Assembly (NCBI GenBank): GCA_028822155.1
Contig: JAPKEJ010000003.1
Coordinates: 1 to 64,000 of the forward strand
Length of the DNA: 64,000 nt
Direction: 5' to 3'
DNA from: Porticoccaceae bacterium
GTDB lineage: Bacteria > Pseudomonadota > Gammaproteobacteria > Pseudomonadales > Porticoccaceae
Part shown: positions 1 through 64,000 of the stretch, one piece after another
Numbering within the stretch: the stretch's first letter is position 1
Layout of the letters: each line of letters starts with the position of its first letter
Made by a program: the position numbers and the translations under genes
Notes under the pieces: generated by a model
The model's database searches: none
What the model saw: the letters and a program-made list of their open reading frames with translations, nothing else
What the model was told of the DNA's origin: nothing

Positions 1-2
1 AA

Positions 3-617
3 GCCGAGATGATTGGTACTAGAACCTTAAACTGGGACAACATGACACCCAACTTTTACTTTTTATTCCCAGAGGGCATGTTGGAAGAGTATCCGCGAAC
101 CAGCATGACTAGCCTTTATATTCCGGCTGAAAAGAAGTTGTTGGTCAACGACATACTACGCAGTTTTCCCACTGTTCAAGTGATTGAGCTAGACAAAATA
201 ATCGACCGTATTCGCACCATCGTATCTCAGGTGACGCGTGGTCTTGAAGTGATGACTCTGCTAATTTTGGGTTGTGGTATTTTAGTTATGTTCTCTGCGG
301 TGAGTTTGTCAATGTCAGAGCGATTGCAAGAAAGTGCTATTTTGAGAACATTAGGAAGCTCGCGGCGATTAATACTAGGTATCCAGTTAATAGAATTTAG
401 TACCTTGGGTGTTATGGCGGGCCTACTTGCAAGTGCTGGGGCTGAATTGTCTGTGGCAATGTTGCAACGATTTATGTTTGACCTGCCATTCTCAATGCAT
501 CCATGGTTGTGGTACGTAGGTCCAAGCATAGGCGGCCTTTTGGTGGGTAGTTTAGGCGTGGCGTATAGTCGTAAAGCAGTTGTTCAACCGCCCCTTGAGG
601 TATTGCGGAGTCTTTAG
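3..617 (+). CDS. ABC transporter permease, FtsX-like C-terminal part (5' end outside window)
   Basis: Frame is open to the window edge; C-terminal membrane segments with ILRTLGSSRRLILGIQLIEF resembling YbbP/FtsX-type permeases. Confidence 0.75.
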   Translation, partial: AEMIGTRTLNWDNMTPNFYFLFPEGMLEEYPRTSMTSLYIPAEKKLLVNDILRSFPTVQVIELDKIIDRIRTIVSQVTRGLEVMTLLILGCGILVMFSAVSLSMSERLQESAILRTLGSSRRLILGIQLIEFSTLGVMAGLLASAGAELSVAMLQRFMFDLPFSMHPWLWYVGPSIGGLLVGSLGVAYSRKAVVQPPLEVLRSL

Positions 618-621
618 AAGA

Positions 622-2058
622 CTATTTAATTGGCAGCTGAATACTAAAGGTAGTACCTTGATCTTCATCTGACATCACAGCTATTTGGCCGTGGTGTTGG
701 TCAGTGATAATAAAGTGAGTGAAAGATAAGCGCTGATCAGCATCGTGCCGACTATTGGTCTCTTCGGATGTGGAGAAAGACTCGAATAAATGCTGTTGGT
801 CTGCGGTACTGATAATTGCTCCATTATGCTGAAAGCGAATCCATAGATCATCATAGAGCCGAGTCACCGCAATACGAATAGTTGGTTTGTAGTTGTCGTC
901 TTCGACTCTGCCCAGCGCATTACAAGCGTGACGAATTAAGCTCAGAAAAACTTGTTGTAGCTCGGTGGTATAGCAAGCAAAGTCAGGCAGGTCGTCTGCA
1001 TAGTCGATCTTGACATCGATGTCTTGGAACCTCAGCCCCGAGGTTACAGACAACACATCTCCGGCTAACTCAACACTGTGATCAATGATCTCCGTAATAT
1101 TTGCCTGAGACTTTACGTCACCGCCAGAACTGGAAAATTCCATCAGATTTTCAATGACCGATCTAGCCTGCTGGCCTCGAATCACACTGTCTTCCAAGAT
1201 CTCTTGCAGGGCGACCCGATCGAAGGGTTCATCAGTGAGACCTTGGCGAACGGTCTTAACTGATTTTAACATGGCTCGCAAAGGTAGATTAATGTCATGA
1301 GCCATATCAGACGCCATTTCACCCATTAAGGACATTTTGTCGCGCTGAATAAGCATGGTTTCACTTTTTACTTGCTGGGTTACATCATCTATCAAAATGA
1401 CAACGCCAGTCTCGGTCTGATCGGTCAGTGGATAGATGGTAATATCGAAATGATATTGTCCGCGTTGGCTATATTTTATGGTCACGGCGGCCTTTTGTTC
1501 TAGGGCCTGCGCGATCTGCTCGGCAGTGACTGTAATTTCAGGGTACGCCTTCCACAAATCTTTGCTAATCGCATCGGCTGTTGAGACACCACTAATTTCC
1601 TCGGCACGACGATTCCACTGAGTGATTTTATTTTTATTGTTCAGTCCAATCAACATTAGGGGCATTGAACTCAGAATTTCTGTGATGTAAGACTCAGATC
1701 GTCGCAATTGTGAGGTGGTAGATAGATGTCCGCTAATCTCTGTTTCCAGCGCTTTATTACTACCTTTTAATAGGTCATTTGCTTCGTTAAGCGTCGCTGT
1801 GCGCTCTTGCACTCTTACTTCTAATTGAGCTTTGATTTCTTCTAGCTCACGGTTGTAGCGGTGGGACTGTCGGCGACTGAAGAACAATCTCACTATGGCC
1901 AATGACAGGGCAATAATGAAAATACCGCTAGAAAAATTAGCGATCCATTGCCAGTTGGTAGACCCATCAGCTTCTCTAAACACCCGAAATATATCAGCCA
2001 CGGCCAACTGGGCAAAAAACAAACAGGAAAGTGCGATGATTTTTTTCATGTAATCCAT
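622..2058 (-). CDS. PAS-domain sensor histidine kinase (ATP-binding motifs look degenerate)
   Basis: N-terminal signal/TM, coiled coil, PAS-like region (MPLMLIGLNNKNKITQWNRRAEEISG), H-box MAHDINLPLRAM; start may be 2049. Confidence 0.75.
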   Translation of the reverse strand: MDYMKKIIALSCLFFAQLAVADIFRVFREADGSTNWQWIANFSSGIFIIALSLAIVRLFFSRRQSHRYNRELEEIKAQLEVRVQERTATLNEANDLLKGSNKALETEISGHLSTTSQLRRSESYITEILSSMPLMLIGLNNKNKITQWNRRAEEISGVSTADAISKDLWKAYPEITVTAEQIAQALEQKAAVTIKYSQRGQYHFDITIYPLTDQTETGVVILIDDVTQQVKSETMLIQRDKMSLMGEMASDMAHDINLPLRAMLKSVKTVRQGLTDEPFDRVALQEILEDSVIRGQQARSVIENLMEFSSSGGDVKSQANITEIIDHSVELAGDVLSVTSGLRFQDIDVKIDYADDLPDFACYTTELQQVFLSLIRHACNALGRVEDDNYKPTIRIAVTRLYDDLWIRFQHNGAIISTADQQHLFESFSTSEETNSRHDADQRLSFTHFIITDQHHGQIAVMSDEDQGTTFSIQLPIK

Positions 2059-2279
2059 TGCTGTAACAGTATTTCAAGTCAATAGAATGCCACATAATTG
2101 AAATGAAATCTCTATTCTTATATCTGTATTTAGTGTGGCTAACACTAGCAGTAATAAAACTATTATTGGTTAGTCTGTGCCGCAGCATTGATCGAAGGAG
2201 TCATATCTAAAGTAATACAGGTTTTTGGCCATACTTTAATGTGGGCACGGCTGTAAGACTTAGATTAGACTGAGTCATT

Positions 2280-2981
2280 ATGGAAGCCATTCCTTTTATT
2301 AACGTCGCTCTCGCATTTGTGCCAGTCATGGTGGTATTAATCGTTATGTTCCGATGGTCGCTGGCCGTTTCTGAAAGCGCAGTTGCCTTGGCGCGGATGC
2401 TTATACAACTAATTTTGATTGGCTATGCCCTAAATTGGATTTTTGCGGTTAATTCCTCTTGGCTGGTACTAGGGTTACTCAGTTTTATGTTAATTGTCGC
2501 TAGCACAATTGCTCTTAGACCGCTGGCTACAAAAAAAGGGTGGCGTGATTATGCTCAGGCTTTATGCGCAATATCTTGCGGTGGCGGTGCGACTCTCGCT
2601 TTTATTATCTATTTTGTCTTAGATATTCGGCCCTGGTATCAAGCGAGCAGTATTATCCCAATAGCGGGTATGATTTTTGCCGCCTCAATGAATGCGGTCA
2701 GTGTGGCCGCTGAGCGGTTTGTGATGGAAGCTAAACATGGGTCTGCGCCCTTCATTGCCCGCAATGAAGCCTTTAAAGCGGGATTGATCCCGATTTTTAA
2801 TAGTTTGTTGGCAGTAGGACTGGTTTCTCTGCCTGGAATGATGACTGGCCAAATATTATCTGGTGTGCCGCCACTTATTGCGGCTCGATACCAAATTGTG
2901 GTGATGTGCATGATTACGGGTGCTTCAGGCATTTCTGCAGCCCTTTATCTGCATTTGGTCAGCAAGACTAAAACCACTTAG
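2280..2981 (+). CDS. fetB: ABC transporter permease of the UPF0014/FetB family
   Basis: Multi-TM protein with IIPIAGMIFAASMNAVSVAAERF and SLPGMMTGQILSGVPPLIAARYQI signature. Confidence 0.75.
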   Translation: MEAIPFINVALAFVPVMVVLIVMFRWSLAVSESAVALARMLIQLILIGYALNWIFAVNSSWLVLGLLSFMLIVASTIALRPLATKKGWRDYAQALCAISCGGGATLAFIIYFVLDIRPWYQASSIIPIAGMIFAASMNAVSVAAERFVMEAKHGSAPFIARNEAFKAGLIPIFNSLLAVGLVSLPGMMTGQILSGVPPLIAARYQIVVMCMITGASGISAALYLHLVSKTKTT

Positions 2982-2984
2982 GCT

Positions 2985-4475
2985 TTATGAAGAACAGCTG
3001 ACCGAGATAGTTTCAGCCCAATCCGGCGGGAGTCCAGCATACTTTTGTGCTCGAGGGTGTTCATCATAGGGATTCTGCAAGACTTCAAGTAACAGATTAA
3101 CCCCTGAGTAATTGCCTTGCTGGGCTTGTTCTATTACTGCTTGAGCCATGTAATTACGCAGAACATACTTGGGATTAGTGGCCAACATTTGCTGGCGTCG
3201 CTGTACATCAGTTACAGTTTGCTGGCCTAATCGTTGGCCATATTTTTCAGCCCAGAAATCAAATGCTTGGCGATCGATAAACATATCGCGGGCTACCGTT
3301 CTATTTTCGGAAAAGTGGCAAAGATTACGAAAAAACAATGTGTAGTCGACATTGTTTGCTGCCATCAGTTCTAGCAATTGATTAATCAAATCTTCGTCTG
3401 TGTCGTTGTAATGAGACAATCCTAACTTAGTTGCCATTAAACCTCGATACACAGTCAGAAATGTTGGTTCATAGGTTTTCAGAATACTTACTAGTGTTTC
3501 AGAGGATATTAATGTCATCAGAGAAGTTGCCAAGGCATTTAGATTCCATAGACCCACCGATGGTTGATTTTTAAAAGAATAACGTCCGTTGGCGTCAGAG
3601 TGATTACAAATAAAATCTGGGTTGTAGGCATCTAAAAACCCAAACGGGCCATAGTCGATGGTGTCGCCCAATATCGACATATTATCGGTATTCATCACCC
3701 CATGGGAAAACCCAACCGCCTGCCAGTGGGCAATCATTTTGGCAGTTTCAGTTACTGAGTGTGCAAACAGTTTGGCATATTTTCCATCATCATCTGACCA
3801 ACTGGGGAAGTGTCGATCAATCACGTAGTTGGCCAGGGCTTTTATCGGTTCAGGTTGGTTTCGATAGTGAAAGTGTTCAAAGGAGCCGAAGCGGATATGA
3901 CTACGTGCCACACGGCAGACTGTTGCGGCGGATTCCACTTCCTCACGATAAACTGGTGTTTTACTCTCAATCAGGCATAGGGCCCTAGTAGTGGCTATAC
4001 CTAACCCATGCATTGCTTCGGAACAAAGGTATTCACGAATACTTGAACGCAGCACTGCACGTCCGTCAGCAAAGCGGGAGTAGGGTGTGGTACCCGCGCC
4101 TTTAAGTTGAATATCCCAGAGCTCTGATACGCCAGTAAGGGCATCTTCGACTTGTAATTCACCTAGAGTCATGGCTCGACCATCGCCTAATTGACCAGCC
4201 CAAACACCGAACTGATGCCCTGAATAGACCAACGCAATTGGCTGCAGGTTTGTGGCAGAAAAGTCTCCGGCCATTAAACTCAGCATGGTTTCGCCTGCTA
4301 TATCCTCGGGCTTTAGACCAAGCTCTTTGGCCAGTTGATCATTGCTACTAACCAGTACTGGGCTGGACAGTGGGTTGGGCGCTACCGCACTGCAATGCAA
4401 ATCGCTCTGATCGCTAAAAGCATCCAAAAAGGTATTTTTCAAATCCCTCACCAGAGGGAAATTGGTATCAGTCAT
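2985..4475 (-). CDS. selO: SelO/YdiU family protein adenylyltransferase (UPF0061)
   Basis: YSGHQFGVWAGQLGDGRAMTLGE and GVMNTDNMSILGDTIDYGPFGFLDAYNP motifs; start set at MTDTNFPL rather than the longer ORF. Confidence 0.9.
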   Translation of the reverse strand: MTDTNFPLVRDLKNTFLDAFSDQSDLHCSAVAPNPLSSPVLVSSNDQLAKELGLKPEDIAGETMLSLMAGDFSATNLQPIALVYSGHQFGVWAGQLGDGRAMTLGELQVEDALTGVSELWDIQLKGAGTTPYSRFADGRAVLRSSIREYLCSEAMHGLGIATTRALCLIESKTPVYREEVESAATVCRVARSHIRFGSFEHFHYRNQPEPIKALANYVIDRHFPSWSDDDGKYAKLFAHSVTETAKMIAHWQAVGFSHGVMNTDNMSILGDTIDYGPFGFLDAYNPDFICNHSDANGRYSFKNQPSVGLWNLNALATSLMTLISSETLVSILKTYEPTFLTVYRGLMATKLGLSHYNDTDEDLINQLLELMAANNVDYTLFFRNLCHFSENRTVARDMFIDRQAFDFWAEKYGQRLGQQTVTDVQRRQQMLATNPKYVLRNYMAQAVIEQAQQGNYSGVNLLLEVLQNPYDEHPRAQKYAGLPPDWAETISVSCSS

Positions 4476-4479
4476 AGTT

Positions 4480-5574
4480 TTATTCAACACCTTCAAGATC
4501 GACATCTTGCCAGCTAATTCTAGCTAGATTGTCGGCATGTAGACTACTAATATAAAGCCAATCGTCCGTTTCCAGCGCGCCGGTATTGGTGTGATGTTGG
4601 CCATCGGGGTCTTGCAGTGAAACCAGTATCTCTCCTTCTCCAGTCATAGCGAACACATGGCTATAGGGTACCGCCTGAGGGCGCATAAAGAGAGGCAGGC
4701 GCTGGACTATCTTTCGCATTAGAGGAGAAGCCGACAAATCATCTAGCGGTTTACTGCGGGGCGATACCAACCCTACCCAAAAACGCCCGTCGTTGCCACG
4801 GACAACATTGTCTGGAAAGCCTGGTAGATTATCGATTAGTACCTCTGATTGGCCTGTCTTGTCACCCTGCAACCAATACTTGTGAATACGGTAGGAGCCG
4901 GTCTCATTGATGAGAACAAACTGGCTATCAGCATCTACCGCAACACCATTGGCAAAATTCAGACCATCCATTAACATTTTTGTTGTCTGGTCTACGGGAT
5001 CATACACAAGAAGGCGACCATGGCTGCCGTGCTCCATAGTATCTAAAAGACTTGCTGCATAGGTTCCACCATTGGTTTGAGCGCCAAATTTAGTTGATGC
5101 ATCACTAAAGTAAATTTTACCATCGGCAGTGACATCAAGATCATCGGCGTAATCAATATCGGTGCCATCTACAGTTCGGGTTAGCAGTGAAATATCTCCG
5201 GCAGGAGACACCTTCAACAAGCCTTTGTAGGCATCCGCTATTAACAGGTTGTTATTCGCATCAAAAACTAGTCCTAGAGGACTTCCCTGGGTATTTACCC
5301 ACTTAACTTGCTCTCCTGTGTCTTGGTTGTATCGCACAATCCAGCCTTCACGGGTGGCGGCGTATACCTCATTATCTAACAGGGCTAGGCCTTCGGGCCC
5401 ATGGGTATCAGGTAAATTAATAATCTCAATGGCCTCTAACCGAGAGTTTTGTTTAAAATCACCTACAAATCCTTTGTCCGCAGGAGCGTCCCAGCTAACA
5501 GGTTCCACTGGGACGGGCCATAACAGTAAATAATTAGCGAGAATTACGGTAACTAATAATATTTTATAGAACAT
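4480..5574 (-). CDS. SMP-30/gluconolactonase/strictosidine synthase-like beta-propeller protein
   Basis: HGPEGLALLDNEVYAATREGWIVRY, FANGVAVDADSQFVLINETGSYRIHKYWL, GFPDNVVRGNDGRFWVGL. Confidence 0.8.
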   Translation of the reverse strand: MFYKILLVTVILANYLLLWPVPVEPVSWDAPADKGFVGDFKQNSRLEAIEIINLPDTHGPEGLALLDNEVYAATREGWIVRYNQDTGEQVKWVNTQGSPLGLVFDANNNLLIADAYKGLLKVSPAGDISLLTRTVDGTDIDYADDLDVTADGKIYFSDASTKFGAQTNGGTYAASLLDTMEHGSHGRLLVYDPVDQTTKMLMDGLNFANGVAVDADSQFVLINETGSYRIHKYWLQGDKTGQSEVLIDNLPGFPDNVVRGNDGRFWVGLVSPRSKPLDDLSASPLMRKIVQRLPLFMRPQAVPYSHVFAMTGEGEILVSLQDPDGQHHTNTGALETDDWLYISSLHADNLARISWQDVDLEGVE

Positions 5575-5731
5575 AATTAATTCCTTTTTGTCGTTATTTT
5601 ATGGGCATTATGGTGCGCTACTGGACGTGGTTAATCAACCTCATTAGTTTCGCTTGGTGTGCTGTCGCTGGTGAGGTAAAATGCGGGCTATGATAATCCA
5701 GCAATCGTTCATAAGGTAGTTAGTCAATCCC

Positions 5732-6827
5732 ATGGAAGTTAATCCCCTTTATACCGCTTTAGATGACCTTCAAACACGCACCGACGTGCTGAGGGGGTAC
5801 CTTTGACTACGAAAATCGCAAAGAACGTCTTGCTGAAGTTGAGCTAGAGCTAGGCGAACCTGATGTCTGGAATAAACCTGAGCAGGCGCAGGAATTGGGG
5901 CGTGAACGCTCTTCTTTAGAGCTTGTTGTAAAAACCATTGAAGATCTAGATTCTGGCGTTGCCGATGCTCGTGAACTATTGAGTATGGCGGTGGAAGAGG
6001 ATGATGAAGACACGGTGGCTGATGTTGAGGCTGATATGGCAGCCCTTGAGACTCAGTTAGCTAAACTAGAATTTCGTCGTATGTTCTCTGGTGATATGGA
6101 TCAAAATAACGCGTTTTTAGAGATACAGTCTGGTTCGGGTGGCACCGAGGCCCAAGACTGGGCCGAGATGCTACTGCGCATGTACCTTCGCTGGGCCGAT
6201 GACAAAGGGTTTAAATCTGAGTTAGTAGAGTGCTCTGCTGGCGATGTTGCCGGTATTAAGAGCGCCACGGTTGAGGTGTCTGGCGAATATGCTTTTGGCT
6301 GGTTGCGTACCGAAATTGGTGTTCATCGCTTAGTACGCAAATCACCCTTTGATTCTGGTAACCGGCGCCATACTTCATTCGCTGCTGTGTTCATCTCTCC
6401 TGAAATCGATGACAATATTGATATTGAAATAGATCCCTCTGATGTGCGCACAGATACTTATCGGGCCTCTGGCGCAGGAGGTCAGCACATTAACAAAACT
6501 GACTCAGCGGTGCGACTTACCCACGGGCCCAGTGGTATAGTGGTGCAAAGTCAGAGCCAGCGATCTCAGCATCAAAATCGTGATAAATGTTGGCAAATGT
6601 TGCGCGCGAAACTCTACGAATTAGAGGTTAGTAAACGCCAAGAGGCGGCTCAGGCGACAGAAGATACTAAGTCTGACATTGGCTGGGGCAGTCAAATTCG
6701 CTCCTATGTCTTAGATGATGCACGGATTAAAGACTTACGCACAAATGTAGAAACGCGCAATACTCAAGCAGTGTTGGACGGAAAGCTTGACCAATTTATA
6801 GTTGCTTCGCTTAAAGCGGGGCTTTAA
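5732..6827 (+). CDS. prfB: Peptide chain release factor 2, expressed via programmed +1 frameshift
   Basis: ATG 5732, zero-frame ends at TGA 5804-5806 in AGGGGGTACCTTTGAC; +1 frame continues to 6827 with [16 protein letters not shown] (GGQ). Confidence 0.95.
5792..5807 (+). promoter_or_regulatory. prfB +1 frameshift site: SD-like AGGGGG, slippery CTT, TGA-C
   Basis: AGGGGGTACCTTTGAC read directly. Confidence 0.95.
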
Positions 6828-6854
6828 AAGTCACCACTAATATACAGAGTAACC

Positions 6855-8348
6855 ATGACTGATCAACACGACGAAAATAAACTGATTGCGGAACGCCGCG
6901 CGAAACTTGATGTATTACGAACTCAAGAGGGCGCCACTTTCCCGAATCAGTTCCATCCAGCTCATAGCGCTAATGAATTACAAACAGGCTTTGGTGATCA
7001 ATCCAAAGAGCAGCTAGAGGCTTTGGCTAAGATGGTTAGTATTGCGGGGCGAGTGATTCGTAATCGTGGGGCCTTTATTGTTGTGCAAGACAGCTCTGGT
7101 CAAATTCAGCTGTATGTGACTAAAGAAGCACGACCTTTTGCAAAGTCATTAGACTTGGGTGATATCGTTGGTATTACGGGTGTACTGCATAAGTCGGGTA
7201 AGGGTGATCTTTATGTGCAAATGGACGAGTATTTGTTACTGACTAAAGCGCTACGTCCTCTGCCGGATAAGTTTCACGGGCTTGCCGACCAAGAAATGCG
7301 TTACCGTCAACGCTACGTTGACTTGATCGTTAATCCTGATGTGCGCAATACTTTCCGTATTCGCTCTAAGGTGGTGGACTTTATTCGGCGCTATCTTAAT
7401 GATGCTGATTATCTTGAAGTTGAAACTCCGATGTTGCAGGTGATACCTGGTGGCGCCGTGGCGCGACCTTTCGTTACCCACCATAATGCGTTGGATATCG
7501 ACATGTATCTAAGAATAGCGCCAGAATTGTATCTCAAGCGTCTGGTTGTAGGTGGCTTTGAACGCGTTTATGAAATTAATCGTAACTTTAGAAACGAAGG
7601 TCTTTCAACGCGTCATAACCCTGAATTTACAATGCTCGAGTTCTATCAAGCCTACGCTGACTTTAATGATCTGATGAATTTGACTGAAGATATGTTGCGT
7701 AAAATGGCTGCCGAGGTGCTCGGTTCAACTAAGGTAGTGAATACGGTTAGAGATACTGAAGGCGAGATTCAGAGTGAAACGCATTATGACTTTGCCGACT
7801 CTTTTATTCGCTTGTCGGTGTTTGATTCTATATTGCAGTACAACCCTGATATAACAGCTGAACAGCTTAGCGATGAAGCAGGCGCACGCAAGATTGCTAC
7901 AGACTTACATATCCCTCTAAAAGACACCTGGGGTTTGGGTAAAGTGCAGATTGAGATATTTGAAAAAACCGTTGAGCATCTGTTGGAGCAACCGACGTTT
8001 ATTACTATGTATCCAGCAGAAGTCTCGCCTTTGGCGCGACGCAATGATAATGATCCTTTTGTGACTGACCGTTTTGAATTCTTTGTTGGCGGCCGCGAAA
8101 TTGCTAATGGCTTCTCGGAGCTCAACGATCCAGAAGATCAAGAAGCTCGCTTTCGACAGCAGGTAACAGAAAAAGATGCGGGTGATGATGAGGCGATGCA
8201 CTTTGATGCTGACTATATTCGCGCCCTAGAGTACGGTATGCCGCCCACGGCGGGAGAGGGTATCGGTATTGATCGTCTGGTGATGCTTTTAACTGACTCT
8301 CCATCGATTAGGGATGTATTGCTGTTTCCTCACATGCGGCCGGAGTGA
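6855..8348 (+). CDS. lysS: Lysyl-tRNA synthetase (class II)
   Basis: [55 protein letters not shown]; follows prfB. Confidence 0.97.
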
Positions 8349-8651
8349 TAGCAAGCAAAGGTGGATAAGCCTAGATGATGCCGGTTGCTTCTCTCACCCT
8401 TTCTTTGGATATGCCAAAATTGCGGATATAAAAACTCTGGATATTAGACTTAGTATTCCGCAGGTGTATTTTTAATGGTCAGTGGGAGTGGGCTAATTAT
8501 TTAGGTTTTAATTGGGCCAACAGGTGATTTCAGGTTTTTATCGCTTTTTGATAGTCTCAATTTTAACCTTGTATTATTTCACCCTAAGGTAGCTATGACC
8601 GCCTGTATAGTTAATGAATATTTCATAAAAGCCTTTTAATGGAGCCTTAAG

Positions 8652-9881
8652 ATGTACCAAAACACCGAGAAATGTCAGCGTCTACTTGATAAGTTGCAAA
8701 TCTTCTTTGATCAGAATATTTATCCCAACGAACAGGCCTATGCCCAGCAGCTACATGGCGCAAAAAACCGATTTTCTTCGCTCCCGTTAATGGACGAATT
8801 AAAGTTAAAGGCTAAGGCTGCAGGCCTATGGAATCTTTTCGTGCCACCCTCTCATGCTGAATATTGCGAGCACGGTGGACTCAGCTTTGCTGAGTACGCC
8901 CCGTTGTGCGAGCTCATGGGTCGCGTAATTTGGTCACCCGAGGTGTTTAACTGTAATGCGCCTGACACCGGCAATATGGAAGTGTTTATGAACTATGCGA
9001 CCAAGGCTCAACAGGACAAGTGGCTTCAACCACTGCTGGCCGGTGAAATTCGTTCGTCTTATGCCATGACAGAACCACAGGTAGCATCCAGTGATGCGAC
9101 CAATGTCGAGATGAGCATTGTTAAAGACGGCGACGAGTGGGTTCTTAATGGCCGCAAGTGGTTTATTACCGGTGCTATGAATGAGCGCACTAAAATTCTG
9201 ATTGTGATGGGTAAGTCAGATCCAGGTAATACTAACCGCCATTTACAGCAAACGCAGGTGCTGGTGCCGAAGAATACGCCGGGGCTGACATTGGTTCGAC
9301 CACTAACTACTTTTGGATACGATGATGCGCCTATTGGCCATGCGGAGCTGGTATTTGAAAATTGCCGTGTACCATTAGACAATGTTTTGCTTGGCGAAGG
9401 CCGTGGTTTTGAAATAGCGCAAGGCCGATTAGGACCTGGTCGGATGCATCACTGTATGCGCTTGATAGGCATCGGGCAGCGGTCTCTTGAGTTAGCATGT
9501 CAGCGAGCGGTGTCACGCACTACCTTTGGGCGTCAATTAAGCAAACACCAATCGGTACGAGAGGATATTTCTCGCATGTTTTCGGAAATTGAAATGGCGA
9601 GATTATTGGTGTTAAAAACCTGTCATAAGATTGATGAGCAGGGAGTCCCTGCCTCCGTAGATATGATTGCGGCTACTAAAACGACTGTACCCTTGATGAT
9701 GCAGAGTGTTATAGATAGAGCTATACAGATGCATGGTGCAGGAGGGCTTACTGAGGACTATTGCATGGCGGAGGGTTTCAATTACGCTCGTTGGTGTCGC
9801 CAAGCCGATGGTCCAGACCAGGTCCATCAGATGGCCCTGGGAAAGCAAATTATTGAACGATATTCAGGCAAGAAAGCGTGA
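8652..9881 (+). CDS. Acyl-CoA dehydrogenase family protein
   Basis: YAMTEPQVASSDATN, GRKWFITGA, RTTFGRQLSKHQSVR, MHGAGGLTEDY. Confidence 0.9.
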   Translation: MYQNTEKCQRLLDKLQIFFDQNIYPNEQAYAQQLHGAKNRFSSLPLMDELKLKAKAAGLWNLFVPPSHAEYCEHGGLSFAEYAPLCELMGRVIWSPEVFNCNAPDTGNMEVFMNYATKAQQDKWLQPLLAGEIRSSYAMTEPQVASSDATNVEMSIVKDGDEWVLNGRKWFITGAMNERTKILIVMGKSDPGNTNRHLQQTQVLVPKNTPGLTLVRPLTTFGYDDAPIGHAELVFENCRVPLDNVLLGEGRGFEIAQGRLGPGRMHHCMRLIGIGQRSLELACQRAVSRTTFGRQLSKHQSVREDISRMFSEIEMARLLVLKTCHKIDEQGVPASVDMIAATKTTVPLMMQSVIDRAIQMHGAGGLTEDYCMAEGFNYARWCRQADGPDQVHQMALGKQIIERYSGKKA

Positions 9882-9968
9882 TTAAATAGCGCTAAAACTG
9901 TCCGCGTAGCAGTGCCATTACTTTTGTTGTGTTTATAACCAAAAATAGTTGTATGCTCCATATTAGCA

Positions 9969-9984
9969 GGTGATTTAAATCACA
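9969..9984 (+). promoter_or_regulatory. Possible CRP/FNR-type site GGTGATTTAAATCACA
   Basis: Symmetric GGTGA-N6-TCACA, one mismatch to TGTGA-N6-TCACA, upstream of the TetR gene. Confidence 0.5.
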
Positions 9985-10072
9985 GGAGACATTATCATTA
10001 GATTAGTATTGATAGGCGGTGATGAGAAACACCTATGAATTAAAGTCACAAAGCTTTAGTATCATTTATAAT

Positions 10073-10090
10073 AAACAATCTTGGCGGTTT
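10073..10090. promoter_or_regulatory. Candidate operator site H (AAACAATCTTGGCGGTTT)
   Basis: Reverse complement AAACCG-CCAAGA-TTGTTT fits the 18-bp motif; upstream of tetR-type gene. Confidence 0.6.
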
Positions 10091-10182
10091 TATATTTTTC
10101 ATCCCTCAAGACATTGGGGTGATGGCTAAGATAATACGATTAAATACGATGGCTCATCAGCCGGTAGAAAATTAGAGAGGGT

Positions 10183-10878
10183 ATGTTAATGTCGGCAAGG
10201 AGCGAAGCGAAGCCTAAGTCAGCAGTGGCGATAAAAGGAAAACGGCCAAAGCGAAACGAAAAAGGCTGGCAGGCTGAAAAGAGCGCGATAACTCGTTCCG
10301 CTATATTGGAAGCGACGATTCAATGCCTTCTGGAGTTGGGCTACGCAAACACCACGACTGCGCTGATTGCTAGTAGTGCGGGCGTCTCTCGCGGTGCCAT
10401 GATGCATCACTTTCCCTCTCGCATGCTCGTCATGAGGGCTGTGGTTGATTTTTTGCACGGACGGCGTTTACGAGAATATCGGGAATTGATGGCAGATATT
10501 GACGAGCCTCAGCAACCATTGACTCATGAGGCTACTGCCAAATCTGTTGAAGCAGCCTGGCGATATGTAAATCTTCCTTCCTTTGTCGCTTATCAGGAAT
10601 TGCTTGCCGCGTCACGTACTGACTTAGAGTTACAGCAAGTTATTGGGCCGGTAGAGAAGGACTTTGAAAAACAATTTCTTGATACAGCCAAGGCAGTTTT
10701 CCCTCATTGGAAAAATATTGCGAGGTTGGAAGGTGCGCATGATATGGTGCATTTTTTAATGAAGGGCATGGCATTAAGTCATATGGATGTGAGGAAAAAA
10801 GCGCGATCTAAGCGTGTCATGGCTTATCTAACGACCATTCTCTCCGACATCTATAAAGAAGCAAACTTAATAGAGTAA
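10183..10878 (+). CDS. TetR/AcrR family transcriptional regulator
   Basis: N-terminal HTH: ITRSAILEATIQCLLELGYANTTTALIASSAGVSRGAMMHHFPSR. Confidence 0.92.
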   Translation: MLMSARSEAKPKSAVAIKGKRPKRNEKGWQAEKSAITRSAILEATIQCLLELGYANTTTALIASSAGVSRGAMMHHFPSRMLVMRAVVDFLHGRRLREYRELMADIDEPQQPLTHEATAKSVEAAWRYVNLPSFVAYQELLAASRTDLELQQVIGPVEKDFEKQFLDTAKAVFPHWKNIARLEGAHDMVHFLMKGMALSHMDVRKKARSKRVMAYLTTILSDIYKEANLIE

Positions 10879-11288
10879 ATTGGATAAATTATTTTTAGAC
10901 TCTTTATGGGCTATTTGAATTAGCTTTTCGTTCATGTTTTAGTTCTTCTCTGATTGGCTCGTAGTCGATGAAATTTAACAGCCCCTTAGCTTATGTATGC
11001 TCCCTCAATCTGTTGGGCGATGAGATTGGGGCCCTAAAATACGCCAAATTCCGATTTTCTTAGTAATCTTTGAAACCTAAAGGCGAGAGTCTAGCCACCA
11101 GTGCTTTTCTTGAAGGTCTTAGGGTCGCAAATGTTGGCTAGTCTCAAGATCTTCCTGAACTTGATATTCTTGACGTGAATTTACCTAGAACCGACGGCTT
11201 GCCCTCTGTCGATAGAGATATCTATGTTTTTGGCATCGTCAATAAAGGAGTTGCAGGTAGTCTCGATTGATAATATGCTTTATAAAAG

Positions 11289-11306
11289 AAACATTCTTGT
11301 CTGTTT
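11289..11306. promoter_or_regulatory. Candidate operator site E (AAACATTCTTGTCTGTTT)
   Basis: Reverse complement AAACAG-ACAAGA-ATGTTT; upstream of the SDR operon at 11365. Confidence 0.6.
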
Positions 11307-11364
11307 TATCGGGCGCTGCTTCAGCATTACTAATGCCGGAGCATAAAAAGTTGTTGTAATAAAA

Positions 11365-12180
11365 ATGGAAGGTTCTCTTATGGGGCGATTAGAAGGCAAA
11401 GTTATATCCATTGTAGGTGCTGCCGGTAAGGATAATATGGGTCAAATTATGGCTCGTCGGTTTGCTACTGAGGGTGCTAAGGTTATTGTGTCTGGTCGTA
11501 ATGAGACTTCTCTACGTGAGCTTGCAGAAGAGATTAATGGGGATTGGGTGTTCTGTGACTTTACCAAGAAAACGTCTATAACCTCAATGATCGATACGAT
11601 TGTTGACCGCTATTCACGATTGGATGTCGCGGTCAATGCAACGGGTTGGGGTCTCTTAGTGCCTCTGGTTGAGAATTCGGAAGCCGACTTAGATCAGATA
11701 ATTGACCTTCAGTTTAAGGGCCCATTTGTGTGGTTACAAAAACTCGTCCAAACCATGGATGCCACTGGTGGCTCTATTATTCAGATTTCTTCGGCTACAG
11801 CCAAAATTATGCTGGATGATCATGCTGCTTATATGGGTACCAAAGCGGGCACAGACCATCTTATTCGATGCGTCGCGAATCAATATGGCCCTAAAGGTAT
11901 TCGCGCCAACAGTATTTCTCCTGGTTTGACTGAAACCCCAATGACTGCCGAGCCTTTAAAGAGTGCTGCACTTCTAGCGGAGTTCGAGAGGGGCTATCCC
12001 TTAGGTCGGATTGGTACGAGTGATGATATAGCTGCGGCTGCTATCTTTTTAGCATCTGACGAATGTTTTATGACGGGTGAAAACCTTCAGGTTAATGGTG
12101 GTCTTTGCTTACGCCGCAATCCACTGGGCACCGAGTTGTTTGATGCAATGGTTGCTGCGGGTGAAATACCTGCAGTGTAG
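11365..12180 (+). CDS. SDR family oxidoreductase, atypical nucleotide-binding motif
   Basis: VGAAGKDNMG near N-terminus, YMGTKAG catalytic YxxxK, ISPGLTETPM. Confidence 0.88.
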   Translation: MEGSLMGRLEGKVISIVGAAGKDNMGQIMARRFATEGAKVIVSGRNETSLRELAEEINGDWVFCDFTKKTSITSMIDTIVDRYSRLDVAVNATGWGLLVPLVENSEADLDQIIDLQFKGPFVWLQKLVQTMDATGGSIIQISSATAKIMLDDHAAYMGTKAGTDHLIRCVANQYGPKGIRANSISPGLTETPMTAEPLKSAALLAEFERGYPLGRIGTSDDIAAAAIFLASDECFMTGENLQVNGGLCLRRNPLGTELFDAMVAAGEIPAV

Positions 12181-12213
12181 AAACTAAAAGTATAATAAAT
12201 TATAGGATAAAAA

Positions 12214-12975
12214 ATGAAACTTAATAATAAGGTTGTATTGATCACGGGTGCTGGTGGCGGTATTGGTCAGGCTGCAGTGAGAAAATTTGTGAGCGAAGGT
12301 GCCAGCGTTATGCTTGCAGATATCGGGACAGATGTTACCCAGCTGCTTGTGGATGAGCTAGGTACTGAGCACTGTGCATGCGTGGCAGTCGATGTTAGCC
12401 AGGCTGATCAGGTTGAGAATATGGTCAGCACCTGCGTTGAGCGGTTTGGTGGCATTGACGTGTTTGTTGCCAATGCGGGTGTTGAAGGTACGATTGGTGA
12501 AATCATCAATACTGATGTGTCTAATTTGGATACGGTGCTGGCTGTAAATGTCAGAGGCGTATGGCTGGGTCTGCATTACGTGATTCCGGTTATGCGCGAC
12601 GGTGGTGGAGGCAGCATTATGATTACTTCATCTGGTGCAGGTGTTAAGGGCTCTCCAAATACTGCCTGCTATAGCACCAGCAAACATGCTGTGATTGGAT
12701 TGATGCGTTGCGCTGCTCTGGAATGCGCGCAGTACGCAATTAGAGTTAATACGGTAAATCCCGGTGCAGTAGATACACGCATGATAGCATCGATTGAAAA
12801 GGGCTTTGCTGACTCTGGTGTAGATGACTTTAAGGGTATGGTAGAGGCTACAACGCCTTTAGGTCGGTATGGGCAGCCTGACGAAATTGCCAATATGATG
12901 GTTTTCTTGGGCAGTGATGACAGTAGTTATTGTACCGGTAGCGTTTATATGGTGGACGGCGGTAATGCGACTTAA
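12214..12975 (+). CDS. SDR family oxidoreductase
   Basis: TGAGGGIG, NAGVEG, YSTSK, VNPGAVDTRM. Confidence 0.93.
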   Translation: MKLNNKVVLITGAGGGIGQAAVRKFVSEGASVMLADIGTDVTQLLVDELGTEHCACVAVDVSQADQVENMVSTCVERFGGIDVFVANAGVEGTIGEIINTDVSNLDTVLAVNVRGVWLGLHYVIPVMRDGGGGSIMITSSGAGVKGSPNTACYSTSKHAVIGLMRCAALECAQYAIRVNTVNPGAVDTRMIASIEKGFADSGVDDFKGMVEATTPLGRYGQPDEIANMMVFLGSDDSSYCTGSVYMVDGGNAT

Positions 12976-13011
12976 TCTTATACTCTTACTAATAATTGAC
13001 GTAAATCTGTT

Positions 13012-13761
13012 ATGACGTTTGATTTTAAAAATAAGGTGGTGCTAATTACTGGTGCTGGCGCTGGTCTGGGCTATGCCTGTGCTTTGGCCTTTGCCAATGC
13101 CGGAGCTAAAGTCACGATAACTGATATTTCTAAAAATGCTTTAGATAAAGCCATAGTTGCCCTGCGAGATACTGGCGCGGAGGTATTGGGTTTGCTAAAT
13201 GATGCTAGTGATTCTGCTGATGTGAATATCTTACTTGATGCGATCATTATGCGCTTTGGTCGGCTCGATATCGCGGTGAATAACGCGGGGATAGGAACGC
13301 CATTGCAGGAATTTCATGAGATCGGTGAGGCTGAGTTCGATCGGGTAATCGCGGTTAATCTAAAGGGTGTATGGCTCTGCATGCAGGCAGAAATCCGCCA
13401 AATGCTAAAGCAGGGCGGGGGGCGCATCGTAAATATGGCCTCTGCGACTAGTCGTAACACTTATCCTAATGCCTCATCCTATGTCACCAGCAAATTCGCC
13501 GTGGCGGGATTGACTCGGACAGTAGCGGTGGAATATGCCGAACGAGATATTCGTATTAATGCGATATGCCCGGGTAATGTTGCCACCCCCCTGGTTGTTA
13601 GCCTTGTTGAGGACCTATCGGTTTTGGCAACAAAGCATGCTATGAAGCGCCTAGGTACACCTGAAGAGGTGGCCAACGGCGTTATGTTTTTAGCTTCGGA
13701 CTTATCATCTTTCAGTACCGGAAGTCTGCTTGAGGTCGATGGAGGCTGGAACGCGACATAA
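13012..13761 (+). CDS. SDR family oxidoreductase
   Basis: TGAGAGLG, NNAGIG, YVTSK, CPGNVATPL. Confidence 0.93.
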   Translation: MTFDFKNKVVLITGAGAGLGYACALAFANAGAKVTITDISKNALDKAIVALRDTGAEVLGLLNDASDSADVNILLDAIIMRFGRLDIAVNNAGIGTPLQEFHEIGEAEFDRVIAVNLKGVWLCMQAEIRQMLKQGGGRIVNMASATSRNTYPNASSYVTSKFAVAGLTRTVAVEYAERDIRINAICPGNVATPLVVSLVEDLSVLATKHAMKRLGTPEEVANGVMFLASDLSSFSTGSLLEVDGGWNAT

Positions 13762-13800
13762 GCACTCACTTGAATTTTAACAATAATAAGGAATATATAT

Positions 13801-14562
13801 ATGTCTAGATTATTAAACAAAGTTGCGATTATTACGGGTGCAGCATCTAATCCAGGCCTTGGTCACGCTACGGCGGTTCGCTTTGCACAAGAGGGCGCCA
13901 AGTTGGTGATCACCGACATCGATATGGTTGGATTGGCAGCTGCGGAAAAAGAGCTAATTGCTTTGGGTGCTGAGGTATTATCGATGGAGCAAAATGTTGT
14001 CGATGAAGAGCGTTGGCAGGAAGTTATTGATGCTACCGTAGAGCGTTTTGGTGGGCTGGATATTCTGGTCAATAATGCAGGCATCGCGCTGATGAGACCT
14101 ATTAGCGAGTATTCGATGGCGGATTATGATCTGCAGATGGATGTTAATATTCGTAGCGTTTTTCTTGGTTGTAAAAAGGCGCTGCCAGCAATGATCGCTT
14201 CGGGAGGTGGCTCTATTGTCAATATGTCTTCTGTTGCGGCTCTGCGCGGAATTCCAGGTGTGTCGGTGTACGGTATTGCTAAAGCTGGCGTGCAAATTTT
14301 CAGCAAGGGCGTGGCGTTGGAGCATGCAGCTGATGGAATTCGTTGCAACTCGCTTCATCCTGGTTTAATTGACACTAATATACAAAATGATTCGCGGCGC
14401 GACAATCCAGGCGAGTTTGAGAAGCTGGGTGCAGCAGTGCCATTCGGACGCATGGGGTACCCAGTGGAAGTGGCTAATTGTGTATTATTTTTGGCTTCTG
14501 ATGAATCTAGCTATGTAACTGGCGCAGAGCTGGTCGTGGATGGCGGTCTTATCCAAAAGTAA
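13801..14562 (+). CDS. SDR family oxidoreductase
   Basis: TGAASNPGLG, NNAGIA, YGIAKAG, HPGLIDTNI. Confidence 0.92.
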   Translation: MSRLLNKVAIITGAASNPGLGHATAVRFAQEGAKLVITDIDMVGLAAAEKELIALGAEVLSMEQNVVDEERWQEVIDATVERFGGLDILVNNAGIALMRPISEYSMADYDLQMDVNIRSVFLGCKKALPAMIASGGGSIVNMSSVAALRGIPGVSVYGIAKAGVQIFSKGVALEHAADGIRCNSLHPGLIDTNIQNDSRRDNPGEFEKLGAAVPFGRMGYPVEVANCVLFLASDESSYVTGAELVVDGGLIQK

Positions 14563-14683
14563 TACTAGGAAGCAAGTGCCAGCTTGATGTGTTCTAAAGA
14601 ATTCAAATCAGTGAATTTGTAAGTTGGCCAGGCAGTAATTTATTAGTTTGTGTAACAGCATAGATAACTAGGGTGGTTACAAC

Positions 14684-16027
14684 ATGAGTTCACAATCTGA
14701 GACATCTCGGTATGCCAAGGGCTTTGATCTCCCTGTACGTGGCGATACGATTACAGCAGATCGGTATGTTTCCCGCGAGTTTATGGATCGTGAAAACCAG
14801 CATTTGTGGCCGAAAGTTTGGCACCTTGGTGGCATGGTCGCCGAGATTGTGCAGGCGGGTGATTATGTTCGCCATAACTTGGGTAAAGAATCGGTCATTA
14901 TGGTTGGCCAGGCCGATGGGTCCATTAAAGCATTTTATAATTCCTGCCCGCACCGCGGCAACCGCCTAGTGCTAGGGGATATCGGTGGCAGCGATAGAAT
15001 CACCTGCGGCTATCATGGCTGGCAGTTTTCCCCCGATGGTGTGCTGATCAGTGTTCAGGATCCCGATGACTTTCCCGACGGTAATCCTTGCGGAAAAGTA
15101 ACGCTCACAGAGGTGCGCTGCGAGAGCTGGGGACCATTTATATTCTACTGCATGGATGAAGATGTCGCGCCATTATTGGATTGGTTGGCGCCCTTGCCCG
15201 AACGCCTTAAGAGTTATGGCTTGGATAATTGGATAAGAGTGATGTGCCTGTCAGCCGATGCGGGCTTTAATTGGAAAATTATTCGGGATAACTTCAATGA
15301 AAGTTATCATTTGCCAACGATCCATCCAGAATTGTCGACTTTTATCAATGATGGTCTGTCCGACACGTTATTTGAGATGTATGAGACTGGCCACAACTCC
15401 ATGTGGATGAAAGGTCATCAGGCCACTACTAGAAATCCGGAGTTTGAAACTGGAGAGGTCCCCGCGCCCCTGGACGATGTGGCTCGAGCTTGGGGTCTTG
15501 ACCCTAAGGACTATAATGGTCATACCGGAGATATTCGCGAGGCCATAGTGGCCGCCAAGCGCCGTATGGGTCCTGATATAGGCTATACCAATTACAAAAA
15601 TATGAGTGATCAGCAGCTGGTTGATTATTTCCATTGTACGCTATTCCCCAATCTGACGATTACCATGTCACCCGAGCAGTGTCAGATTTTGCGTACTGAA
15701 CCCCATCCTAGCGATCCTCAAAAATGTGTTTTCCATCACTGGGTGCTAGCGCCACCAGTTGAGGGTATGAACGAAGTAATCACACCTATTGGACCAATGC
15801 CGCTGGAATGGGCTGAAAATCGCCACAGTGTGTATGGCGATGGTCAGTCAGTAGGTTATGTGGCGGATCAGGATCTCAGTATTGGCACCAGCCAGCAGGA
15901 GGGGCTTAACTCTCGAGGATTCAAAGGCTGTATTTTGACTCATCAAGAGAAGCGAGTGCAGCGGTTTCATGAGCTGCTCAATGACTATGTAGGCACTGAT
16001 ATCATAAATTCTGACCAGTTGAGGTGA
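14684..16027 (+). CDS. Rieske non-heme iron oxygenase, alpha subunit
   Basis: Rieske CPHRGNR...CGYHGWQF and mononuclear Fe motif DNFNESYHLPTIH. Confidence 0.93.
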   Translation: MSSQSETSRYAKGFDLPVRGDTITADRYVSREFMDRENQHLWPKVWHLGGMVAEIVQAGDYVRHNLGKESVIMVGQADGSIKAFYNSCPHRGNRLVLGDIGGSDRITCGYHGWQFSPDGVLISVQDPDDFPDGNPCGKVTLTEVRCESWGPFIFYCMDEDVAPLLDWLAPLPERLKSYGLDNWIRVMCLSADAGFNWKIIRDNFNESYHLPTIHPELSTFINDGLSDTLFEMYETGHNSMWMKGHQATTRNPEFETGEVPAPLDDVARAWGLDPKDYNGHTGDIREAIVAAKRRMGPDIGYTNYKNMSDQQLVDYFHCTLFPNLTITMSPEQCQILRTEPHPSDPQKCVFHHWVLAPPVEGMNEVITPIGPMPLEWAENRHSVYGDGQSVGYVADQDLSIGTSQQEGLNSRGFKGCILTHQEKRVQRFHELLNDYVGTDIINSDQLR

Positions 16028-16032
16028 TACAG

Positions 16033-16545
16033 ATGTTCAAAGTTAGTCTTGTCGGATTAATTGTTTTTTGCATGACGTCCTTGGCTTTTACCGAAGATAA
16101 AGTCCCCAAGAGGAATCCACTGGCACTGATGCGTGCCGACCATATTATGATTTCAACCGCTGACTACAGTGCCACTGTGGAATGGTATCGTAGTATTCTC
16201 GGTTTTGAAATTGTGCGTGAATGGGCTATAGATGGCTATCCAGATGTGGAGGTGGGTTATATCTCTGCCAATGGTTTTATGATTGAGATTGTTGGCACCA
16301 AAGAGTCATTTCAGGATGAAAAGGTAGCACCAGATGTGTTTACCGCCATGTCTGATCGCGGCTATGTGCACTTAGCCTTTAAAAGCGCTGATGTGGATGC
16401 GGTGGCTGTGGAACTGACTCGCCGTGGTGTTGAACTGGAACTGCCGCCTACCAATTTCGATGCGGCGGGTGTTCGACTTTTATTTATTCGTGATAACAAT
16501 GGCAATCTTATTGAGATTGTCACTCCGCTCTCTGCTGATAAGTAA
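16033..16545 (+). CDS. VOC (glyoxalase/dioxygenase superfamily) protein with putative N-terminal signal sequence
   Basis: MFKVSLVGLIVFCMTSLAFTED hydrophobic N-terminus; ADHIMISTADYSATVEWYRSILGFE and IRDNNGNLIEIV. Confidence 0.8.
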   Translation: MFKVSLVGLIVFCMTSLAFTEDKVPKRNPLALMRADHIMISTADYSATVEWYRSILGFEIVREWAIDGYPDVEVGYISANGFMIEIVGTKESFQDEKVAPDVFTAMSDRGYVHLAFKSADVDAVAVELTRRGVELELPPTNFDAAGVRLLFIRDNNGNLIEIVTPLSADK

Positions 16546-16550
16546 TCATT

Positions 16551-18302
16551 ATGAATTTATTACCGAGTTTAAATTTTCTGCTGCGAGCCTTTTTGTTAAT
16601 GGTGCTTGCTGGTGCTGGCTGCGCAGAACGGCAGGCTCTTGACTCTAATGTAGCTCTATCAGGAACAGTCTCTTCCGCAGATGAAGGGCTGATGGAAGGC
16701 GTCGTGGTAATTCTTCGAAATCTAAATAGTACGGTGCTAACTGCCGTGACTAGTGATTCTGCTGGCCATTTCCAGTTTAATCAAGATCGAGTGACTGGCG
16801 GCGATTACGAAATCAGCGTACGTGCTGTGGGCTATGAATTACTGGGCGCCAAGATCATTGTGATTGACGAAAAGCAGTCTCAAATTTTGGGCGATCTGAT
16901 CCTAACTTCGGTCATCGAACCCTTACGTCTGGCCTCTCAGCTGACCTCCTTGGACTGGGTGAAAAGCTTCCCTGGAACCGAGTTAGAAAAAGATTTATTG
17001 GTAAAAAATATGGTTAACTGTGGCTTCTGCCACAGTCTTGAGCGTATAGCCCGCTCAGCCTATAACGCGGAGGGCTTTGAGCAGATAATACAGCGCATGC
17101 ATACCTATGAGACAGATCATTCTTCCGCTAATCGCATTCAGGTCGTCTCAAAACCCAAGCCGATCGAGGGATTGATTTGGTATGGACGAAAAGCCTCTGA
17201 TATTGCAGAATACTTGGCGACGATCAATCTAAGCGGCGGTAAATCGCAATGGGATTATCCACTACAAACATTGCCTCGGCCCTCGGGCGAGGGCACTAAT
17301 GCCACGGTCACTGTCTATCCGATTCCCCGTCAGCCCAGTGTGATCCATGATTTGGATGTAGATTCAAAAGGTAATGTCTGGTATGGCAATACTGGCTGGG
17401 ATTTCATTGGCAAACTTGATCCCCGCACTGGCCAGTTTTCAGAATGGGACGCGCCAAACTTTCTGCCCGAGCCGACAGAAGGCCTTATGCGTATTGTTGG
17501 GGTGCAGGATATTCAGGTGGATGAAACGGATACTGTTTGGGTCGCGGTAATGGGTAATAAGCATGCGTCTTTTAAACCCGATACCGAGATCTGGCAGACA
17601 TATGATCTCCCTGTGATTTGGAAAAATCCCTTTCTTGGTCCCGTAAGGGCGGGTGAAGGCGGACTCTGGGCCACGGGCATCACCTCAGTGCCTGAAGGCC
17701 CTATTCGCCATGAGCATGCCTTCCGTTTTGACATCAAAACAAGTGCAGTGGATGCAGGTATTATGCTGTTTGATGATAAACCATTTCCCACAGACCCTGA
17801 TCGAGTTGGCCAATTAAATTACTGCTACATGATGGACCAGGATGCTGAGGGAAACTTTCTCTGCACTGCCCCTGAAGCTTCGTCTATTGCTCGCTCAGAC
17901 GGACAGGGCAATGTTCGGCTGGTGCCCACGCCCACGCCTAATGCCTATCCTAGACGGGGTTACAGAGACGCTAACAACCGTTTTTGGTTTACCGAATTCT
18001 TTGCCGATAACGTTGCTGTTATTGATTTGGATACCGACAACATTACAGAGTACCCGCTGCAGCCCAGGCATATTTCGCCTTATTACGCACGGCCAGATCG
18101 CACCGGTAAAATTTGGATATCCAGCACAGGCTCAGATCGCTTATTGCGGCTAGACCCTGAAACGGGCGGGGTAGTGAAGTACCTGATGCCAGTGGAGTAT
18201 GACGCGCGAAAAGTGGTGGTAGATAATTCTGCTGATCGTATTACGGTCTGGTTACCCAATAAAAATCATGGGCAGCTGATTCGGGTCGAGGTGGCTAATT
18301 AA
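16551..18302 (+). CDS. Exported/lipoprotein-like protein: carboxypeptidase-regulatory-like domain + CXXCH heme site + Vgb/SMP-30-like beta-propeller
   Basis: N-terminal hydrophobic segment ending AGC; SGTVSSADEGLMEGVVVILRN...; CGFCH at 17019-17033; repeated WYGNTGWDFIGKLDPRTGQ/IWISSTGSDRLLRLDPETG. Confidence 0.78.
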   Translation: MNLLPSLNFLLRAFLLMVLAGAGCAERQALDSNVALSGTVSSADEGLMEGVVVILRNLNSTVLTAVTSDSAGHFQFNQDRVTGGDYEISVRAVGYELLGAKIIVIDEKQSQILGDLILTSVIEPLRLASQLTSLDWVKSFPGTELEKDLLVKNMVNCGFCHSLERIARSAYNAEGFEQIIQRMHTYETDHSSANRIQVVSKPKPIEGLIWYGRKASDIAEYLATINLSGGKSQWDYPLQTLPRPSGEGTNATVTVYPIPRQPSVIHDLDVDSKGNVWYGNTGWDFIGKLDPRTGQFSEWDAPNFLPEPTEGLMRIVGVQDIQVDETDTVWVAVMGNKHASFKPDTEIWQTYDLPVIWKNPFLGPVRAGEGGLWATGITSVPEGPIRHEHAFRFDIKTSAVDAGIMLFDDKPFPTDPDRVGQLNYCYMMDQDAEGNFLCTAPEASSIARSDGQGNVRLVPTPTPNAYPRRGYRDANNRFWFTEFFADNVAVIDLDTDNITEYPLQPRHISPYYARPDRTGKIWISSTGSDRLLRLDPETGGVVKYLMPVEYDARKVVVDNSADRITVWLPNKNHGQLIRVEVAN

Positions 18303-18325
18303 AAATTTTCATATTAAGGGAAATA

Positions 18326-20188
18326 ATGATGCTTAAGTTTATTGATATTTCGAGATTGACTGTATTGGCGATCATAGCGTCTCTTTCAGCCAACGCTGCC
18401 GAACCATCACTGGCAGACCAAAAATTACTGTACTCAACACCAGTAAGAGAAAACATTACCAATCTCTATTGGGGGGATTTACACCTGCATTCTAGACTTT
18501 CTGCCGATGCCTATATCTTGCAGACGCGATTGACCAGTGATGAGGCTTTCAAGTTTGCCCGCGGCGAGACAGTGGAGGCTGATAACGGCATGCCTGCCAA
18601 ATTACGCCGGCCTCTCGATTTTTTAGCAGTGACAGATCATGCTGAATATTTAGGTATCTATGCCCAGTTGGCAGTTGATGATCCACGCTTAAATGACTGG
18701 AAGATGGGCATGAAATGGAAAGAATTAATGCTCCAGGAGGATATGATGAGCTTGGCTCTAGCATTTTCTGATGCGATTCAGACTAGTGAACCAGAGTATC
18801 TGACCCCCGAGAGTCTGCGCAGTTCGATCTGGGAGCAAGCCTCTGCAGTAGCGGACAAATACAATGAGCCGGGGTTGTTTACCGCCTTTGTAGGTTACGA
18901 ATGGACCTCCATGATCACCGGTGACAATCTGCACCGTGTGGTCATCTACAAAGATGGTGCCGAGACAGCATCGCAAATAACACCTTTTTCTGCCCAGCAT
19001 AGCAATGATCCTGAAGATCTGTGGGACGCTCTGGCCGATTATGAAAAGCAAACCGGAGGCGAGGTGATTGCTATCGCCCACAACGGCAATGTTAGTAATG
19101 GCCGTATGTTCTCGCCGAACCGTGAAAATGGGCTGCCGTTAGATGCGTCCTATGCGCGCAAGCGAGCACGATGGGAGCCTGTATATGAAACAACGCAGAT
19201 AAAAGGGGATGGCGAGGCACACCCTTACTTGTCACCAGATGATCAGTTCGCCGATTTTGAAACCTGGGATCAGGGCAATATTACCCTCGGCACCGATAAA
19301 AAACCCGAGATGCTGCAATACGAATATACCCGGTCGGCACTGCGTGAAGGTCTGCGTCACGAGGCTAATTTGGGGGCCAATCCATTCAAGTTTGGCGTTA
19401 TCGGCAGTACTGATTCTCACACGGGTATGTCCACCACCAATGAAGATAATTTCTTCGGCAAATTTGCCCACGATGAGCCCTCTGTGGATCGCACTGAAAA
19501 GCGTATGGCCGATCAGCTACAAAAGATATGGAGGTTAGTATCCTCTGGCCTAGCAGCGGCTTGGTCTGATGAAAATACTCGCGAGTCCATATTTAGTGCG
19601 ATTAAGCGCCGAGAAGTTTACGCTACCTCGGGCACCCGAATTAAGCTGCGCTTCTTTGGTGGTTGGGAATACAAGGAGTCTGATGTATTGCGCGCTGATT
19701 ACGCCAGCATTGGTTATCAAAAGGGGGTCCCCATGGGTGGCGACCTAACTCGCAGTGCAGAGAATGAGGCGCCTAGATTTATGGTAGCGGCCACGCGGGA
19801 TCCCGATGGTGCCAATCTTGATCGCATACAAATTATTAAGGGCTGGCTAGATGCGCGTGGGGAAACCCAAGAAAAGATATTTAATGTGGCGCTCTCCGAC
19901 GGGCGCAAGGCCAATTGGCGAGGGGAAATTCCTCCTGTGGGCAATACCGTAGATGGAGCAAATGTGATCTATAGCAACAGCATAGGTGAGTCCGAGTTGA
20001 CTGCGGTATGGACTGACCCAGATTTTGATCCAGAACAGCGCGCGTTTTACTATGCTAGGGTCATTCAAATTCCCACGCCACGCTGGACAGCCTATGACGC
20101 CAAGTATTTCGGTGCAGTTATAGATCCACGTGCGCCTAAGACAATTCAGGACCGCGCGTATTCATCACCTATTTGGTATACCCCATGA
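18326..20188 (+). CDS. DUF3604 family (PHP-like metal hydrolase) exported protein
   Basis: Signal peptide (LTVLAIIASLSANAAE), YWGDLHLHSRLSADAYI, LDFLAVTDHAEYLG, GSTDSHTG. Confidence 0.85.
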   Translation: MMLKFIDISRLTVLAIIASLSANAAEPSLADQKLLYSTPVRENITNLYWGDLHLHSRLSADAYILQTRLTSDEAFKFARGETVEADNGMPAKLRRPLDFLAVTDHAEYLGIYAQLAVDDPRLNDWKMGMKWKELMLQEDMMSLALAFSDAIQTSEPEYLTPESLRSSIWEQASAVADKYNEPGLFTAFVGYEWTSMITGDNLHRVVIYKDGAETASQITPFSAQHSNDPEDLWDALADYEKQTGGEVIAIAHNGNVSNGRMFSPNRENGLPLDASYARKRARWEPVYETTQIKGDGEAHPYLSPDDQFADFETWDQGNITLGTDKKPEMLQYEYTRSALREGLRHEANLGANPFKFGVIGSTDSHTGMSTTNEDNFFGKFAHDEPSVDRTEKRMADQLQKIWRLVSSGLAAAWSDENTRESIFSAIKRREVYATSGTRIKLRFFGGWEYKESDVLRADYASIGYQKGVPMGGDLTRSAENEAPRFMVAATRDPDGANLDRIQIIKGWLDARGETQEKIFNVALSDGRKANWRGEIPPVGNTVDGANVIYSNSIGESELTAVWTDPDFDPEQRAFYYARVIQIPTPRWTAYDAKYFGAVIDPRAPKTIQDRAYSSPIWYTP

Positions 20189-21201
20189 CAGTACCAGTAA
20201 TAAACAGGAAGTGGACATTAAGGTCACGTCCAGAAACCACCGTCAGTGAGGAGCACTTTAATTTCGAAACTGAAACTGTTCGCGACTTAACCGACGGCGA
20301 ATTTCTCGTTAAGATCCACTATCTTTCATTTGAACCTGCCCAGCGCGGTTGGTTAAACGATGTGCGCAGTTATATACCTCCTGTAGCCATTGGTGACGTG
20401 ATGCGTTCTATGGGGGTAGGCGTAATAGTGGACAGTAAGCACAGTGATTATAAAGTTGGAGATCGCGTGCAAGGCGGTTTTGGATGGCAGGAATATGCTT
20501 TCAGCGATGGGACTGGATTATTTCCTGTGTCGAAAATTCCTGAAGATATGCCAATCTCTTATCCGCTGCATATTTATGGCCTTACTGGGCTTACCGCTTA
20601 TTTTGGTTTGCTGGATATAGGCAAACCAAAATCTGGTGATACCGTAGTTATTTCTGGTGCTGCTGGTGCCACAGGGTCCACAGTCGGGCAGATCGCCAAA
20701 TTAATGGGTTGTCATGTGATCGGTATCGCTGGCGGCCAGACCAAGTGTCAGTGGTTAATGGATGAGTTGGGTTATGACGCGGTGATCGATTACAAATCCG
20801 AATCGGTCGATGAACGTATGAAGGCATTGTGTAAAAATAGCATTAATGTATTTTTTGATAATGTTGGCGGAGAAATTCTCGACTCAGCCCTTGTTAATCT
20901 TTCCAACTATGCTCGGGTTGTTCTCTGTGGCGGTATATCTAGTGGTTACCAAACTAAAGCCTTACCCCCGGGACCAAAAAACTATATGCAGTTGGTGATT
21001 CGCCGTTCGCATATGGAAGGATTTATTGTGCTGGATCATGTCGAGCGTTATCCCGCGGCAATAGAGCAGCTAAAGCAATGGGTTGATAATGGAAAAATTC
21101 TCGTTAAAGAGCATATGTTAGATGGTATCGAGAAATGTCCTGCTGGTTTAGCTGGCCTTTTCGCAGGTCAAAATTTCGGTAAACAGCTGGTTAAAATCTG
21201 A
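20185..21201 (+). CDS. NADP-dependent MDR-family oxidoreductase (PTGR/CurA-like)
   Basis: MRSMGVGVIVDSKHSDYKVGDRV, ISGAAGATGSTVGQIAKLMGC, FDNVGGEILD; ATG overlaps upstream TGA (ATGA). Confidence 0.9.
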   Translation: MTVPVINRKWTLRSRPETTVSEEHFNFETETVRDLTDGEFLVKIHYLSFEPAQRGWLNDVRSYIPPVAIGDVMRSMGVGVIVDSKHSDYKVGDRVQGGFGWQEYAFSDGTGLFPVSKIPEDMPISYPLHIYGLTGLTAYFGLLDIGKPKSGDTVVISGAAGATGSTVGQIAKLMGCHVIGIAGGQTKCQWLMDELGYDAVIDYKSESVDERMKALCKNSINVFFDNVGGEILDSALVNLSNYARVVLCGGISSGYQTKALPPGPKNYMQLVIRRSHMEGFIVLDHVERYPAAIEQLKQWVDNGKILVKEHMLDGIEKCPAGLAGLFAGQNFGKQLVKI

Positions 21202-21245
21202 TTTTTACTCGTTTTAAATATTAACGAATTAATAGGAGAACTAAC

Positions 21246-22013
21246 ATGGCAGGTCGGTTAAAAGACAAAGTGATTATCGTTTTGGGTGCGTCCGATGAGC
21301 GTAGTATGGGTGCTGCAACGGCACGTCGCTGCCACGCTGAGGGCGCTAAACTGGTATTAGCTGCTCGCAGGCTCGACAAAGTGCAGGCCATTGCCGACAG
21401 CATGAGTGCTGTGGCGATTGGTTGCGATATTACCGATGAGCAGCAGCTTGAGGGTCTTGCAGATGCTGCGATCGCCAACTATGGCAAGCTCGATGGAGCG
21501 ATTAATTTCGCTGGTATCGAAAGCTCATCGGCGATTGCTGATATTAGCCGCGAGCTATTGCAACAGAGTTGCGATGTCCACCTAATTGGTACTGCGCTGT
21601 TTATCAAACATATGACCGCGCGTATGGTGGACGGAGGATCTGTGGTGACAACCTCCTCACAGACAGCCTTATTGGCGCCTCCTGGACTTGCTGCCTATGC
21701 GGGTACAAAGAGTGGAGCTGATCATATAGTACGTATAGCGGCCGTTGAGTACGGTGGGCAGAATATCCGAGTAAATTCTCTTTCTCCCGGCTTTACGCCG
21801 AGTGCTATGACAGAGGGTTTTCTTTCAATGCCGGCTATTGAGCAAGCGTTTATTAACGAGATACCTCTCGGCAAATTACCCTCGACGGATGATATGGCTA
21901 ATGCGGCACTGTGGTTGTTATCTGATGAGTCATTTATGACCGGCAGAATACTGGATATCTCTGGCGGTCAAACCTTGCGCCGTATTCCAACTGCGACAGA
22001 GATGGGATTTTGA
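21246..22013 (+). CDS. SDR family oxidoreductase, atypical nucleotide-binding motif (paralogue of 11365 SDR)
   Basis: LGASDERSMG, YAGTKSGADH, LSPGFTPSAM, TGRILDISGGQTLRRIP. Confidence 0.88.
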   Translation: MAGRLKDKVIIVLGASDERSMGAATARRCHAEGAKLVLAARRLDKVQAIADSMSAVAIGCDITDEQQLEGLADAAIANYGKLDGAINFAGIESSSAIADISRELLQQSCDVHLIGTALFIKHMTARMVDGGSVVTTSSQTALLAPPGLAAYAGTKSGADHIVRIAAVEYGGQNIRVNSLSPGFTPSAMTEGFLSMPAIEQAFINEIPLGKLPSTDDMANAALWLLSDESFMTGRILDISGGQTLRRIPTATEMGF

Positions 22014-22138
22014 TTTAGTCCGAATAAAAAGGCTAAAGTGTCTTTGCAAACTACTTTCCTATGGGATAATCAAAGATGGCGCTATCTGAAACCGCTTTGG
22101 TCCATTACTTTAAGATTGGGATCATAGTTACAGCATAG

Positions 22139-23680
22139 CTAGGCCAGAGGTGGCAGCTGCGTCTGCCCGATATCGAGCAAATTAGCGAACTCCTCTCGCA
22201 GCAAATTCTTCTGCACCTTGCCCATTGTGTTGCGCGGCAGCTGCGCTACAAACACTACCCGCTTAGGGACCTTAAAACCGGAGATTTGCGCCTTTAATGC
22301 AGTAATTACAGCAGCTTCTTCGATGTCACCATTGCGGACCACCAGTGCAACTAAGGCCTCGCCAAAATCTGCGTGAGCAACGCCGATCACTGCAGACTCA
22401 AGTACTCCTGGTAGTTCGTCAATGACTAGCTCTACCTCTTTGGGGTAGATATTTAAACCACCACTGATTACCATATCTTTGGCGCGACCGACTATAGCCA
22501 CATATCCATCGGCACTAATTTGACCTTTGTCCCCAGTGTTAAAATAACCATCAGCGGTAAAATCCTCGGCGGTCTTCTCTGGCATTTTCCAGTAGCCTTT
22601 AAAGACATTACCGCCCCGTACTTGTAAAGAGCCAATTTCGTCATAGGCTAATGGCTGGTTTTTATCATTGGTAATGCGCACTTCTACGCCGGGCAACGGC
22701 AAACCGACTGTACCGGCACGACGCTCACCATTAAGTGGATTTGAGGTATTCATGTTGGTCTCGGTCATACCATAACGTTCTAGAATACGATGTCCTGTGC
22801 GCGCCTCAAAATCATCAAAGGTCTCGATCAATAGCGGCGCCGAGCCTGAGATAAATAGCCGAATATTGACAGTCGACTGCCGGCCAAAGCGGTCGCTACC
22901 AAGTAGTCGGGTGTAGTAAGTCGGCACACCCATCATCGATGTTGAGAGCGGCAATGTCGCCAATATCTCATCCAAGTCAAAGCCAGCCAGCCAGCGCATG
23001 CTCGCGCCGCTTAAAAATACACAACCCAGCGCGACGAAAAGACCATGGACGTGAAAAATCGGCAGTGCATGTAACAGGACATCTTTTTCGGTAAACCCCC
23101 ATCCTTTGACTAGCGAGACTGCGTTACTGCGCAGGTTTTCATGACTCAGCATTATACCTTTCGGTGTTCCGGTGGTGCCGGATGAGTACAGTAACGCGGC
23201 CAGGGAATCGGGCTCTAAATCTGCGACCGGCAGCTCACTACTAATCTTAAAAACATGGTCGGTTAAACTGCCACTGCCATCAGCATTAAGCGTCAGTAGA
23301 GTGGATACATTTGCCTGTTGGCAAAGTGGTTTTAATACAGCGACATCGGCTTGATCACATACCATTAATACCGGTTCGGCATTGCCGAGAAAATAGGTCA
23401 GTTCATACTCCTTGTAGCCAGTATTAAGAGGGTGGAACACAAAGCCACCGCGCAAGCATCCCAAGTAGAGCACCAACGCCTGGGTGGACTTGGCCACCTG
23501 CACCGAAACGCGGTCGCCGCGCTGCACCCCTAGCTGCGAAAGAGACGCTGCCATCTGGCCGGCTGCACTATCTAGCTGACCGTAGCTTAGTGTTGAGCCG
23601 TCCACTTCGGTGAGTGCGGTTTTATCGCTGAAGCGATGAAAAATCACCTGAAAATGGGCATATAGATTGCCATTAACCAT
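22139..23680 (-). CDS. matB: AMP-forming acyl-CoA ligase, malonyl-CoA synthetase (MatB)-like
   Basis: YSSGTTGTPKGIMLSH, HPLNTGYKEYELTYFLGNAEP, GRAKDMVISGGLNIYPKEVE, PRNTMGKVQKN; beside madLM. Confidence 0.8.
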   Translation of the reverse strand: MVNGNLYAHFQVIFHRFSDKTALTEVDGSTLSYGQLDSAAGQMAASLSQLGVQRGDRVSVQVAKSTQALVLYLGCLRGGFVFHPLNTGYKEYELTYFLGNAEPVLMVCDQADVAVLKPLCQQANVSTLLTLNADGSGSLTDHVFKISSELPVADLEPDSLAALLYSSGTTGTPKGIMLSHENLRSNAVSLVKGWGFTEKDVLLHALPIFHVHGLFVALGCVFLSGASMRWLAGFDLDEILATLPLSTSMMGVPTYYTRLLGSDRFGRQSTVNIRLFISGSAPLLIETFDDFEARTGHRILERYGMTETNMNTSNPLNGERRAGTVGLPLPGVEVRITNDKNQPLAYDEIGSLQVRGGNVFKGYWKMPEKTAEDFTADGYFNTGDKGQISADGYVAIVGRAKDMVISGGLNIYPKEVELVIDELPGVLESAVIGVAHADFGEALVALVVRNGDIEEAAVITALKAQISGFKVPKRVVFVAQLPRNTMGKVQKNLLREEFANLLDIGQTQLPPLA

Positions 23681-23707
23681 GCGCTACTCCCTAAAATTAT
23701 GCCGCCG

Positions 23708-24466
23708 CTAAACAGCCAGTCGGACTAAGAAAAATAATAGCGATGGCGCGAGTAAACAGCCCACGCCAGTGTAAAACGTTGCGGTCATCGCACCATAGGG
23801 GACTAACTTTGGGTCGGTGGCAGCTAGCCCGCCAGCGACGCCACTGGTCGTCCCCATTAATCCGCCGTAGACCATCGCCGAGTAGGGGTTATCTAAACCA
23901 ATTGACTTCGCCACTAGGGGTGTACCTATCATCACTAGCACCGATTTCACCAGGCCTGCACCGACGCTCAATGCAATCACCTCAGAACTCGCGCCTAGCG
24001 CAGTGCCAGTCACAGGCCCAACAATATAAGTTGCAGCACCGGCGCCAATGGTAGTGATGGATACCGCATCGGTATAGCCGAACGCCATCGCGACCAATGC
24101 ACCTACCAAAAACGACAGTACCACACCGATAACAACCGAAAGGGCTCCTGCCCAACCGGCTTGCTTGAGAGCACGAGTATCGGCGCCAAATGCCGTGGAC
24201 ACAATAGCAAAGTCACGTAGCATCGCGCCGCCCATTACGGCCACACCACTAAATATCGAGATATCTGCTAAACCTCTGTTGCCACCTGTATAAGTACCCC
24301 CAAAGTAAGCCATCAACAGACCGATGGCGATCGCTACCGCCGAGCCATGAATCACCCCGCGACTAAGTTTATTAGACACCCAATAAGAGAATGCAGTAAT
24401 AGCGCCTACCAATAAAAAAGCGGTGATCAACCCTTTATTTACTAACACAGCCGTTAGCAGTTCCAT
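23708..24466 (-). CDS. madM: Malonate transporter subunit MadM
   Basis: MELLTAVLVNKGLITAFLLVGAITAFSYWVSNKLSRGVIHGSAVAI..., FSGVAVMGGAMLRDFAIVSTAFG. Confidence 0.88.
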   Translation of the reverse strand: MELLTAVLVNKGLITAFLLVGAITAFSYWVSNKLSRGVIHGSAVAIAIGLLMAYFGGTYTGGNRGLADISIFSGVAVMGGAMLRDFAIVSTAFGADTRALKQAGWAGALSVVIGVVLSFLVGALVAMAFGYTDAVSITTIGAGAATYIVGPVTGTALGASSEVIALSVGAGLVKSVLVMIGTPLVAKSIGLDNPYSAMVYGGLMGTTSGVAGGLAATDPKLVPYGAMTATFYTGVGCLLAPSLLFFLVRLAV

Positions 24467-24861
24467 TATTGGTGCTCCTCTAATTCGTCCTTCATAAGCT
24501 CGGCTCCATTGCGTGCAATGCGGCTAAATAAAGGTATCAGCATAAAGCTGACCACCACCGCCAATACGCCGGCGACCAGTGCCAACCAGCCGCTTTCAAT
24601 GGCACCTGCAACGTTCTGCTTGGCCGCCATCGCTACGACGATGGGGATATACATGGCGCTCCAAAACGCAATGCCGCTCTGGCTTAGTTTGTTTAATTGC
24701 CAGCGGTCGCGTGCCTGGCTGGTGAAGTAGAGCAATAACAGCATTGAAATTCCGACACCGCCAACATTAGCTTCTATGCCTAATAGTTGACCGAGAACAT
24801 CGCCAGCCAACGTTCCCATTAATAGACAAAACGCGAGTAGAGCGACTCCATAAATAACCAT
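24466..24861 (-). CDS. madL: Malonate transporter subunit MadL
   Basis: MVIYGVALLAFCLLMGTLAGDVLGQLLGIEANVGGVGISMLLLL; 1-nt overlap with madM. Confidence 0.87.
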   Translation of the reverse strand: MVIYGVALLAFCLLMGTLAGDVLGQLLGIEANVGGVGISMLLLLYFTSQARDRWQLNKLSQSGIAFWSAMYIPIVVAMAAKQNVAGAIESGWLALVAGVLAVVVSFMLIPLFSRIARNGAELMKDELEEHQ

Positions 24862-24914
24862 AGCTAATCCTCTTTCAATTTTTATTTCGCTAACATCACC
24901 TTCGTTTGTTCGCG

Positions 24915-24949
24915 GCCCTATTGAATTAGGGCGCCGACTAACAGTCGGC
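24915..24949. promoter_or_regulatory. Two adjacent hairpins upstream of madL
   Basis: GCCCTA-ttgaat-TAGGGC (24915-24932) followed by GCCGACT-aac-AGTCGGC (24933-24949). Confidence 0.5.
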
Positions 24950-25112
24950 TAATAGCGTGAATATACCTAGCGTATTTTACCCAGCTCAAGCTGAGGTAGG
25001 AATTATTTTTCTGTGACAACCAAATTTTATTGGAGAAACTACTCAGGATGTTGCACTAACTGATCCAATCGGTATCTATAAAAATTATCTTATTCGATTA
25101 GATGACAGGCAT

Positions 25113-25147
25113 AAAAAAGGCGGTTGAACTAATGTTCAGCCGCCTTT
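25113..25147 (-). terminator. Rho-independent terminator of the TonB receptor gene
   Basis: AAAGGCGGTTGAAC-taat-GTTCAGCCGCCTTT with T-run on the minus strand. Confidence 0.85.
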
Positions 25148-25170
25148 AGAGCTTACTTAAGTTCAGATGA

Positions 25171-27375
25171 TTAGAACTCGTATCCTAAAGTTACACCCAT
25201 CTGACGACGTGGGACTGGTTCGGCCCATGCGAATGCGCCCGCATCATATCTGCGGCCTACTCGGTTTCCGTCTTCTAACACATCTGTTCCGTAAACGCGG
25301 AGTTTCAGAGTGCCATCACCCATTTCCTTCATAAAGGTAGCAGAGAGATCCAATGTCTGGAAGCTTTCAAGAGTTACCTGTGGACCAGTGACGGAACTGT
25401 ATACAGACCAATCTGCCTGAGTTTCTACTTCAGCTTTATGGCTGAAACCAAGGTTCAGAGTCAGCGTTCCACCGGCGCGGTCGGTTGTGTGCTCGGCACC
25501 AAAGTAGGCTGTAAAGTCCGGCGCATACAGAATACGAGCCTTGTTAGCGATATCTATACCGTTGTAGATGTACTCATCGTATTCAGCGTCAAGGGTACCA
25601 AAGTTTAGTCGAAGCGTAAGTGCGTCTGTGGGCATTAATACACCTTCAAACTCGAGACCACTCATAGTCGCCTCTCCGGCGTTACGAACAAAGGAACAGG
25701 TTACATTACCTGCCTCGTTCTGCTCCTTATTACATGAAGAGTCTGACGCAGGAACAATTACAGTAACTTGCTTGTCAGTGTACTCAGCATTAAAGTAGGT
25801 AACGTTGATCTGGCTGTTGTCCGTCGGATTCATGCGCAAACCTAGCTCAATGCTGGCAACTTCTTCTGACGCGAACGGTAGGGTTTCTGCCGCCGTAACA
25901 CCTCGGTTAAAGAACCCACCACTACGATAGCCCGTTGAGTAAGACGCATAAACCATTCCAGTTTCGATTTGTCGCTGCAATACTGCACGGAATGAAGTGT
26001 TGTTGTCTTCAAATGTTGGGTTGGCCAGATTAATTAGATCAGCTGGTGCTCTGCTGTCGCTCAATCTTGCTTCGTTGCTAGTATAAGACGCGCTATTCAG
26101 CTCTTTCTCTTCTTCAGTGTAACGAGCGCCTAATGTGACTGACCATAGGTCATTAATTTCATAGCTCATTTCTCCAAAGTATGCAGTACTATCGAGGAAG
26201 TGCAGTGCATCGAAATTTTGGATTGGTCCCGACGTTATATTCGAATCAGCTTCTAATATGTACAGACCAGCAACAAAGTTCATAGGACCATCGTAATCTG
26301 AAATATACTGCAATTCATGAGAAGTCTGTTTAAAGGTTTGATCTCTAGCGACTGGGAAAAATACTTGAGGAAGCCCCCACGAGGCCTCATCTACGTCTTC
26401 TTCGTAATCCATAATTCCCATAATATACTTGATCTCGTAGTTCTCTCCAGTATGGTTTACTTTCAAGGTAGTATTGTCGCCCTCTAAATAAGCAGTGAGA
26501 GGGAGTTGCTGAGGAGAAGTGCTCCAGTTGTCTGCTTCTGAAGCAGCAGCACCGGCGTTAAATCCGATCGATTCTAGAAATCCAGTTGCAACAAACAGGT
26601 TGTCGGCTGCAGTGGTGTGGTGGTCGTAACTATCAAACGTTACCTGTGCCGATGTGTTTTCGGTGAAGTTATATTTCACAGAGACACTCATAGTTTCTGA
26701 ATCTCTCATTGGCCGGCGTGCATTTAAGGTTGTGTTGTAGACATGAGAGTCAGAGTCGATTTTTTTGAATGATAGTTTGATACCGCCCTTATCAGATAAA
26801 GGCATATTTATGATGCCTTTGATATCAGTCATATCTTGATCGCCAACTGTAGCCTCTAATTTAATGCCAAACTCACCAGTCGGCTCTGTTCTGTTGACGC
26901 TGATAACGCCACCAATAGTATTTCGGCCGAACAAGGTGCCCTGAGGTCCGCGAAGAACTTCCACCGAAGCTACGTCGAACATATCGAAAACACCGCCTGA
27001 GTTGCTAGCCAAAAATACACCATCTATAGCAACACCAACGGTTGGTTCTATTGATTTTTCAATATCGTCGTAGCTCATTCCTCGTATTGAGGCGCTCAGA
27101 GATTCGGAACCAATAGCAGTTTCATGGAGTTCCACATTAGGAACTATTTTACCCAATTCAAGGGAGCTGGTGATTGAACCTCGCTCTAATTGACCTGGAG
27201 TGATTGCAGATACAGCAACGGGCACATCTTGGATCGATTCTTGGCGTTTACGAGCCGTAACCACAACTTCTTCTATGGAAGAAGCACCGTATGCACTAAC
27301 TGCGCAGACGGGCAAAATAAGTGCGGAAATTAACGATGGCAGCAGTGACTTATTAAAGATTTTTTGATAGTTCAT
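25171..27375 (-). CDS. TonB-dependent outer-membrane receptor
   Basis: Signal peptide, TonB-box-like IEEVVVTARKRQESIQDVPVAVSAI, plug VEVLRGPQGTLFGRNTIGGVI, C-terminal GVTLGYEF. Confidence 0.95.
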   Translation of the reverse strand: MNYQKIFNKSLLPSLISALILPVCAVSAYGASSIEEVVVTARKRQESIQDVPVAVSAITPGQLERGSITSSLELGKIVPNVELHETAIGSESLSASIRGMSYDDIEKSIEPTVGVAIDGVFLASNSGGVFDMFDVASVEVLRGPQGTLFGRNTIGGVISVNRTEPTGEFGIKLEATVGDQDMTDIKGIINMPLSDKGGIKLSFKKIDSDSHVYNTTLNARRPMRDSETMSVSVKYNFTENTSAQVTFDSYDHHTTAADNLFVATGFLESIGFNAGAAASEADNWSTSPQQLPLTAYLEGDNTTLKVNHTGENYEIKYIMGIMDYEEDVDEASWGLPQVFFPVARDQTFKQTSHELQYISDYDGPMNFVAGLYILEADSNITSGPIQNFDALHFLDSTAYFGEMSYEINDLWSVTLGARYTEEEKELNSASYTSNEARLSDSRAPADLINLANPTFEDNNTSFRAVLQRQIETGMVYASYSTGYRSGGFFNRGVTAAETLPFASEEVASIELGLRMNPTDNSQINVTYFNAEYTDKQVTVIVPASDSSCNKEQNEAGNVTCSFVRNAGEATMSGLEFEGVLMPTDALTLRLNFGTLDAEYDEYIYNGIDIANKARILYAPDFTAYFGAEHTTDRAGGTLTLNLGFSHKAEVETQADWSVYSSVTGPQVTLESFQTLDLSATFMKEMGDGTLKLRVYGTDVLEDGNRVGRRYDAGAFAWAEPVPRRQMGVTLGYEF

Positions 27376-27678
27376 TATATTATCCCCTTAAAAATTATTA
27401 TATTAGTGATGAGAGCAGATGCGGACATCCAATTTTAGATCCGTAATTCCTCACAGGACTCACAATAAAGCAACAAAAACAATCGAGCCTGCTTTTTATT
27501 TAACCGAATAGTGAATATAACGCTAGCATTCACAAAATTCAACCTATTTTCTATGAAATATCGTCGCAAATACAAGATTACATATTGTGATGATCTAGAG
27601 GGACCTTGTGTAGCCTTGATGCTAAAACGGTATCCTCAGTCCTTCTGTATTATTCTGAGTAGATTTATGCGCATTTAT

Positions 27679-27696
27679 ATACAAACAAGGTTGTAT
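27679..27696. promoter_or_regulatory. Candidate operator site D (ATACAAACAAGGTTGTAT)
   Basis: Perfect arms ATACAA/TTGTAT, spacer ACAAGG; between divergent TonB receptor and acyl-CoA ligase. Confidence 0.6.
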
Positions 27697-27823
27697 GTTT
27701 TTATTAACTAAGTTAACTTGCAAACCATACTTGTTCGAGGAAAGTCACTTGGATAATGATCGGTTGACCGACTAGTCCTGCAGTATAAGGGTTAGTAGCC
27801 CCCAATATTATTAAGGGTCGATA

Positions 27824-29410
27824 ATGCAATTACGTACTAAAAACCTAGCTGATTACGCCGAAGAGAAGGCGACTAATAGTCCTCATGAAGTTGCTATTTA
27901 TGTTGAGGATGGCGGGCATATTTATTTTGGATGTATATTTGAGGAGGCAATGTCACTTGCCGCTGCATTGTCTGATTTAGGTTTGAAGGCTGGTGATGTG
28001 GTGAGCTTTCAACTACCGAATTGGCGGGAAGCTGTCGCTATTGATATCGCCGCCGTTTGGCTGGGGCTGGTGGTAAATCCAGTGATACCTATATATCGAG
28101 ATCGCGAGGTAGTTTTCATTCTTGCTGATAGCCGCTCTCGCTGCTTATTTATCCCCGGTATTTATCGCGGCTATAATTTCTCAGAGATGATTGAGCGCTT
28201 ATCGCCTCAACTACCAGACTTGCAACATGTGGTTTCTGTGCGGCACAAGAATTCAATAGACGGTGTATTAAAGTATGAGGATCTTACTCGACAGCGAGGC
28301 GGGCCCGCACCAGATAAGCAGCCTACAGATATGGATGCAGTTAAAGTCATAATGTACACCTCTGGTACCACAGGTCGTGCGAAAGCAGTAAGACATTCTC
28401 ATCAGTCCCTAGCATGCGCTATAGATAATGGAGTGGAGGCTTGGGGTCTTGGTGCTGAAGATGTCATGTTGATGCCTTCACCTGTTACGCATATTACCGG
28501 TTTTGCTAATGGCATCGAGCAAGCTTTTATCAGCGACTGTAAAACGGCATTTATGGAGCGTTGGGACGTCGATAAAGCTGTAGCCTATATTGACAAGGTT
28601 GGGGCAACAGGCTGTGTCAGCGCAACGCCATTTTTGCAGGAATTGGTTGATAAAGCTAAGCGGGATTCTCTCGATTTACCCTCCCTGAGGTTTTTTGCTT
28701 GCGGTGGTGCATCTGTGCCACCTAATCTGATCGGCGATGCTCATAGTACACTGGCAAATTGTCGTGCCTTTAGGGTCTATGGTTGCACTGAGGCGCCTTT
28801 GATCACGGTCGGCTTTATGCGTCCAGAAGAGGCATCCCTCGCGGCAATGACAGATGGGCGTATTAATAACTGGGATGTGATTATTGCTGACGATGAGGGC
28901 GATCCATTAGCTCAGGGAAGTGACGGAGAGATCCTGGTCAAGGGTCCTGCGATGATGATGGGCTATGGCGAAGAAGAACAGACCCGCCAATCGATTGACG
29001 AGCGCGGTTACTTTTATACCGGTGATATTGGCCATATAACCCCTGAGGGTGCCATTGTGATCACTGACCGTAAAAAGGACATCATTATTCGAGGCGGCGA
29101 GAACATTTCTGCCCGTGAAATAGAAGATATTCTCCACCAGCATGCAATAATCGTTGAGGCAGCAGTGGTGGCAATGCCTCATGAGCGGCTAGGTGAAGGT
29201 GTTTGTGTTTTTCTGGTGACCAGGGATACTGTGCAACTCAGTTTGTCTGAACTTCAGGCGTTTTTACTGCAAAGCGGCTTAGCCAAACAGAAATGGCCTC
29301 AACGTATTGAGTATAGTCGCACGCTGGAGAAAACCGCTTCGGGCAAGGTCCGCAAGGACATTCTCAGAAAGAAAGTTAAGACGCTAATGTCAGTCGGCAT
29401 AATGACCTAA
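27824..29410 (+). CDS. AMP-forming acyl-CoA synthetase (cyclohexanecarboxylate-CoA ligase-like)
   Basis: MYTSGTTGRAKAVRHSHQ, YFYTGDIGHI, DRKKDIIIRGGENISAREIED, KTASGKVRKD. Confidence 0.9.
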   Translation: MQLRTKNLADYAEEKATNSPHEVAIYVEDGGHIYFGCIFEEAMSLAAALSDLGLKAGDVVSFQLPNWREAVAIDIAAVWLGLVVNPVIPIYRDREVVFILADSRSRCLFIPGIYRGYNFSEMIERLSPQLPDLQHVVSVRHKNSIDGVLKYEDLTRQRGGPAPDKQPTDMDAVKVIMYTSGTTGRAKAVRHSHQSLACAIDNGVEAWGLGAEDVMLMPSPVTHITGFANGIEQAFISDCKTAFMERWDVDKAVAYIDKVGATGCVSATPFLQELVDKAKRDSLDLPSLRFFACGGASVPPNLIGDAHSTLANCRAFRVYGCTEAPLITVGFMRPEEASLAAMTDGRINNWDVIIADDEGDPLAQGSDGEILVKGPAMMMGYGEEEQTRQSIDERGYFYTGDIGHITPEGAIVITDRKKDIIIRGGENISAREIEDILHQHAIIVEAAVVAMPHERLGEGVCVFLVTRDTVQLSLSELQAFLLQSGLAKQKWPQRIEYSRTLEKTASGKVRKDILRKKVKTLMSVGIMT

Positions 29411-29649
29411 AAGCTACTATGCTTGTTTCACTTTGGCTGATGTCGAACTTACTAAAGACAGGCTATGGTCAATCGCGTCTTTGTTAACTATTTTGCGCGA
29501 CTTTTCGTTACGTTTTTTTAAGTGCCATCTAGGCTACCTTTATCAGCAGTGACTTGCGTGAACAGGTCTGTTGAACCAGGGATGATAAGCTCAAGTACTT
29601 GATAATGATTTTAGTTAATTAGATAGCCAATAATAAGGATCACAAAAAG

Positions 29650-31110
29650 ATGGCTGACATTGAACGAGATTTTCTTGGAAGGCACGTAGACAGCAATGCA
29701 AAGTATAAGGCTCCCCCGTTTGTACCAAGATTAAAAAATGTAGATCTAGGTGTTGAGCGGATAAAAGGCGAGCGTTATTTTTCGCCTGCCTTTATGCAGC
29801 AAGAATGGGAAAAGGTTTGGACAAAAACCTGGCAGTTAGTTAACCGTGCTGATGTGTTAGATGAGTCCGGAGCTTTTTATACTCATGAGCTGGGCAAGGA
29901 ATCGTTTATATTTGTCCGTGGAAATGATGATGTAATTCGTGGCTTTTATAATGTCTGCCGGCATCGTGGCAACAAGCTATGTCAGGTAAAAGAAGGATTT
30001 CTCGAGGCTTTTTCCTGCCCCTACCATGGCTGGCAGTGGAACATAGATGGTAGCCTTAAAAAGGTTGCTGATCCAGAATTTTTCCGCCAGTTTGACAATG
30101 GAATACCCTCTGAAGAACTAGGTCTAGTTCCCGTTCAGGTCGCTCAATGGGAAGGGCTACTCTGGTTTAATATGGACCTTGAGGCTTGCTCACTAAAAGA
30201 ATATCTAGGTGATCTTGGTGAGCATCTTGAGGGCTATGAGTTTGAGAAATATACACTCATAGATTTGCAGACCTTTGAATGGAATGGCAACTGGAAGCAT
30301 GCCTGGGATGCCTTTAATGAGAGTTATCATTTCGCTGCGCTGCACCCAAATATGGTAGAGATTAGTGAGGGGCATGATATTCCCATTGAGCTCTATGGAG
30401 TACATTCTAGGATGCTTAATTACAACCGTACTGTAAGTGAAGTGCTTGAAGAACGAGAAAATTGGACCGACTTGCGTCGTCGCTTTATGCTCAGCGCTGA
30501 AATGAAAGGCACATCGCCCGACCCTGATGCCGCACAATCTGCAGTGCCAGAAAAGAGCGGTAAACCGATATCAGCTAAGGATATACATCTGCATGAGATT
30601 GAGTATCGCAGGTCAATTCAAGATGAAACCAGCCTGCCTTACAAAAATCTCAATGATGAACAGTTAGTTCATCAATATCATTATAGTTTTTTCCCCAATA
30701 CGACGTTTACACAATCTGCGGATGGCGGAGCAATTTTCCGTTATCGACCGCATCCAATAGATCCAAATAAGTGTTTTTGGGATTTATTTATTGTCGGGTG
30801 TTTGCCCGAGGGAACGCCAATTCCCGAACGTCCCGAGCATAAGACACATCGGTATGAAGAGGGCATTGATTATGTGAAAATATTGGAAGGTACGTTCGAT
30901 CCGGCTTTCGCTGAAGTTATTGGTGAGGATGCTTCTAATATGCCAACCCTGCAGGCCGGCTGCCAGTCAGATAGTTTTGACGGGGGTATTTTAGGTGATC
31001 AAGAAATCCGCCTTAGGCACTTTCATAAAATGTTGGATGAGTTTATTAGTGGCACTATGACAACTCAATCTCTACCGTCACAGGACGCCTATTTAAAGAA
31101 GATTGATTAA
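29650..31110 (+). CDS. Rieske non-heme iron oxygenase, alpha subunit
   Basis: CRHRGNK...CPYHGWQW and DAFNESYHFAALH. Confidence 0.93.
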   Translation: MADIERDFLGRHVDSNAKYKAPPFVPRLKNVDLGVERIKGERYFSPAFMQQEWEKVWTKTWQLVNRADVLDESGAFYTHELGKESFIFVRGNDDVIRGFYNVCRHRGNKLCQVKEGFLEAFSCPYHGWQWNIDGSLKKVADPEFFRQFDNGIPSEELGLVPVQVAQWEGLLWFNMDLEACSLKEYLGDLGEHLEGYEFEKYTLIDLQTFEWNGNWKHAWDAFNESYHFAALHPNMVEISEGHDIPIELYGVHSRMLNYNRTVSEVLEERENWTDLRRRFMLSAEMKGTSPDPDAAQSAVPEKSGKPISAKDIHLHEIEYRRSIQDETSLPYKNLNDEQLVHQYHYSFFPNTTFTQSADGGAIFRYRPHPIDPNKCFWDLFIVGCLPEGTPIPERPEHKTHRYEEGIDYVKILEGTFDPAFAEVIGEDASNMPTLQAGCQSDSFDGGILGDQEIRLRHFHKMLDEFISGTMTTQSLPSQDAYLKKID

Positions 31111-31123
31111 GGAAATTTTCCTG

Positions 31124-31288
31124 ATGACTCACGTTAGTAACGAAGCAAGGGTAGATGGTTACCTTGTTTTCAATGCAAAGTACCATGACGCCAACTTCTC
31201 TCGACTCGAGCTACTTAATTTGCTGGGCGAGCAGGAAAATGCCTACGGCACATTGCGCGGGCTTAGAGCCAGTCAATCATTTAAGTAG
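31124..31288 (+). pseudogene. Vestigial N-terminal fragment of a ThuA-like gene
   Basis: RVDGYLVFNAKYHDANFSRLELLNLLGEQE aligns with RINCLLIAGGVWHDIDYARLELLKLLSEDD of the intact protein at 36638-37441. Confidence 0.6.
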
Positions 31289-31325
31289 ATGTCATTGCAT
31301 TACCCCTTCGATAAACATAAAATAA

Positions 31326-31343
31326 AAACAAGTGTGTTTGTTT
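31326..31343. promoter_or_regulatory. Candidate operator site C (AAACAAGTGTGTTTGTTT)
   Basis: Perfect arms AAACAA/TTGTTT; 25 bp upstream of the ACAD gene. Confidence 0.65.
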
Positions 31344-31368
31344 AATGTTTTTTCCTCAGAGATAATTT

Positions 31369-32556
31369 ATGGATGACAGCGTTTTTCGCAATGAAGTTCA
31401 GGCTTTCTTGACTGAGTCTCTGACTCCAGAAATGAAGCAAGCCGGTGAGCTTATGACGAGTGTTTTTGCCGATTTCGATGTGGCGATGGACTGGCACAAA
31501 GTTTTGTATCATAAAGGCTGGATCGCCCCAGACTGGCCTCAGGAATACGGCGGTACTGGTTGGACCCTAAATCAGCGTTATATCTTTCAAGAAGAGTGCA
31601 AATTGGCCAACGCACCTGCAGTGTTTGCCTTAGGGCTTCAGATGCTTGGTCCAATGCTGATTCATTACGGCACCCAAGAACAAAAAGATTTTTACTTGCC
31701 AAGAATACTTTCTGGCGAAGACAGCTGGTGCCAGGGTTATTCTGAACCGGGTGCAGGGTCTGATTTAGCGTCATTAATTACCGCCGCGGTGCGCGATGGT
31801 AATGATTATATTATCAATGGTTCTAAGATTTGGACCAGTTATGCTCAGCATTCTAATAAAATTTTCTGTCTTGTCAGAACCTCTAAAGAGGGTCGGCCGC
31901 AAGCAGGTATTAGTTTTATTCTTGTTGACATGGACTCGACGGGTTTGTCAGTGGAGCCGATTGTTGGACTGGACGGAACTGTCGAGCAATGTCAGGTATT
32001 TTTTGATGATGTGCGAGTCCCCGCAGTCAATCTTGTTGGAGTGGAAAATCAGGGTTGGGACGTCGCTAAGTATTTACTTGAATTCGAACGCGGTGGCCAT
32101 AACTACGCCATCGACCATAAAAAACAGATGGCTAAAATCAACCGTCAAGCAAATTCTCAATATTCTTCGGGTAATACTTTGTGGAAGGATAATAAGGTTT
32201 TCGCTGCTAAATTCGCGGATGTTGCTGTAGATGCGCTGGCCTTAGAGTTTACCGAGTTACGCGTGAAAGGTGCCTTTGAGGCGGGTGGAAATGCCGGTGC
32301 GCTGTCTTCGCTGACTAAAGTGATGGGTACCGAAATTGGCCAGCGCTTTAACGAGTTAAGCCTAGAGATGATGGGCGAGCATGCCTTTGTTCAGCAGCTT
32401 GATGCGCTGCTTCCTGGCTGTGAAGTCGAGCCAATTGGCCCAAGTTGTGGTCTGACCACCATGGCTGAATATATAAATAATCGCGCGGCGACAATTTACG
32501 GTGGCTCGGCTGAGATTCAGCGAGATATTATCGCTAAGCGCGTTCTGCATTTATAA
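31369..32556 (+). CDS. Acyl-CoA dehydrogenase (first of a tandem pair)
   Basis: YSEPGAGSDLASL, GSKIWTSYAQ, YGGSAEIQRDIIAKRVL. Confidence 0.93.
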   Translation: MDDSVFRNEVQAFLTESLTPEMKQAGELMTSVFADFDVAMDWHKVLYHKGWIAPDWPQEYGGTGWTLNQRYIFQEECKLANAPAVFALGLQMLGPMLIHYGTQEQKDFYLPRILSGEDSWCQGYSEPGAGSDLASLITAAVRDGNDYIINGSKIWTSYAQHSNKIFCLVRTSKEGRPQAGISFILVDMDSTGLSVEPIVGLDGTVEQCQVFFDDVRVPAVNLVGVENQGWDVAKYLLEFERGGHNYAIDHKKQMAKINRQANSQYSSGNTLWKDNKVFAAKFADVAVDALALEFTELRVKGAFEAGGNAGALSSLTKVMGTEIGQRFNELSLEMMGEHAFVQQLDALLPGCEVEPIGPSCGLTTMAEYINNRAATIYGGSAEIQRDIIAKRVLHL

Positions 32557-32583
32557 CCAATACATTTGTAGGGAAGAAGTTTA

Positions 32584-33720
32584 ATGTTTATTGAGTACAG
32601 CGAAGAACAATCCATGTTGCGCGATAGCGCAGATAGGTATCTTCGTGACAATTACAGTTTCGAGAGCCGCCAAGCCGCCATTAAAGAGGTGCGCGGATTT
32701 AGTGCAGATCACTGGCAGACATTTGCCGACTTAGGTTGGCTAGCGATGACCTTTCCTGAAGAGTATGGTGGTTTTGGTGGCGGTGCTCTTGAGACCATGA
32801 TTCTGTGCGAGCAATTTGGCAAGTATCTAGTGCGTGAGCCATATCTTGAGTCGGTTGTTCTAGTCGGTGGTCTGATTGAAGCTGGTGCTGATCGAGCACT
32901 AAAAGAAAAATATCTGTCGGGCCTAATTGCTGGTGAGTTGCAGGGTGCACTAGCCTACCTGGAAGAGGGTAGTGTCGCTGATCCAACGCGTGTGCAAGCA
33001 ACAGCAGAGCACAGTAATAATGGCTTTGCGATCAGCGGCAAAAAAACCGTTGTACTGAACGGCCCTGAAGCGGATTTCTTTGTTGTCTCGGCACGTGTTG
33101 GTGGTAAGAAAGAAAGCGCTCGAGACGGTATTAGCTTATTTGTCATTCGTAAAGATGCTCCCGGGCTGAGCTGCAACAATTACATAACTTACGATGGTCG
33201 TTCGGCCTGTGAATTGCAACTGCATAAGGTCGCAGTTGATAAAGAGTCACTAGTGGGTGATTTGGGTAATGCTGCTGCTATCGCTGGGCCAGTTTTTTCT
33301 CATGGCATCGTTGCTGTCTGTGCAGAAGCTTTAGGTGCTATGGATGCTCTTCTGGCTGCCACGATTGACTATACTAAACAGCGCAAGCAATTTGGTCAGT
33401 CGATTTCTGCGTTCCAGGTGCTTCGCCACCGCATGGTGGACATGTATATGGAGATTGAATTAACTCGGTCACTGCTGATGGCAACAGCGTGGAAATTAGA
33501 TAATGCGGCGCCAGATGCAGATCAATGTGTCGCCGCTCTAAAGGCAAAGATGGGTAAGGCGGGTCGCTATGTCTCGCACAATGCGATGCAGCTCCACGGT
33601 GGTATAGGCACAACCGATGAATTTAGCGTCGGTCATTATTTTAAACGTTTGGCGGCAATAGGTGTCATGTTTGGGTCCAGAGACTCTCATCTGTCACGTT
33701 ATTCTAAACTCTCGGTTTAA
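32584..33720 (+). CDS. Acyl-CoA dehydrogenase (second of a tandem pair)
   Basis: FPEEYGGFGGGALE, TKQRKQFGQSISAFQVLRHRMVDMY, QLHGGIGTTDE. Confidence 0.92.
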   Translation: MFIEYSEEQSMLRDSADRYLRDNYSFESRQAAIKEVRGFSADHWQTFADLGWLAMTFPEEYGGFGGGALETMILCEQFGKYLVREPYLESVVLVGGLIEAGADRALKEKYLSGLIAGELQGALAYLEEGSVADPTRVQATAEHSNNGFAISGKKTVVLNGPEADFFVVSARVGGKKESARDGISLFVIRKDAPGLSCNNYITYDGRSACELQLHKVAVDKESLVGDLGNAAAIAGPVFSHGIVAVCAEALGAMDALLAATIDYTKQRKQFGQSISAFQVLRHRMVDMYMEIELTRSLLMATAWKLDNAAPDADQCVAALKAKMGKAGRYVSHNAMQLHGGIGTTDEFSVGHYFKRLAAIGVMFGSRDSHLSRYSKLSV

Positions 33721-33767
33721 AACTAAGAGTTGGCGTCATTATATTCGACTAATAAGGAACGATTACT

Positions 33768-34529
33768 ATGGATCTTCAATTAAAAAACAAAACGGTTCTG
33801 ATTACAGGATCATCGAAAGGGATTGGTTTTGCGCTGGCAAAAACATTAGCGGCCGAGGGCTGCAACATAGGTATCTGTGCGCGCAATGCTGAGGAGGTAA
33901 ACGCTGCTGTCGAGGCCGTTCGGGCTTTGGGTGTGAAGGCGCATGGTCAAGTGGTGGATGTGACGGACTCTATATCACTGGAAGGCTGGATTAAAGCCTG
34001 TGCCGAGACGCTCGGTGGAATCGACGGTTTTGTTGCCAATGTGAGTGCCGGCGGTGCGGACAATGAAGAATCCGGTTGGAGAAGTAACTTTGAAGCCGAT
34101 GTACTTGCTAGCTGGAAAGCAGTTAATGCCGTGAAGCCATATCTTGAAATCTCAGATTGCGGGGCTATTGTCAGCATTGGATCTACTGCGTCTCTGGAAG
34201 CATTTGCAGGCGCTGTGCCCTACGGTGCGATGAAGGCGGCACTCCTGAATTATTTTGGCAATTTGGCGCAAGAGTTGGCGCCATTGGGCATCCGTGTTAA
34301 TAGCGTTAGCCCTGGCCCCATCTTTTTTGAGGGCGGCGCTTGGGAAGACATTAAGGCAGCTATGCCCGAAATCTATGAGTCGACAGTAGCCAATATCCCA
34401 GCAGGCCGTATGGGCTCGCCCGAAGAAGTCTGTGTGCAAGTTGCGCTATTGTTAAGTCCTATTTCGGCGTACACAACTGGTACCAATATAGTTATCGATG
34501 GTGGATTCACTAAGCGAATCCAGTTTTAA
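33768..34529 (+). CDS. SDR family oxidoreductase
   Basis: TGSSKGIGFALAK, YGAMKAA, VSPGPIFFEGG. Confidence 0.92.
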   Translation: MDLQLKNKTVLITGSSKGIGFALAKTLAAEGCNIGICARNAEEVNAAVEAVRALGVKAHGQVVDVTDSISLEGWIKACAETLGGIDGFVANVSAGGADNEESGWRSNFEADVLASWKAVNAVKPYLEISDCGAIVSIGSTASLEAFAGAVPYGAMKAALLNYFGNLAQELAPLGIRVNSVSPGPIFFEGGAWEDIKAAMPEIYESTVANIPAGRMGSPEEVCVQVALLLSPISAYTTGTNIVIDGGFTKRIQF

Positions 34530-34573
34530 GGTCTTTGTTAATCAGGTGATTAACTTAATAGAAGGTAGATTCT

Positions 34574-35344
34574 GTGACAGATAATATTTTTTCCTTAAAA
34601 GGAAAGGTGGCACTAATAAGTGGTGCGTCGAGCGGTTTAGGTGAGCATATAGCTGAAATGCTTGCAGATAAAGGGGTCGCTGTGGTTTGCGCTGCACGGA
34701 GAATGGATCTGTTGCAGAATCTCGCTGATCGTATTAATGCTAAAGGCGGTAAAGCCTTAGCGGTGGCTATGGATGTGACCGAACGAAATTCAGTTAAGGC
34801 CGCCTTTGATGCTGCAGAGAAGGAATTTGGTACACCGGATATCGTTGTTTGTAACGCTGGTGCCACTGGCCGTCAGCCTTTCTTGGAAATGGAGGAGGCT
34901 AATTGGGACCATGTATTGAACGTTAATATTAAAGGTGTCTTTAACGTTGGTCAGGAAGGCGCACAGCGATTGGTCGCGGCGGATAAGCCTGGCAATATTA
35001 TTAACATATCATCTATTTGCGCTGTTTCGTCATTTAAAGGTCTTACACATTACAGCGCGTCCAAAGCAGCAGTTAACCAACTTACCCGTGTAATGGGTCA
35101 TGAATTAGCGGAGCATAATATTTGTGTTAATGCATTGGCCCCAGGGTTTCTGCATACGGATTTGGTTGCCGACTATTATGAGACGCCTCAAGGCAAGATC
35201 GATTTGGCCAACTTGCCACTTGGACGAGCGGGAGAACTATCGGAGCTTGACGGTATTATTTTGTTGCTGGCGAGTAATGCCGCGAGTTATATGAGTGGCT
35301 CGGTTGTCACAGCAGATGCAGCTCATTCTGTGAGATTGGGATAA
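34574..35344 (+). CDS. SDR family oxidoreductase (GTG start)
   Basis: SGASSGLGEHIAE, CNAGATG, YSASKAA, LAPGFLHTDL. Confidence 0.92.
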   Translation: MTDNIFSLKGKVALISGASSGLGEHIAEMLADKGVAVVCAARRMDLLQNLADRINAKGGKALAVAMDVTERNSVKAAFDAAEKEFGTPDIVVCNAGATGRQPFLEMEEANWDHVLNVNIKGVFNVGQEGAQRLVAADKPGNIINISSICAVSSFKGLTHYSASKAAVNQLTRVMGHELAEHNICVNALAPGFLHTDLVADYYETPQGKIDLANLPLGRAGELSELDGIILLLASNAASYMSGSVVTADAAHSVRLG

Positions 35345-35362
35345 CCATTGGTGGAGAACGTG

Positions 35363-36562
35363 ATGAATACTGAAGTATTGCCTGATCATGTTCCAGAGTC
35401 TCTGGTAAGAGATTTTAATATCTATGGGCCTCCCGGAATCGATAACGACTTTCATGAGGCCTGGGCGACTTTATTACAAGAGGATGATTCATGTCCTCTG
35501 GTCTGGACTCAAGCAAATGAAGGACATTGGCTGCCCACACGTTCAGCCATAATTGAAGAAATCTTAACCGATTACACCAGATTCTCCAGTCGCAGTATTA
35601 TTCTTCCCAAGAGTCATAGTGCTGACCATGGCCTGTTGCCCACGACCATAGACCCCCCAGAGCATCACTTTTATCGCAAGACCTTAAATCAAAGTATGGC
35701 GCCGGCTGCAGTCAATGCTATGGGTGATGATATTCGCGGTATTGTGACGTCGCTGATTGACGAATTTGTGGAAAAAGGGCAATGTAACTTTACTCGTGAT
35801 TTTGCTGATATCTTACCCATTCGAGTATTTTTATCGATGATGGATTTGCCGGAAGATGATATCCCGCAAACCAAGTACTGGACCGACCAATTAATCAGAC
35901 CTGACGGGACTATTACGTTTGCCGATGCGCTGCAAAACTTGAAGGACTATATAGCGCCGTACGTTGATCAGCGGATGGGAAGTGACGGCACAGATATGCT
36001 CAGTCGCATGATTAATACCGAAACCAATGGCCGACGCCTGAGTCGTGATGAGGCGATTAAATTGTCCATTCAAGTGTTTATTGCAGGTGTTGATACCGTG
36101 GTTAACTTGCTGGGATTTGTCTTTCTATTCTTAGCGCGAAGTGAAAAACACCGCTTACAGATATCTCAGGGCGAGACTTCTGCCGCGCAAGCTGTTGAAG
36201 AGATCCTAAGGCGTTTTCCAATAGTGACCATAGCCAGAGAAGTGACCGAGGACATGGAATTTCATGGCGTACAACTTAAGGCTGGTGATATGGTTGCCGC
36301 ACCGACACCGCTGGCGGGTATGGACAACACCTTTACTTCTAATGCTGTGGACGTCGAGTTTGGCCGCAAGCAGGGCAAAAGCTTAACCTTTGGGCGAGGA
36401 GCACACACGTGTCCTGGCAAAAATTTAGCCCGAGTTGAGTTGCGAATTGCGATTGAAGAATGGCTTAAGCGCATTCCTGATTTTCATGTCGATGAAAGCA
36501 GTCAAGTCAGCTTTAGCAGTGGCATTGTTGGCGTGGTCAACGAGTTACAGTTACGCTGGTAG
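35363..36562 (+). CDS. Cytochrome P450
   Basis: Heme motif FGRGAHTCPGKNLAR, ExxR EILRR, I-helix AGVDT; ATG start chosen over upstream TTG/GTG. Confidence 0.95.
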   Translation: MNTEVLPDHVPESLVRDFNIYGPPGIDNDFHEAWATLLQEDDSCPLVWTQANEGHWLPTRSAIIEEILTDYTRFSSRSIILPKSHSADHGLLPTTIDPPEHHFYRKTLNQSMAPAAVNAMGDDIRGIVTSLIDEFVEKGQCNFTRDFADILPIRVFLSMMDLPEDDIPQTKYWTDQLIRPDGTITFADALQNLKDYIAPYVDQRMGSDGTDMLSRMINTETNGRRLSRDEAIKLSIQVFIAGVDTVVNLLGFVFLFLARSEKHRLQISQGETSAAQAVEEILRRFPIVTIAREVTEDMEFHGVQLKAGDMVAAPTPLAGMDNTFTSNAVDVEFGRKQGKSLTFGRGAHTCPGKNLARVELRIAIEEWLKRIPDFHVDESSQVSFSSGIVGVVNELQLRW

Positions 36563-36579
36563 TTGATAAAAGCAACGAT

Positions 36580-36615
36580 ATAAAAAAAGGGTTACTTTAG
36601 TGCCCCTTTTTTTAT
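36580..36615. terminator. Bidirectional terminator between convergent P450 and ThuA-like genes
   Basis: ATAAAAAAAGGG (36580-36591) / CCCTTTTTTTAT (36604-36615), perfect 12-bp inverted repeat with T/A tracts. Confidence 0.88.
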
Positions 36616-36637
36616 ATTTGTACTGTCTAGATACTGA

Positions 36638-37441
36638 TTAGACCGCAGCGCGAGCCTTAGTCAATGCATCAGCCGTTGGCTTATCCATTGGCTCAATTGC
36701 CCACTGAATGCCGCGTCTTAGTAGCTGGTAAAACACCGGCAAGTCCCATGAGCCGCGATCCATAGTAGGCCAGTAGTCGAGCATAGGTTGCATGTCATGA
36801 TGATGACGACAGTGGCCCAGTGTTAGATACAGTACCTCGCCTTCACCAACCTTATGGGTATAAAAAACCGGGTGACGAGCATGCTCCCATTCGTCTTCTT
36901 CAAACCCTTCAGCCTTGCCGCCGTATTCTGTGTCTAATAGTACATGCAGGTCGCCATAAGTCTTCATTAGGTACAGTTCATCATCAGATTCAAAGGGCTC
37001 AATACCCCGCACTAGTGGATGATCTGGGTCAGCAATTGATACCTTATAAGGAGCAATAGGAGGATGAGAGCGGAACATGGATCCGAGTGTCTCTACAAAT
37101 AGGGGAGCCCAATCCGGGGTGCCATAAAGCCCACTCGACATTAAGCGGATGATAGAATTCGTACCGTGGAGCGCATACCATCGGCCGCCTTTTTCGACCC
37201 AGGCTTTAAGTGCTTCCTGCGCCCCGAGAGAGGGCACAACATTACAGGTATAGCTGACAATGAAGTCTGCTTCTTCGATAGCTTGCAGATTCTCATAATC
37301 TTCAAAAACTCGGACCCTAAAACGATCATCTTCTGATAGTAATTTCAATAATTCTAATCGAGCATAGTCTATATCGTGCCAGACGCCTCCAGCGATTAGT
37401 AAACAATTTATTCTGCCTGCGCGATTATCGTGAATACTCAT
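36638..37441 (-). CDS. ThuA-like domain protein
   Basis: LKAWVEKGGRWYALHGTNSI, HPVFYTHKVGEGEVLYLTLGHCRHH. Confidence 0.85.
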   Translation of the reverse strand: MSIHDNRAGRINCLLIAGGVWHDIDYARLELLKLLSEDDRFRVRVFEDYENLQAIEEADFIVSYTCNVVPSLGAQEALKAWVEKGGRWYALHGTNSIIRLMSSGLYGTPDWAPLFVETLGSMFRSHPPIAPYKVSIADPDHPLVRGIEPFESDDELYLMKTYGDLHVLLDTEYGGKAEGFEEDEWEHARHPVFYTHKVGEGEVLYLTLGHCRHHHDMQPMLDYWPTMDRGSWDLPVFYQLLRRGIQWAIEPMDKPTADALTKARAAV

Positions 37442-37467
37442 TGGACTATCCTATTCTTTTATTTTAA

Positions 37468-38643
37468 TTACAGTGTTGGTTTTGGTGCGCTGGGGTCTTT
37501 AGCCAAATACCATTGAACCCATTTATGGAATAGCTGGTTACCCGCTTCATTGCGGCCGAAGGTAACACTGCTATGGGCATTGGCTTCAAGGCCTTTTTGA
37601 ATGGCCAGCCCTACCTGATAGTCTTCGACATCCACAACTTCCTGGAAGAAGTCCATCATGCCTTGCAGTTCGGTATCTTCTCCGTCTGGCTTGGACGGAT
37701 GAATAAAGTTTATATAGGTGGTGTTCTGATTGGGCAGGGGGCCAGGAATAATCTGGCTAATCAGAGTAATTTCCGGAGCCACAAATAATGAGATATTAGG
37801 GAACAGTGTACGAATCCAGTCATAGCCATTGCTCTCATGCTTGTGATAATCCTCAGGTGCCACATCGGCAAGATTTTCTTTGATCGCCAAGTGGGGGAAG
37901 CAGATTAATGTATGGGGGCCGTAGGCATCAAACTGCATTACATTGGAAAAGGTGCGCTGGGCAATGGTATCTGGGTGAGCGACGGCGAAGTGGTAGCCTT
38001 CCAGATAACCATCGTAAGCCACTTTCCAGTTGGCGCCGTCGATCTTGCGCTGGCCACAGAAATGCCAGTTTTCCATACCAAGACGACTGATATCTTCCAT
38101 TACGTCACCAAGGAAGTCATCGAAGTCGACCTCGCCGTCGCCAGGCTCAAGCACGGTAAAGATCATACCGCCGCGCTCGTAGACAGGAAGCTGAGTTAAC
38201 CCGTTGGCCTGCTTGTCGAAGTCACCAAATTTATCCTGATCTGCAACGCCGCGCAGCACACCATCATTGCTATACATCCAGCCATGGTATGGGCAGGTAA
38301 AGCGTGACTTGTTGCCACAGGGCTCTGTTGCCACTGTCATGGCTCGGTGAGAGCAGACATTGAGCATCACCCGTGCAGTGCCGTCTTTCAGGCGCGTAAT
38401 AAGCAGTGGCTTATCCAGAAATTGAAATGTCTTATAGTCACCGGGGTTCGGCAGTTCCTGAGTCAGTGCAACAAATACAGGGACCTTTTTAAAAATTAGG
38501 TCCATTTCCTGCTGCCACTGATCGGGATCCGTATAGGTTTTGGTTGGTACGGTTAATGTTTGTGCGGCCTGATCGGTGGTGTTGTTATCAACATCATCAA
38601 TAATGCGGGCAACAATGCGGTTATAGTTTTCTGCAATAGTCAT
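37468..38643 (-). CDS. Rieske non-heme iron oxygenase, alpha subunit
   Basis: CSHRAMT...CPYHGWMY and DGYLEGYHFAVAH. Confidence 0.92.
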   Translation of the reverse strand: MTIAENYNRIVARIIDDVDNNTTDQAAQTLTVPTKTYTDPDQWQQEMDLIFKKVPVFVALTQELPNPGDYKTFQFLDKPLLITRLKDGTARVMLNVCSHRAMTVATEPCGNKSRFTCPYHGWMYSNDGVLRGVADQDKFGDFDKQANGLTQLPVYERGGMIFTVLEPGDGEVDFDDFLGDVMEDISRLGMENWHFCGQRKIDGANWKVAYDGYLEGYHFAVAHPDTIAQRTFSNVMQFDAYGPHTLICFPHLAIKENLADVAPEDYHKHESNGYDWIRTLFPNISLFVAPEITLISQIIPGPLPNQNTTYINFIHPSKPDGEDTELQGMMDFFQEVVDVEDYQVGLAIQKGLEANAHSSVTFGRNEAGNQLFHKWVQWYLAKDPSAPKPTL

Positions 38644-38671
38644 ATTTAGTCTTCCTCACCTGATTCAGGGT

Positions 38672-38986
38672 TTAACTCTCTGGCAGTACCAGCGGGCCAG
38701 CAGCTGATACATCATATTTAACAATATCCATTCCGGTAATCTCGACCGTGCCGCAGAAGGTCAAAAACTCAACAATATGGGGCATAGCCAGGTGCGCCAT
38801 CAGGGCATCTTCATCTTTCCAATGCTCTGAGATCCAGATAACATTGCTATCATTCACATCCACGGCGATGGCATAGCGCAAACAGCCAGGTTCGGCATGG
38901 GTTTTGGTAATTATTTTTTGCGCAGCGGCAACATAGGTAGCAGCGTCTTTAGGAGCTAGTTCAATTTTTGCGGAGATAGCTAACAT
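38672..38986 (-). CDS. Antibiotic biosynthesis monooxygenase (ABM)-fold protein
   Basis: HAEPGCLRYAIAVDVNDSNVIWISEHWKDEDALMAHLAMPH. Confidence 0.87.
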   Translation of the reverse strand: MLAISAKIELAPKDAATYVAAAQKIITKTHAEPGCLRYAIAVDVNDSNVIWISEHWKDEDALMAHLAMPHIVEFLTFCGTVEITGMDIVKYDVSAAGPLVLPES

Positions 38987-39054
38987 AGTTGAATCCCTGA
39001 TAATGTAACGTTAATGTAGGTGCCGATGGTGCATTTATGGTTGTCCAGCCCGGT

Positions 39055-39501
39055 TTATTCTGTTGACTCAGCTATGCCATCAAAACCTATATACATAAGC
39101 CCGTAGGCGCCAAGTAAAAATTCTTTAGCCTCGTCCTCACGGCCTTCTTCCGCCATAAATTCCGAGTCGTAAGTGAGTCGGCATCCTCCATTATTCAGTT
39201 CAGTCAGCTGGCCTCTTGCCTGATAGTACAAAAGTCCCGCGGGCCGGTCACCGATAATGGAGAGCTTGATAATGTAGTTTTCCAGATCTAGAGAGTCCAG
39301 ACGTTCACTGACTGGGTCTTCAAAGCCGACATTGTACATGTGGCGAATCATGCCAGCGCCACTACCCTCTATGTCGATACGTTCGATTTCAACAGGAGCA
39401 TTTTTTGGCCACCAGGCTTCAATATTGCCAAAGTCAATTAGCAGGCCCCAGATTATTTCTCTGGGTGCGCCAATATCATGATAGGAATGCAGCTGAACCA
39501 T
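39055..39501 (-). CDS. SRPBCC (START-like/polyketide cyclase) family protein
   Basis: SYHDIGAPREIIWGLLIDFGNIEAWWP...GSGAGMIRHMYN. Confidence 0.8.
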   Translation of the reverse strand: MVQLHSYHDIGAPREIIWGLLIDFGNIEAWWPKNAPVEIERIDIEGSGAGMIRHMYNVGFEDPVSERLDSLDLENYIIKLSIIGDRPAGLLYYQARGQLTELNNGGCRLTYDSEFMAEEGREDEAKEFLLGAYGLMYIGFDGIAESTE

Positions 39502-39526
39502 TTTGATTTGCTCGCTAATTACTATT

Positions 39527-39979
39527 TTATCCGTTGAGGCCTATATCACCCGATGCATGCTGTGATGTCAATGTGCGGCGCGCAATGCGCCAGCCATCGG
39601 CGGTGCGAACCAGCTCATCGCTGTACTCGCCCCAAACTGTAAAGGTTTCAGCGGCGTAATCGCCGAGCCCAACATGTAGTGCGGATAAATAGCAGGTCGC
39701 TGTCGCTGTCTCGCCACTCACCATAATATTGATATTACCTAGCAGATGCTGTGTCACGGAACATTGCGTGAGCACACTGGCAATCAGGTCGGCGATAGCC
39801 TGACGGCCTTCAAAGACACCGATACCGATAAAGTTAGCCACTGCATCATCAGTAAATACGCCTTCCAGAGCGGCCCATTGTTGCTTGTCGATCGCCGAAG
39901 CATAAAGATTGATCACCTGTTGAATTTCCAGATGGTCGGCAAAGTTTTGTGGTTCTGTAGCTGCCATTGCGGCCTCCAT
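39527..39979 (-). CDS. SnoaL-like/NTF2-like protein
   Basis: LEIQQVINLYASAIDKQQWAALEGVFTDDAVANF...WRIARRTLTSQ. Confidence 0.85.
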   Translation of the reverse strand: MEAAMAATEPQNFADHLEIQQVINLYASAIDKQQWAALEGVFTDDAVANFIGIGVFEGRQAIADLIASVLTQCSVTQHLLGNINIMVSGETATATCYLSALHVGLGDYAAETFTVWGEYSDELVRTADGWRIARRTLTSQHASGDIGLNG

Positions 39980-40215
39980 TATGAAAATAATGCCGACCTG
40001 ACTCCGAGGGGAACTCGCGCTTGGTAACGGCTGACTATACGTCGCTATTTACTGCAACTTGTGGCACTAATAGTACTTTGGCATCTACAGTCCGTCAATA
40101 AAAACCATCACACATGTTTGTTATTTACCTGCAAGATTAGCTGAGGTACCATGGATAAATACGGAGCAGTTTTATAGGCGGCCCGGATTAAAATAATAAC
40201 ATTGGATTTAAGCAT

Positions 40216-41232
40216 ATGACCCAGATGAACACTCGTGTATTGCTCGCTCGCAGGCCCATAGAGCAATTGGTAGCAGCTGATTTTGCAGTTGATACGCAAC
40301 CTGTTGAAAGCTTGCAGGAGGGTCAATTTTTGATCGAAAACCTCTACCTATCGCTGGATGCAGGTTTTCGCCAGTGGATGAATGAGGGTTCGGGTGATAA
40401 TTATTTGGCATCGATGCCTCTGGGCGAGCCGGTGCAGAGCATTGTTATGGGCACGGTTGTTGACTCTCTCAATCCGGAATACCCCGTCGGTAGTGTTGTG
40501 ATGGGACGAACCTCCTGGGAGCAATACAGTATTGCCGACGGTTCTGATTTGATGAGCATTCTTGAGCCGGATCCGGGTGTTGAACTGCATGAGTATCTCT
40601 GCAGTCTGGGGCCCTCTGGTATGACAGCCTATTTTGGCATTATGGATATCGGCCAGCCCAAGCAGGGTGACCTGTTTGTGATTAATGCCGCGGCTGGTGG
40701 CATTGGCTGTATTGCTGGGCAGATCGCCAAGGCAGAAGGTTGCAGCACTGTGGGTATTGCTGGCGGAACTGACAAGTGCCAGTGGCTTCAGGATACGCTG
40801 GGCTACGATCAGGTTATTGATTATAAATCCGCTGAACCCTTTGATCAGCAGTTACAAAAAGTGGCCCCGGAAGGTATGGATATTGTCTATGATAATGTCG
40901 GTGGCCCAATGCTCAGCAGTATGCTGGGTCAACTGGCGGAAAATTCCCGAATTATTCTCTGTGGTGCGGTCTCTCAGTACGAGAGAGAGGGCGGCCATGA
41001 ATCTGTTGGCAATATGTGGGAGTTGATCACCAAGCGAGCAAGAGCCGAAGGCTTTATGTTCTCTGACCATGTGGACCGCTACCCGGAAGCCATTAATTAT
41101 ATTACTGGTATGCTTAGATCTGGTGCACTGGTCAGCCCGGTGAACTGGTCGGAGGGTATCGAATCTACTGGCCAGGCCTTTATCGATATGTTGGCCGGCA
41201 AGAATCTTGGAAAGTGTTTGATTAAGTTGTAG
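40216..41232 (+). CDS. NADP-dependent MDR-family oxidoreductase
   Basis: NAAAGGIGCIAGQIAKAEGC, YDNVGGPMLSSML, LAGKNLGKCLIKL. Confidence 0.9.
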   Translation: MTQMNTRVLLARRPIEQLVAADFAVDTQPVESLQEGQFLIENLYLSLDAGFRQWMNEGSGDNYLASMPLGEPVQSIVMGTVVDSLNPEYPVGSVVMGRTSWEQYSIADGSDLMSILEPDPGVELHEYLCSLGPSGMTAYFGIMDIGQPKQGDLFVINAAAGGIGCIAGQIAKAEGCSTVGIAGGTDKCQWLQDTLGYDQVIDYKSAEPFDQQLQKVAPEGMDIVYDNVGGPMLSSMLGQLAENSRIILCGAVSQYEREGGHESVGNMWELITKRARAEGFMFSDHVDRYPEAINYITGMLRSGALVSPVNWSEGIESTGQAFIDMLAGKNLGKCLIKL

Positions 41233-41272
41233 TACCAAATGAGAAATTCCCCCGGATTCCTCTGCATACTTT

Positions 41273-41306
41273 AAAGCTCTTCATATTCTGTATGGAGGGC
41301 TTTTTT
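41273..41306 (+). terminator. Rho-independent terminator
   Basis: AAAGCTCTTCATA-ttctg-TATGGAGGGCTTT with G-U pairs then T-run, downstream of 40216-41232. Confidence 0.75.
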
Positions 41307-41321
41307 GTGGTAGGGTCTTGG

Positions 41322-41381
41322 TTAAAGAGCCTTGCATTAAAGAGCCTTGCATTAAAGAGTCCTGCATTAGCGAGCCTTCAA
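41322..41381 (+). repeat. 15-bp tandem repeat, about four units (ttaaagagccttgca)
   Basis: Units at 41322, 41337 (identical), 41352 (two mismatches) and 41367 (degenerate). Confidence 0.85.
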
Positions 41382-41400
41382 AAAAGAGGGGGATAAAAAC

Positions 41401-42342
41401 ATGCCATTAGAATCCGTAACCGCCGAAATTTTGGCCCTGATGGCCGAATCTGGCGCCCCAGCGTTTAATGAACTGCCGGTGACTGAGGGTCGTGCAATTT
41501 ATACCGAGTCCCAATCTGTGCCACCTACGGTTGAGGTGTACAGTGTTGAGGATGCTGTTGTGGATGGCCCCGTCGGAGGGATTCCCGTGCGTATTTACCG
41601 ACCCCATGCCGAGCCAGCGCCAGTGCATATGCATTTACATGGCGGTGGCTGGGTATTAGGCAATCTTGTTACCCATGATGCCGACTGCCGCGAGATCTGT
41701 GTTGCCGCTGATTGCATTGTTGTGGCTGTAGATTATCGTCTTGCGCCAGAACATCCTTTCCCCGCAGCACCTGAAGACTGTTATGCAGTGGCTTGCTGGG
41801 CCTCAGCCCTAGATACGGAGTTGGGGGGCAAACCTGGTCCTATAAGTATTGGTGGTGATTCGGCTGGTGGCAATTTGGCGGCGGTAGTGGCGATGATGGC
41901 GCGGGACCGCAATGGGCCTGAATTTGCTCTGCAACTGCTGCTCTATCCGATTACCGAACCCAGCATGAATAGTGTTTCTTACCAAGAGAATGCTGAGGGG
42001 TATCTATTAACGAAAACTATGATGACCTGGTTTTGGGATCATTACTGCCCAGATATTGAGCAGCGCAATAACCCATTGGTCAGCCCATTATTGGCATCAG
42101 ATCTATCTGGCTTACCGCCAGCGCTGGTGATCACCGCTGAATTTGATCCGCTTAGAGATGAGGGCGAAGCTTATGCCGAGCGCATGCAAGCTGCGGGAGT
42201 TGAGGTTGAATTGCGCCGCTTTGATGGCCTTATTCATGCATTCTTCTCTATGGCTGGCGTAATTGGAGCTGCCCGTGAGGGCGTGAACTTAGTGGGTAGT
42301 GCATTGCGCAGGGCCCATGGTCTTGATGAGCCCCAACAATAG
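41401..42342 (+). CDS. Alpha/beta hydrolase, HSL-type esterase/lipase
   Basis: HLHGGGWVLG oxyanion hole, GGDSAGGNLAA nucleophile, DPLRDEGEAYAERM, HAFFSM. Confidence 0.93.
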   Translation: MPLESVTAEILALMAESGAPAFNELPVTEGRAIYTESQSVPPTVEVYSVEDAVVDGPVGGIPVRIYRPHAEPAPVHMHLHGGGWVLGNLVTHDADCREICVAADCIVVAVDYRLAPEHPFPAAPEDCYAVACWASALDTELGGKPGPISIGGDSAGGNLAAVVAMMARDRNGPEFALQLLLYPITEPSMNSVSYQENAEGYLLTKTMMTWFWDHYCPDIEQRNNPLVSPLLASDLSGLPPALVITAEFDPLRDEGEAYAERMQAAGVEVELRRFDGLIHAFFSMAGVIGAAREGVNLVGSALRRAHGLDEPQQ

Positions 42343-42345
42343 TTT

Positions 42346-42750
42346 CTAGACAGGCATTAATGGCAACCCGCGCAGGGACTTTATTTTCCACGCTAAGTTG
42401 ATACGCTCATATTCCAGTAAGTACTGAACATAAAATTCTACCCGATCTCCCTCGACGGGCAAACCGATACCCATCACATGAGTCTGTGCGGAGGCCCTGT
42501 CTTGCTCCAGAGAATTCACCATAAAGTTCGCAGCGTAATGGGCACTGTTGGCCATGCCGACAAATACGTCATTGAAAAATTCTCGCAGGGCGGGCTTCCC
42601 TTGAACGCTGGGATAACCAAGGTCGGTCATATCAAAAACCCCATCATCCGTAAAGCAACTGAGCAACAGCTCAATGTCAGTCATCCTGTCTAATGCCGTG
42701 AGATAGGTGCTCAGCCGGTCTTGGAGAGCCTGGCGGTCTTCGACGATCAT
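42346..42750 (-). CDS. SnoaL-like/NTF2-like protein
   Basis: RLSTYLTALDRMTDIELLLSCFTDDGVFDM... architecture. Confidence 0.82.
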   Translation of the reverse strand: MIVEDRQALQDRLSTYLTALDRMTDIELLLSCFTDDGVFDMTDLGYPSVQGKPALREFFNDVFVGMANSAHYAANFMVNSLEQDRASAQTHVMGIGLPVEGDRVEFYVQYLLEYERINLAWKIKSLRGLPLMPV

Positions 42751-42752
42751 GG

Positions 42753-43097
42753 TTACCTCATAAAGAAATCAGCGCGAGGCGTGCCCGTCTCATCATAGAC
42801 TGGCTCGCTATGGTCAATACTGTATTTGAGAATATCGGTGTCGAGAATCTCGTAGTTATAAAGTATCGCCAGCATATCGCTATAAAAGTGGCTGGCCAGA
42901 TGAGCCCGCAGATGCTCCACAGACTCCCAGTTTTCATGCACATAGATGCGGCCGGGCGTCGCTGGGTCAAGACTCCAGACATAGTGGCGGCAGCCTTTTT
43001 GTAATCTGGTATCCGCCATCAGTTGAGCGGTTTCCGGCAGTACTTTTATCGCATCTTCAGGCTTGAAGTTGACGGTTCCATTAATCAGTACAGTCAT
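42753..43097 (-). CDS. ABM-fold monooxygenase-like protein
   Basis: QKGCRHYVWSLDPATPGRIYVHENWESVEHLRAHLAS. Confidence 0.85.
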   Translation of the reverse strand: MTVLINGTVNFKPEDAIKVLPETAQLMADTRLQKGCRHYVWSLDPATPGRIYVHENWESVEHLRAHLASHFYSDMLAILYNYEILDTDILKYSIDHSEPVYDETGTPRADFFMR

Positions 43098-43120
43098 TGC
43101 AGTTCCTCCGGTAAACGAGA

Positions 43121-43534
43121 TTACTCACCGTACATAGAGTGGAATATACGCTCTTTAAAAAGCCACTGGCCATCGACTTTGATCAGCTGGTCATCGTATT
43201 GACCACGGGGCCGAATTTCTTCACCTTCTGATGTGGTGCCGACTTCGGCAGCGTAAGATCTCACCGTGGCGGTATTGCCATCGACTTGAATGCCACCCAC
43301 GGTAAAGGCCATAAAGATAAATGGAAACATAGACATCCCAGTCTGCCAGGCCGTGACAATATTTTCTTTGCCGCAGACATTTTCCATGCCGGGAATCACT
43401 GGAAGCTTCCAGCTGGCATCCTCCGCCCATGTTGAGGCCCACAGCGCCGTATCCCGCTGATTTACGGCGTCAGCGTAGATATCTAGTAGCTCACGGATGG
43501 CGAGACGATCTTCGATTGATCCAGAAAAAGGCAT
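43121..43534 (-). CDS. SnoaL-like/NTF2-like protein
   Basis: RLAIRELLDIYADAVNQRDTALWASTWAEDASWKLP. Confidence 0.85.
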   Translation of the reverse strand: MPFSGSIEDRLAIRELLDIYADAVNQRDTALWASTWAEDASWKLPVIPGMENVCGKENIVTAWQTGMSMFPFIFMAFTVGGIQVDGNTATVRSYAAEVGTTSEGEEIRPRGQYDDQLIKVDGQWLFKERIFHSMYGE

Positions 43535-43596
43535 AATAAGCTTCCTATTATTGAATTTATTGGGGAGAAATCACTATACATGACAGCGCCTCAAAA

Positions 43597-43614
43597 AAAC
43601 AATCTCAGTTGATT
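43597..43614. promoter_or_regulatory. Candidate operator site G (AAACAATCTCAGTTGATT)
   Basis: Arms AAACAA/TTGATT (one mismatch), divergent intergenic region. Confidence 0.5.
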
Positions 43615-43710
43615 TTTTATTGTTAAAGGGGTACCTTAAAGCTTGAGTTTTTAAGGTCGAATCAGCACGTTATCGACATCCATCTAATTAGAATGAAAAT
43701 GGGAATAATC

Positions 43711-44721
43711 ATGTCAATCAACTACAAGCAATACTATCTCCATCAGCGCCCTGTCGGCGCTGCCACCGACAATGACGTTAAGGTTCGCAACGTCGAGGTT
43801 GATGACTTGGCTGATGGACAGATACTGATTAAAAATGAGTACTTCTCACTAGATCCAGCTATTCGTGGTTGGATGAGCGACGAGCCCAGCTATATGCCGC
43901 CGATAGACATTGGTGATGTTATTCGTAGCTCAACCGTGGGCACCGTTATCGAGAGTACCCATGAGGATTTTGCAGTGGGAGATGAGGTCTACGGCCTTAA
44001 TGGCTGGGAAGAGTACAGCCTGTCTGACGGGTACTTTATTACCAAGGTGCCGAAAGATAACCAATTCCCGCTGCACTACTATCTAAGTGCCTTTGGTGCT
44101 GTGGGTCTCACGGCTTACTTTGGTATTAAAGATGCTGCGCAGCTCAAAGCAGGGGATACATTGCTAATGAGTGCTGCCGCTGGTGCGGTGGGATCACTGG
44201 GTGGTCAGTTGGCAAAAAACATGGGCTGTCGCGTGGTTGGTCTGGCGGGTACAGATGATAAATGTCAGTGGTTGAAAGATGATCTGGGCTTTGATGCGGT
44301 GATCAATTACAAAACTGAGTCTGGTAACCTCAATGCGGCCATTGCTGCGGCTTGTCCTGAGGGCGTTGATGTCTACTTTGATAATGTGGGCGGCGAAATT
44401 CTCGATGCGGCACTACTGAATATCAATAGCAATGCGCGCATTGTTTTCTGTGGTTCTATCTCTACCTATAACGCATCAGAGCCCGTTCCCGGCCCCTATA
44501 ACTGGTGGCAGGTGTTGGCTAAAAGCGCCACAGTAAAAGGCTTCTTAATAAGCAATTACCTTGACCAGTTTGAGGCGGGTGCCAGTGCTATTGCCGAGTT
44601 GTTAACCGAAGACAAAATTCAGTTTAAGTATCAAATTGTCGATGGTTTTGACAACACATTGTCGGCCTTCCATAAGCTCTTTGATGGCAGTAACACAGGC
44701 AAATTAATGCTTAAGGTGTAG
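43711..44721 (+). CDS. NADP-dependent MDR-family oxidoreductase
   Basis: SAAAGAVGSLGGQLAKNMGC, FDNVGGEILDAAL; start chosen at MSINYKQYYL. Confidence 0.9.
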   Translation: MSINYKQYYLHQRPVGAATDNDVKVRNVEVDDLADGQILIKNEYFSLDPAIRGWMSDEPSYMPPIDIGDVIRSSTVGTVIESTHEDFAVGDEVYGLNGWEEYSLSDGYFITKVPKDNQFPLHYYLSAFGAVGLTAYFGIKDAAQLKAGDTLLMSAAAGAVGSLGGQLAKNMGCRVVGLAGTDDKCQWLKDDLGFDAVINYKTESGNLNAAIAAACPEGVDVYFDNVGGEILDAALLNINSNARIVFCGSISTYNASEPVPGPYNWWQVLAKSATVKGFLISNYLDQFEAGASAIAELLTEDKIQFKYQIVDGFDNTLSAFHKLFDGSNTGKLMLKV

Positions 44722-44725
44722 GTCT

Positions 44726-45493
44726 ATGGCAGAGCAAAAGCTATTGGGCAAGCGCGCCATCGTCACCGGTGGTGCTACTGGTATTGGCTATGGTATTGCT
44801 CTGCGATTTATCGCTGAGGGTGCGACGGTCATTATCACTGATATCGACACACCAGGCGGGGCCGACGCTGCCCAGAGACTAGGGCCAAACTGTGAGTTTG
44901 TGCATCAGGATGTGTCAGTGCCAGCGGACTGGGATAATGTCTTTGCTGTTGCTGCGGATAAATTTTCCGGTCTGGATATTATGGTCAATGTTGCCGGTGT
45001 GACATTGATGGGCACCATTGAAGAGATAGATGTCGAGACCTGGGATAAAACAATGGCTATCAATTTGCGCAGCTGCTTTCTTGGCTGTCAGGGTGCCATC
45101 AAGCTAATGAAGGCCGATGGTGGTGGTTCGATTATCAATATGGCTTCTGTCTCTTCCTTTAAAGCTCAGTCTGAACTGGTTGCCTACAATGCGTCCAAGG
45201 CAGGGGTGGATATGATGACCAAATCTGTCGCCTTGCACTGTGCTCGCAGTGGCTATGGCATCAATGTTAATTCGATCAATCCCGGTGTTATCCAGACCGA
45301 TATGCTAAAAAAGGTCATGAGTCAGGTGGAGGATGGGGAAGCACTGATGGATAGTTACAGAGCCATGCACCCCATTGGTCGTATTGGTGAGCCGGAGGAT
45401 GTGGCGGCTATGGCAGTTTATCTGGCCAGTGAAGAGGCCTCATTTGTGACTGGCTCCGCGTTTACTGTGGATGGTGCGTTGGGTCTTAATTAA
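44726..45493 (+). CDS. SDR family oxidoreductase
   Basis: TGGATGIG, YNASKAG, INPGVIQTDM. Confidence 0.93.
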   Translation: MAEQKLLGKRAIVTGGATGIGYGIALRFIAEGATVIITDIDTPGGADAAQRLGPNCEFVHQDVSVPADWDNVFAVAADKFSGLDIMVNVAGVTLMGTIEEIDVETWDKTMAINLRSCFLGCQGAIKLMKADGGGSIINMASVSSFKAQSELVAYNASKAGVDMMTKSVALHCARSGYGINVNSINPGVIQTDMLKKVMSQVEDGEALMDSYRAMHPIGRIGEPEDVAAMAVYLASEEASFVTGSAFTVDGALGLN

Positions 45494-45515
45494 AGATAAA
45501 TGATAGGGGTAGGCG

Positions 45516-45929
45516 ATGACGGAAGGGTTAAGAGAGGGCGGCTGTCTGTGCGGTCAGGTTCGTTACAAGGTGCTGGCAAAACCCGTTGAAACCGTAGTTT
45601 GTCACTGTCTTAATTGTCAAAAACAGGCCGGTTCAGCATTTTCTGTGGTGGCTTTTTTCCCTCGTGATAGTCTGCAAGTAACGGGTAAATTGCAAACCTA
45701 TGAGGATCTAGGGACCAGTGGTCAAACCGTTTTTCGCCGCTTCTGCGGCACCTGCGGATCGCCGGTTATTACCGATACCGAGAATGCGCCGGATATGGGC
45801 TTAATCTTTATTAAAGCTGGCACTCTGGATGAAGTAGATGATCTGCAGCCTTCTGTTCATGTCTGGACCGAGAGAAAGCACTGCTGGTTAACCTTGGCTG
45901 AGGACCAGATTCAGCTTGAGCGGGAGTAG
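45516..45929 (+). CDS. GFA-family (CENP-V/GFA domain) zinc protein
   Basis: GGCLCGQVRYKV, CHCLNCQKQAGSAFSV, FCGTCGSPV. Confidence 0.9.
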   Translation: MTEGLREGGCLCGQVRYKVLAKPVETVVCHCLNCQKQAGSAFSVVAFFPRDSLQVTGKLQTYEDLGTSGQTVFRRFCGTCGSPVITDTENAPDMGLIFIKAGTLDEVDDLQPSVHVWTERKHCWLTLAEDQIQLERE

Positions 45930-46013
45930 TAGGGTCTTTTTGCCATTCTGTCTTTCTGCCACCCTGTGATACTGATGGAGCGCAGCGACTGAAGAACCTG
46001 CTGGCTTGTCCTA

Positions 46014-46040
46014 GAGATACTTCGCTTTGCTCAGCATGAC
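46014..46040. repeat. Possible dispersed intergenic repeat (GAGATACTTCGCTTTGCTCAGCATGAC)
   Basis: Resembles the common intergenic GTCAT(C/G)CTGAGCxxAGCGAAG(G/T)ATCTC type element; single copy seen in window. Confidence 0.4.
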
Positions 46041-46056
46041 AAAAAACCGCGTCATC

Positions 46057-47070
46057 CTATAAGTCGATTTTAACCAGCGCTTTACCCACAGTTTTACCAG
46101 ACATCAACTCACAAAAAGCAGTAGGCGTATTAGCGAACCCTTCTGTAATATTTTCTATCACGGTAATATCTCCCGCCCGAATCCAGTCCTCAAGCTGGGC
46201 CATGGCCGCTGGTACTTTTGCTTGATACGTGGGCAACAAAAAACCCTGCATGGTGAGCTGCCGTGACACCATTTCCCAAAGGTTGGTAATCGGGTTTGGG
46301 TTGTCGGTACGATTGTAATCGGAGATCATGCCGCAACCGACAATGCGCCCATAGACTTTCATGGCGGGGAGCATAGCGTTCAGCACTGGGCCTCCGACAT
46401 TATCAAAATAAATATCTGCACCCTCTGGTGCAATGGCTGTAACAGCGCCGGTAATATCATCTGTCTTGTAATTTATGGCAGCATCAAAACCAAATTCATC
46501 TACGATCAGCTGTGCTTTTTCATCGCTGCCAACAATGCCGATTACGGTGCAGCCACAGAGCTTGGCAATCTGTCCTGCCATGCTACCGGTGGCCCCTGCG
46601 GCGGCACTAACCACCACTGTCTGCCCCGCTTGAATCTGGCCTACTTCATGCAAGCCGATATAGGCTGTGGCACCCGCGCCGCCCAGTGCACCCACATAGT
46701 ACGAGATGGGTACGCCGACTTTTGGCCTTAGCTTTTCCAGTAATATGGCGTCGCTGTGGCAGATGGAATAGTCTTCCCATTGGTTGAGGGCAAAAACAAA
46801 ATCACCCTCAATAAAATCATTGTTGCGGGACTTTATAACCTGCCCCACCGACGGGCCGCGGATCACACCGCCTATGGGGATTGGCTCGAAGTAGTTGGCC
46901 TTGCCATCGACCCAGCCACGAATCGCGGGCTCCATGGAGAAGTACATATTGCGCAGTAGAAACTCGCCTTCGCCGGGCTCGGGAACAGGGCCTTCTGACA
47001 GGGCAAAGTTTTCTGGCTGAGCAGCGTCAGTGACATAAGAGGCGAGGACCACTTGGCGATTATTTTTCAT
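46057..47070 (-). CDS. NADP-dependent MDR-family oxidoreductase
   Basis: VSAAAGATGSMAGQIAKLCGC, YFDNVGGPVLNAML. Confidence 0.9.
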   Translation of the reverse strand: MKNNRQVVLASYVTDAAQPENFALSEGPVPEPGEGEFLLRNMYFSMEPAIRGWVDGKANYFEPIPIGGVIRGPSVGQVIKSRNNDFIEGDFVFALNQWEDYSICHSDAILLEKLRPKVGVPISYYVGALGGAGATAYIGLHEVGQIQAGQTVVVSAAAGATGSMAGQIAKLCGCTVIGIVGSDEKAQLIVDEFGFDAAINYKTDDITGAVTAIAPEGADIYFDNVGGPVLNAMLPAMKVYGRIVGCGMISDYNRTDNPNPITNLWEMVSRQLTMQGFLLPTYQAKVPAAMAQLEDWIRAGDITVIENITEGFANTPTAFCELMSGKTVGKALVKIDL

Positions 47071-47072
47071 AG

Positions 47073-47387
47073 TTAATCCAGCTCTATTTGTAGATTGCCG
47101 TTATCAGCCAGACTGACATCATAGGTTTTAAGTGGCACTCGAGTCAGCTCACCCAAGGGCTTGCCGGTGCGCAAGTCAAAGCGCACACCATGCAGTGGGC
47201 AGGCTAGAAAACAGTTTCTAATCCGGCCGCCGGTTAGTACTGCTCGCTGATGAGTGCACAGATTAGCCACGGCATAAAAGTCTCCATTAGCATTACAGAT
47301 AAGGATATTTTTCCCGTCCAGGGTGACAGCAACTGTTTGGCTGTTGGTGATATCGGTTGCGAGAATTAATGTATCTGTCGTTGCCAT
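47073..47387 (-). CDS. Rieske [2Fe-2S] ferredoxin-type protein
   Basis: CTHQRAVLTGGRIRNCFLACPLHGVRFDLRTG. Confidence 0.9.
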   Translation of the reverse strand: MATTDTLILATDITNSQTVAVTLDGKNILICNANGDFYAVANLCTHQRAVLTGGRIRNCFLACPLHGVRFDLRTGKPLGELTRVPLKTYDVSLADNGNLQIELD

Positions 47388-47464
47388 AGAAATCTCATGA
47401 ATTAAATTGTAGGCTTAAGAATAGCCGAGCCCAGGGGGAAGCTGGAACTCGGCAGTAAAAATCT

Positions 47465-48847
47465 TTAGGCATTGAGGTATTTGTCAATTGATTGGTGCAG
47501 ATGGCGAATACGGCTCTCTTGATAGCTTGCCAGGCTTACCGCCCCTTTTCTGGACGCGATCATGCCTTTCTGTACTGCGGCCATATTGCTATCGTCCTGA
47601 TCAAATACCGGGCCCAGGCCACCGATTTCTGGCGCCTCACTAAAGGCTTGATCTGGACGCAGGGTGTTTTTCATCGCGGGCTCTGGACGCTTGGTACCTT
47701 TGGGGTAGCGCATCAGAATCATGGTTTCGAAGATACAGCTATTGTGGTCGTCACCGTTAGGCAGAAAGCGATAGACAATATTACCGTGGTACCCAGTCCA
47801 TACCTGAGTATTGGGGAACAGCATATAAAGTATGGCGTCTTCCAGTTCTGACTTGGTGGCCTGATCTAGGGATTCGCCAATAATCTCACCAAACATTTCT
47901 CGGTTGGTCTCTGCCACATAGGTACGTGCAGTGAGGCCCTCGGGCATTTCATGGCCTTCGGCGCTATCGGTTGCCATACGGCCCGACAGCTCAAGAATGT
48001 CGCGCATGGTCTCAGCTTCAGTGACTTCAGGCATATGCGGGCTGGGCACACCCATAGGGGTGACAGAACGGCTGACATGATCGCCAAAGGTGTCGTACTG
48101 GGAGTTGGCATCACCGGTAAAGGTGAGGATTTCGCTATGGGTTTCTAATGTGTGGAATGATTCCATAAAGGCCTCAGCACCGACTTTCCAGTTGCATTGA
48201 ACCACGCGCTCAACATGGGCACCTTTGTAATAGTCGTGCAGTGGGAAGCGGGCGAAGTGCTCTGGCAGGGGGCTGAGGTAGTCTTCCAGAGACACGCAGT
48301 TTTCATCGAAGTTAATAAAGATAAAACCACCCCAGGTGCCGACTTTTACCTGCGGCAGGCTCATATCTTTTTGGTCTAAATGGCTAAAGTCCCATTTGCA
48401 GGGGATGCCTTTAAACTCACCGTTAATATCCCAGGTCGCACCGTGGAAGGGGCAGACAAATTCTTCGGCATGGCCATCGCAGTCGCGCAGTATGCGGCCG
48501 CGATGCAAGCAGGAATTGATAAAGGCTTTAAATTCATTTTCACCGGTGCGGGTAACAATAATTGACTGGTCGACGATCTCATAAATATGGTGGTCGCCCA
48601 CCTCAGGAATATCTTCTTCGCGACAGGTCATTTGCCAGACTTTGGGCCATAGCTTTTTCTTTTCTAGCTCGTGAAAATCACGGTCAATCCAGCGTCCTAC
48701 ACCTATGTCCTCGTCGCCCATGTAGGGGTTGGTGTTTTGGCGCAGGTAGGCTGGCACTTCAATAGTTTCGTCGTCAAGTAGATCCTGATAGCTCAGGCCT
48801 TCGCAGCGGGCTTCACCCTGCTGTTTTACTTTAATTAATTCAGACAT
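47465..48847 (-). CDS. Rieske non-heme iron oxygenase, alpha subunit
   Basis: CLHRGRI...CPFHGATW and EAFMESFHTLETH. Confidence 0.92.
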   Translation of the reverse strand: MSELIKVKQQGEARCEGLSYQDLLDDETIEVPAYLRQNTNPYMGDEDIGVGRWIDRDFHELEKKKLWPKVWQMTCREEDIPEVGDHHIYEIVDQSIIVTRTGENEFKAFINSCLHRGRILRDCDGHAEEFVCPFHGATWDINGEFKGIPCKWDFSHLDQKDMSLPQVKVGTWGGFIFINFDENCVSLEDYLSPLPEHFARFPLHDYYKGAHVERVVQCNWKVGAEAFMESFHTLETHSEILTFTGDANSQYDTFGDHVSRSVTPMGVPSPHMPEVTEAETMRDILELSGRMATDSAEGHEMPEGLTARTYVAETNREMFGEIIGESLDQATKSELEDAILYMLFPNTQVWTGYHGNIVYRFLPNGDDHNSCIFETMILMRYPKGTKRPEPAMKNTLRPDQAFSEAPEIGGLGPVFDQDDSNMAAVQKGMIASRKGAVSLASYQESRIRHLHQSIDKYLNA

Positions 48848-48874
48848 AGAATTTACTCCTGCTTATTGTTTTGA

Positions 48875-50017
48875 TTATTTTGTAATAATATTGACACCAC
48901 TGATACCCGGGGCACCATAGACATGGGTATAGCCAACTTTGGGCTCATTAGGCACCTGTCGAGCGCCACCTTCACCGCGCAATTGCACGCATACTTCGTA
49001 CACCTGACGCAGGCCAGAGGCCCCGACCGGTTCACCATTGGCTAAACAGCCGCCATCGGTATTAATGGGTAGGCGGCCATTGATGCCAGTGGCGCCTTCT
49101 CGGAGCAGTTTTTCCTGCTCGCCATGTTCGCAGAAACCATTTTCTGCCATATGCATAATTTCTGTGCCGCTGTCGGTATCCTGAAGCTGCATAACATCGA
49201 CATCTTCCGGGCCAATACCAGCCTGCTCAAAAGCAGCCTTAGAGGCGGTGACTGTTGGCGCATCGGCGACCTGCATTGCCTGAGAAGGGGCGAATACTTC
49301 GAAACTGCCGTAGTGGCGAGTGCGCACGGCGGCAGCTTTTAGAAATAAGGGGTTACTGCAGTACTGATGAGCTTTGTCGGCATTGCAAACAATCAGCGCC
49401 GCGCCACCTTCGGCAGGGCTGCAGAACATATATTTGCGCAAAGGATCGCTGACCATCATCGAGTTGGCAATCTCTTCATAGCTCAGGGCCTGCTGGCGCC
49501 AAGCGGTTGGTGTCAGTGAGCCATTAGTAAAGGCTTTTTCGGAAACGCGAATCAAGGCGTCTTCGGTAATACCGTGATCGTGCATATAGCGCTGGGTCTT
49601 AAGCGCAAAAAACTGGGTGGTGAGCATCAATCCGGTCTCTCCATACCAGTCATCCAAACCCCATTCTTTGGGTTGAGGATTAAAAGCGCCGCGGGGATGT
49701 TTGTCGAAACCAACCACAACGCCTACATCATACTCGCCGGATTTAATCGCACTGTAGGCGGCATGCAATGAACTGCCACCAGTGGCACAGCCATTCCAGA
49801 TGTTGGTAAACTGTAGGCCGGTAAGACCCAGCTCATTCACTAGCGAGTCGGCATTACCGCCGTCCTGACTGCCGCCATAGGCGAATTGCATATCCGCCCA
49901 AGAGAGGTCGGCATCGGCAAGAGCTGCGCGCACGGCGGAGGCTCCCTGCTGCATGCCAGACATGTCGGGGGAGCGACCAAAGCGATGGAGCCCTATACCT
50001 ATAATTGCTACATCCAT
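48875..50017 (-). CDS. Thiolase-like / lipid-transfer protein (SCP-x/Ltp type)
   Basis: IWNGCATGGSSLHAAYSAIKSGEYDVGVVVGFDKHPRG, GGCLANGEPVGASGLRQVYE. Confidence 0.87.
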   Translation of the reverse strand: MDVAIIGIGLHRFGRSPDMSGMQQGASAVRAALADADLSWADMQFAYGGSQDGGNADSLVNELGLTGLQFTNIWNGCATGGSSLHAAYSAIKSGEYDVGVVVGFDKHPRGAFNPQPKEWGLDDWYGETGLMLTTQFFALKTQRYMHDHGITEDALIRVSEKAFTNGSLTPTAWRQQALSYEEIANSMMVSDPLRKYMFCSPAEGGAALIVCNADKAHQYCSNPLFLKAAAVRTRHYGSFEVFAPSQAMQVADAPTVTASKAAFEQAGIGPEDVDVMQLQDTDSGTEIMHMAENGFCEHGEQEKLLREGATGINGRLPINTDGGCLANGEPVGASGLRQVYEVCVQLRGEGGARQVPNEPKVGYTHVYGAPGISGVNIITK

Positions 50018-50020
50018 AAT

Positions 50021-50452
50021 CTATGCTTTCCCTGCCGAACTAAAACTAAATGTCATTTTTTGATCGCCGTTTTCGTCAGTACGAAACGGAATAATATCCA
50101 GCTTCATGAGCATGCCAATCTCCAGTTGGTCCGGACTGTTGGCTTGCAGACGAGCTTCGACGCGCACGCCACCGGGCATTTCCACATAGCCAACGCCGTA
50201 GGGGCGAAATGTCTCTGGGGTTTCATCGCTGTGATAGGGCTGCTTGGGCATGAATGTCTGTATAGTCCAGGTCCACAATATGCCGTGATCACCCAGCTCC
50301 ACAATAGTGGTATCCCGCGATCCGCAGCTGCGACAGTCAGGCTGCGCAGGGAAAGCGGCTTCAGCACATTGGGTGCATCGGCTACCCAGTAACTGAGGCT
50401 TACTGCTAGGCCAGGTAAATAAGCCTTCGTGCAATGCAATTTGATTACTCAT
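50021..50452 (-). CDS. Zn-ribbon/OB-fold (DUF35-type) acyl-CoA-associated protein
   Basis: GSRCTQCAEAAFPAQPDCRSCGS zinc ribbon followed by OB-like region; adjacent to thiolase. Confidence 0.88.
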   Translation of the reverse strand: MSNQIALHEGLFTWPSSKPQLLGSRCTQCAEAAFPAQPDCRSCGSRDTTIVELGDHGILWTWTIQTFMPKQPYHSDETPETFRPYGVGYVEMPGGVRVEARLQANSPDQLEIGMLMKLDIIPFRTDENGDQKMTFSFSSAGKA

Positions 50453-50461
50453 AAATCGACT

Positions 50462-51853
50462 CTATTGATGTATTGAAAGGCCGAGGCTATCTAATACAGA
50501 CTCGTGCATACCTTCAGAAACTGTGGGGTGGGCGTAAATGGTATGCGCAAGCTCCTGCGCTGTAGCCTTAAGCTGTTGCGCTATACCAAAACCCTGAATT
50601 TGTTCAGTGACTTCTGCGCCAATCATATGGGCGCCCAGTAGTTCGCCTGTATTAGTATCAAATACTGTTTTGACCAGCCCTTCGCCTTCATTAATCGCGA
50701 GAGCCTTGCCGTTGGCACCGAGGTTAAAGCGTCCGACTCTAATACTATGACCGGCCGCAGTGGCTTGCGCTTCGGTGAGTCCGACACTAGCAATTTGCGG
50801 GCGACAGTAGGTGCAGCCCGGTATCTGATCTTTATTTAAGGGATTAACACCTTCGACACCGACAATTTTTTCGACACAGATAACAGCTTCGTGGCTGGCT
50901 TTGTGAGCTAACCATGGGGGACCTGCGACATCGCCAACAGCATATAATCCCGACAGATTGGTTTTGCCAAATTCGTCGGCGATCAAAAAGCCTTTGTCAG
51001 TAGCGACACCGAGTCTCTCAAGACCGAGGCGCTCAATATTACCCCTGATACCGACAGCCAAAATCACTTGATCAAACATCAGAGCCTGTTGGCCGTCTGG
51101 CCCAATAATGTGCGCCACAGTCTCTGCGCCTGCGCGCTCAACAGATTGGACCAAGTTGTTGGTCAGTACTTTGATACCACGCTTCTTGAAGGATTTTTCA
51201 GCTATCTGTGAAATTTCGGGATCTTCTGCCGGCGTGATTCGTTTTTCTGCTTCGACGAGGGTGACATTGGTGCCTAGGTCGTTGTACAGGCTGGCAAATT
51301 CGACGCCAATAGCACCAGCGCCTATCACTAGTAAGTTCTTTGGCATGATCGCGGGCGTCATGGCTTCGCTAGCTCCCCAGACAAGGTCACCGTCGATCTC
51401 GATGCCGGGTAGATTGCGGGCCCGCGCGCCTGTAGCAAGGATAATATGCTTGGCTTTGTACTGTGTGACTTTACCTTCCTGCATCACGTCGAGTAGGCAT
51501 TTTTCGGCCAGACTCGCGGTGCCGTCAATCACTGTGATATTGTTTTTTTGCATCAGGTAGGCAACACCCTTGCTCAGTTTGCTAACTACCGAACGACTGT
51601 GCTGCACCAGCTTGTTGATATCAAAGTTAATATTATCAATGGTAAATCCGAAGTGCTTTGCCTCTTTTAAAGTATGGGCGATATCGGCGCCGCGAAGCAG
51701 GGCCTTGGTCGGGATACAGCCCCAGTTTAAACAGACACCACCGAGGTGCTGCTTTTCAACTAAGGCGGTTTTAAGACCCAGTTGAGCTGCACGGATAGCC
51801 GCGACATAGCCTCCGGGACCACCGCCAACGACGATAAGGTCATATTGCTGCAT
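50462..51853 (-). CDS. lpdA: Dihydrolipoyl dehydrogenase (E3)
   Basis: GGVCLNWGCIPTKALL redox motif, TNLSGLYAVGDVAGPPWLAHKASHE, YAHPTVSEG. Confidence 0.95.
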   Translation of the reverse strand: MQQYDLIVVGGGPGGYVAAIRAAQLGLKTALVEKQHLGGVCLNWGCIPTKALLRGADIAHTLKEAKHFGFTIDNINFDINKLVQHSRSVVSKLSKGVAYLMQKNNITVIDGTASLAEKCLLDVMQEGKVTQYKAKHIILATGARARNLPGIEIDGDLVWGASEAMTPAIMPKNLLVIGAGAIGVEFASLYNDLGTNVTLVEAEKRITPAEDPEISQIAEKSFKKRGIKVLTNNLVQSVERAGAETVAHIIGPDGQQALMFDQVILAVGIRGNIERLGLERLGVATDKGFLIADEFGKTNLSGLYAVGDVAGPPWLAHKASHEAVICVEKIVGVEGVNPLNKDQIPGCTYCRPQIASVGLTEAQATAAGHSIRVGRFNLGANGKALAINEGEGLVKTVFDTNTGELLGAHMIGAEVTEQIQGFGIAQQLKATAQELAHTIYAHPTVSEGMHESVLDSLGLSIHQ

Positions 51854-51868
51854 AGTCAGTCCTACTCC

Positions 51869-53353
51869 TTATACCAGCATGGGCGCAGGCTGCTCAAGAT
51901 AACCTTTAAGAACAGACATAAATTGCGCGGCGATAGCACCATCAATAATACGGTGATCGCTGGATAGGGTTAGGCTCATCACAGTTGCTATCGCCAGCTC
52001 ACCATTTTTGACTACAGAGCGCGGTTCGCCAGCGCCCACGGCCAAAATAGCACCCTGAGGTGGGTTAATGATTGCGTCAAACTGTTTTATACCGTACATA
52101 CCCAGATTAGAAATACAGAAACTACCACCCTGAAATTCGTCGGGCTTGAGACGGTTTAGTTTGGCTCTGGTGGCAAGATCACGTATTTCATTGGAAATAG
52201 CTATCAGGCCCTTGCGGTTTGCCTGAGTAACGATAGGCGTAATTAAGCCATCATTGATAGCGACTGCAACACTAATATTGGCATCGTTAAAATAGGTTAT
52301 CTGTTCACCGTCAAACTGCACATTCAGCGCGGGGATTTTGATCAGTGCGCTGGCGCAAGCTTTAACAATAAAATCATTAACCGAGATTTTAGCCTCTGAA
52401 TTATCGCTATTGACTTGTTTGCGCACGGCCAGAAGATTGTCTAGTTCTACGTCAATTTGCACCCGGTAATGGGGCGCGGTTTGCTTCGACGACTGCAGTC
52501 GCATGGCAATGGACTTGCGCACACCACTAATAGCATGAGACTCAGAGCTAACTGCTAATACAGCATCGACACTTCCGGTAGATTGGGCTGGCAACCTATT
52601 CTTCAGCGCAACTGCGGCCTCAACATCGGCTTTGCAGACTCGCCCTCGATCTCCACTGACTCGGCATTCGAGCAGATTAATACCCAACTGCTCTGCGATA
52701 CGCCGTGCGACTGGCGTTGCTTTAACATTGCTGTCATCGCCGTATCGAATTTCAGAAGGGGCCGCACTATTGGTATCCAATAGTCTGCCACCGAAGGCGG
52801 TAACGGCAGCTTCCAAGTCGCGTTTGGATACTCGTCCATGGCGGCCTGTACCGGTTATGTTATTTAGATTCACGCCATAGTCTACTGCTAGGCGACGGGC
52901 GACAGGAGAGGCTGAGACATGCCTGTCGTCCTCCCCTTCGGCTAGTTTTTTGGCATTGCTGCTCGAGGACTGCGGTGGTGACGCGGTGGTGATAGCGTCA
53001 ATAGCAGTTGCCTCTGGCGTAGTCAATTCAGCGGTGGCACCTTCTGATGTCTCAACGACTTTGTGGCTCGCAATAAACGCCTGAATATCTTCGTCACTAG
53101 TATCCGCTGATGCCAGCACTGCCAGAATGGAACCTACACGATGAGTTTCACCAGGATGCGCAACAATAGCCCGCAGAATGCCGCTGTCTGATGCGGTAAC
53201 TGTATTGACGATCTTGCTAGTTTCGACATCCACTAGATCGTCCTCGACGTTGACCTGATCGCCTATTTCGATGTGCCAGAGATTGATTTCACCTTCGGAC
53301 ATTTCCATACCCCATTTGGGCATATCGACCGACTTGATTTCATTTATCATCAT
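51869..53353 (-). CDS. 2-oxoacid dehydrogenase E2 (dihydrolipoamide acyltransferase) with two E3-binding domains
   Basis: Lipoyl motif DVETSKIVN, two PSBD-like segments, catalytic SSDHRIIDGA. Confidence 0.94.
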   Translation of the reverse strand: MMINEIKSVDMPKWGMEMSEGEINLWHIEIGDQVNVEDDLVDVETSKIVNTVTASDSGILRAIVAHPGETHRVGSILAVLASADTSDEDIQAFIASHKVVETSEGATAELTTPEATAIDAITTASPPQSSSSNAKKLAEGEDDRHVSASPVARRLAVDYGVNLNNITGTGRHGRVSKRDLEAAVTAFGGRLLDTNSAAPSEIRYGDDSNVKATPVARRIAEQLGINLLECRVSGDRGRVCKADVEAAVALKNRLPAQSTGSVDAVLAVSSESHAISGVRKSIAMRLQSSKQTAPHYRVQIDVELDNLLAVRKQVNSDNSEAKISVNDFIVKACASALIKIPALNVQFDGEQITYFNDANISVAVAINDGLITPIVTQANRKGLIAISNEIRDLATRAKLNRLKPDEFQGGSFCISNLGMYGIKQFDAIINPPQGAILAVGAGEPRSVVKNGELAIATVMSLTLSSDHRIIDGAIAAQFMSVLKGYLEQPAPMLV

Positions 53354-54390
53354 TAGGCTCCCAATACTTCCCGAACAGCGGCAAGAACTTTATCCACGTT
53401 TGGAACGTAGGCGTCTTCTAATTCAGGGGCAAAAGGAACCGGCGTATGTGGTGCAGTAACAGTGCGAATCGGCGCCCGTAAACTATAGAAGCCTTTTTCA
53501 GCAACAATGCCGGCGATGTCTGAGGCAAGGCCACAGCGAGGATTACCTTCGTCAACCACAACCAGTCGGCCAGTGACTTCGACGCTCTCAAGAATTGCCT
53601 CGTCGTCCAGCGGTGATACGGTGCGTGGATCGATAACGTCGCAAGTAATACCTTCTTTAGCCAGAATGTCAGCTGCGGCGATGGCGTGGGTAACCATATT
53701 GGATATGGCAACTATCGTTACATCTGTGCCCTGGCGCGGAAACGCAGCCTCACCAAAGGGGATAGCGTACTGTTCGTCAGGTACTTCACAGGCATTATCG
53801 TACATGACCTTATGTTCAAGGAAAATAACTGGATCGTCATCCCGAATAGCCTGGACCATCAAGCCCTTGGCGTCGTAAGCATTGCTAGGCATTACCACCT
53901 TAAGGCCAGCAATATGGGTCACGATTGAGTGCAGCATACTAGAATGTTGAGCGCCGGCACGCCAGCCTGCGCCGACGGTACCGCGAATCACCATAGGGGT
54001 TTTTGATTTGCCACCGAACATATAGCGAAATTTAGCTGCCTGATTAAAAATTTGATCGAATGAGACGCCGATAAAGTCAAAAAACATAAGTTCTGCCACC
54101 GGCCGTAAGCCATTGTTGGCAGCGCCGGCCGCAGCACCGATAATAGCCGCCTCACTAATAGGTGTGTCTATTACTCTCTCGCGACCAAATTCTGGCATCA
54201 GGCCTTTTGTAATACCAAAAACACCACCATAGGCATCGTCTTGGCCATCACAACCTGCACCACCGGAAACTTCTTCTCCCAGAATGATAACGGTTGGATC
54301 GCGGCGCATTTCTTCACGCAAGGCATCATTAATTGCTTCACGGATAGTCTTCAGTGAAGTCTTACCGGCTATATTTGAATTGTTAGTCAT
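53353..54390 (-). CDS. 2-oxoacid dehydrogenase E1 beta subunit
   Basis: REEMRRDPTVIILGEEVSGG, GVFGITKGLMPEFGRERVIDTPISEAAIIGAA, DPRTVSPLD; start at MTNNSNIAGK. Confidence 0.94.
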   Translation of the reverse strand: MTNNSNIAGKTSLKTIREAINDALREEMRRDPTVIILGEEVSGGAGCDGQDDAYGGVFGITKGLMPEFGRERVIDTPISEAAIIGAAAGAANNGLRPVAELMFFDFIGVSFDQIFNQAAKFRYMFGGKSKTPMVIRGTVGAGWRAGAQHSSMLHSIVTHIAGLKVVMPSNAYDAKGLMVQAIRDDDPVIFLEHKVMYDNACEVPDEQYAIPFGEAAFPRQGTDVTIVAISNMVTHAIAAADILAKEGITCDVIDPRTVSPLDDEAILESVEVTGRLVVVDEGNPRCGLASDIAGIVAEKGFYSLRAPIRTVTAPHTPVPFAPELEDAYVPNVDKVLAAVREVLGA

Positions 54391-54400
54391 TTTAGTACCC

Positions 54401-55372
54401 TTAGTATGAGCAGTAGACATCGGACAAAAGGTCCGTGGCGGGATCTGGGTGCGGTGCAACCAAAGCGTCCGCAACAGCTTTTTCTATTTCAGCCATTATT
54501 TCTTTGTCAATCTTGTTCATGGCCACGGCTTTTAGCCAGCCTTCAGCGATAACGCGCTCGCGGAATATCTTTAAGCAGTCCTGGCTCTTGCGAGCATCTT
54601 TAATTTCATTGGTACCACGATAAAGCTGGGGGTCACCAATGAAATGACCGTCGAAACGCACACACATGGCTTCGATCGCTGTAGGGCCTCCGCCATCACG
54701 CGCTCGTTGAGTCGCTACTTTCATCGCTTCGTAGGTGGTAAAGAAGTCGAGGCCATCAATACACTCAGCAGGCATACCAAAACCGGCGTTGCGATCGGTC
54801 AAACTGTCGCAACCGAGACCGTACTTGGCGGCAGTACCTTCGGCATAACCATTGTTTTCATAAACAAATACATGGGGCAGCTGTAACACAACCGCTAGGT
54901 TCATGGCTTCCATTACAGTACCTTGGTTAGCACTGCCATCACCGTTAAAAGACACTGCGACATTTTTAGTACGCAAGGTCTTGGCTGCTAGGGCAGCACC
55001 GTTAACCAGAGGGGGGCCGCCACCAACAATAGCATTAGCGCCAAGCATGCCTTTGTCGATATCAGCGATATGCATGGAGCCACCTTTACCTTTGCAAAGG
55101 CCGGTAGATCTGCCCATGATTTCTTTCATCATGCGACCAATGTCACAGCCTTTAGCTATGCAATGGCCATGGCCGCGGTGGGTGCTGCCGATAATATCTT
55201 TGTCGCTTAGGTCAATACAAGAGGCAACTGCGATTGCTTCTTGACCGTTAGATACATGAACAAAACCTGGAATATTCCCTCCCATGAATTCTTTAACGCA
55301 ACGCTCTTCGAACTCGCGAATGGTTTTCATCGAGCGATAGGCTCTGAGTAGAAAATCAGTTTGATACGGCAT
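54401..55372 (-). CDS. 2-oxoacid dehydrogenase E1 alpha subunit
   Basis: TPP motif GDGSANQGTVMEAMNLAVVLQLPHVFVYENN, STHRGHGHCIAKG. Confidence 0.94.
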   Translation of the reverse strand: MPYQTDFLLRAYRSMKTIREFEERCVKEFMGGNIPGFVHVSNGQEAIAVASCIDLSDKDIIGSTHRGHGHCIAKGCDIGRMMKEIMGRSTGLCKGKGGSMHIADIDKGMLGANAIVGGGPPLVNGAALAAKTLRTKNVAVSFNGDGSANQGTVMEAMNLAVVLQLPHVFVYENNGYAEGTAAKYGLGCDSLTDRNAGFGMPAECIDGLDFFTTYEAMKVATQRARDGGGPTAIEAMCVRFDGHFIGDPQLYRGTNEIKDARKSQDCLKIFRERVIAEGWLKAVAMNKIDKEIMAEIEKAVADALVAPHPDPATDLLSDVYCSY

Positions 55373-55411
55373 GGAGATGCCCCTTTGTTAGATTAATTAC
55401 AGGCTGTTTAA

Positions 55412-55451
55412 ACTATACATCTTTTAAGTAAAAAAACAAACATGATGGTTT
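55412..55451 (-). promoter_or_regulatory. Promoter with overlapping operator site A (operator 55434-55451)
   Basis: Minus strand TTGTTT -16 nt- TATAGT; operator AAACAA-ACATGA-TGGTTT overlaps the -35. Confidence 0.65.
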
Positions 55452-55634
55452 GGTAATATTCTAATCCAAAAAGAAGGATAATAGACGCCGTTGCACATTT
55501 ATTTACTAGTGTTTTTGATAGCAGGCTAATCAATGGAGGTAAAGGTTTCGGGTATAAACTGAGACCTAATAAAGGCGTCACTCTTTAGGCTTATCGCTGA
55601 TGGAATTTCGTGTTCAAAATCATTCCAGCATCAC

Positions 55635-55955
55635 CTAAAATTGTGTTGTAGGCAGATGCACGACCAAGCCATCGAGTTCGCTGGTAACCACGACTTGGCA
55701 GGATAGGCGACTATTACCCTTTGGCTCGGCTACACAGGTCAGCAAGTCGTTTTCCATCTCGCTGGCAGCGTCGACTTTATCTACCCAGCTTTCGTCGATA
55801 TAGCAATGGCAGGTAGCGCAACTACATGACCCGCCGCACTCAGCGACAATTCCTTCTACCATATTATCCACAGCGGCTTGCATCAGAGTAGTGCCGATTT
55901 GAACATTGATTTCTTGATGGTTACCGTTAGCTTCTATGTAAGTGACTGAGGGCAT
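55635..55955 (-). CDS. [2Fe-2S] ferredoxin, adrenodoxin/putidaredoxin type
   Basis: AECGGSCSCATCHCYI and RLSCQVV cluster ligands. Confidence 0.93.
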   Translation of the reverse strand: MPSVTYIEANGNHQEINVQIGTTLMQAAVDNMVEGIVAECGGSCSCATCHCYIDESWVDKVDAASEMENDLLTCVAEPKGNSRLSCQVVVTSELDGLVVHLPTTQF

Positions 55956-56117
55956 ACTTAGATTCCGTAATAAGTTTATTTATCGAGCCTTATTAGGTTT
56001 TGGCAAAACCAGCTAGGCCATAGTTTGTGCTGTCAATCATGCCTGGCTAAGAAGCGCCTTTAACAACAACGGCTCATTAGCTTGTTGCTCTGGGTGTTGC
56101 TGCGACCTGGGATCAGC

Positions 56118-56157
56118 ACTATACATCTTTAGAAATAAAAAACAAACAAGACGGTTT
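56118..56157 (-). promoter_or_regulatory. Promoter with overlapping operator site B (operator 56140-56157)
   Basis: Minus strand TTGTTT -16 nt- TATAGT; operator AAACAA-ACAAGA-CGGTTT overlaps the -35. Confidence 0.65.
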
Positions 56158-56263
56158 TGATCAGTGAGTAGCAATATGTCCGAGCGTCTAGACGGGATGC
56201 CTTTAGCGTAGTGATACGTTTTCACTCTATGCGGCTGAGTAAATTTACAGCAACCCTATAAAT

Positions 56264-57490
56264 CTAGTTACCCGATGGAATATCCTTAAATGCTAGCCCT
56301 TTGTCAGCACGAGGATCTTGCGGTAAGCCCAGTACTCGTTCGGCTATAATATTTTTCAATATTTCGTCTGTACCGCCAGCGATACGTAAGCCAGCAGAGC
56401 CAAGCCAAGCATCGTGAAAACTATGTACATCGGCATCATCAGTTTTTAGCATACCCGCCATATCTAGAGAGTCGATACCAAAATTACCAATAGCTTGTAG
56501 TTTATTGGCACTGACCACCTTGGTGATTGAGGCCTCAGGCCCTGGAGTGTCACCTTTAGAGAGAGCGGACATGGTTCGCAGCTTTGTGTTTTTTAAGCCG
56601 CTGGCCTGGCAGTACCAGTCAGCAATAGATTCGCGCACCCCGCTGTTTTTAATCATAGGTTGGCCGTGATCATCCTGACCTTGGGCCCACTCAAATGCTT
56701 CTTTGGCGTCAGCACCGTTGGCATCACCCACGGCAAGTCGTTCATTCATTAAAGTGGTAATAGCGACTCTCCAACCATCACCAATAGCCCCCAGTCTTTG
56801 GCTGTCTGGGATACGGACATCATTGAAATACACCTCGTTGAAAGAAGAGCCACCGGTGATCTGTTTGATCGGTCTGATATCAATGCCGGGTGATTTCATA
56901 TCAACAAAGAAAAAGGTCATCCCTGCATGCTTTTCGATATTGGGGTCATGTCTAACTACGATTATGCCGTAGTCACAAAAATGAGCCCCTGAGGTCCAGA
57001 CCTTTTGACCGTTAATAATCCAATCATCACCATCTTGAACTGCTTTACTGCGTAAACCTGCAACGTCAGATCCGGCTGAGGGTTCAGAGAAGAGCTGGCA
57101 CCATATTTCTTCCCCTGCCGCCATCGGAGGCAGATATCGGGCTTTTTGCTGATCTGATGCATATTGCATCATCACCGGCCCAGCCATACCTAGGCCAATT
57201 TCATAGACGCCACGGGGCACATTAAATTTGGATTCCTCTTGGCCCCAAATAATTCTCTCAATGGCCGAGGCTTCGAGGCCTCCATAGTGTTTTGGCCAAT
57301 GTAACATTGCCCAGCCGGCATCGAACTTCTTTTTTTGCCAAGCTCTGGCAGAATTTAGAAAGTCATGTTCGTCTACTCTGCCGTATCGTTCGTCATTACC
57401 AGTACCGCCTTTAAGCTGAGCATTTTTTTCCAACCAACCTCTACATGTAGCTCTGAATTCGCTTTCTTGATGAGTATCATTGAAATCCAT
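56264..57490 (-). CDS. Acyl-CoA dehydrogenase (pair member)
   Basis: FSEPSAGSDVAGL, GQKVWTSGAH, GGTDEILKNIIAERVLGLP. Confidence 0.93.
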   Translation of the reverse strand: MDFNDTHQESEFRATCRGWLEKNAQLKGGTGNDERYGRVDEHDFLNSARAWQKKKFDAGWAMLHWPKHYGGLEASAIERIIWGQEESKFNVPRGVYEIGLGMAGPVMMQYASDQQKARYLPPMAAGEEIWCQLFSEPSAGSDVAGLRSKAVQDGDDWIINGQKVWTSGAHFCDYGIIVVRHDPNIEKHAGMTFFFVDMKSPGIDIRPIKQITGGSSFNEVYFNDVRIPDSQRLGAIGDGWRVAITTLMNERLAVGDANGADAKEAFEWAQGQDDHGQPMIKNSGVRESIADWYCQASGLKNTKLRTMSALSKGDTPGPEASITKVVSANKLQAIGNFGIDSLDMAGMLKTDDADVHSFHDAWLGSAGLRIAGGTDEILKNIIAERVLGLPQDPRADKGLAFKDIPSGN

Positions 57491-57499
57491 GTGCGCCCC

Positions 57500-58621
57500 T
57501 TATTGTGAACTATTGAGATTAGATCTTTCTAATCCGCTGACGAGTTTCTCTTTCCATGCTGCAAGGGATCCTATATTCAATGATAGTAACTTTGATCGCC
57601 TATAAAACAGATGACAGTCATATTCCCAGGTAAACCCGTTGCCGCCGTGGGTTTGTATGTTTTCTTTAGAGCAAAACTGAAAGGCTTCTGTTGAGCTGAC
57701 TCTCGCAGTGGCTGCGGCTACCTCTAGCTCAGTCGAATCATTCAACAAAGCCCAAGCAGCATAGTACGTATTTGATTTGGCCAGAGTAAGTCCGATATAC
57801 ATATCAGCAAGCTTGTGTTTGATGGCTTGATAGGAACCAATAGCTCGGCCAAAGGCAAACCGCTGTTTGGCGTACTCACTGGCCATATCTAGTGTCGCTT
57901 GGGCACCGCCAATTTGTTCAAAACTGAAGAGCACGGCTGCTTGATTAAGGATGTTTTGCAGAAGGGCCCAACCACCTCCAGCATCACCCACCAGTTGACT
58001 ATTGGCATTGTTAAACTCAATTAAAGAGTGGCCCCGGCTATTATCAATAGTGTCCTGGTCATGTACTTCGCAGTTATTATTAGTTAGATCAACCAGTCTT
58101 AAGTCGCTGCCTAGCTCGCTCTTACAGATAACCAGTACATGAGTTGCAACGCTAGCGTCGGGGACGGCTATTTTTGTTCCAGTTATTTGATTATTGTCGA
58201 CGCTGACCTTAATGTTATTCTCAGTTGGCGCGAATAATTGTTCAGTGATCGCTAGGGTGCCTACACATTCTCCAGATATTAACTTAGGCAATATCTCGCT
58301 TTTAATCTGTTCATCGGCGAATTTTATGATGGCCTCTGTGAACAGATAAACCGATGATGAAAAGGGAACTGGAGCCAATGACCGTCCTAACTCTTCGGCA
58401 ATCACGCAGAGTTCTAAGTGACCCAACCCTAAGCCCTCATATAGTTCAGGGATACGAATACCTGTCCAGCCCATTTCCAGCACTTTTGCCCATAGATCTT
58501 TATCGTACTGCTGCTTGGTATCAAGAACTGATCGGCTTTTTTGTATGGATTGTTCTTTCTCAAGGAATTTTCGAGCTTCGGATTGAAGAAATTTTTGGTC
58601 ATCTGAAAAATCTAGGTTCAT
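57500..58621 (-). CDS. Acyl-CoA dehydrogenase (pair member)
   Basis: YAKQRFAFGRAIGSYQAIKHKLADMY, IQTHGGNGFTWEYDCHLFYRR. Confidence 0.92.
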   Translation of the reverse strand: MNLDFSDDQKFLQSEARKFLEKEQSIQKSRSVLDTKQQYDKDLWAKVLEMGWTGIRIPELYEGLGLGHLELCVIAEELGRSLAPVPFSSSVYLFTEAIIKFADEQIKSEILPKLISGECVGTLAITEQLFAPTENNIKVSVDNNQITGTKIAVPDASVATHVLVICKSELGSDLRLVDLTNNNCEVHDQDTIDNSRGHSLIEFNNANSQLVGDAGGGWALLQNILNQAAVLFSFEQIGGAQATLDMASEYAKQRFAFGRAIGSYQAIKHKLADMYIGLTLAKSNTYYAAWALLNDSTELEVAAATARVSSTEAFQFCSKENIQTHGGNGFTWEYDCHLFYRRSKLLSLNIGSLAAWKEKLVSGLERSNLNSSQ

Positions 58622-58831
58622 AGTTTTATACTTTTTTCGGTTATCTTATCATTGCTTAGGGGCCCTAGAATATAGTTCTATTTGACCTAAATGCAAGAGA
58701 TGGCCTTTGTTTAGTGGTCTAAATAGGTGGAAACAGGCTAGGTGGGGAAGATTTAGAGCTAACCGAATCTAGCGACTGCATAGTTTCTAAGATTATTGTT
58801 TATTTCAATAGGGCAATAATGATCCTACAGC

Positions 58832-59887
58832 TTAAGACTTTTGTTGATTGGCGAAGCAGTGGCTAACAAACAGAGAAGCGCTGAACAAGGCAACAGCACA
58901 GATCTGATGCGCTGCGGCCAAGGGTACTGGGATGTAGAAGATCAAGGTACTAATACCCAGAGTAACCTGCAGAGCTAAGAGGCCAACAAAACAGTAGATG
59001 GCAGGCTTCAATGGACCTTGAATATCAGACTTCAGCGCCTTGTAGACGAAAGTGATTACTAGACCGACAATTAGGTAGGCAAGCATGCGATGGTTAAATT
59101 GAATGGTCACCATATCTTCAAAAGCCGACAGCCATGCAGGCTGAAGGCTGTATAAGCCCGGGGGAATAAAGCTATCACCCATTAATGGCCAGGTTGGATA
59201 GGGTACTCCAGCGCGTGTACCTGCGACTAACCCGCCAGAAAGAATCATTAAAAATATTAACCCACTTAGACCGTAGGAAAATCGCTTCAGATGGTTAGGT
59301 TGAGATCGCTTAGTCGCAAGGAGATCCATGGCGGTCCAGAGAATAAACCCATAGACGAATACGGCTAAACCTAGATGAGCGGTTAGTCGGTACTGGCTGA
59401 CATGGGGGTTATCGACCAAGCCACTTTTAACCATGTACCAACCCAGTAGTCCTTGGCTACCACCTAATATCAGCATAACTAATAGCCTTGGGGTTAAACC
59501 TGGCGTGATGCGCTTAGTAAAGTGGAAGAACAAGAATGGCAGCACAAAAATAATACCAATAAAACGACCTAAGACGCGGTGAAGGTATTCGTACATGAAG
59601 ATTGGCTTGAATTCTTCAAGGGTCATGGTGAAGTTGGTTTTTTGATATTCAGGATATTGCTGGTATTTAAAAAACATTTCTTGCCAGTCAGCATGAGATA
59701 GAGGCGGAATAATACCAACTAAAGGCTTCCAGTCGACCATCGATAGGCCGGAATTAGTGAGGCGCGTAATACCACCTAACAGAATCATACCAACAATAAC
59801 TGCAGCACAGCCGAGCAACCAGTATGCGACCTGACGATTAAACTGAGGCTGTTGAGGTGACGTTGGATGTTGAAGCATAATCAGCAT
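58832..59887 (-). CDS. ctaA: Heme A synthase (CtaA/COX15)
   Basis: GGITRLTNSGLSMVDWKP, YLHRVLGRFIG, QFNHRMLAYL, AAHQICAVALF. Confidence 0.92.
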   Translation of the reverse strand: MLIMLQHPTSPQQPQFNRQVAYWLLGCAAVIVGMILLGGITRLTNSGLSMVDWKPLVGIIPPLSHADWQEMFFKYQQYPEYQKTNFTMTLEEFKPIFMYEYLHRVLGRFIGIIFVLPFLFFHFTKRITPGLTPRLLVMLILGGSQGLLGWYMVKSGLVDNPHVSQYRLTAHLGLAVFVYGFILWTAMDLLATKRSQPNHLKRFSYGLSGLIFLMILSGGLVAGTRAGVPYPTWPLMGDSFIPPGLYSLQPAWLSAFEDMVTIQFNHRMLAYLIVGLVITFVYKALKSDIQGPLKPAIYCFVGLLALQVTLGISTLIFYIPVPLAAAHQICAVALFSASLFVSHCFANQQKS

Positions 59888-61221
59888 TGCTCACTATTAG
59901 TTAGATGACCTTTTAACCAGTCTTTTCTACGAAAACGCCGCATATTTAGACTTGATTTTATCGAAAAATCAACTAGAGAGGTGGCGTATAACCAGACTAC
60001 ATCCACGCCCATATTCACCATGATCCACGGCGCGATAATGCGTGTTAGAGCAATACTGAATATCGTTACTTTCATCGGGTAGCGAGTATCACCTGCGCCC
60101 CTTAGAGCCCCCGCCATACTAAATTCGATAGCCATTAGAGGCAAGCAGGCGCTAAGAATATAAGTAAACTGTACCATGTGGTGAATAACGAGGGGATCGG
60201 AAATCATAAAGGTGGCTATTTCTCGAGCGTACCAACTCATCAATACACCGCCCGATATCATTATGTAAAGACAGGTACGCATGGTTTTCCAGCCAGCGTC
60301 ATAAGCGCCCTGGTGGTCACCCGCCCCTAAATGCTGGCTAACCAAAGTGGCACTTGATATCGAAAAGCTAAATGCAATGACAATTACGATACCGAGTATC
60401 GATAGTCCTATGCCATAGGCGGCAAATGGTTCGTTGCCATAGCCGGCTAAAAATACCATAAAGATGAGCAGACCACCCTGAAAGAATGCTTGTTCGAACG
60501 CGGCGGGCATACCAATATTAACGAGCGTTTTCCCATTGGCGAGCAAGTCGGGTATTGGGTTTGTAGGCTTAAGCTCGAATACGCCAAAGATCCAGATCAC
60601 TAAAAACAGGACGATAGTTATAGTCATTCCTATACCACCACCAACCGCTAACCCTGAAATACCCATAGCGGGTATGCCACCCCAGCCAAACGTCATAGAG
60701 GCACCAAGAATAATACTCAGGGTTGCGCCAACGAGCGCGATCCATAAAGGGGTAGTGCTGTCGCCGGTAGCGCGAAAAGACATGCTAAATACCAGTGTGG
60801 CCAGCATTGCTGGCGCAAAAAATGCAGTCCACAAAGTGAAATCAGCCGCCATTCTGTGGGCATCTTCAGATAGGCCAAAAATGCCAACTAACTGATCACG
60901 AAAGGGAATGGCTATCCATGCAAAGAGTAGGCCGTCCAAGAAAAACAGTAGGATCGAGAGAGAAGCAAAACGACCCGCTAAAAGTCGATTATTAGCACCC
61001 CAATATTTACCTACCATAGCAGTAGTGCCACTACAGAGGCCCATTACTATAGCGTGAAGTACAAAGTATAGGCGTTGACCTGTAGTCACTGCCGCCACAG
61101 CGTCGGCGCCAAAACTACCCGCCATTTTTAGAAATGCCACACCCATCAGCATGTATACAATATTGCTGATAATGGTTGGCCAGGTGAGACGCCAGATGCT
61201 GAGAGTAGAGATCGGTGACAT
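59881..61221 (-). CDS. MATE family efflux transporter
   Basis: 12-TM-like; WRLTWPTIISNIVYMLMGVAF, SISSATLVSQHLGAGDHQGA, GALRGAGDTRYPM. Confidence 0.9.
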   Translation of the reverse strand: MSPISTLSIWRLTWPTIISNIVYMLMGVAFLKMAGSFGADAVAAVTTGQRLYFVLHAIVMGLCSGTTAMVGKYWGANNRLLAGRFASLSILLFFLDGLLFAWIAIPFRDQLVGIFGLSEDAHRMAADFTLWTAFFAPAMLATLVFSMSFRATGDSTTPLWIALVGATLSIILGASMTFGWGGIPAMGISGLAVGGGIGMTITIVLFLVIWIFGVFELKPTNPIPDLLANGKTLVNIGMPAAFEQAFFQGGLLIFMVFLAGYGNEPFAAYGIGLSILGIVIVIAFSFSISSATLVSQHLGAGDHQGAYDAGWKTMRTCLYIMISGGVLMSWYAREIATFMISDPLVIHHMVQFTYILSACLPLMAIEFSMAGALRGAGDTRYPMKVTIFSIALTRIIAPWIMVNMGVDVVWLYATSLVDFSIKSSLNMRRFRRKDWLKGHLTNSEQC

Positions 61222-61274
61222 AGGGTTCTATGATAACATCTACCTTCGTTAGAGGTCAGTGATTTAAGGTATAT

Positions 61275-62006
61275 ATGAATATTGTTGAGCAAGCGCATTA
61301 TCAGCTGGACCGATCTTGGATCGGGGTACTTGAGAGTGAATTGGACAAAGACTATCTGACTGAACTTAGTGATTTTCTAGTACAGGAAAAAGTACTTAAT
61401 AAAGTTATCTACCCCCCCAATGAAATGGTTTTTGCGGCTTTTAAGCATACTAACTTTGATGATTTAAAGGTGGTAATTTTAGGTCAAGACCCGTATCACG
61501 GCGCTGGACAGGCTAACGGTTTGTGCTTTTCAGTAGCCGCCGGGAATAAGACTCCACCTTCTTTACGTAACATCTTTAAAGAGCTCCAGACTGATCTGGG
61601 CATTACCCCAGCTAATCATGGATGCCTGCAAAGCTGGGCACAACAGGGGGTACTGCTACTTAACTCGGTTATGACAGTTGAAAAAGGGGATCCGGGTGCT
61701 CATGCTAAACAAGGTTGGGAGCGCTTTACCGATCAGGTTATTCGATTAGTCAGTGAGAAAACCACGGGGGTGGTCTTTATGTTATGGGGCAGTTATGCGC
61801 AGGAAAAAGCTAGCCTGATAGATGCGTCTCGGCACCTTATCTTACAATCAACCCATCCTTCTCCATTTTCTGCTTATCGTGGTTTTTTTGGCTCTAAGCA
61901 TTTTTCACTGGCAAATAATTATCTGAAGGGTGCAGGTGTCGAATGCATTGACTGGCAGCTTCCCGCCGAGCAAAATGCCAGTGGACAAATTACACTTGAA
62001 CTCTAG
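61275..62006 (+). CDS. ung: Uracil-DNA glycosylase
   Basis: VVILGQDPYHGAGQANGLCFSV, LLLNSVMTVEKGDPGAHAKQGWERFTD, STHPSPFSAYRGFFGSKHFSLAN. Confidence 0.97.
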   Translation: MNIVEQAHYQLDRSWIGVLESELDKDYLTELSDFLVQEKVLNKVIYPPNEMVFAAFKHTNFDDLKVVILGQDPYHGAGQANGLCFSVAAGNKTPPSLRNIFKELQTDLGITPANHGCLQSWAQQGVLLLNSVMTVEKGDPGAHAKQGWERFTDQVIRLVSEKTTGVVFMLWGSYAQEKASLIDASRHLILQSTHPSPFSAYRGFFGSKHFSLANNYLKGAGVECIDWQLPAEQNASGQITLEL

Positions 62007-62022
62007 TCTAGGAGTGGTTTTC

Positions 62023-63219
62023 GTGCCCCCAAAACCTTGGCAAACGCCAAAAAATCTGTTGATTTTGATGACTGTGGCAATGACGTTTGCCTTCGCAACT
62101 TGGACGGCCTTACTTAATAATTTTGTTGTTGAAAGAGCATTTTTTACCGGAAAAGAAATTGGTCTTTTACAGAGTATTCGCGAAATACCGGGGTTTTTAG
62201 CCTTTACAGCCGTGTTTGTATTGCTGCTGATAAAGGAGCAGGTATTCGCCTACCTGTCGTTGGCGGTGTTAGGTGTCGGCGTGGCGATTAGCGGTTATTT
62301 CCCTTCTGCAGTCGGGCTCTATATGACCACTTTTTTGATGTCGGTTGGATTCCATTACTACGAAACTATAAAACAGTCTCTGTCTTTGCAGTGGCTTTCC
62401 CTAGATGAAGCGCCAGCAGTCTTAGGCAAATTGATCGCCGCAAGTTCGGCGGCCTCTTTATTGGTTTTCGGATTTTTATGGCTGGCTCAGCGATATTTAG
62501 GTTTAGATTATAAAGTTATTTATTTGGTGGGTGGCGGTGGCTGTTTAGTGCTGACATTGTTTATGTGGTTAGCCTTCCCTAAATTTGTTAGCAAAACACC
62601 TCAGCGAAAACATTTACTACTGAGAAAACGCTACTGGCTGTATTACGCGCTAACCTTTATGAGCGGTGCTAGGCGTCAAATATTTATGGTATTTGCCGGA
62701 TTTTTAATGGTAGAAAAATTCGGCTACACCATTAGCGACATTGCGGCCTTATTCTTAATTAACCATCTTTTCAATTGGTTTTTTGCCGGCCGTATTGGCA
62801 TTATTGTAGGCAAAGTTGGTGAACGTCGTGCACTCATCTTTGAATACTGTGGTCTATTTTGCGTGTTTACCGCCTATGCATTTGTAAACAGTGCCAACTG
62901 GGCTGGAGCTTTGTATGTCGTGGACCATTTGTTTTTTTCACTGGCAATCGCGATTAAAACTTATTTCCAAAAAATTGCTGACCCTGCAGACATAGCGTCC
63001 ACTGCAGGTGTCGCTTTTACCATTAACCATATTGCAGCGGTGGTAATTCCAGTGCTATTTGGTTTGGTCTGGCTGATATCGCCAATGTGGGTGTTTTTGG
63101 CAGGTTCTATGATGGCGTTAATCAGTTTGGCCTTGGCGCTTTATATCCCTTTGACCCCTCGAGCGGGCTATGAGGTTGTTAGGTCTTATTTTGATTTCCG
63201 TCAAGAGACCGGTCAGTAG
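62023..63219 (+). CDS. MFS transporter
   Basis: 12-TM-like hydrophobic protein; start ambiguous (GTG 62014 or 62023; ORF open further upstream overlapping ung). Confidence 0.75.
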   Translation: MPPKPWQTPKNLLILMTVAMTFAFATWTALLNNFVVERAFFTGKEIGLLQSIREIPGFLAFTAVFVLLLIKEQVFAYLSLAVLGVGVAISGYFPSAVGLYMTTFLMSVGFHYYETIKQSLSLQWLSLDEAPAVLGKLIAASSAASLLVFGFLWLAQRYLGLDYKVIYLVGGGGCLVLTLFMWLAFPKFVSKTPQRKHLLLRKRYWLYYALTFMSGARRQIFMVFAGFLMVEKFGYTISDIAALFLINHLFNWFFAGRIGIIVGKVGERRALIFEYCGLFCVFTAYAFVNSANWAGALYVVDHLFFSLAIAIKTYFQKIADPADIASTAGVAFTINHIAAVVIPVLFGLVWLISPMWVFLAGSMMALISLALALYIPLTPRAGYEVVRSYFDFRQETGQ

Positions 63220-63230
63220 CTAAGGTGGAC

Positions 63231-63653
63231 TTAAAAGTCTTTTTTTAAAGGTGGTTGATGCGCTTTATCCCGCAACCAGTTTAGTTTTGAAAACACCGCT
63301 GGCGACAAAGCTATTTTCCGTTCGAGTTTAAACTTGCCGGGGTAATCCATTAAAAGTAGGCCTGCTAGCATCGTTAAAACACCTTGACCGGGAAGGAACA
63401 ACATTAAAGATCCACTAAACAATAGTAGATAACCGACGATATTTTTCGCCACAAACATTAATAACCAGACTCCCGGGAAACTTCCTTTCCAGGGTGTCCC
63501 AGCGCGTTTTTCGGGTAAAAAATAATCTTCTGGAATCTTAGCCACTAGCCAGGGTAGTGATAACAAACTCAGGATAAAGATACTGACGGACGCTAATCCC
63601 GTCCATACCAACAAATCTTGGTGACCGGAGATCCAGATTAAAATGTCGTTCAC
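63231..63653 (-). CDS. PGPGW-type transmembrane protein
   Basis: AKNIVGYLLLFSGSLMLFLPGQGVLTMLAGLLLMDYPGK. Confidence 0.7.
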   Translation of the reverse strand: MNDILIWISGHQDLLVWTGLASVSIFILSLLSLPWLVAKIPEDYFLPEKRAGTPWKGSFPGVWLLMFVAKNIVGYLLLFSGSLMLFLPGQGVLTMLAGLLLMDYPGKFKLERKIALSPAVFSKLNWLRDKAHQPPLKKDF

Positions 63654-64000
63654 GATCGCTCTACAATCTCATAGGGCAAAGGCCGATGTGTGGCGCTGAA
63701 GAACCTCTCTTCATCGAACGTCACCTCGAGGGTTTCTAAATATTTGTCAGGCAATACGGCGAGGACTTCTACGCTAGATTCACTGGCTTGAGCGACAGCG
63801 GCAATGATGCCAATTATCTTGCCGTTACGAGCCATCAAAGAGGCACCTACAGGCGGTGCGAACGGTGTGTCGAGTTTCATAAGGCGCATGCGACGTTTAA
63901 CCGCACCTCGATAATGGGCTCTAGCAACAATCTCTTGGCCGGTGTAGCAACCCTTTTTAAAACTGATATAGTTTTGTGCGTCTAGGTTAATCATTTGCAC
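63650..64000 (-). CDS. ygfZ: Folate-binding YgfZ/GcvT-like protein (N-terminal part outside window)
   Basis: KKGCYTGQEIVARAHYRGAVKRRM signature; ORF runs to window end. Confidence 0.9.
   Translation of the reverse strand: MQMINLDAQNYISFKKGCYTGQEIVARAHYRGAVKRRMRLMKLDTPFAPPVGASLMARNGKIIGIIAAVAQASESSVEVLAVLPDKYLETLEVTFDEERFFSATHRPLPYEIVERS

Follow-up and report, generated by a model that had tools for sequence, protein, structure and literature searches.

The principle of a TetR protein that represses its own catabolic cluster via repeated palindromes is already well known. EdcR of Caenibius tardaugens, a TetR repressor of oestradiol catabolism (PMC8700777), resembles the regulator described here: this TetR-family protein is encoded within a catabolic cluster, where a palindrome precedes several operons and, in less conserved form, its own gene (PMC8700777). 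By contrast, EdcR has the operator TnnCnnTACnAnTnGTAnnGnnA and a TetR_C_11 domain, whereas the present regulator is associated with AAACANNCNNGNNTGTTT, carries TetR_N only and has no TetR_C_11 match in Pfam; thus, it does not group with the EdcR-type steroid regulators. The efflux pump repressors TtgR and SmeT (the latter taken here to be structure 2w53) are the best helix-turn-helix (HTH)-level matches among solved structures, but the similarity is confined to N-terminal residues ~23-102 instead of spanning the full length and no efflux pump is found among the annotated targets. The camphor-responsive CamR of Pseudomonas putida (PMC4592980) exemplifies a TetR-like control tied to CYP101 (P450cam), and the P450 of the present locus is CYP101-like; however, the island here is much larger, and the likeness is drawn at the level of description. 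KstR and KstR2 of mycobacterial cholesterol catabolism are likewise TetR-type repressors of large dispersed catabolic regulons (PMC3068626). The similarity of KstR2 to the island TetR is at the HTH level only (1e-5). The operators of KstR and KstR2 probably also differ from that of the island.

The regulator is encoded in a 46-kb catabolic island within a 64,000-nucleotide stretch of the genome of a marine SAR92-clade bacterium of the Porticoccaceae (the window). Pfam detects the TetR_N HTH domain (PF00440; 3.5e-11, 43.1 bits compared to a cut-off of 24) as the sole domain of the protein. Since the regulator falls far below the cut-off of every matched NCBIfam family (at best 40.8 bits compared to 150 among the named TetR subfamilies BetI, AcrR, RutR, AcuR, ScbR and others), matches solved structures at the HTH level only and differs from EdcR, it is apparently, as far as the searched libraries show, a subfamily not yet described, although its kind is very familiar. 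Within those libraries, no description of this subfamily or its operator was found, and nothing specific was found on DUF3604 with Rieske genes or on SAR92 regulons. As is typical of the family, a palindromic operator lies near the regulator gene and upstream of its homologues. The TetR is most probably an autoregulated dimeric repressor that controls an island-wide catabolic regulon through AAACANNCNNGNNTGTTT at nine or more intergenic sites, a reading drawn from sequence comparison.

Predicted operator sites and motif of the island

The first-pass annotation described a seven-copy inverted repeat in the window. All seven quoted 18-mers are found exactly as given (operators A to E, G and H in the table), each is intergenic, and the genes named as their neighbors lie downstream as stated, with identities confirmed by Pfam. 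The count itself was too low: at least nine sites are present, as conserved sites at 27477 and 40102 are added, with a weaker one at 29411.

Table. Regulator gene, operator sites and predicted target operons of the window.
Feature	Coordinates	Strand	Context and support
TetR-family regulator, proposed operator binder	10183..10878	+	Pfam TetR_N; homologues with motif upstream
Operator H	10073..10090	-	Upstream of TetR gene; a top match in matrix and genome-wide model scans; also upstream of TetR orthologues
Operator E	11289..11306	-	Upstream of SDR/Rieske/DUF3604 operon; 0 mismatches in pattern scan; kept in relatives
Operator, new	27477..27494	-	Upstream of TonB receptor gene (25171-27375); kept in G011, G022, G025, G021
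Operator D	27679..27696	+	Upstream of acyl-CoA ligase gene (27824-29410); overlapping register 27683-27700; kept in G011, G025, G021
Weak candidate operator	29411..29428	-	Upstream of Rieske oxygenase gene 29650-31110, which is missing from compared relatives; 14.2 (matrix from relatives' TetR promoters), 11.7 (seven-site matrix)
Operator C	31326..31343	-	Upstream of ACAD/SDR/P450 operon; kept in loci of five relatives
Operator, new	40102..40119	-	Between divergent SnoaL/ABM/Rieske genes (36638-39979) and MDR gene 40216-41232; kept in G011, G022, G025; below the E=10 threshold in genome-wide model scan
Operator G	43597..43614	-	Between divergent SnoaL gene (43121-43534) and MDR operon (43693-45929); kept in G011, G022, G025
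Operator A	55434..55451	+	Upstream of E1a-E1b-E2-E3-OB-thiolase-Rieske operon; best window match in relatives' matrix, seven-site matrix and genome-wide model scans; kept in G011, G022, G025
Operator B	56140..56157	+	Upstream of Fer2 ferredoxin gene (55635-55955); high score in window; no equivalent upstream of the ferredoxin gene in G011, G022, G025
Predicted target operon	11365..22013	+	SDRs, Rieske oxygenase, VOC protein, Vgb-lyase-like protein, DUF3604, SDR (Pfam); operon structure inferred from gene spacing
Predicted target operon	31369..36562	+	Two ACADs, two SDRs, CYP101-like P450
Predicted target operon	46057..55372	-	E1a, E1b, E2, E3, OB-fold protein, SCP2-type thiolase, Rieske oxygenase, Rieske ferredoxin, MDR

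Matches to AAACAA-N6-TTGTTT with at most two mismatches number 16 in the window, of which 14 are intergenic, although intergenic DNA makes up only ~5.4 of the 64 kb (~8%); other arm spacings give 3-13 matches. A matrix of the seven sites finds 15 intergenic matches of at least 10 bits, whereas 300 symmetric column permutations average 0.8 and never exceed 8. Independent tests weigh more than this comparison, since the seven sites feed their own score. A second matrix drew its training sites solely from the DNA preceding TetR orthologues in other genomes within the genus. All twelve of its highest-scoring matches in the window are intergenic, which runs counter to the equal density in coding regions that the annotation had named as grounds for rejecting the motif. 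Because two of the sites are each matched in two overlapping registers, the twelve come down to ten distinct places; these include all seven earlier sites, 27477, 40102 and the weaker 29411. The training sites were chosen by similarity to the arms of the first-pass motif and come from TetR promoters only; that they predict different promoters, including the C8 and G11 positions not used in the choice, provides real support.

A chance origin of the sites in AT-rich intergenic DNA is very nearly dismissed by these data. The intergenic DNA is 62% AT and two-mismatch matches do occur at other spacings, but this origin is contradicted by Markov and permutation controls, by conservation in orthologous and non-orthologous promoters, and by the genome-wide restriction of the motif to the island. 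A further site at 5633, near prfB, scores 12.4 and has a high score again only in G023 (14.1); it is taken as chance.

The by-eye consensus proposed at first, AAACAA-ACAAGA-TTGTTT, is refined here to a conserved core formed by the 18-bp palindrome AAACANNCNNGNNTGTTT. The sites upstream of TetR homologues were picked by the seven-site matrix, so their column figures partly reflect that matrix. In this set, columns 1, 2, 4, 5, 8, 11, 14, 15, 16, 17 and 18 stand out most, and mirror complementarity is strong at positions 1, 2, 4, 5 and 8. In a Novosphingobium group both outer half-sites are altered together, to AGACA...TGTCT, as expected for a dimer. The symmetry of the operator fits binding by a TetR dimer.

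Variations in the length of the motif are also noted. Two registers 4 bp apart are readable at several sites (27679-27700, 11285-11306 and 55434-55455), and the TonB/ligase site of relatives is a 22-bp palindrome, AAACATACAACCTTGTTTGTTT; both arrangements possibly accommodate two overlapping dimers. In L154 (of G059), L077 and L079, the TetR-promoter site is lengthened to a near-perfect 30-bp palindrome, CCGAGTAAACAATCACGATTGTTTGCTCGG.

Conservation and co-occurrence with the regulator

Nine TetR copies of 75-82% identity are found in 8 of the 34 genus members sampled, and two more genomes also carry the TetR; these relatives belong to the SAR92 clade/HTCC2207 group. The lysS-ung island is syntenic in G011, G022 and G025. 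Matching sites of the relatives precede the TetR gene, the SDR operon, the TonB and ligase genes (two sites), the ACAD pair, both MDR genes and E1alpha. Thus, the absence of conservation that the first-pass annotation had considered damaging is not what the relatives display, and orthologous sites precede the same operons. Control promoters in or beside the island score below 9 in the compared relatives, except for one match near prfB in G023, and the promoter of 58832 scores 9.9-10.4 in two genomes. The TetR-promoter site is missing or weak in some relatives (6.3 in G025 and 10.4 in G028). All TetR-positive genomes searched within the genus carry the island Rieske gene (at least 88% identity); beyond these, it is found in only two incomplete assemblies. 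One relative (G021) carries the TetR locus and adjoining island genes twice (L030 at G021:C12 and L031 at G021:C69), with differing TetR-promoter sites.

Whole-genome scans used a sequence-only model built from 24 sites, with the best 150 candidates scored per genome, such that weak sites can escape. The genome of the window has 12 model matches (strands counted apart), of which 11 fall at eight island sites; the sole non-island match (C64:26521) is inside an open frame. Five TetR-positive genomes have 10-16 matches each, mostly in the island, with four further places elsewhere in G025, and five TetR-negative genus members have 0, 0, 0, 0 and 1. In G059, which was outside the training set, the matches span C6:41.5-83.3 kb, where its Rieske, DUF3604 and TetR orthologues also lie, with one match elsewhere. 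A pattern scan with at most one mismatch is not decisive alone: 17 sites are found in the genome of the window, 7 of them in the island, compared to 3-11 in TetR-negative genomes. Nine of the non-island pattern matches were examined, and include seven in open frames, one resembling a ribosome-binding site and one that is intergenic. The scans of genome and relatives proposed with the first annotation thus reveal a motif that is concentrated in the island and tracks the presence of the TetR.

Beyond the genus, ~85,000 genomes were scanned by HTH peptide patterns, a method that favors proteins with the same recognition helix, and 80 loci with TetR homologues were identified, down to 34% identity. 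The hosts include Pseudomaricurvus, Aestuariicella, Zhongshania, Luminiphilus and other Halieaceae, Shewanella corallii, Aromatoleum/Azoarcus and, among the alphaproteobacteria, Novosphingobium and Hellea. With the seven-site matrix, a site of at least 12 bits lies within 350 bp upstream of 67 of the 77 distinct homologues, compared to a mean of 0.4 and a maximum of 19 for 300 permuted motifs; shuffled upstream sequences reach 12 bits in 9 of 1560 cases. The motif is retained upstream of homologues down to ~37% identity in gamma-, alpha- and betaproteobacteria, while the adjoining genes vary. Strong sites of these loci also precede Rieske, SDR, ACAD, TonB, acyl-CoA ligase, E1alpha and MDR genes, and in several genera the TetR gene is divergent from an E1-E2-E3-thiolase-Rieske operon with the site in between. 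For the homologue G042, which comes from another family (39% identity), no site lies nearby. Two contigs labelled as Verrucomicrobia and Flavobacteriaceae MAGs (L101 and L122) carry the TetR at 53-58% identity and look like binning errors.

The assignment of the motif to this TetR, which the first annotation had marked as its own deduction, is strengthened by these distributions. The sites could instead be real operators of another transcription factor, encoded elsewhere, that co-regulates the TetR gene and the island; the genome has further TetR genes with 28-37% identity in the HTH region, and the pairing of TetR and operator is itself deduced from sequence. Such a factor is highly improbable, however, as TetR homologues of three proteobacterial classes retain the motif upstream despite changing neighbors, and as significant matches are nearly absent from the five genus members that lack the TetR.

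Predicted regulation and pathway

The TetR is predicted to bind the palindrome as a dimer and to place nearly all operons of the island under control as one regulon. When no inducer is present, operator-bound dimers would shut the promoters for uptake (TonB), activation (acyl-CoA ligase), oxygenation (Rieske and the CYP101-like P450 with ferredoxin), beta-oxidation-like steps (ACAD, SDR and thiolase) and 2-oxoacid dehydrogenation (E1-E2-E3), and that of tetR itself. A pathway substrate or intermediate bound at the C-terminal domain would then release the TetR from its operators, the presumed ligand class being alicyclic or terpenoid-like compounds or their CoA esters.

The TetR is read as a repressor because of family precedent, as most investigated members are repressors (PMC3511530). 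Activation of the island by the bound TetR, or a mixture of activation and repression, is unlikely but has some basis: some family proteins activate, such as AtrA (PMC3511530), and the site-to-start-codon distances vary from ~43 to 185 bp. Against this, sites upstream of tetR itself fit negative feedback, in addition to the family precedent. Sigma-70 scans did not place promoters relative to the sites.

The proposed regulon includes four Rieske oxygenase genes, the P450, a Fer2 ferredoxin, SDRs, ACADs, a CoA ligase, a TonB receptor, an SCP2-type thiolase with an OB-fold partner and a pyruvate-dehydrogenase-like E1-E2-E3 set. The closest solved relatives of the P450 are P450cam and CYP101J2. 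A terpenoid-like or other alicyclic compound would suit this gene set and is our guess for the substrate. The island also holds MadL/MadM malonate transporter genes and a second AMP-ligase (22139-24861), which are missing from the compared relatives; this segment is a lineage-specific insertion in which no operator of its own was found. The fourth Rieske oxygenase gene (29650-31110) and an ACAD pair (56264-58621) are missing from the syntenic islands of G011, G022 and G025.

The motif and target list provide a means to search for an apparently uncharacterized TetR subfamily of coastal marine bacteria (SAR92 and OM60/NOR5). Because pathway genes carry this operator, it can delimit the extent of the catabolism, guide the search for substrate and inducer, and could become a biosensor part. 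Tentatively, and with the balance somewhat against it, the subfamily may serve specifically to switch an undescribed pathway that degrades terpenoid-like or other alicyclic compounds; it would be common to SAR92, OM60/NOR5, Zhongshania and relatives and occur in altered form in sphingomonads and other Proteobacteria. If so, the operator would label pathway genes in whatever genome they occur, and remote additions, for example at the pntA-like site of G025, would be among them. This site (L150, G025:C6:506372-506392) is the strongest of all genome-wide model matches. It falls beyond the island and precedes a gene that resembles NAD(P) transhydrogenase subunit alpha (pntA) as judged by reading the sequence; it is a possible remote target that supplies NADPH.
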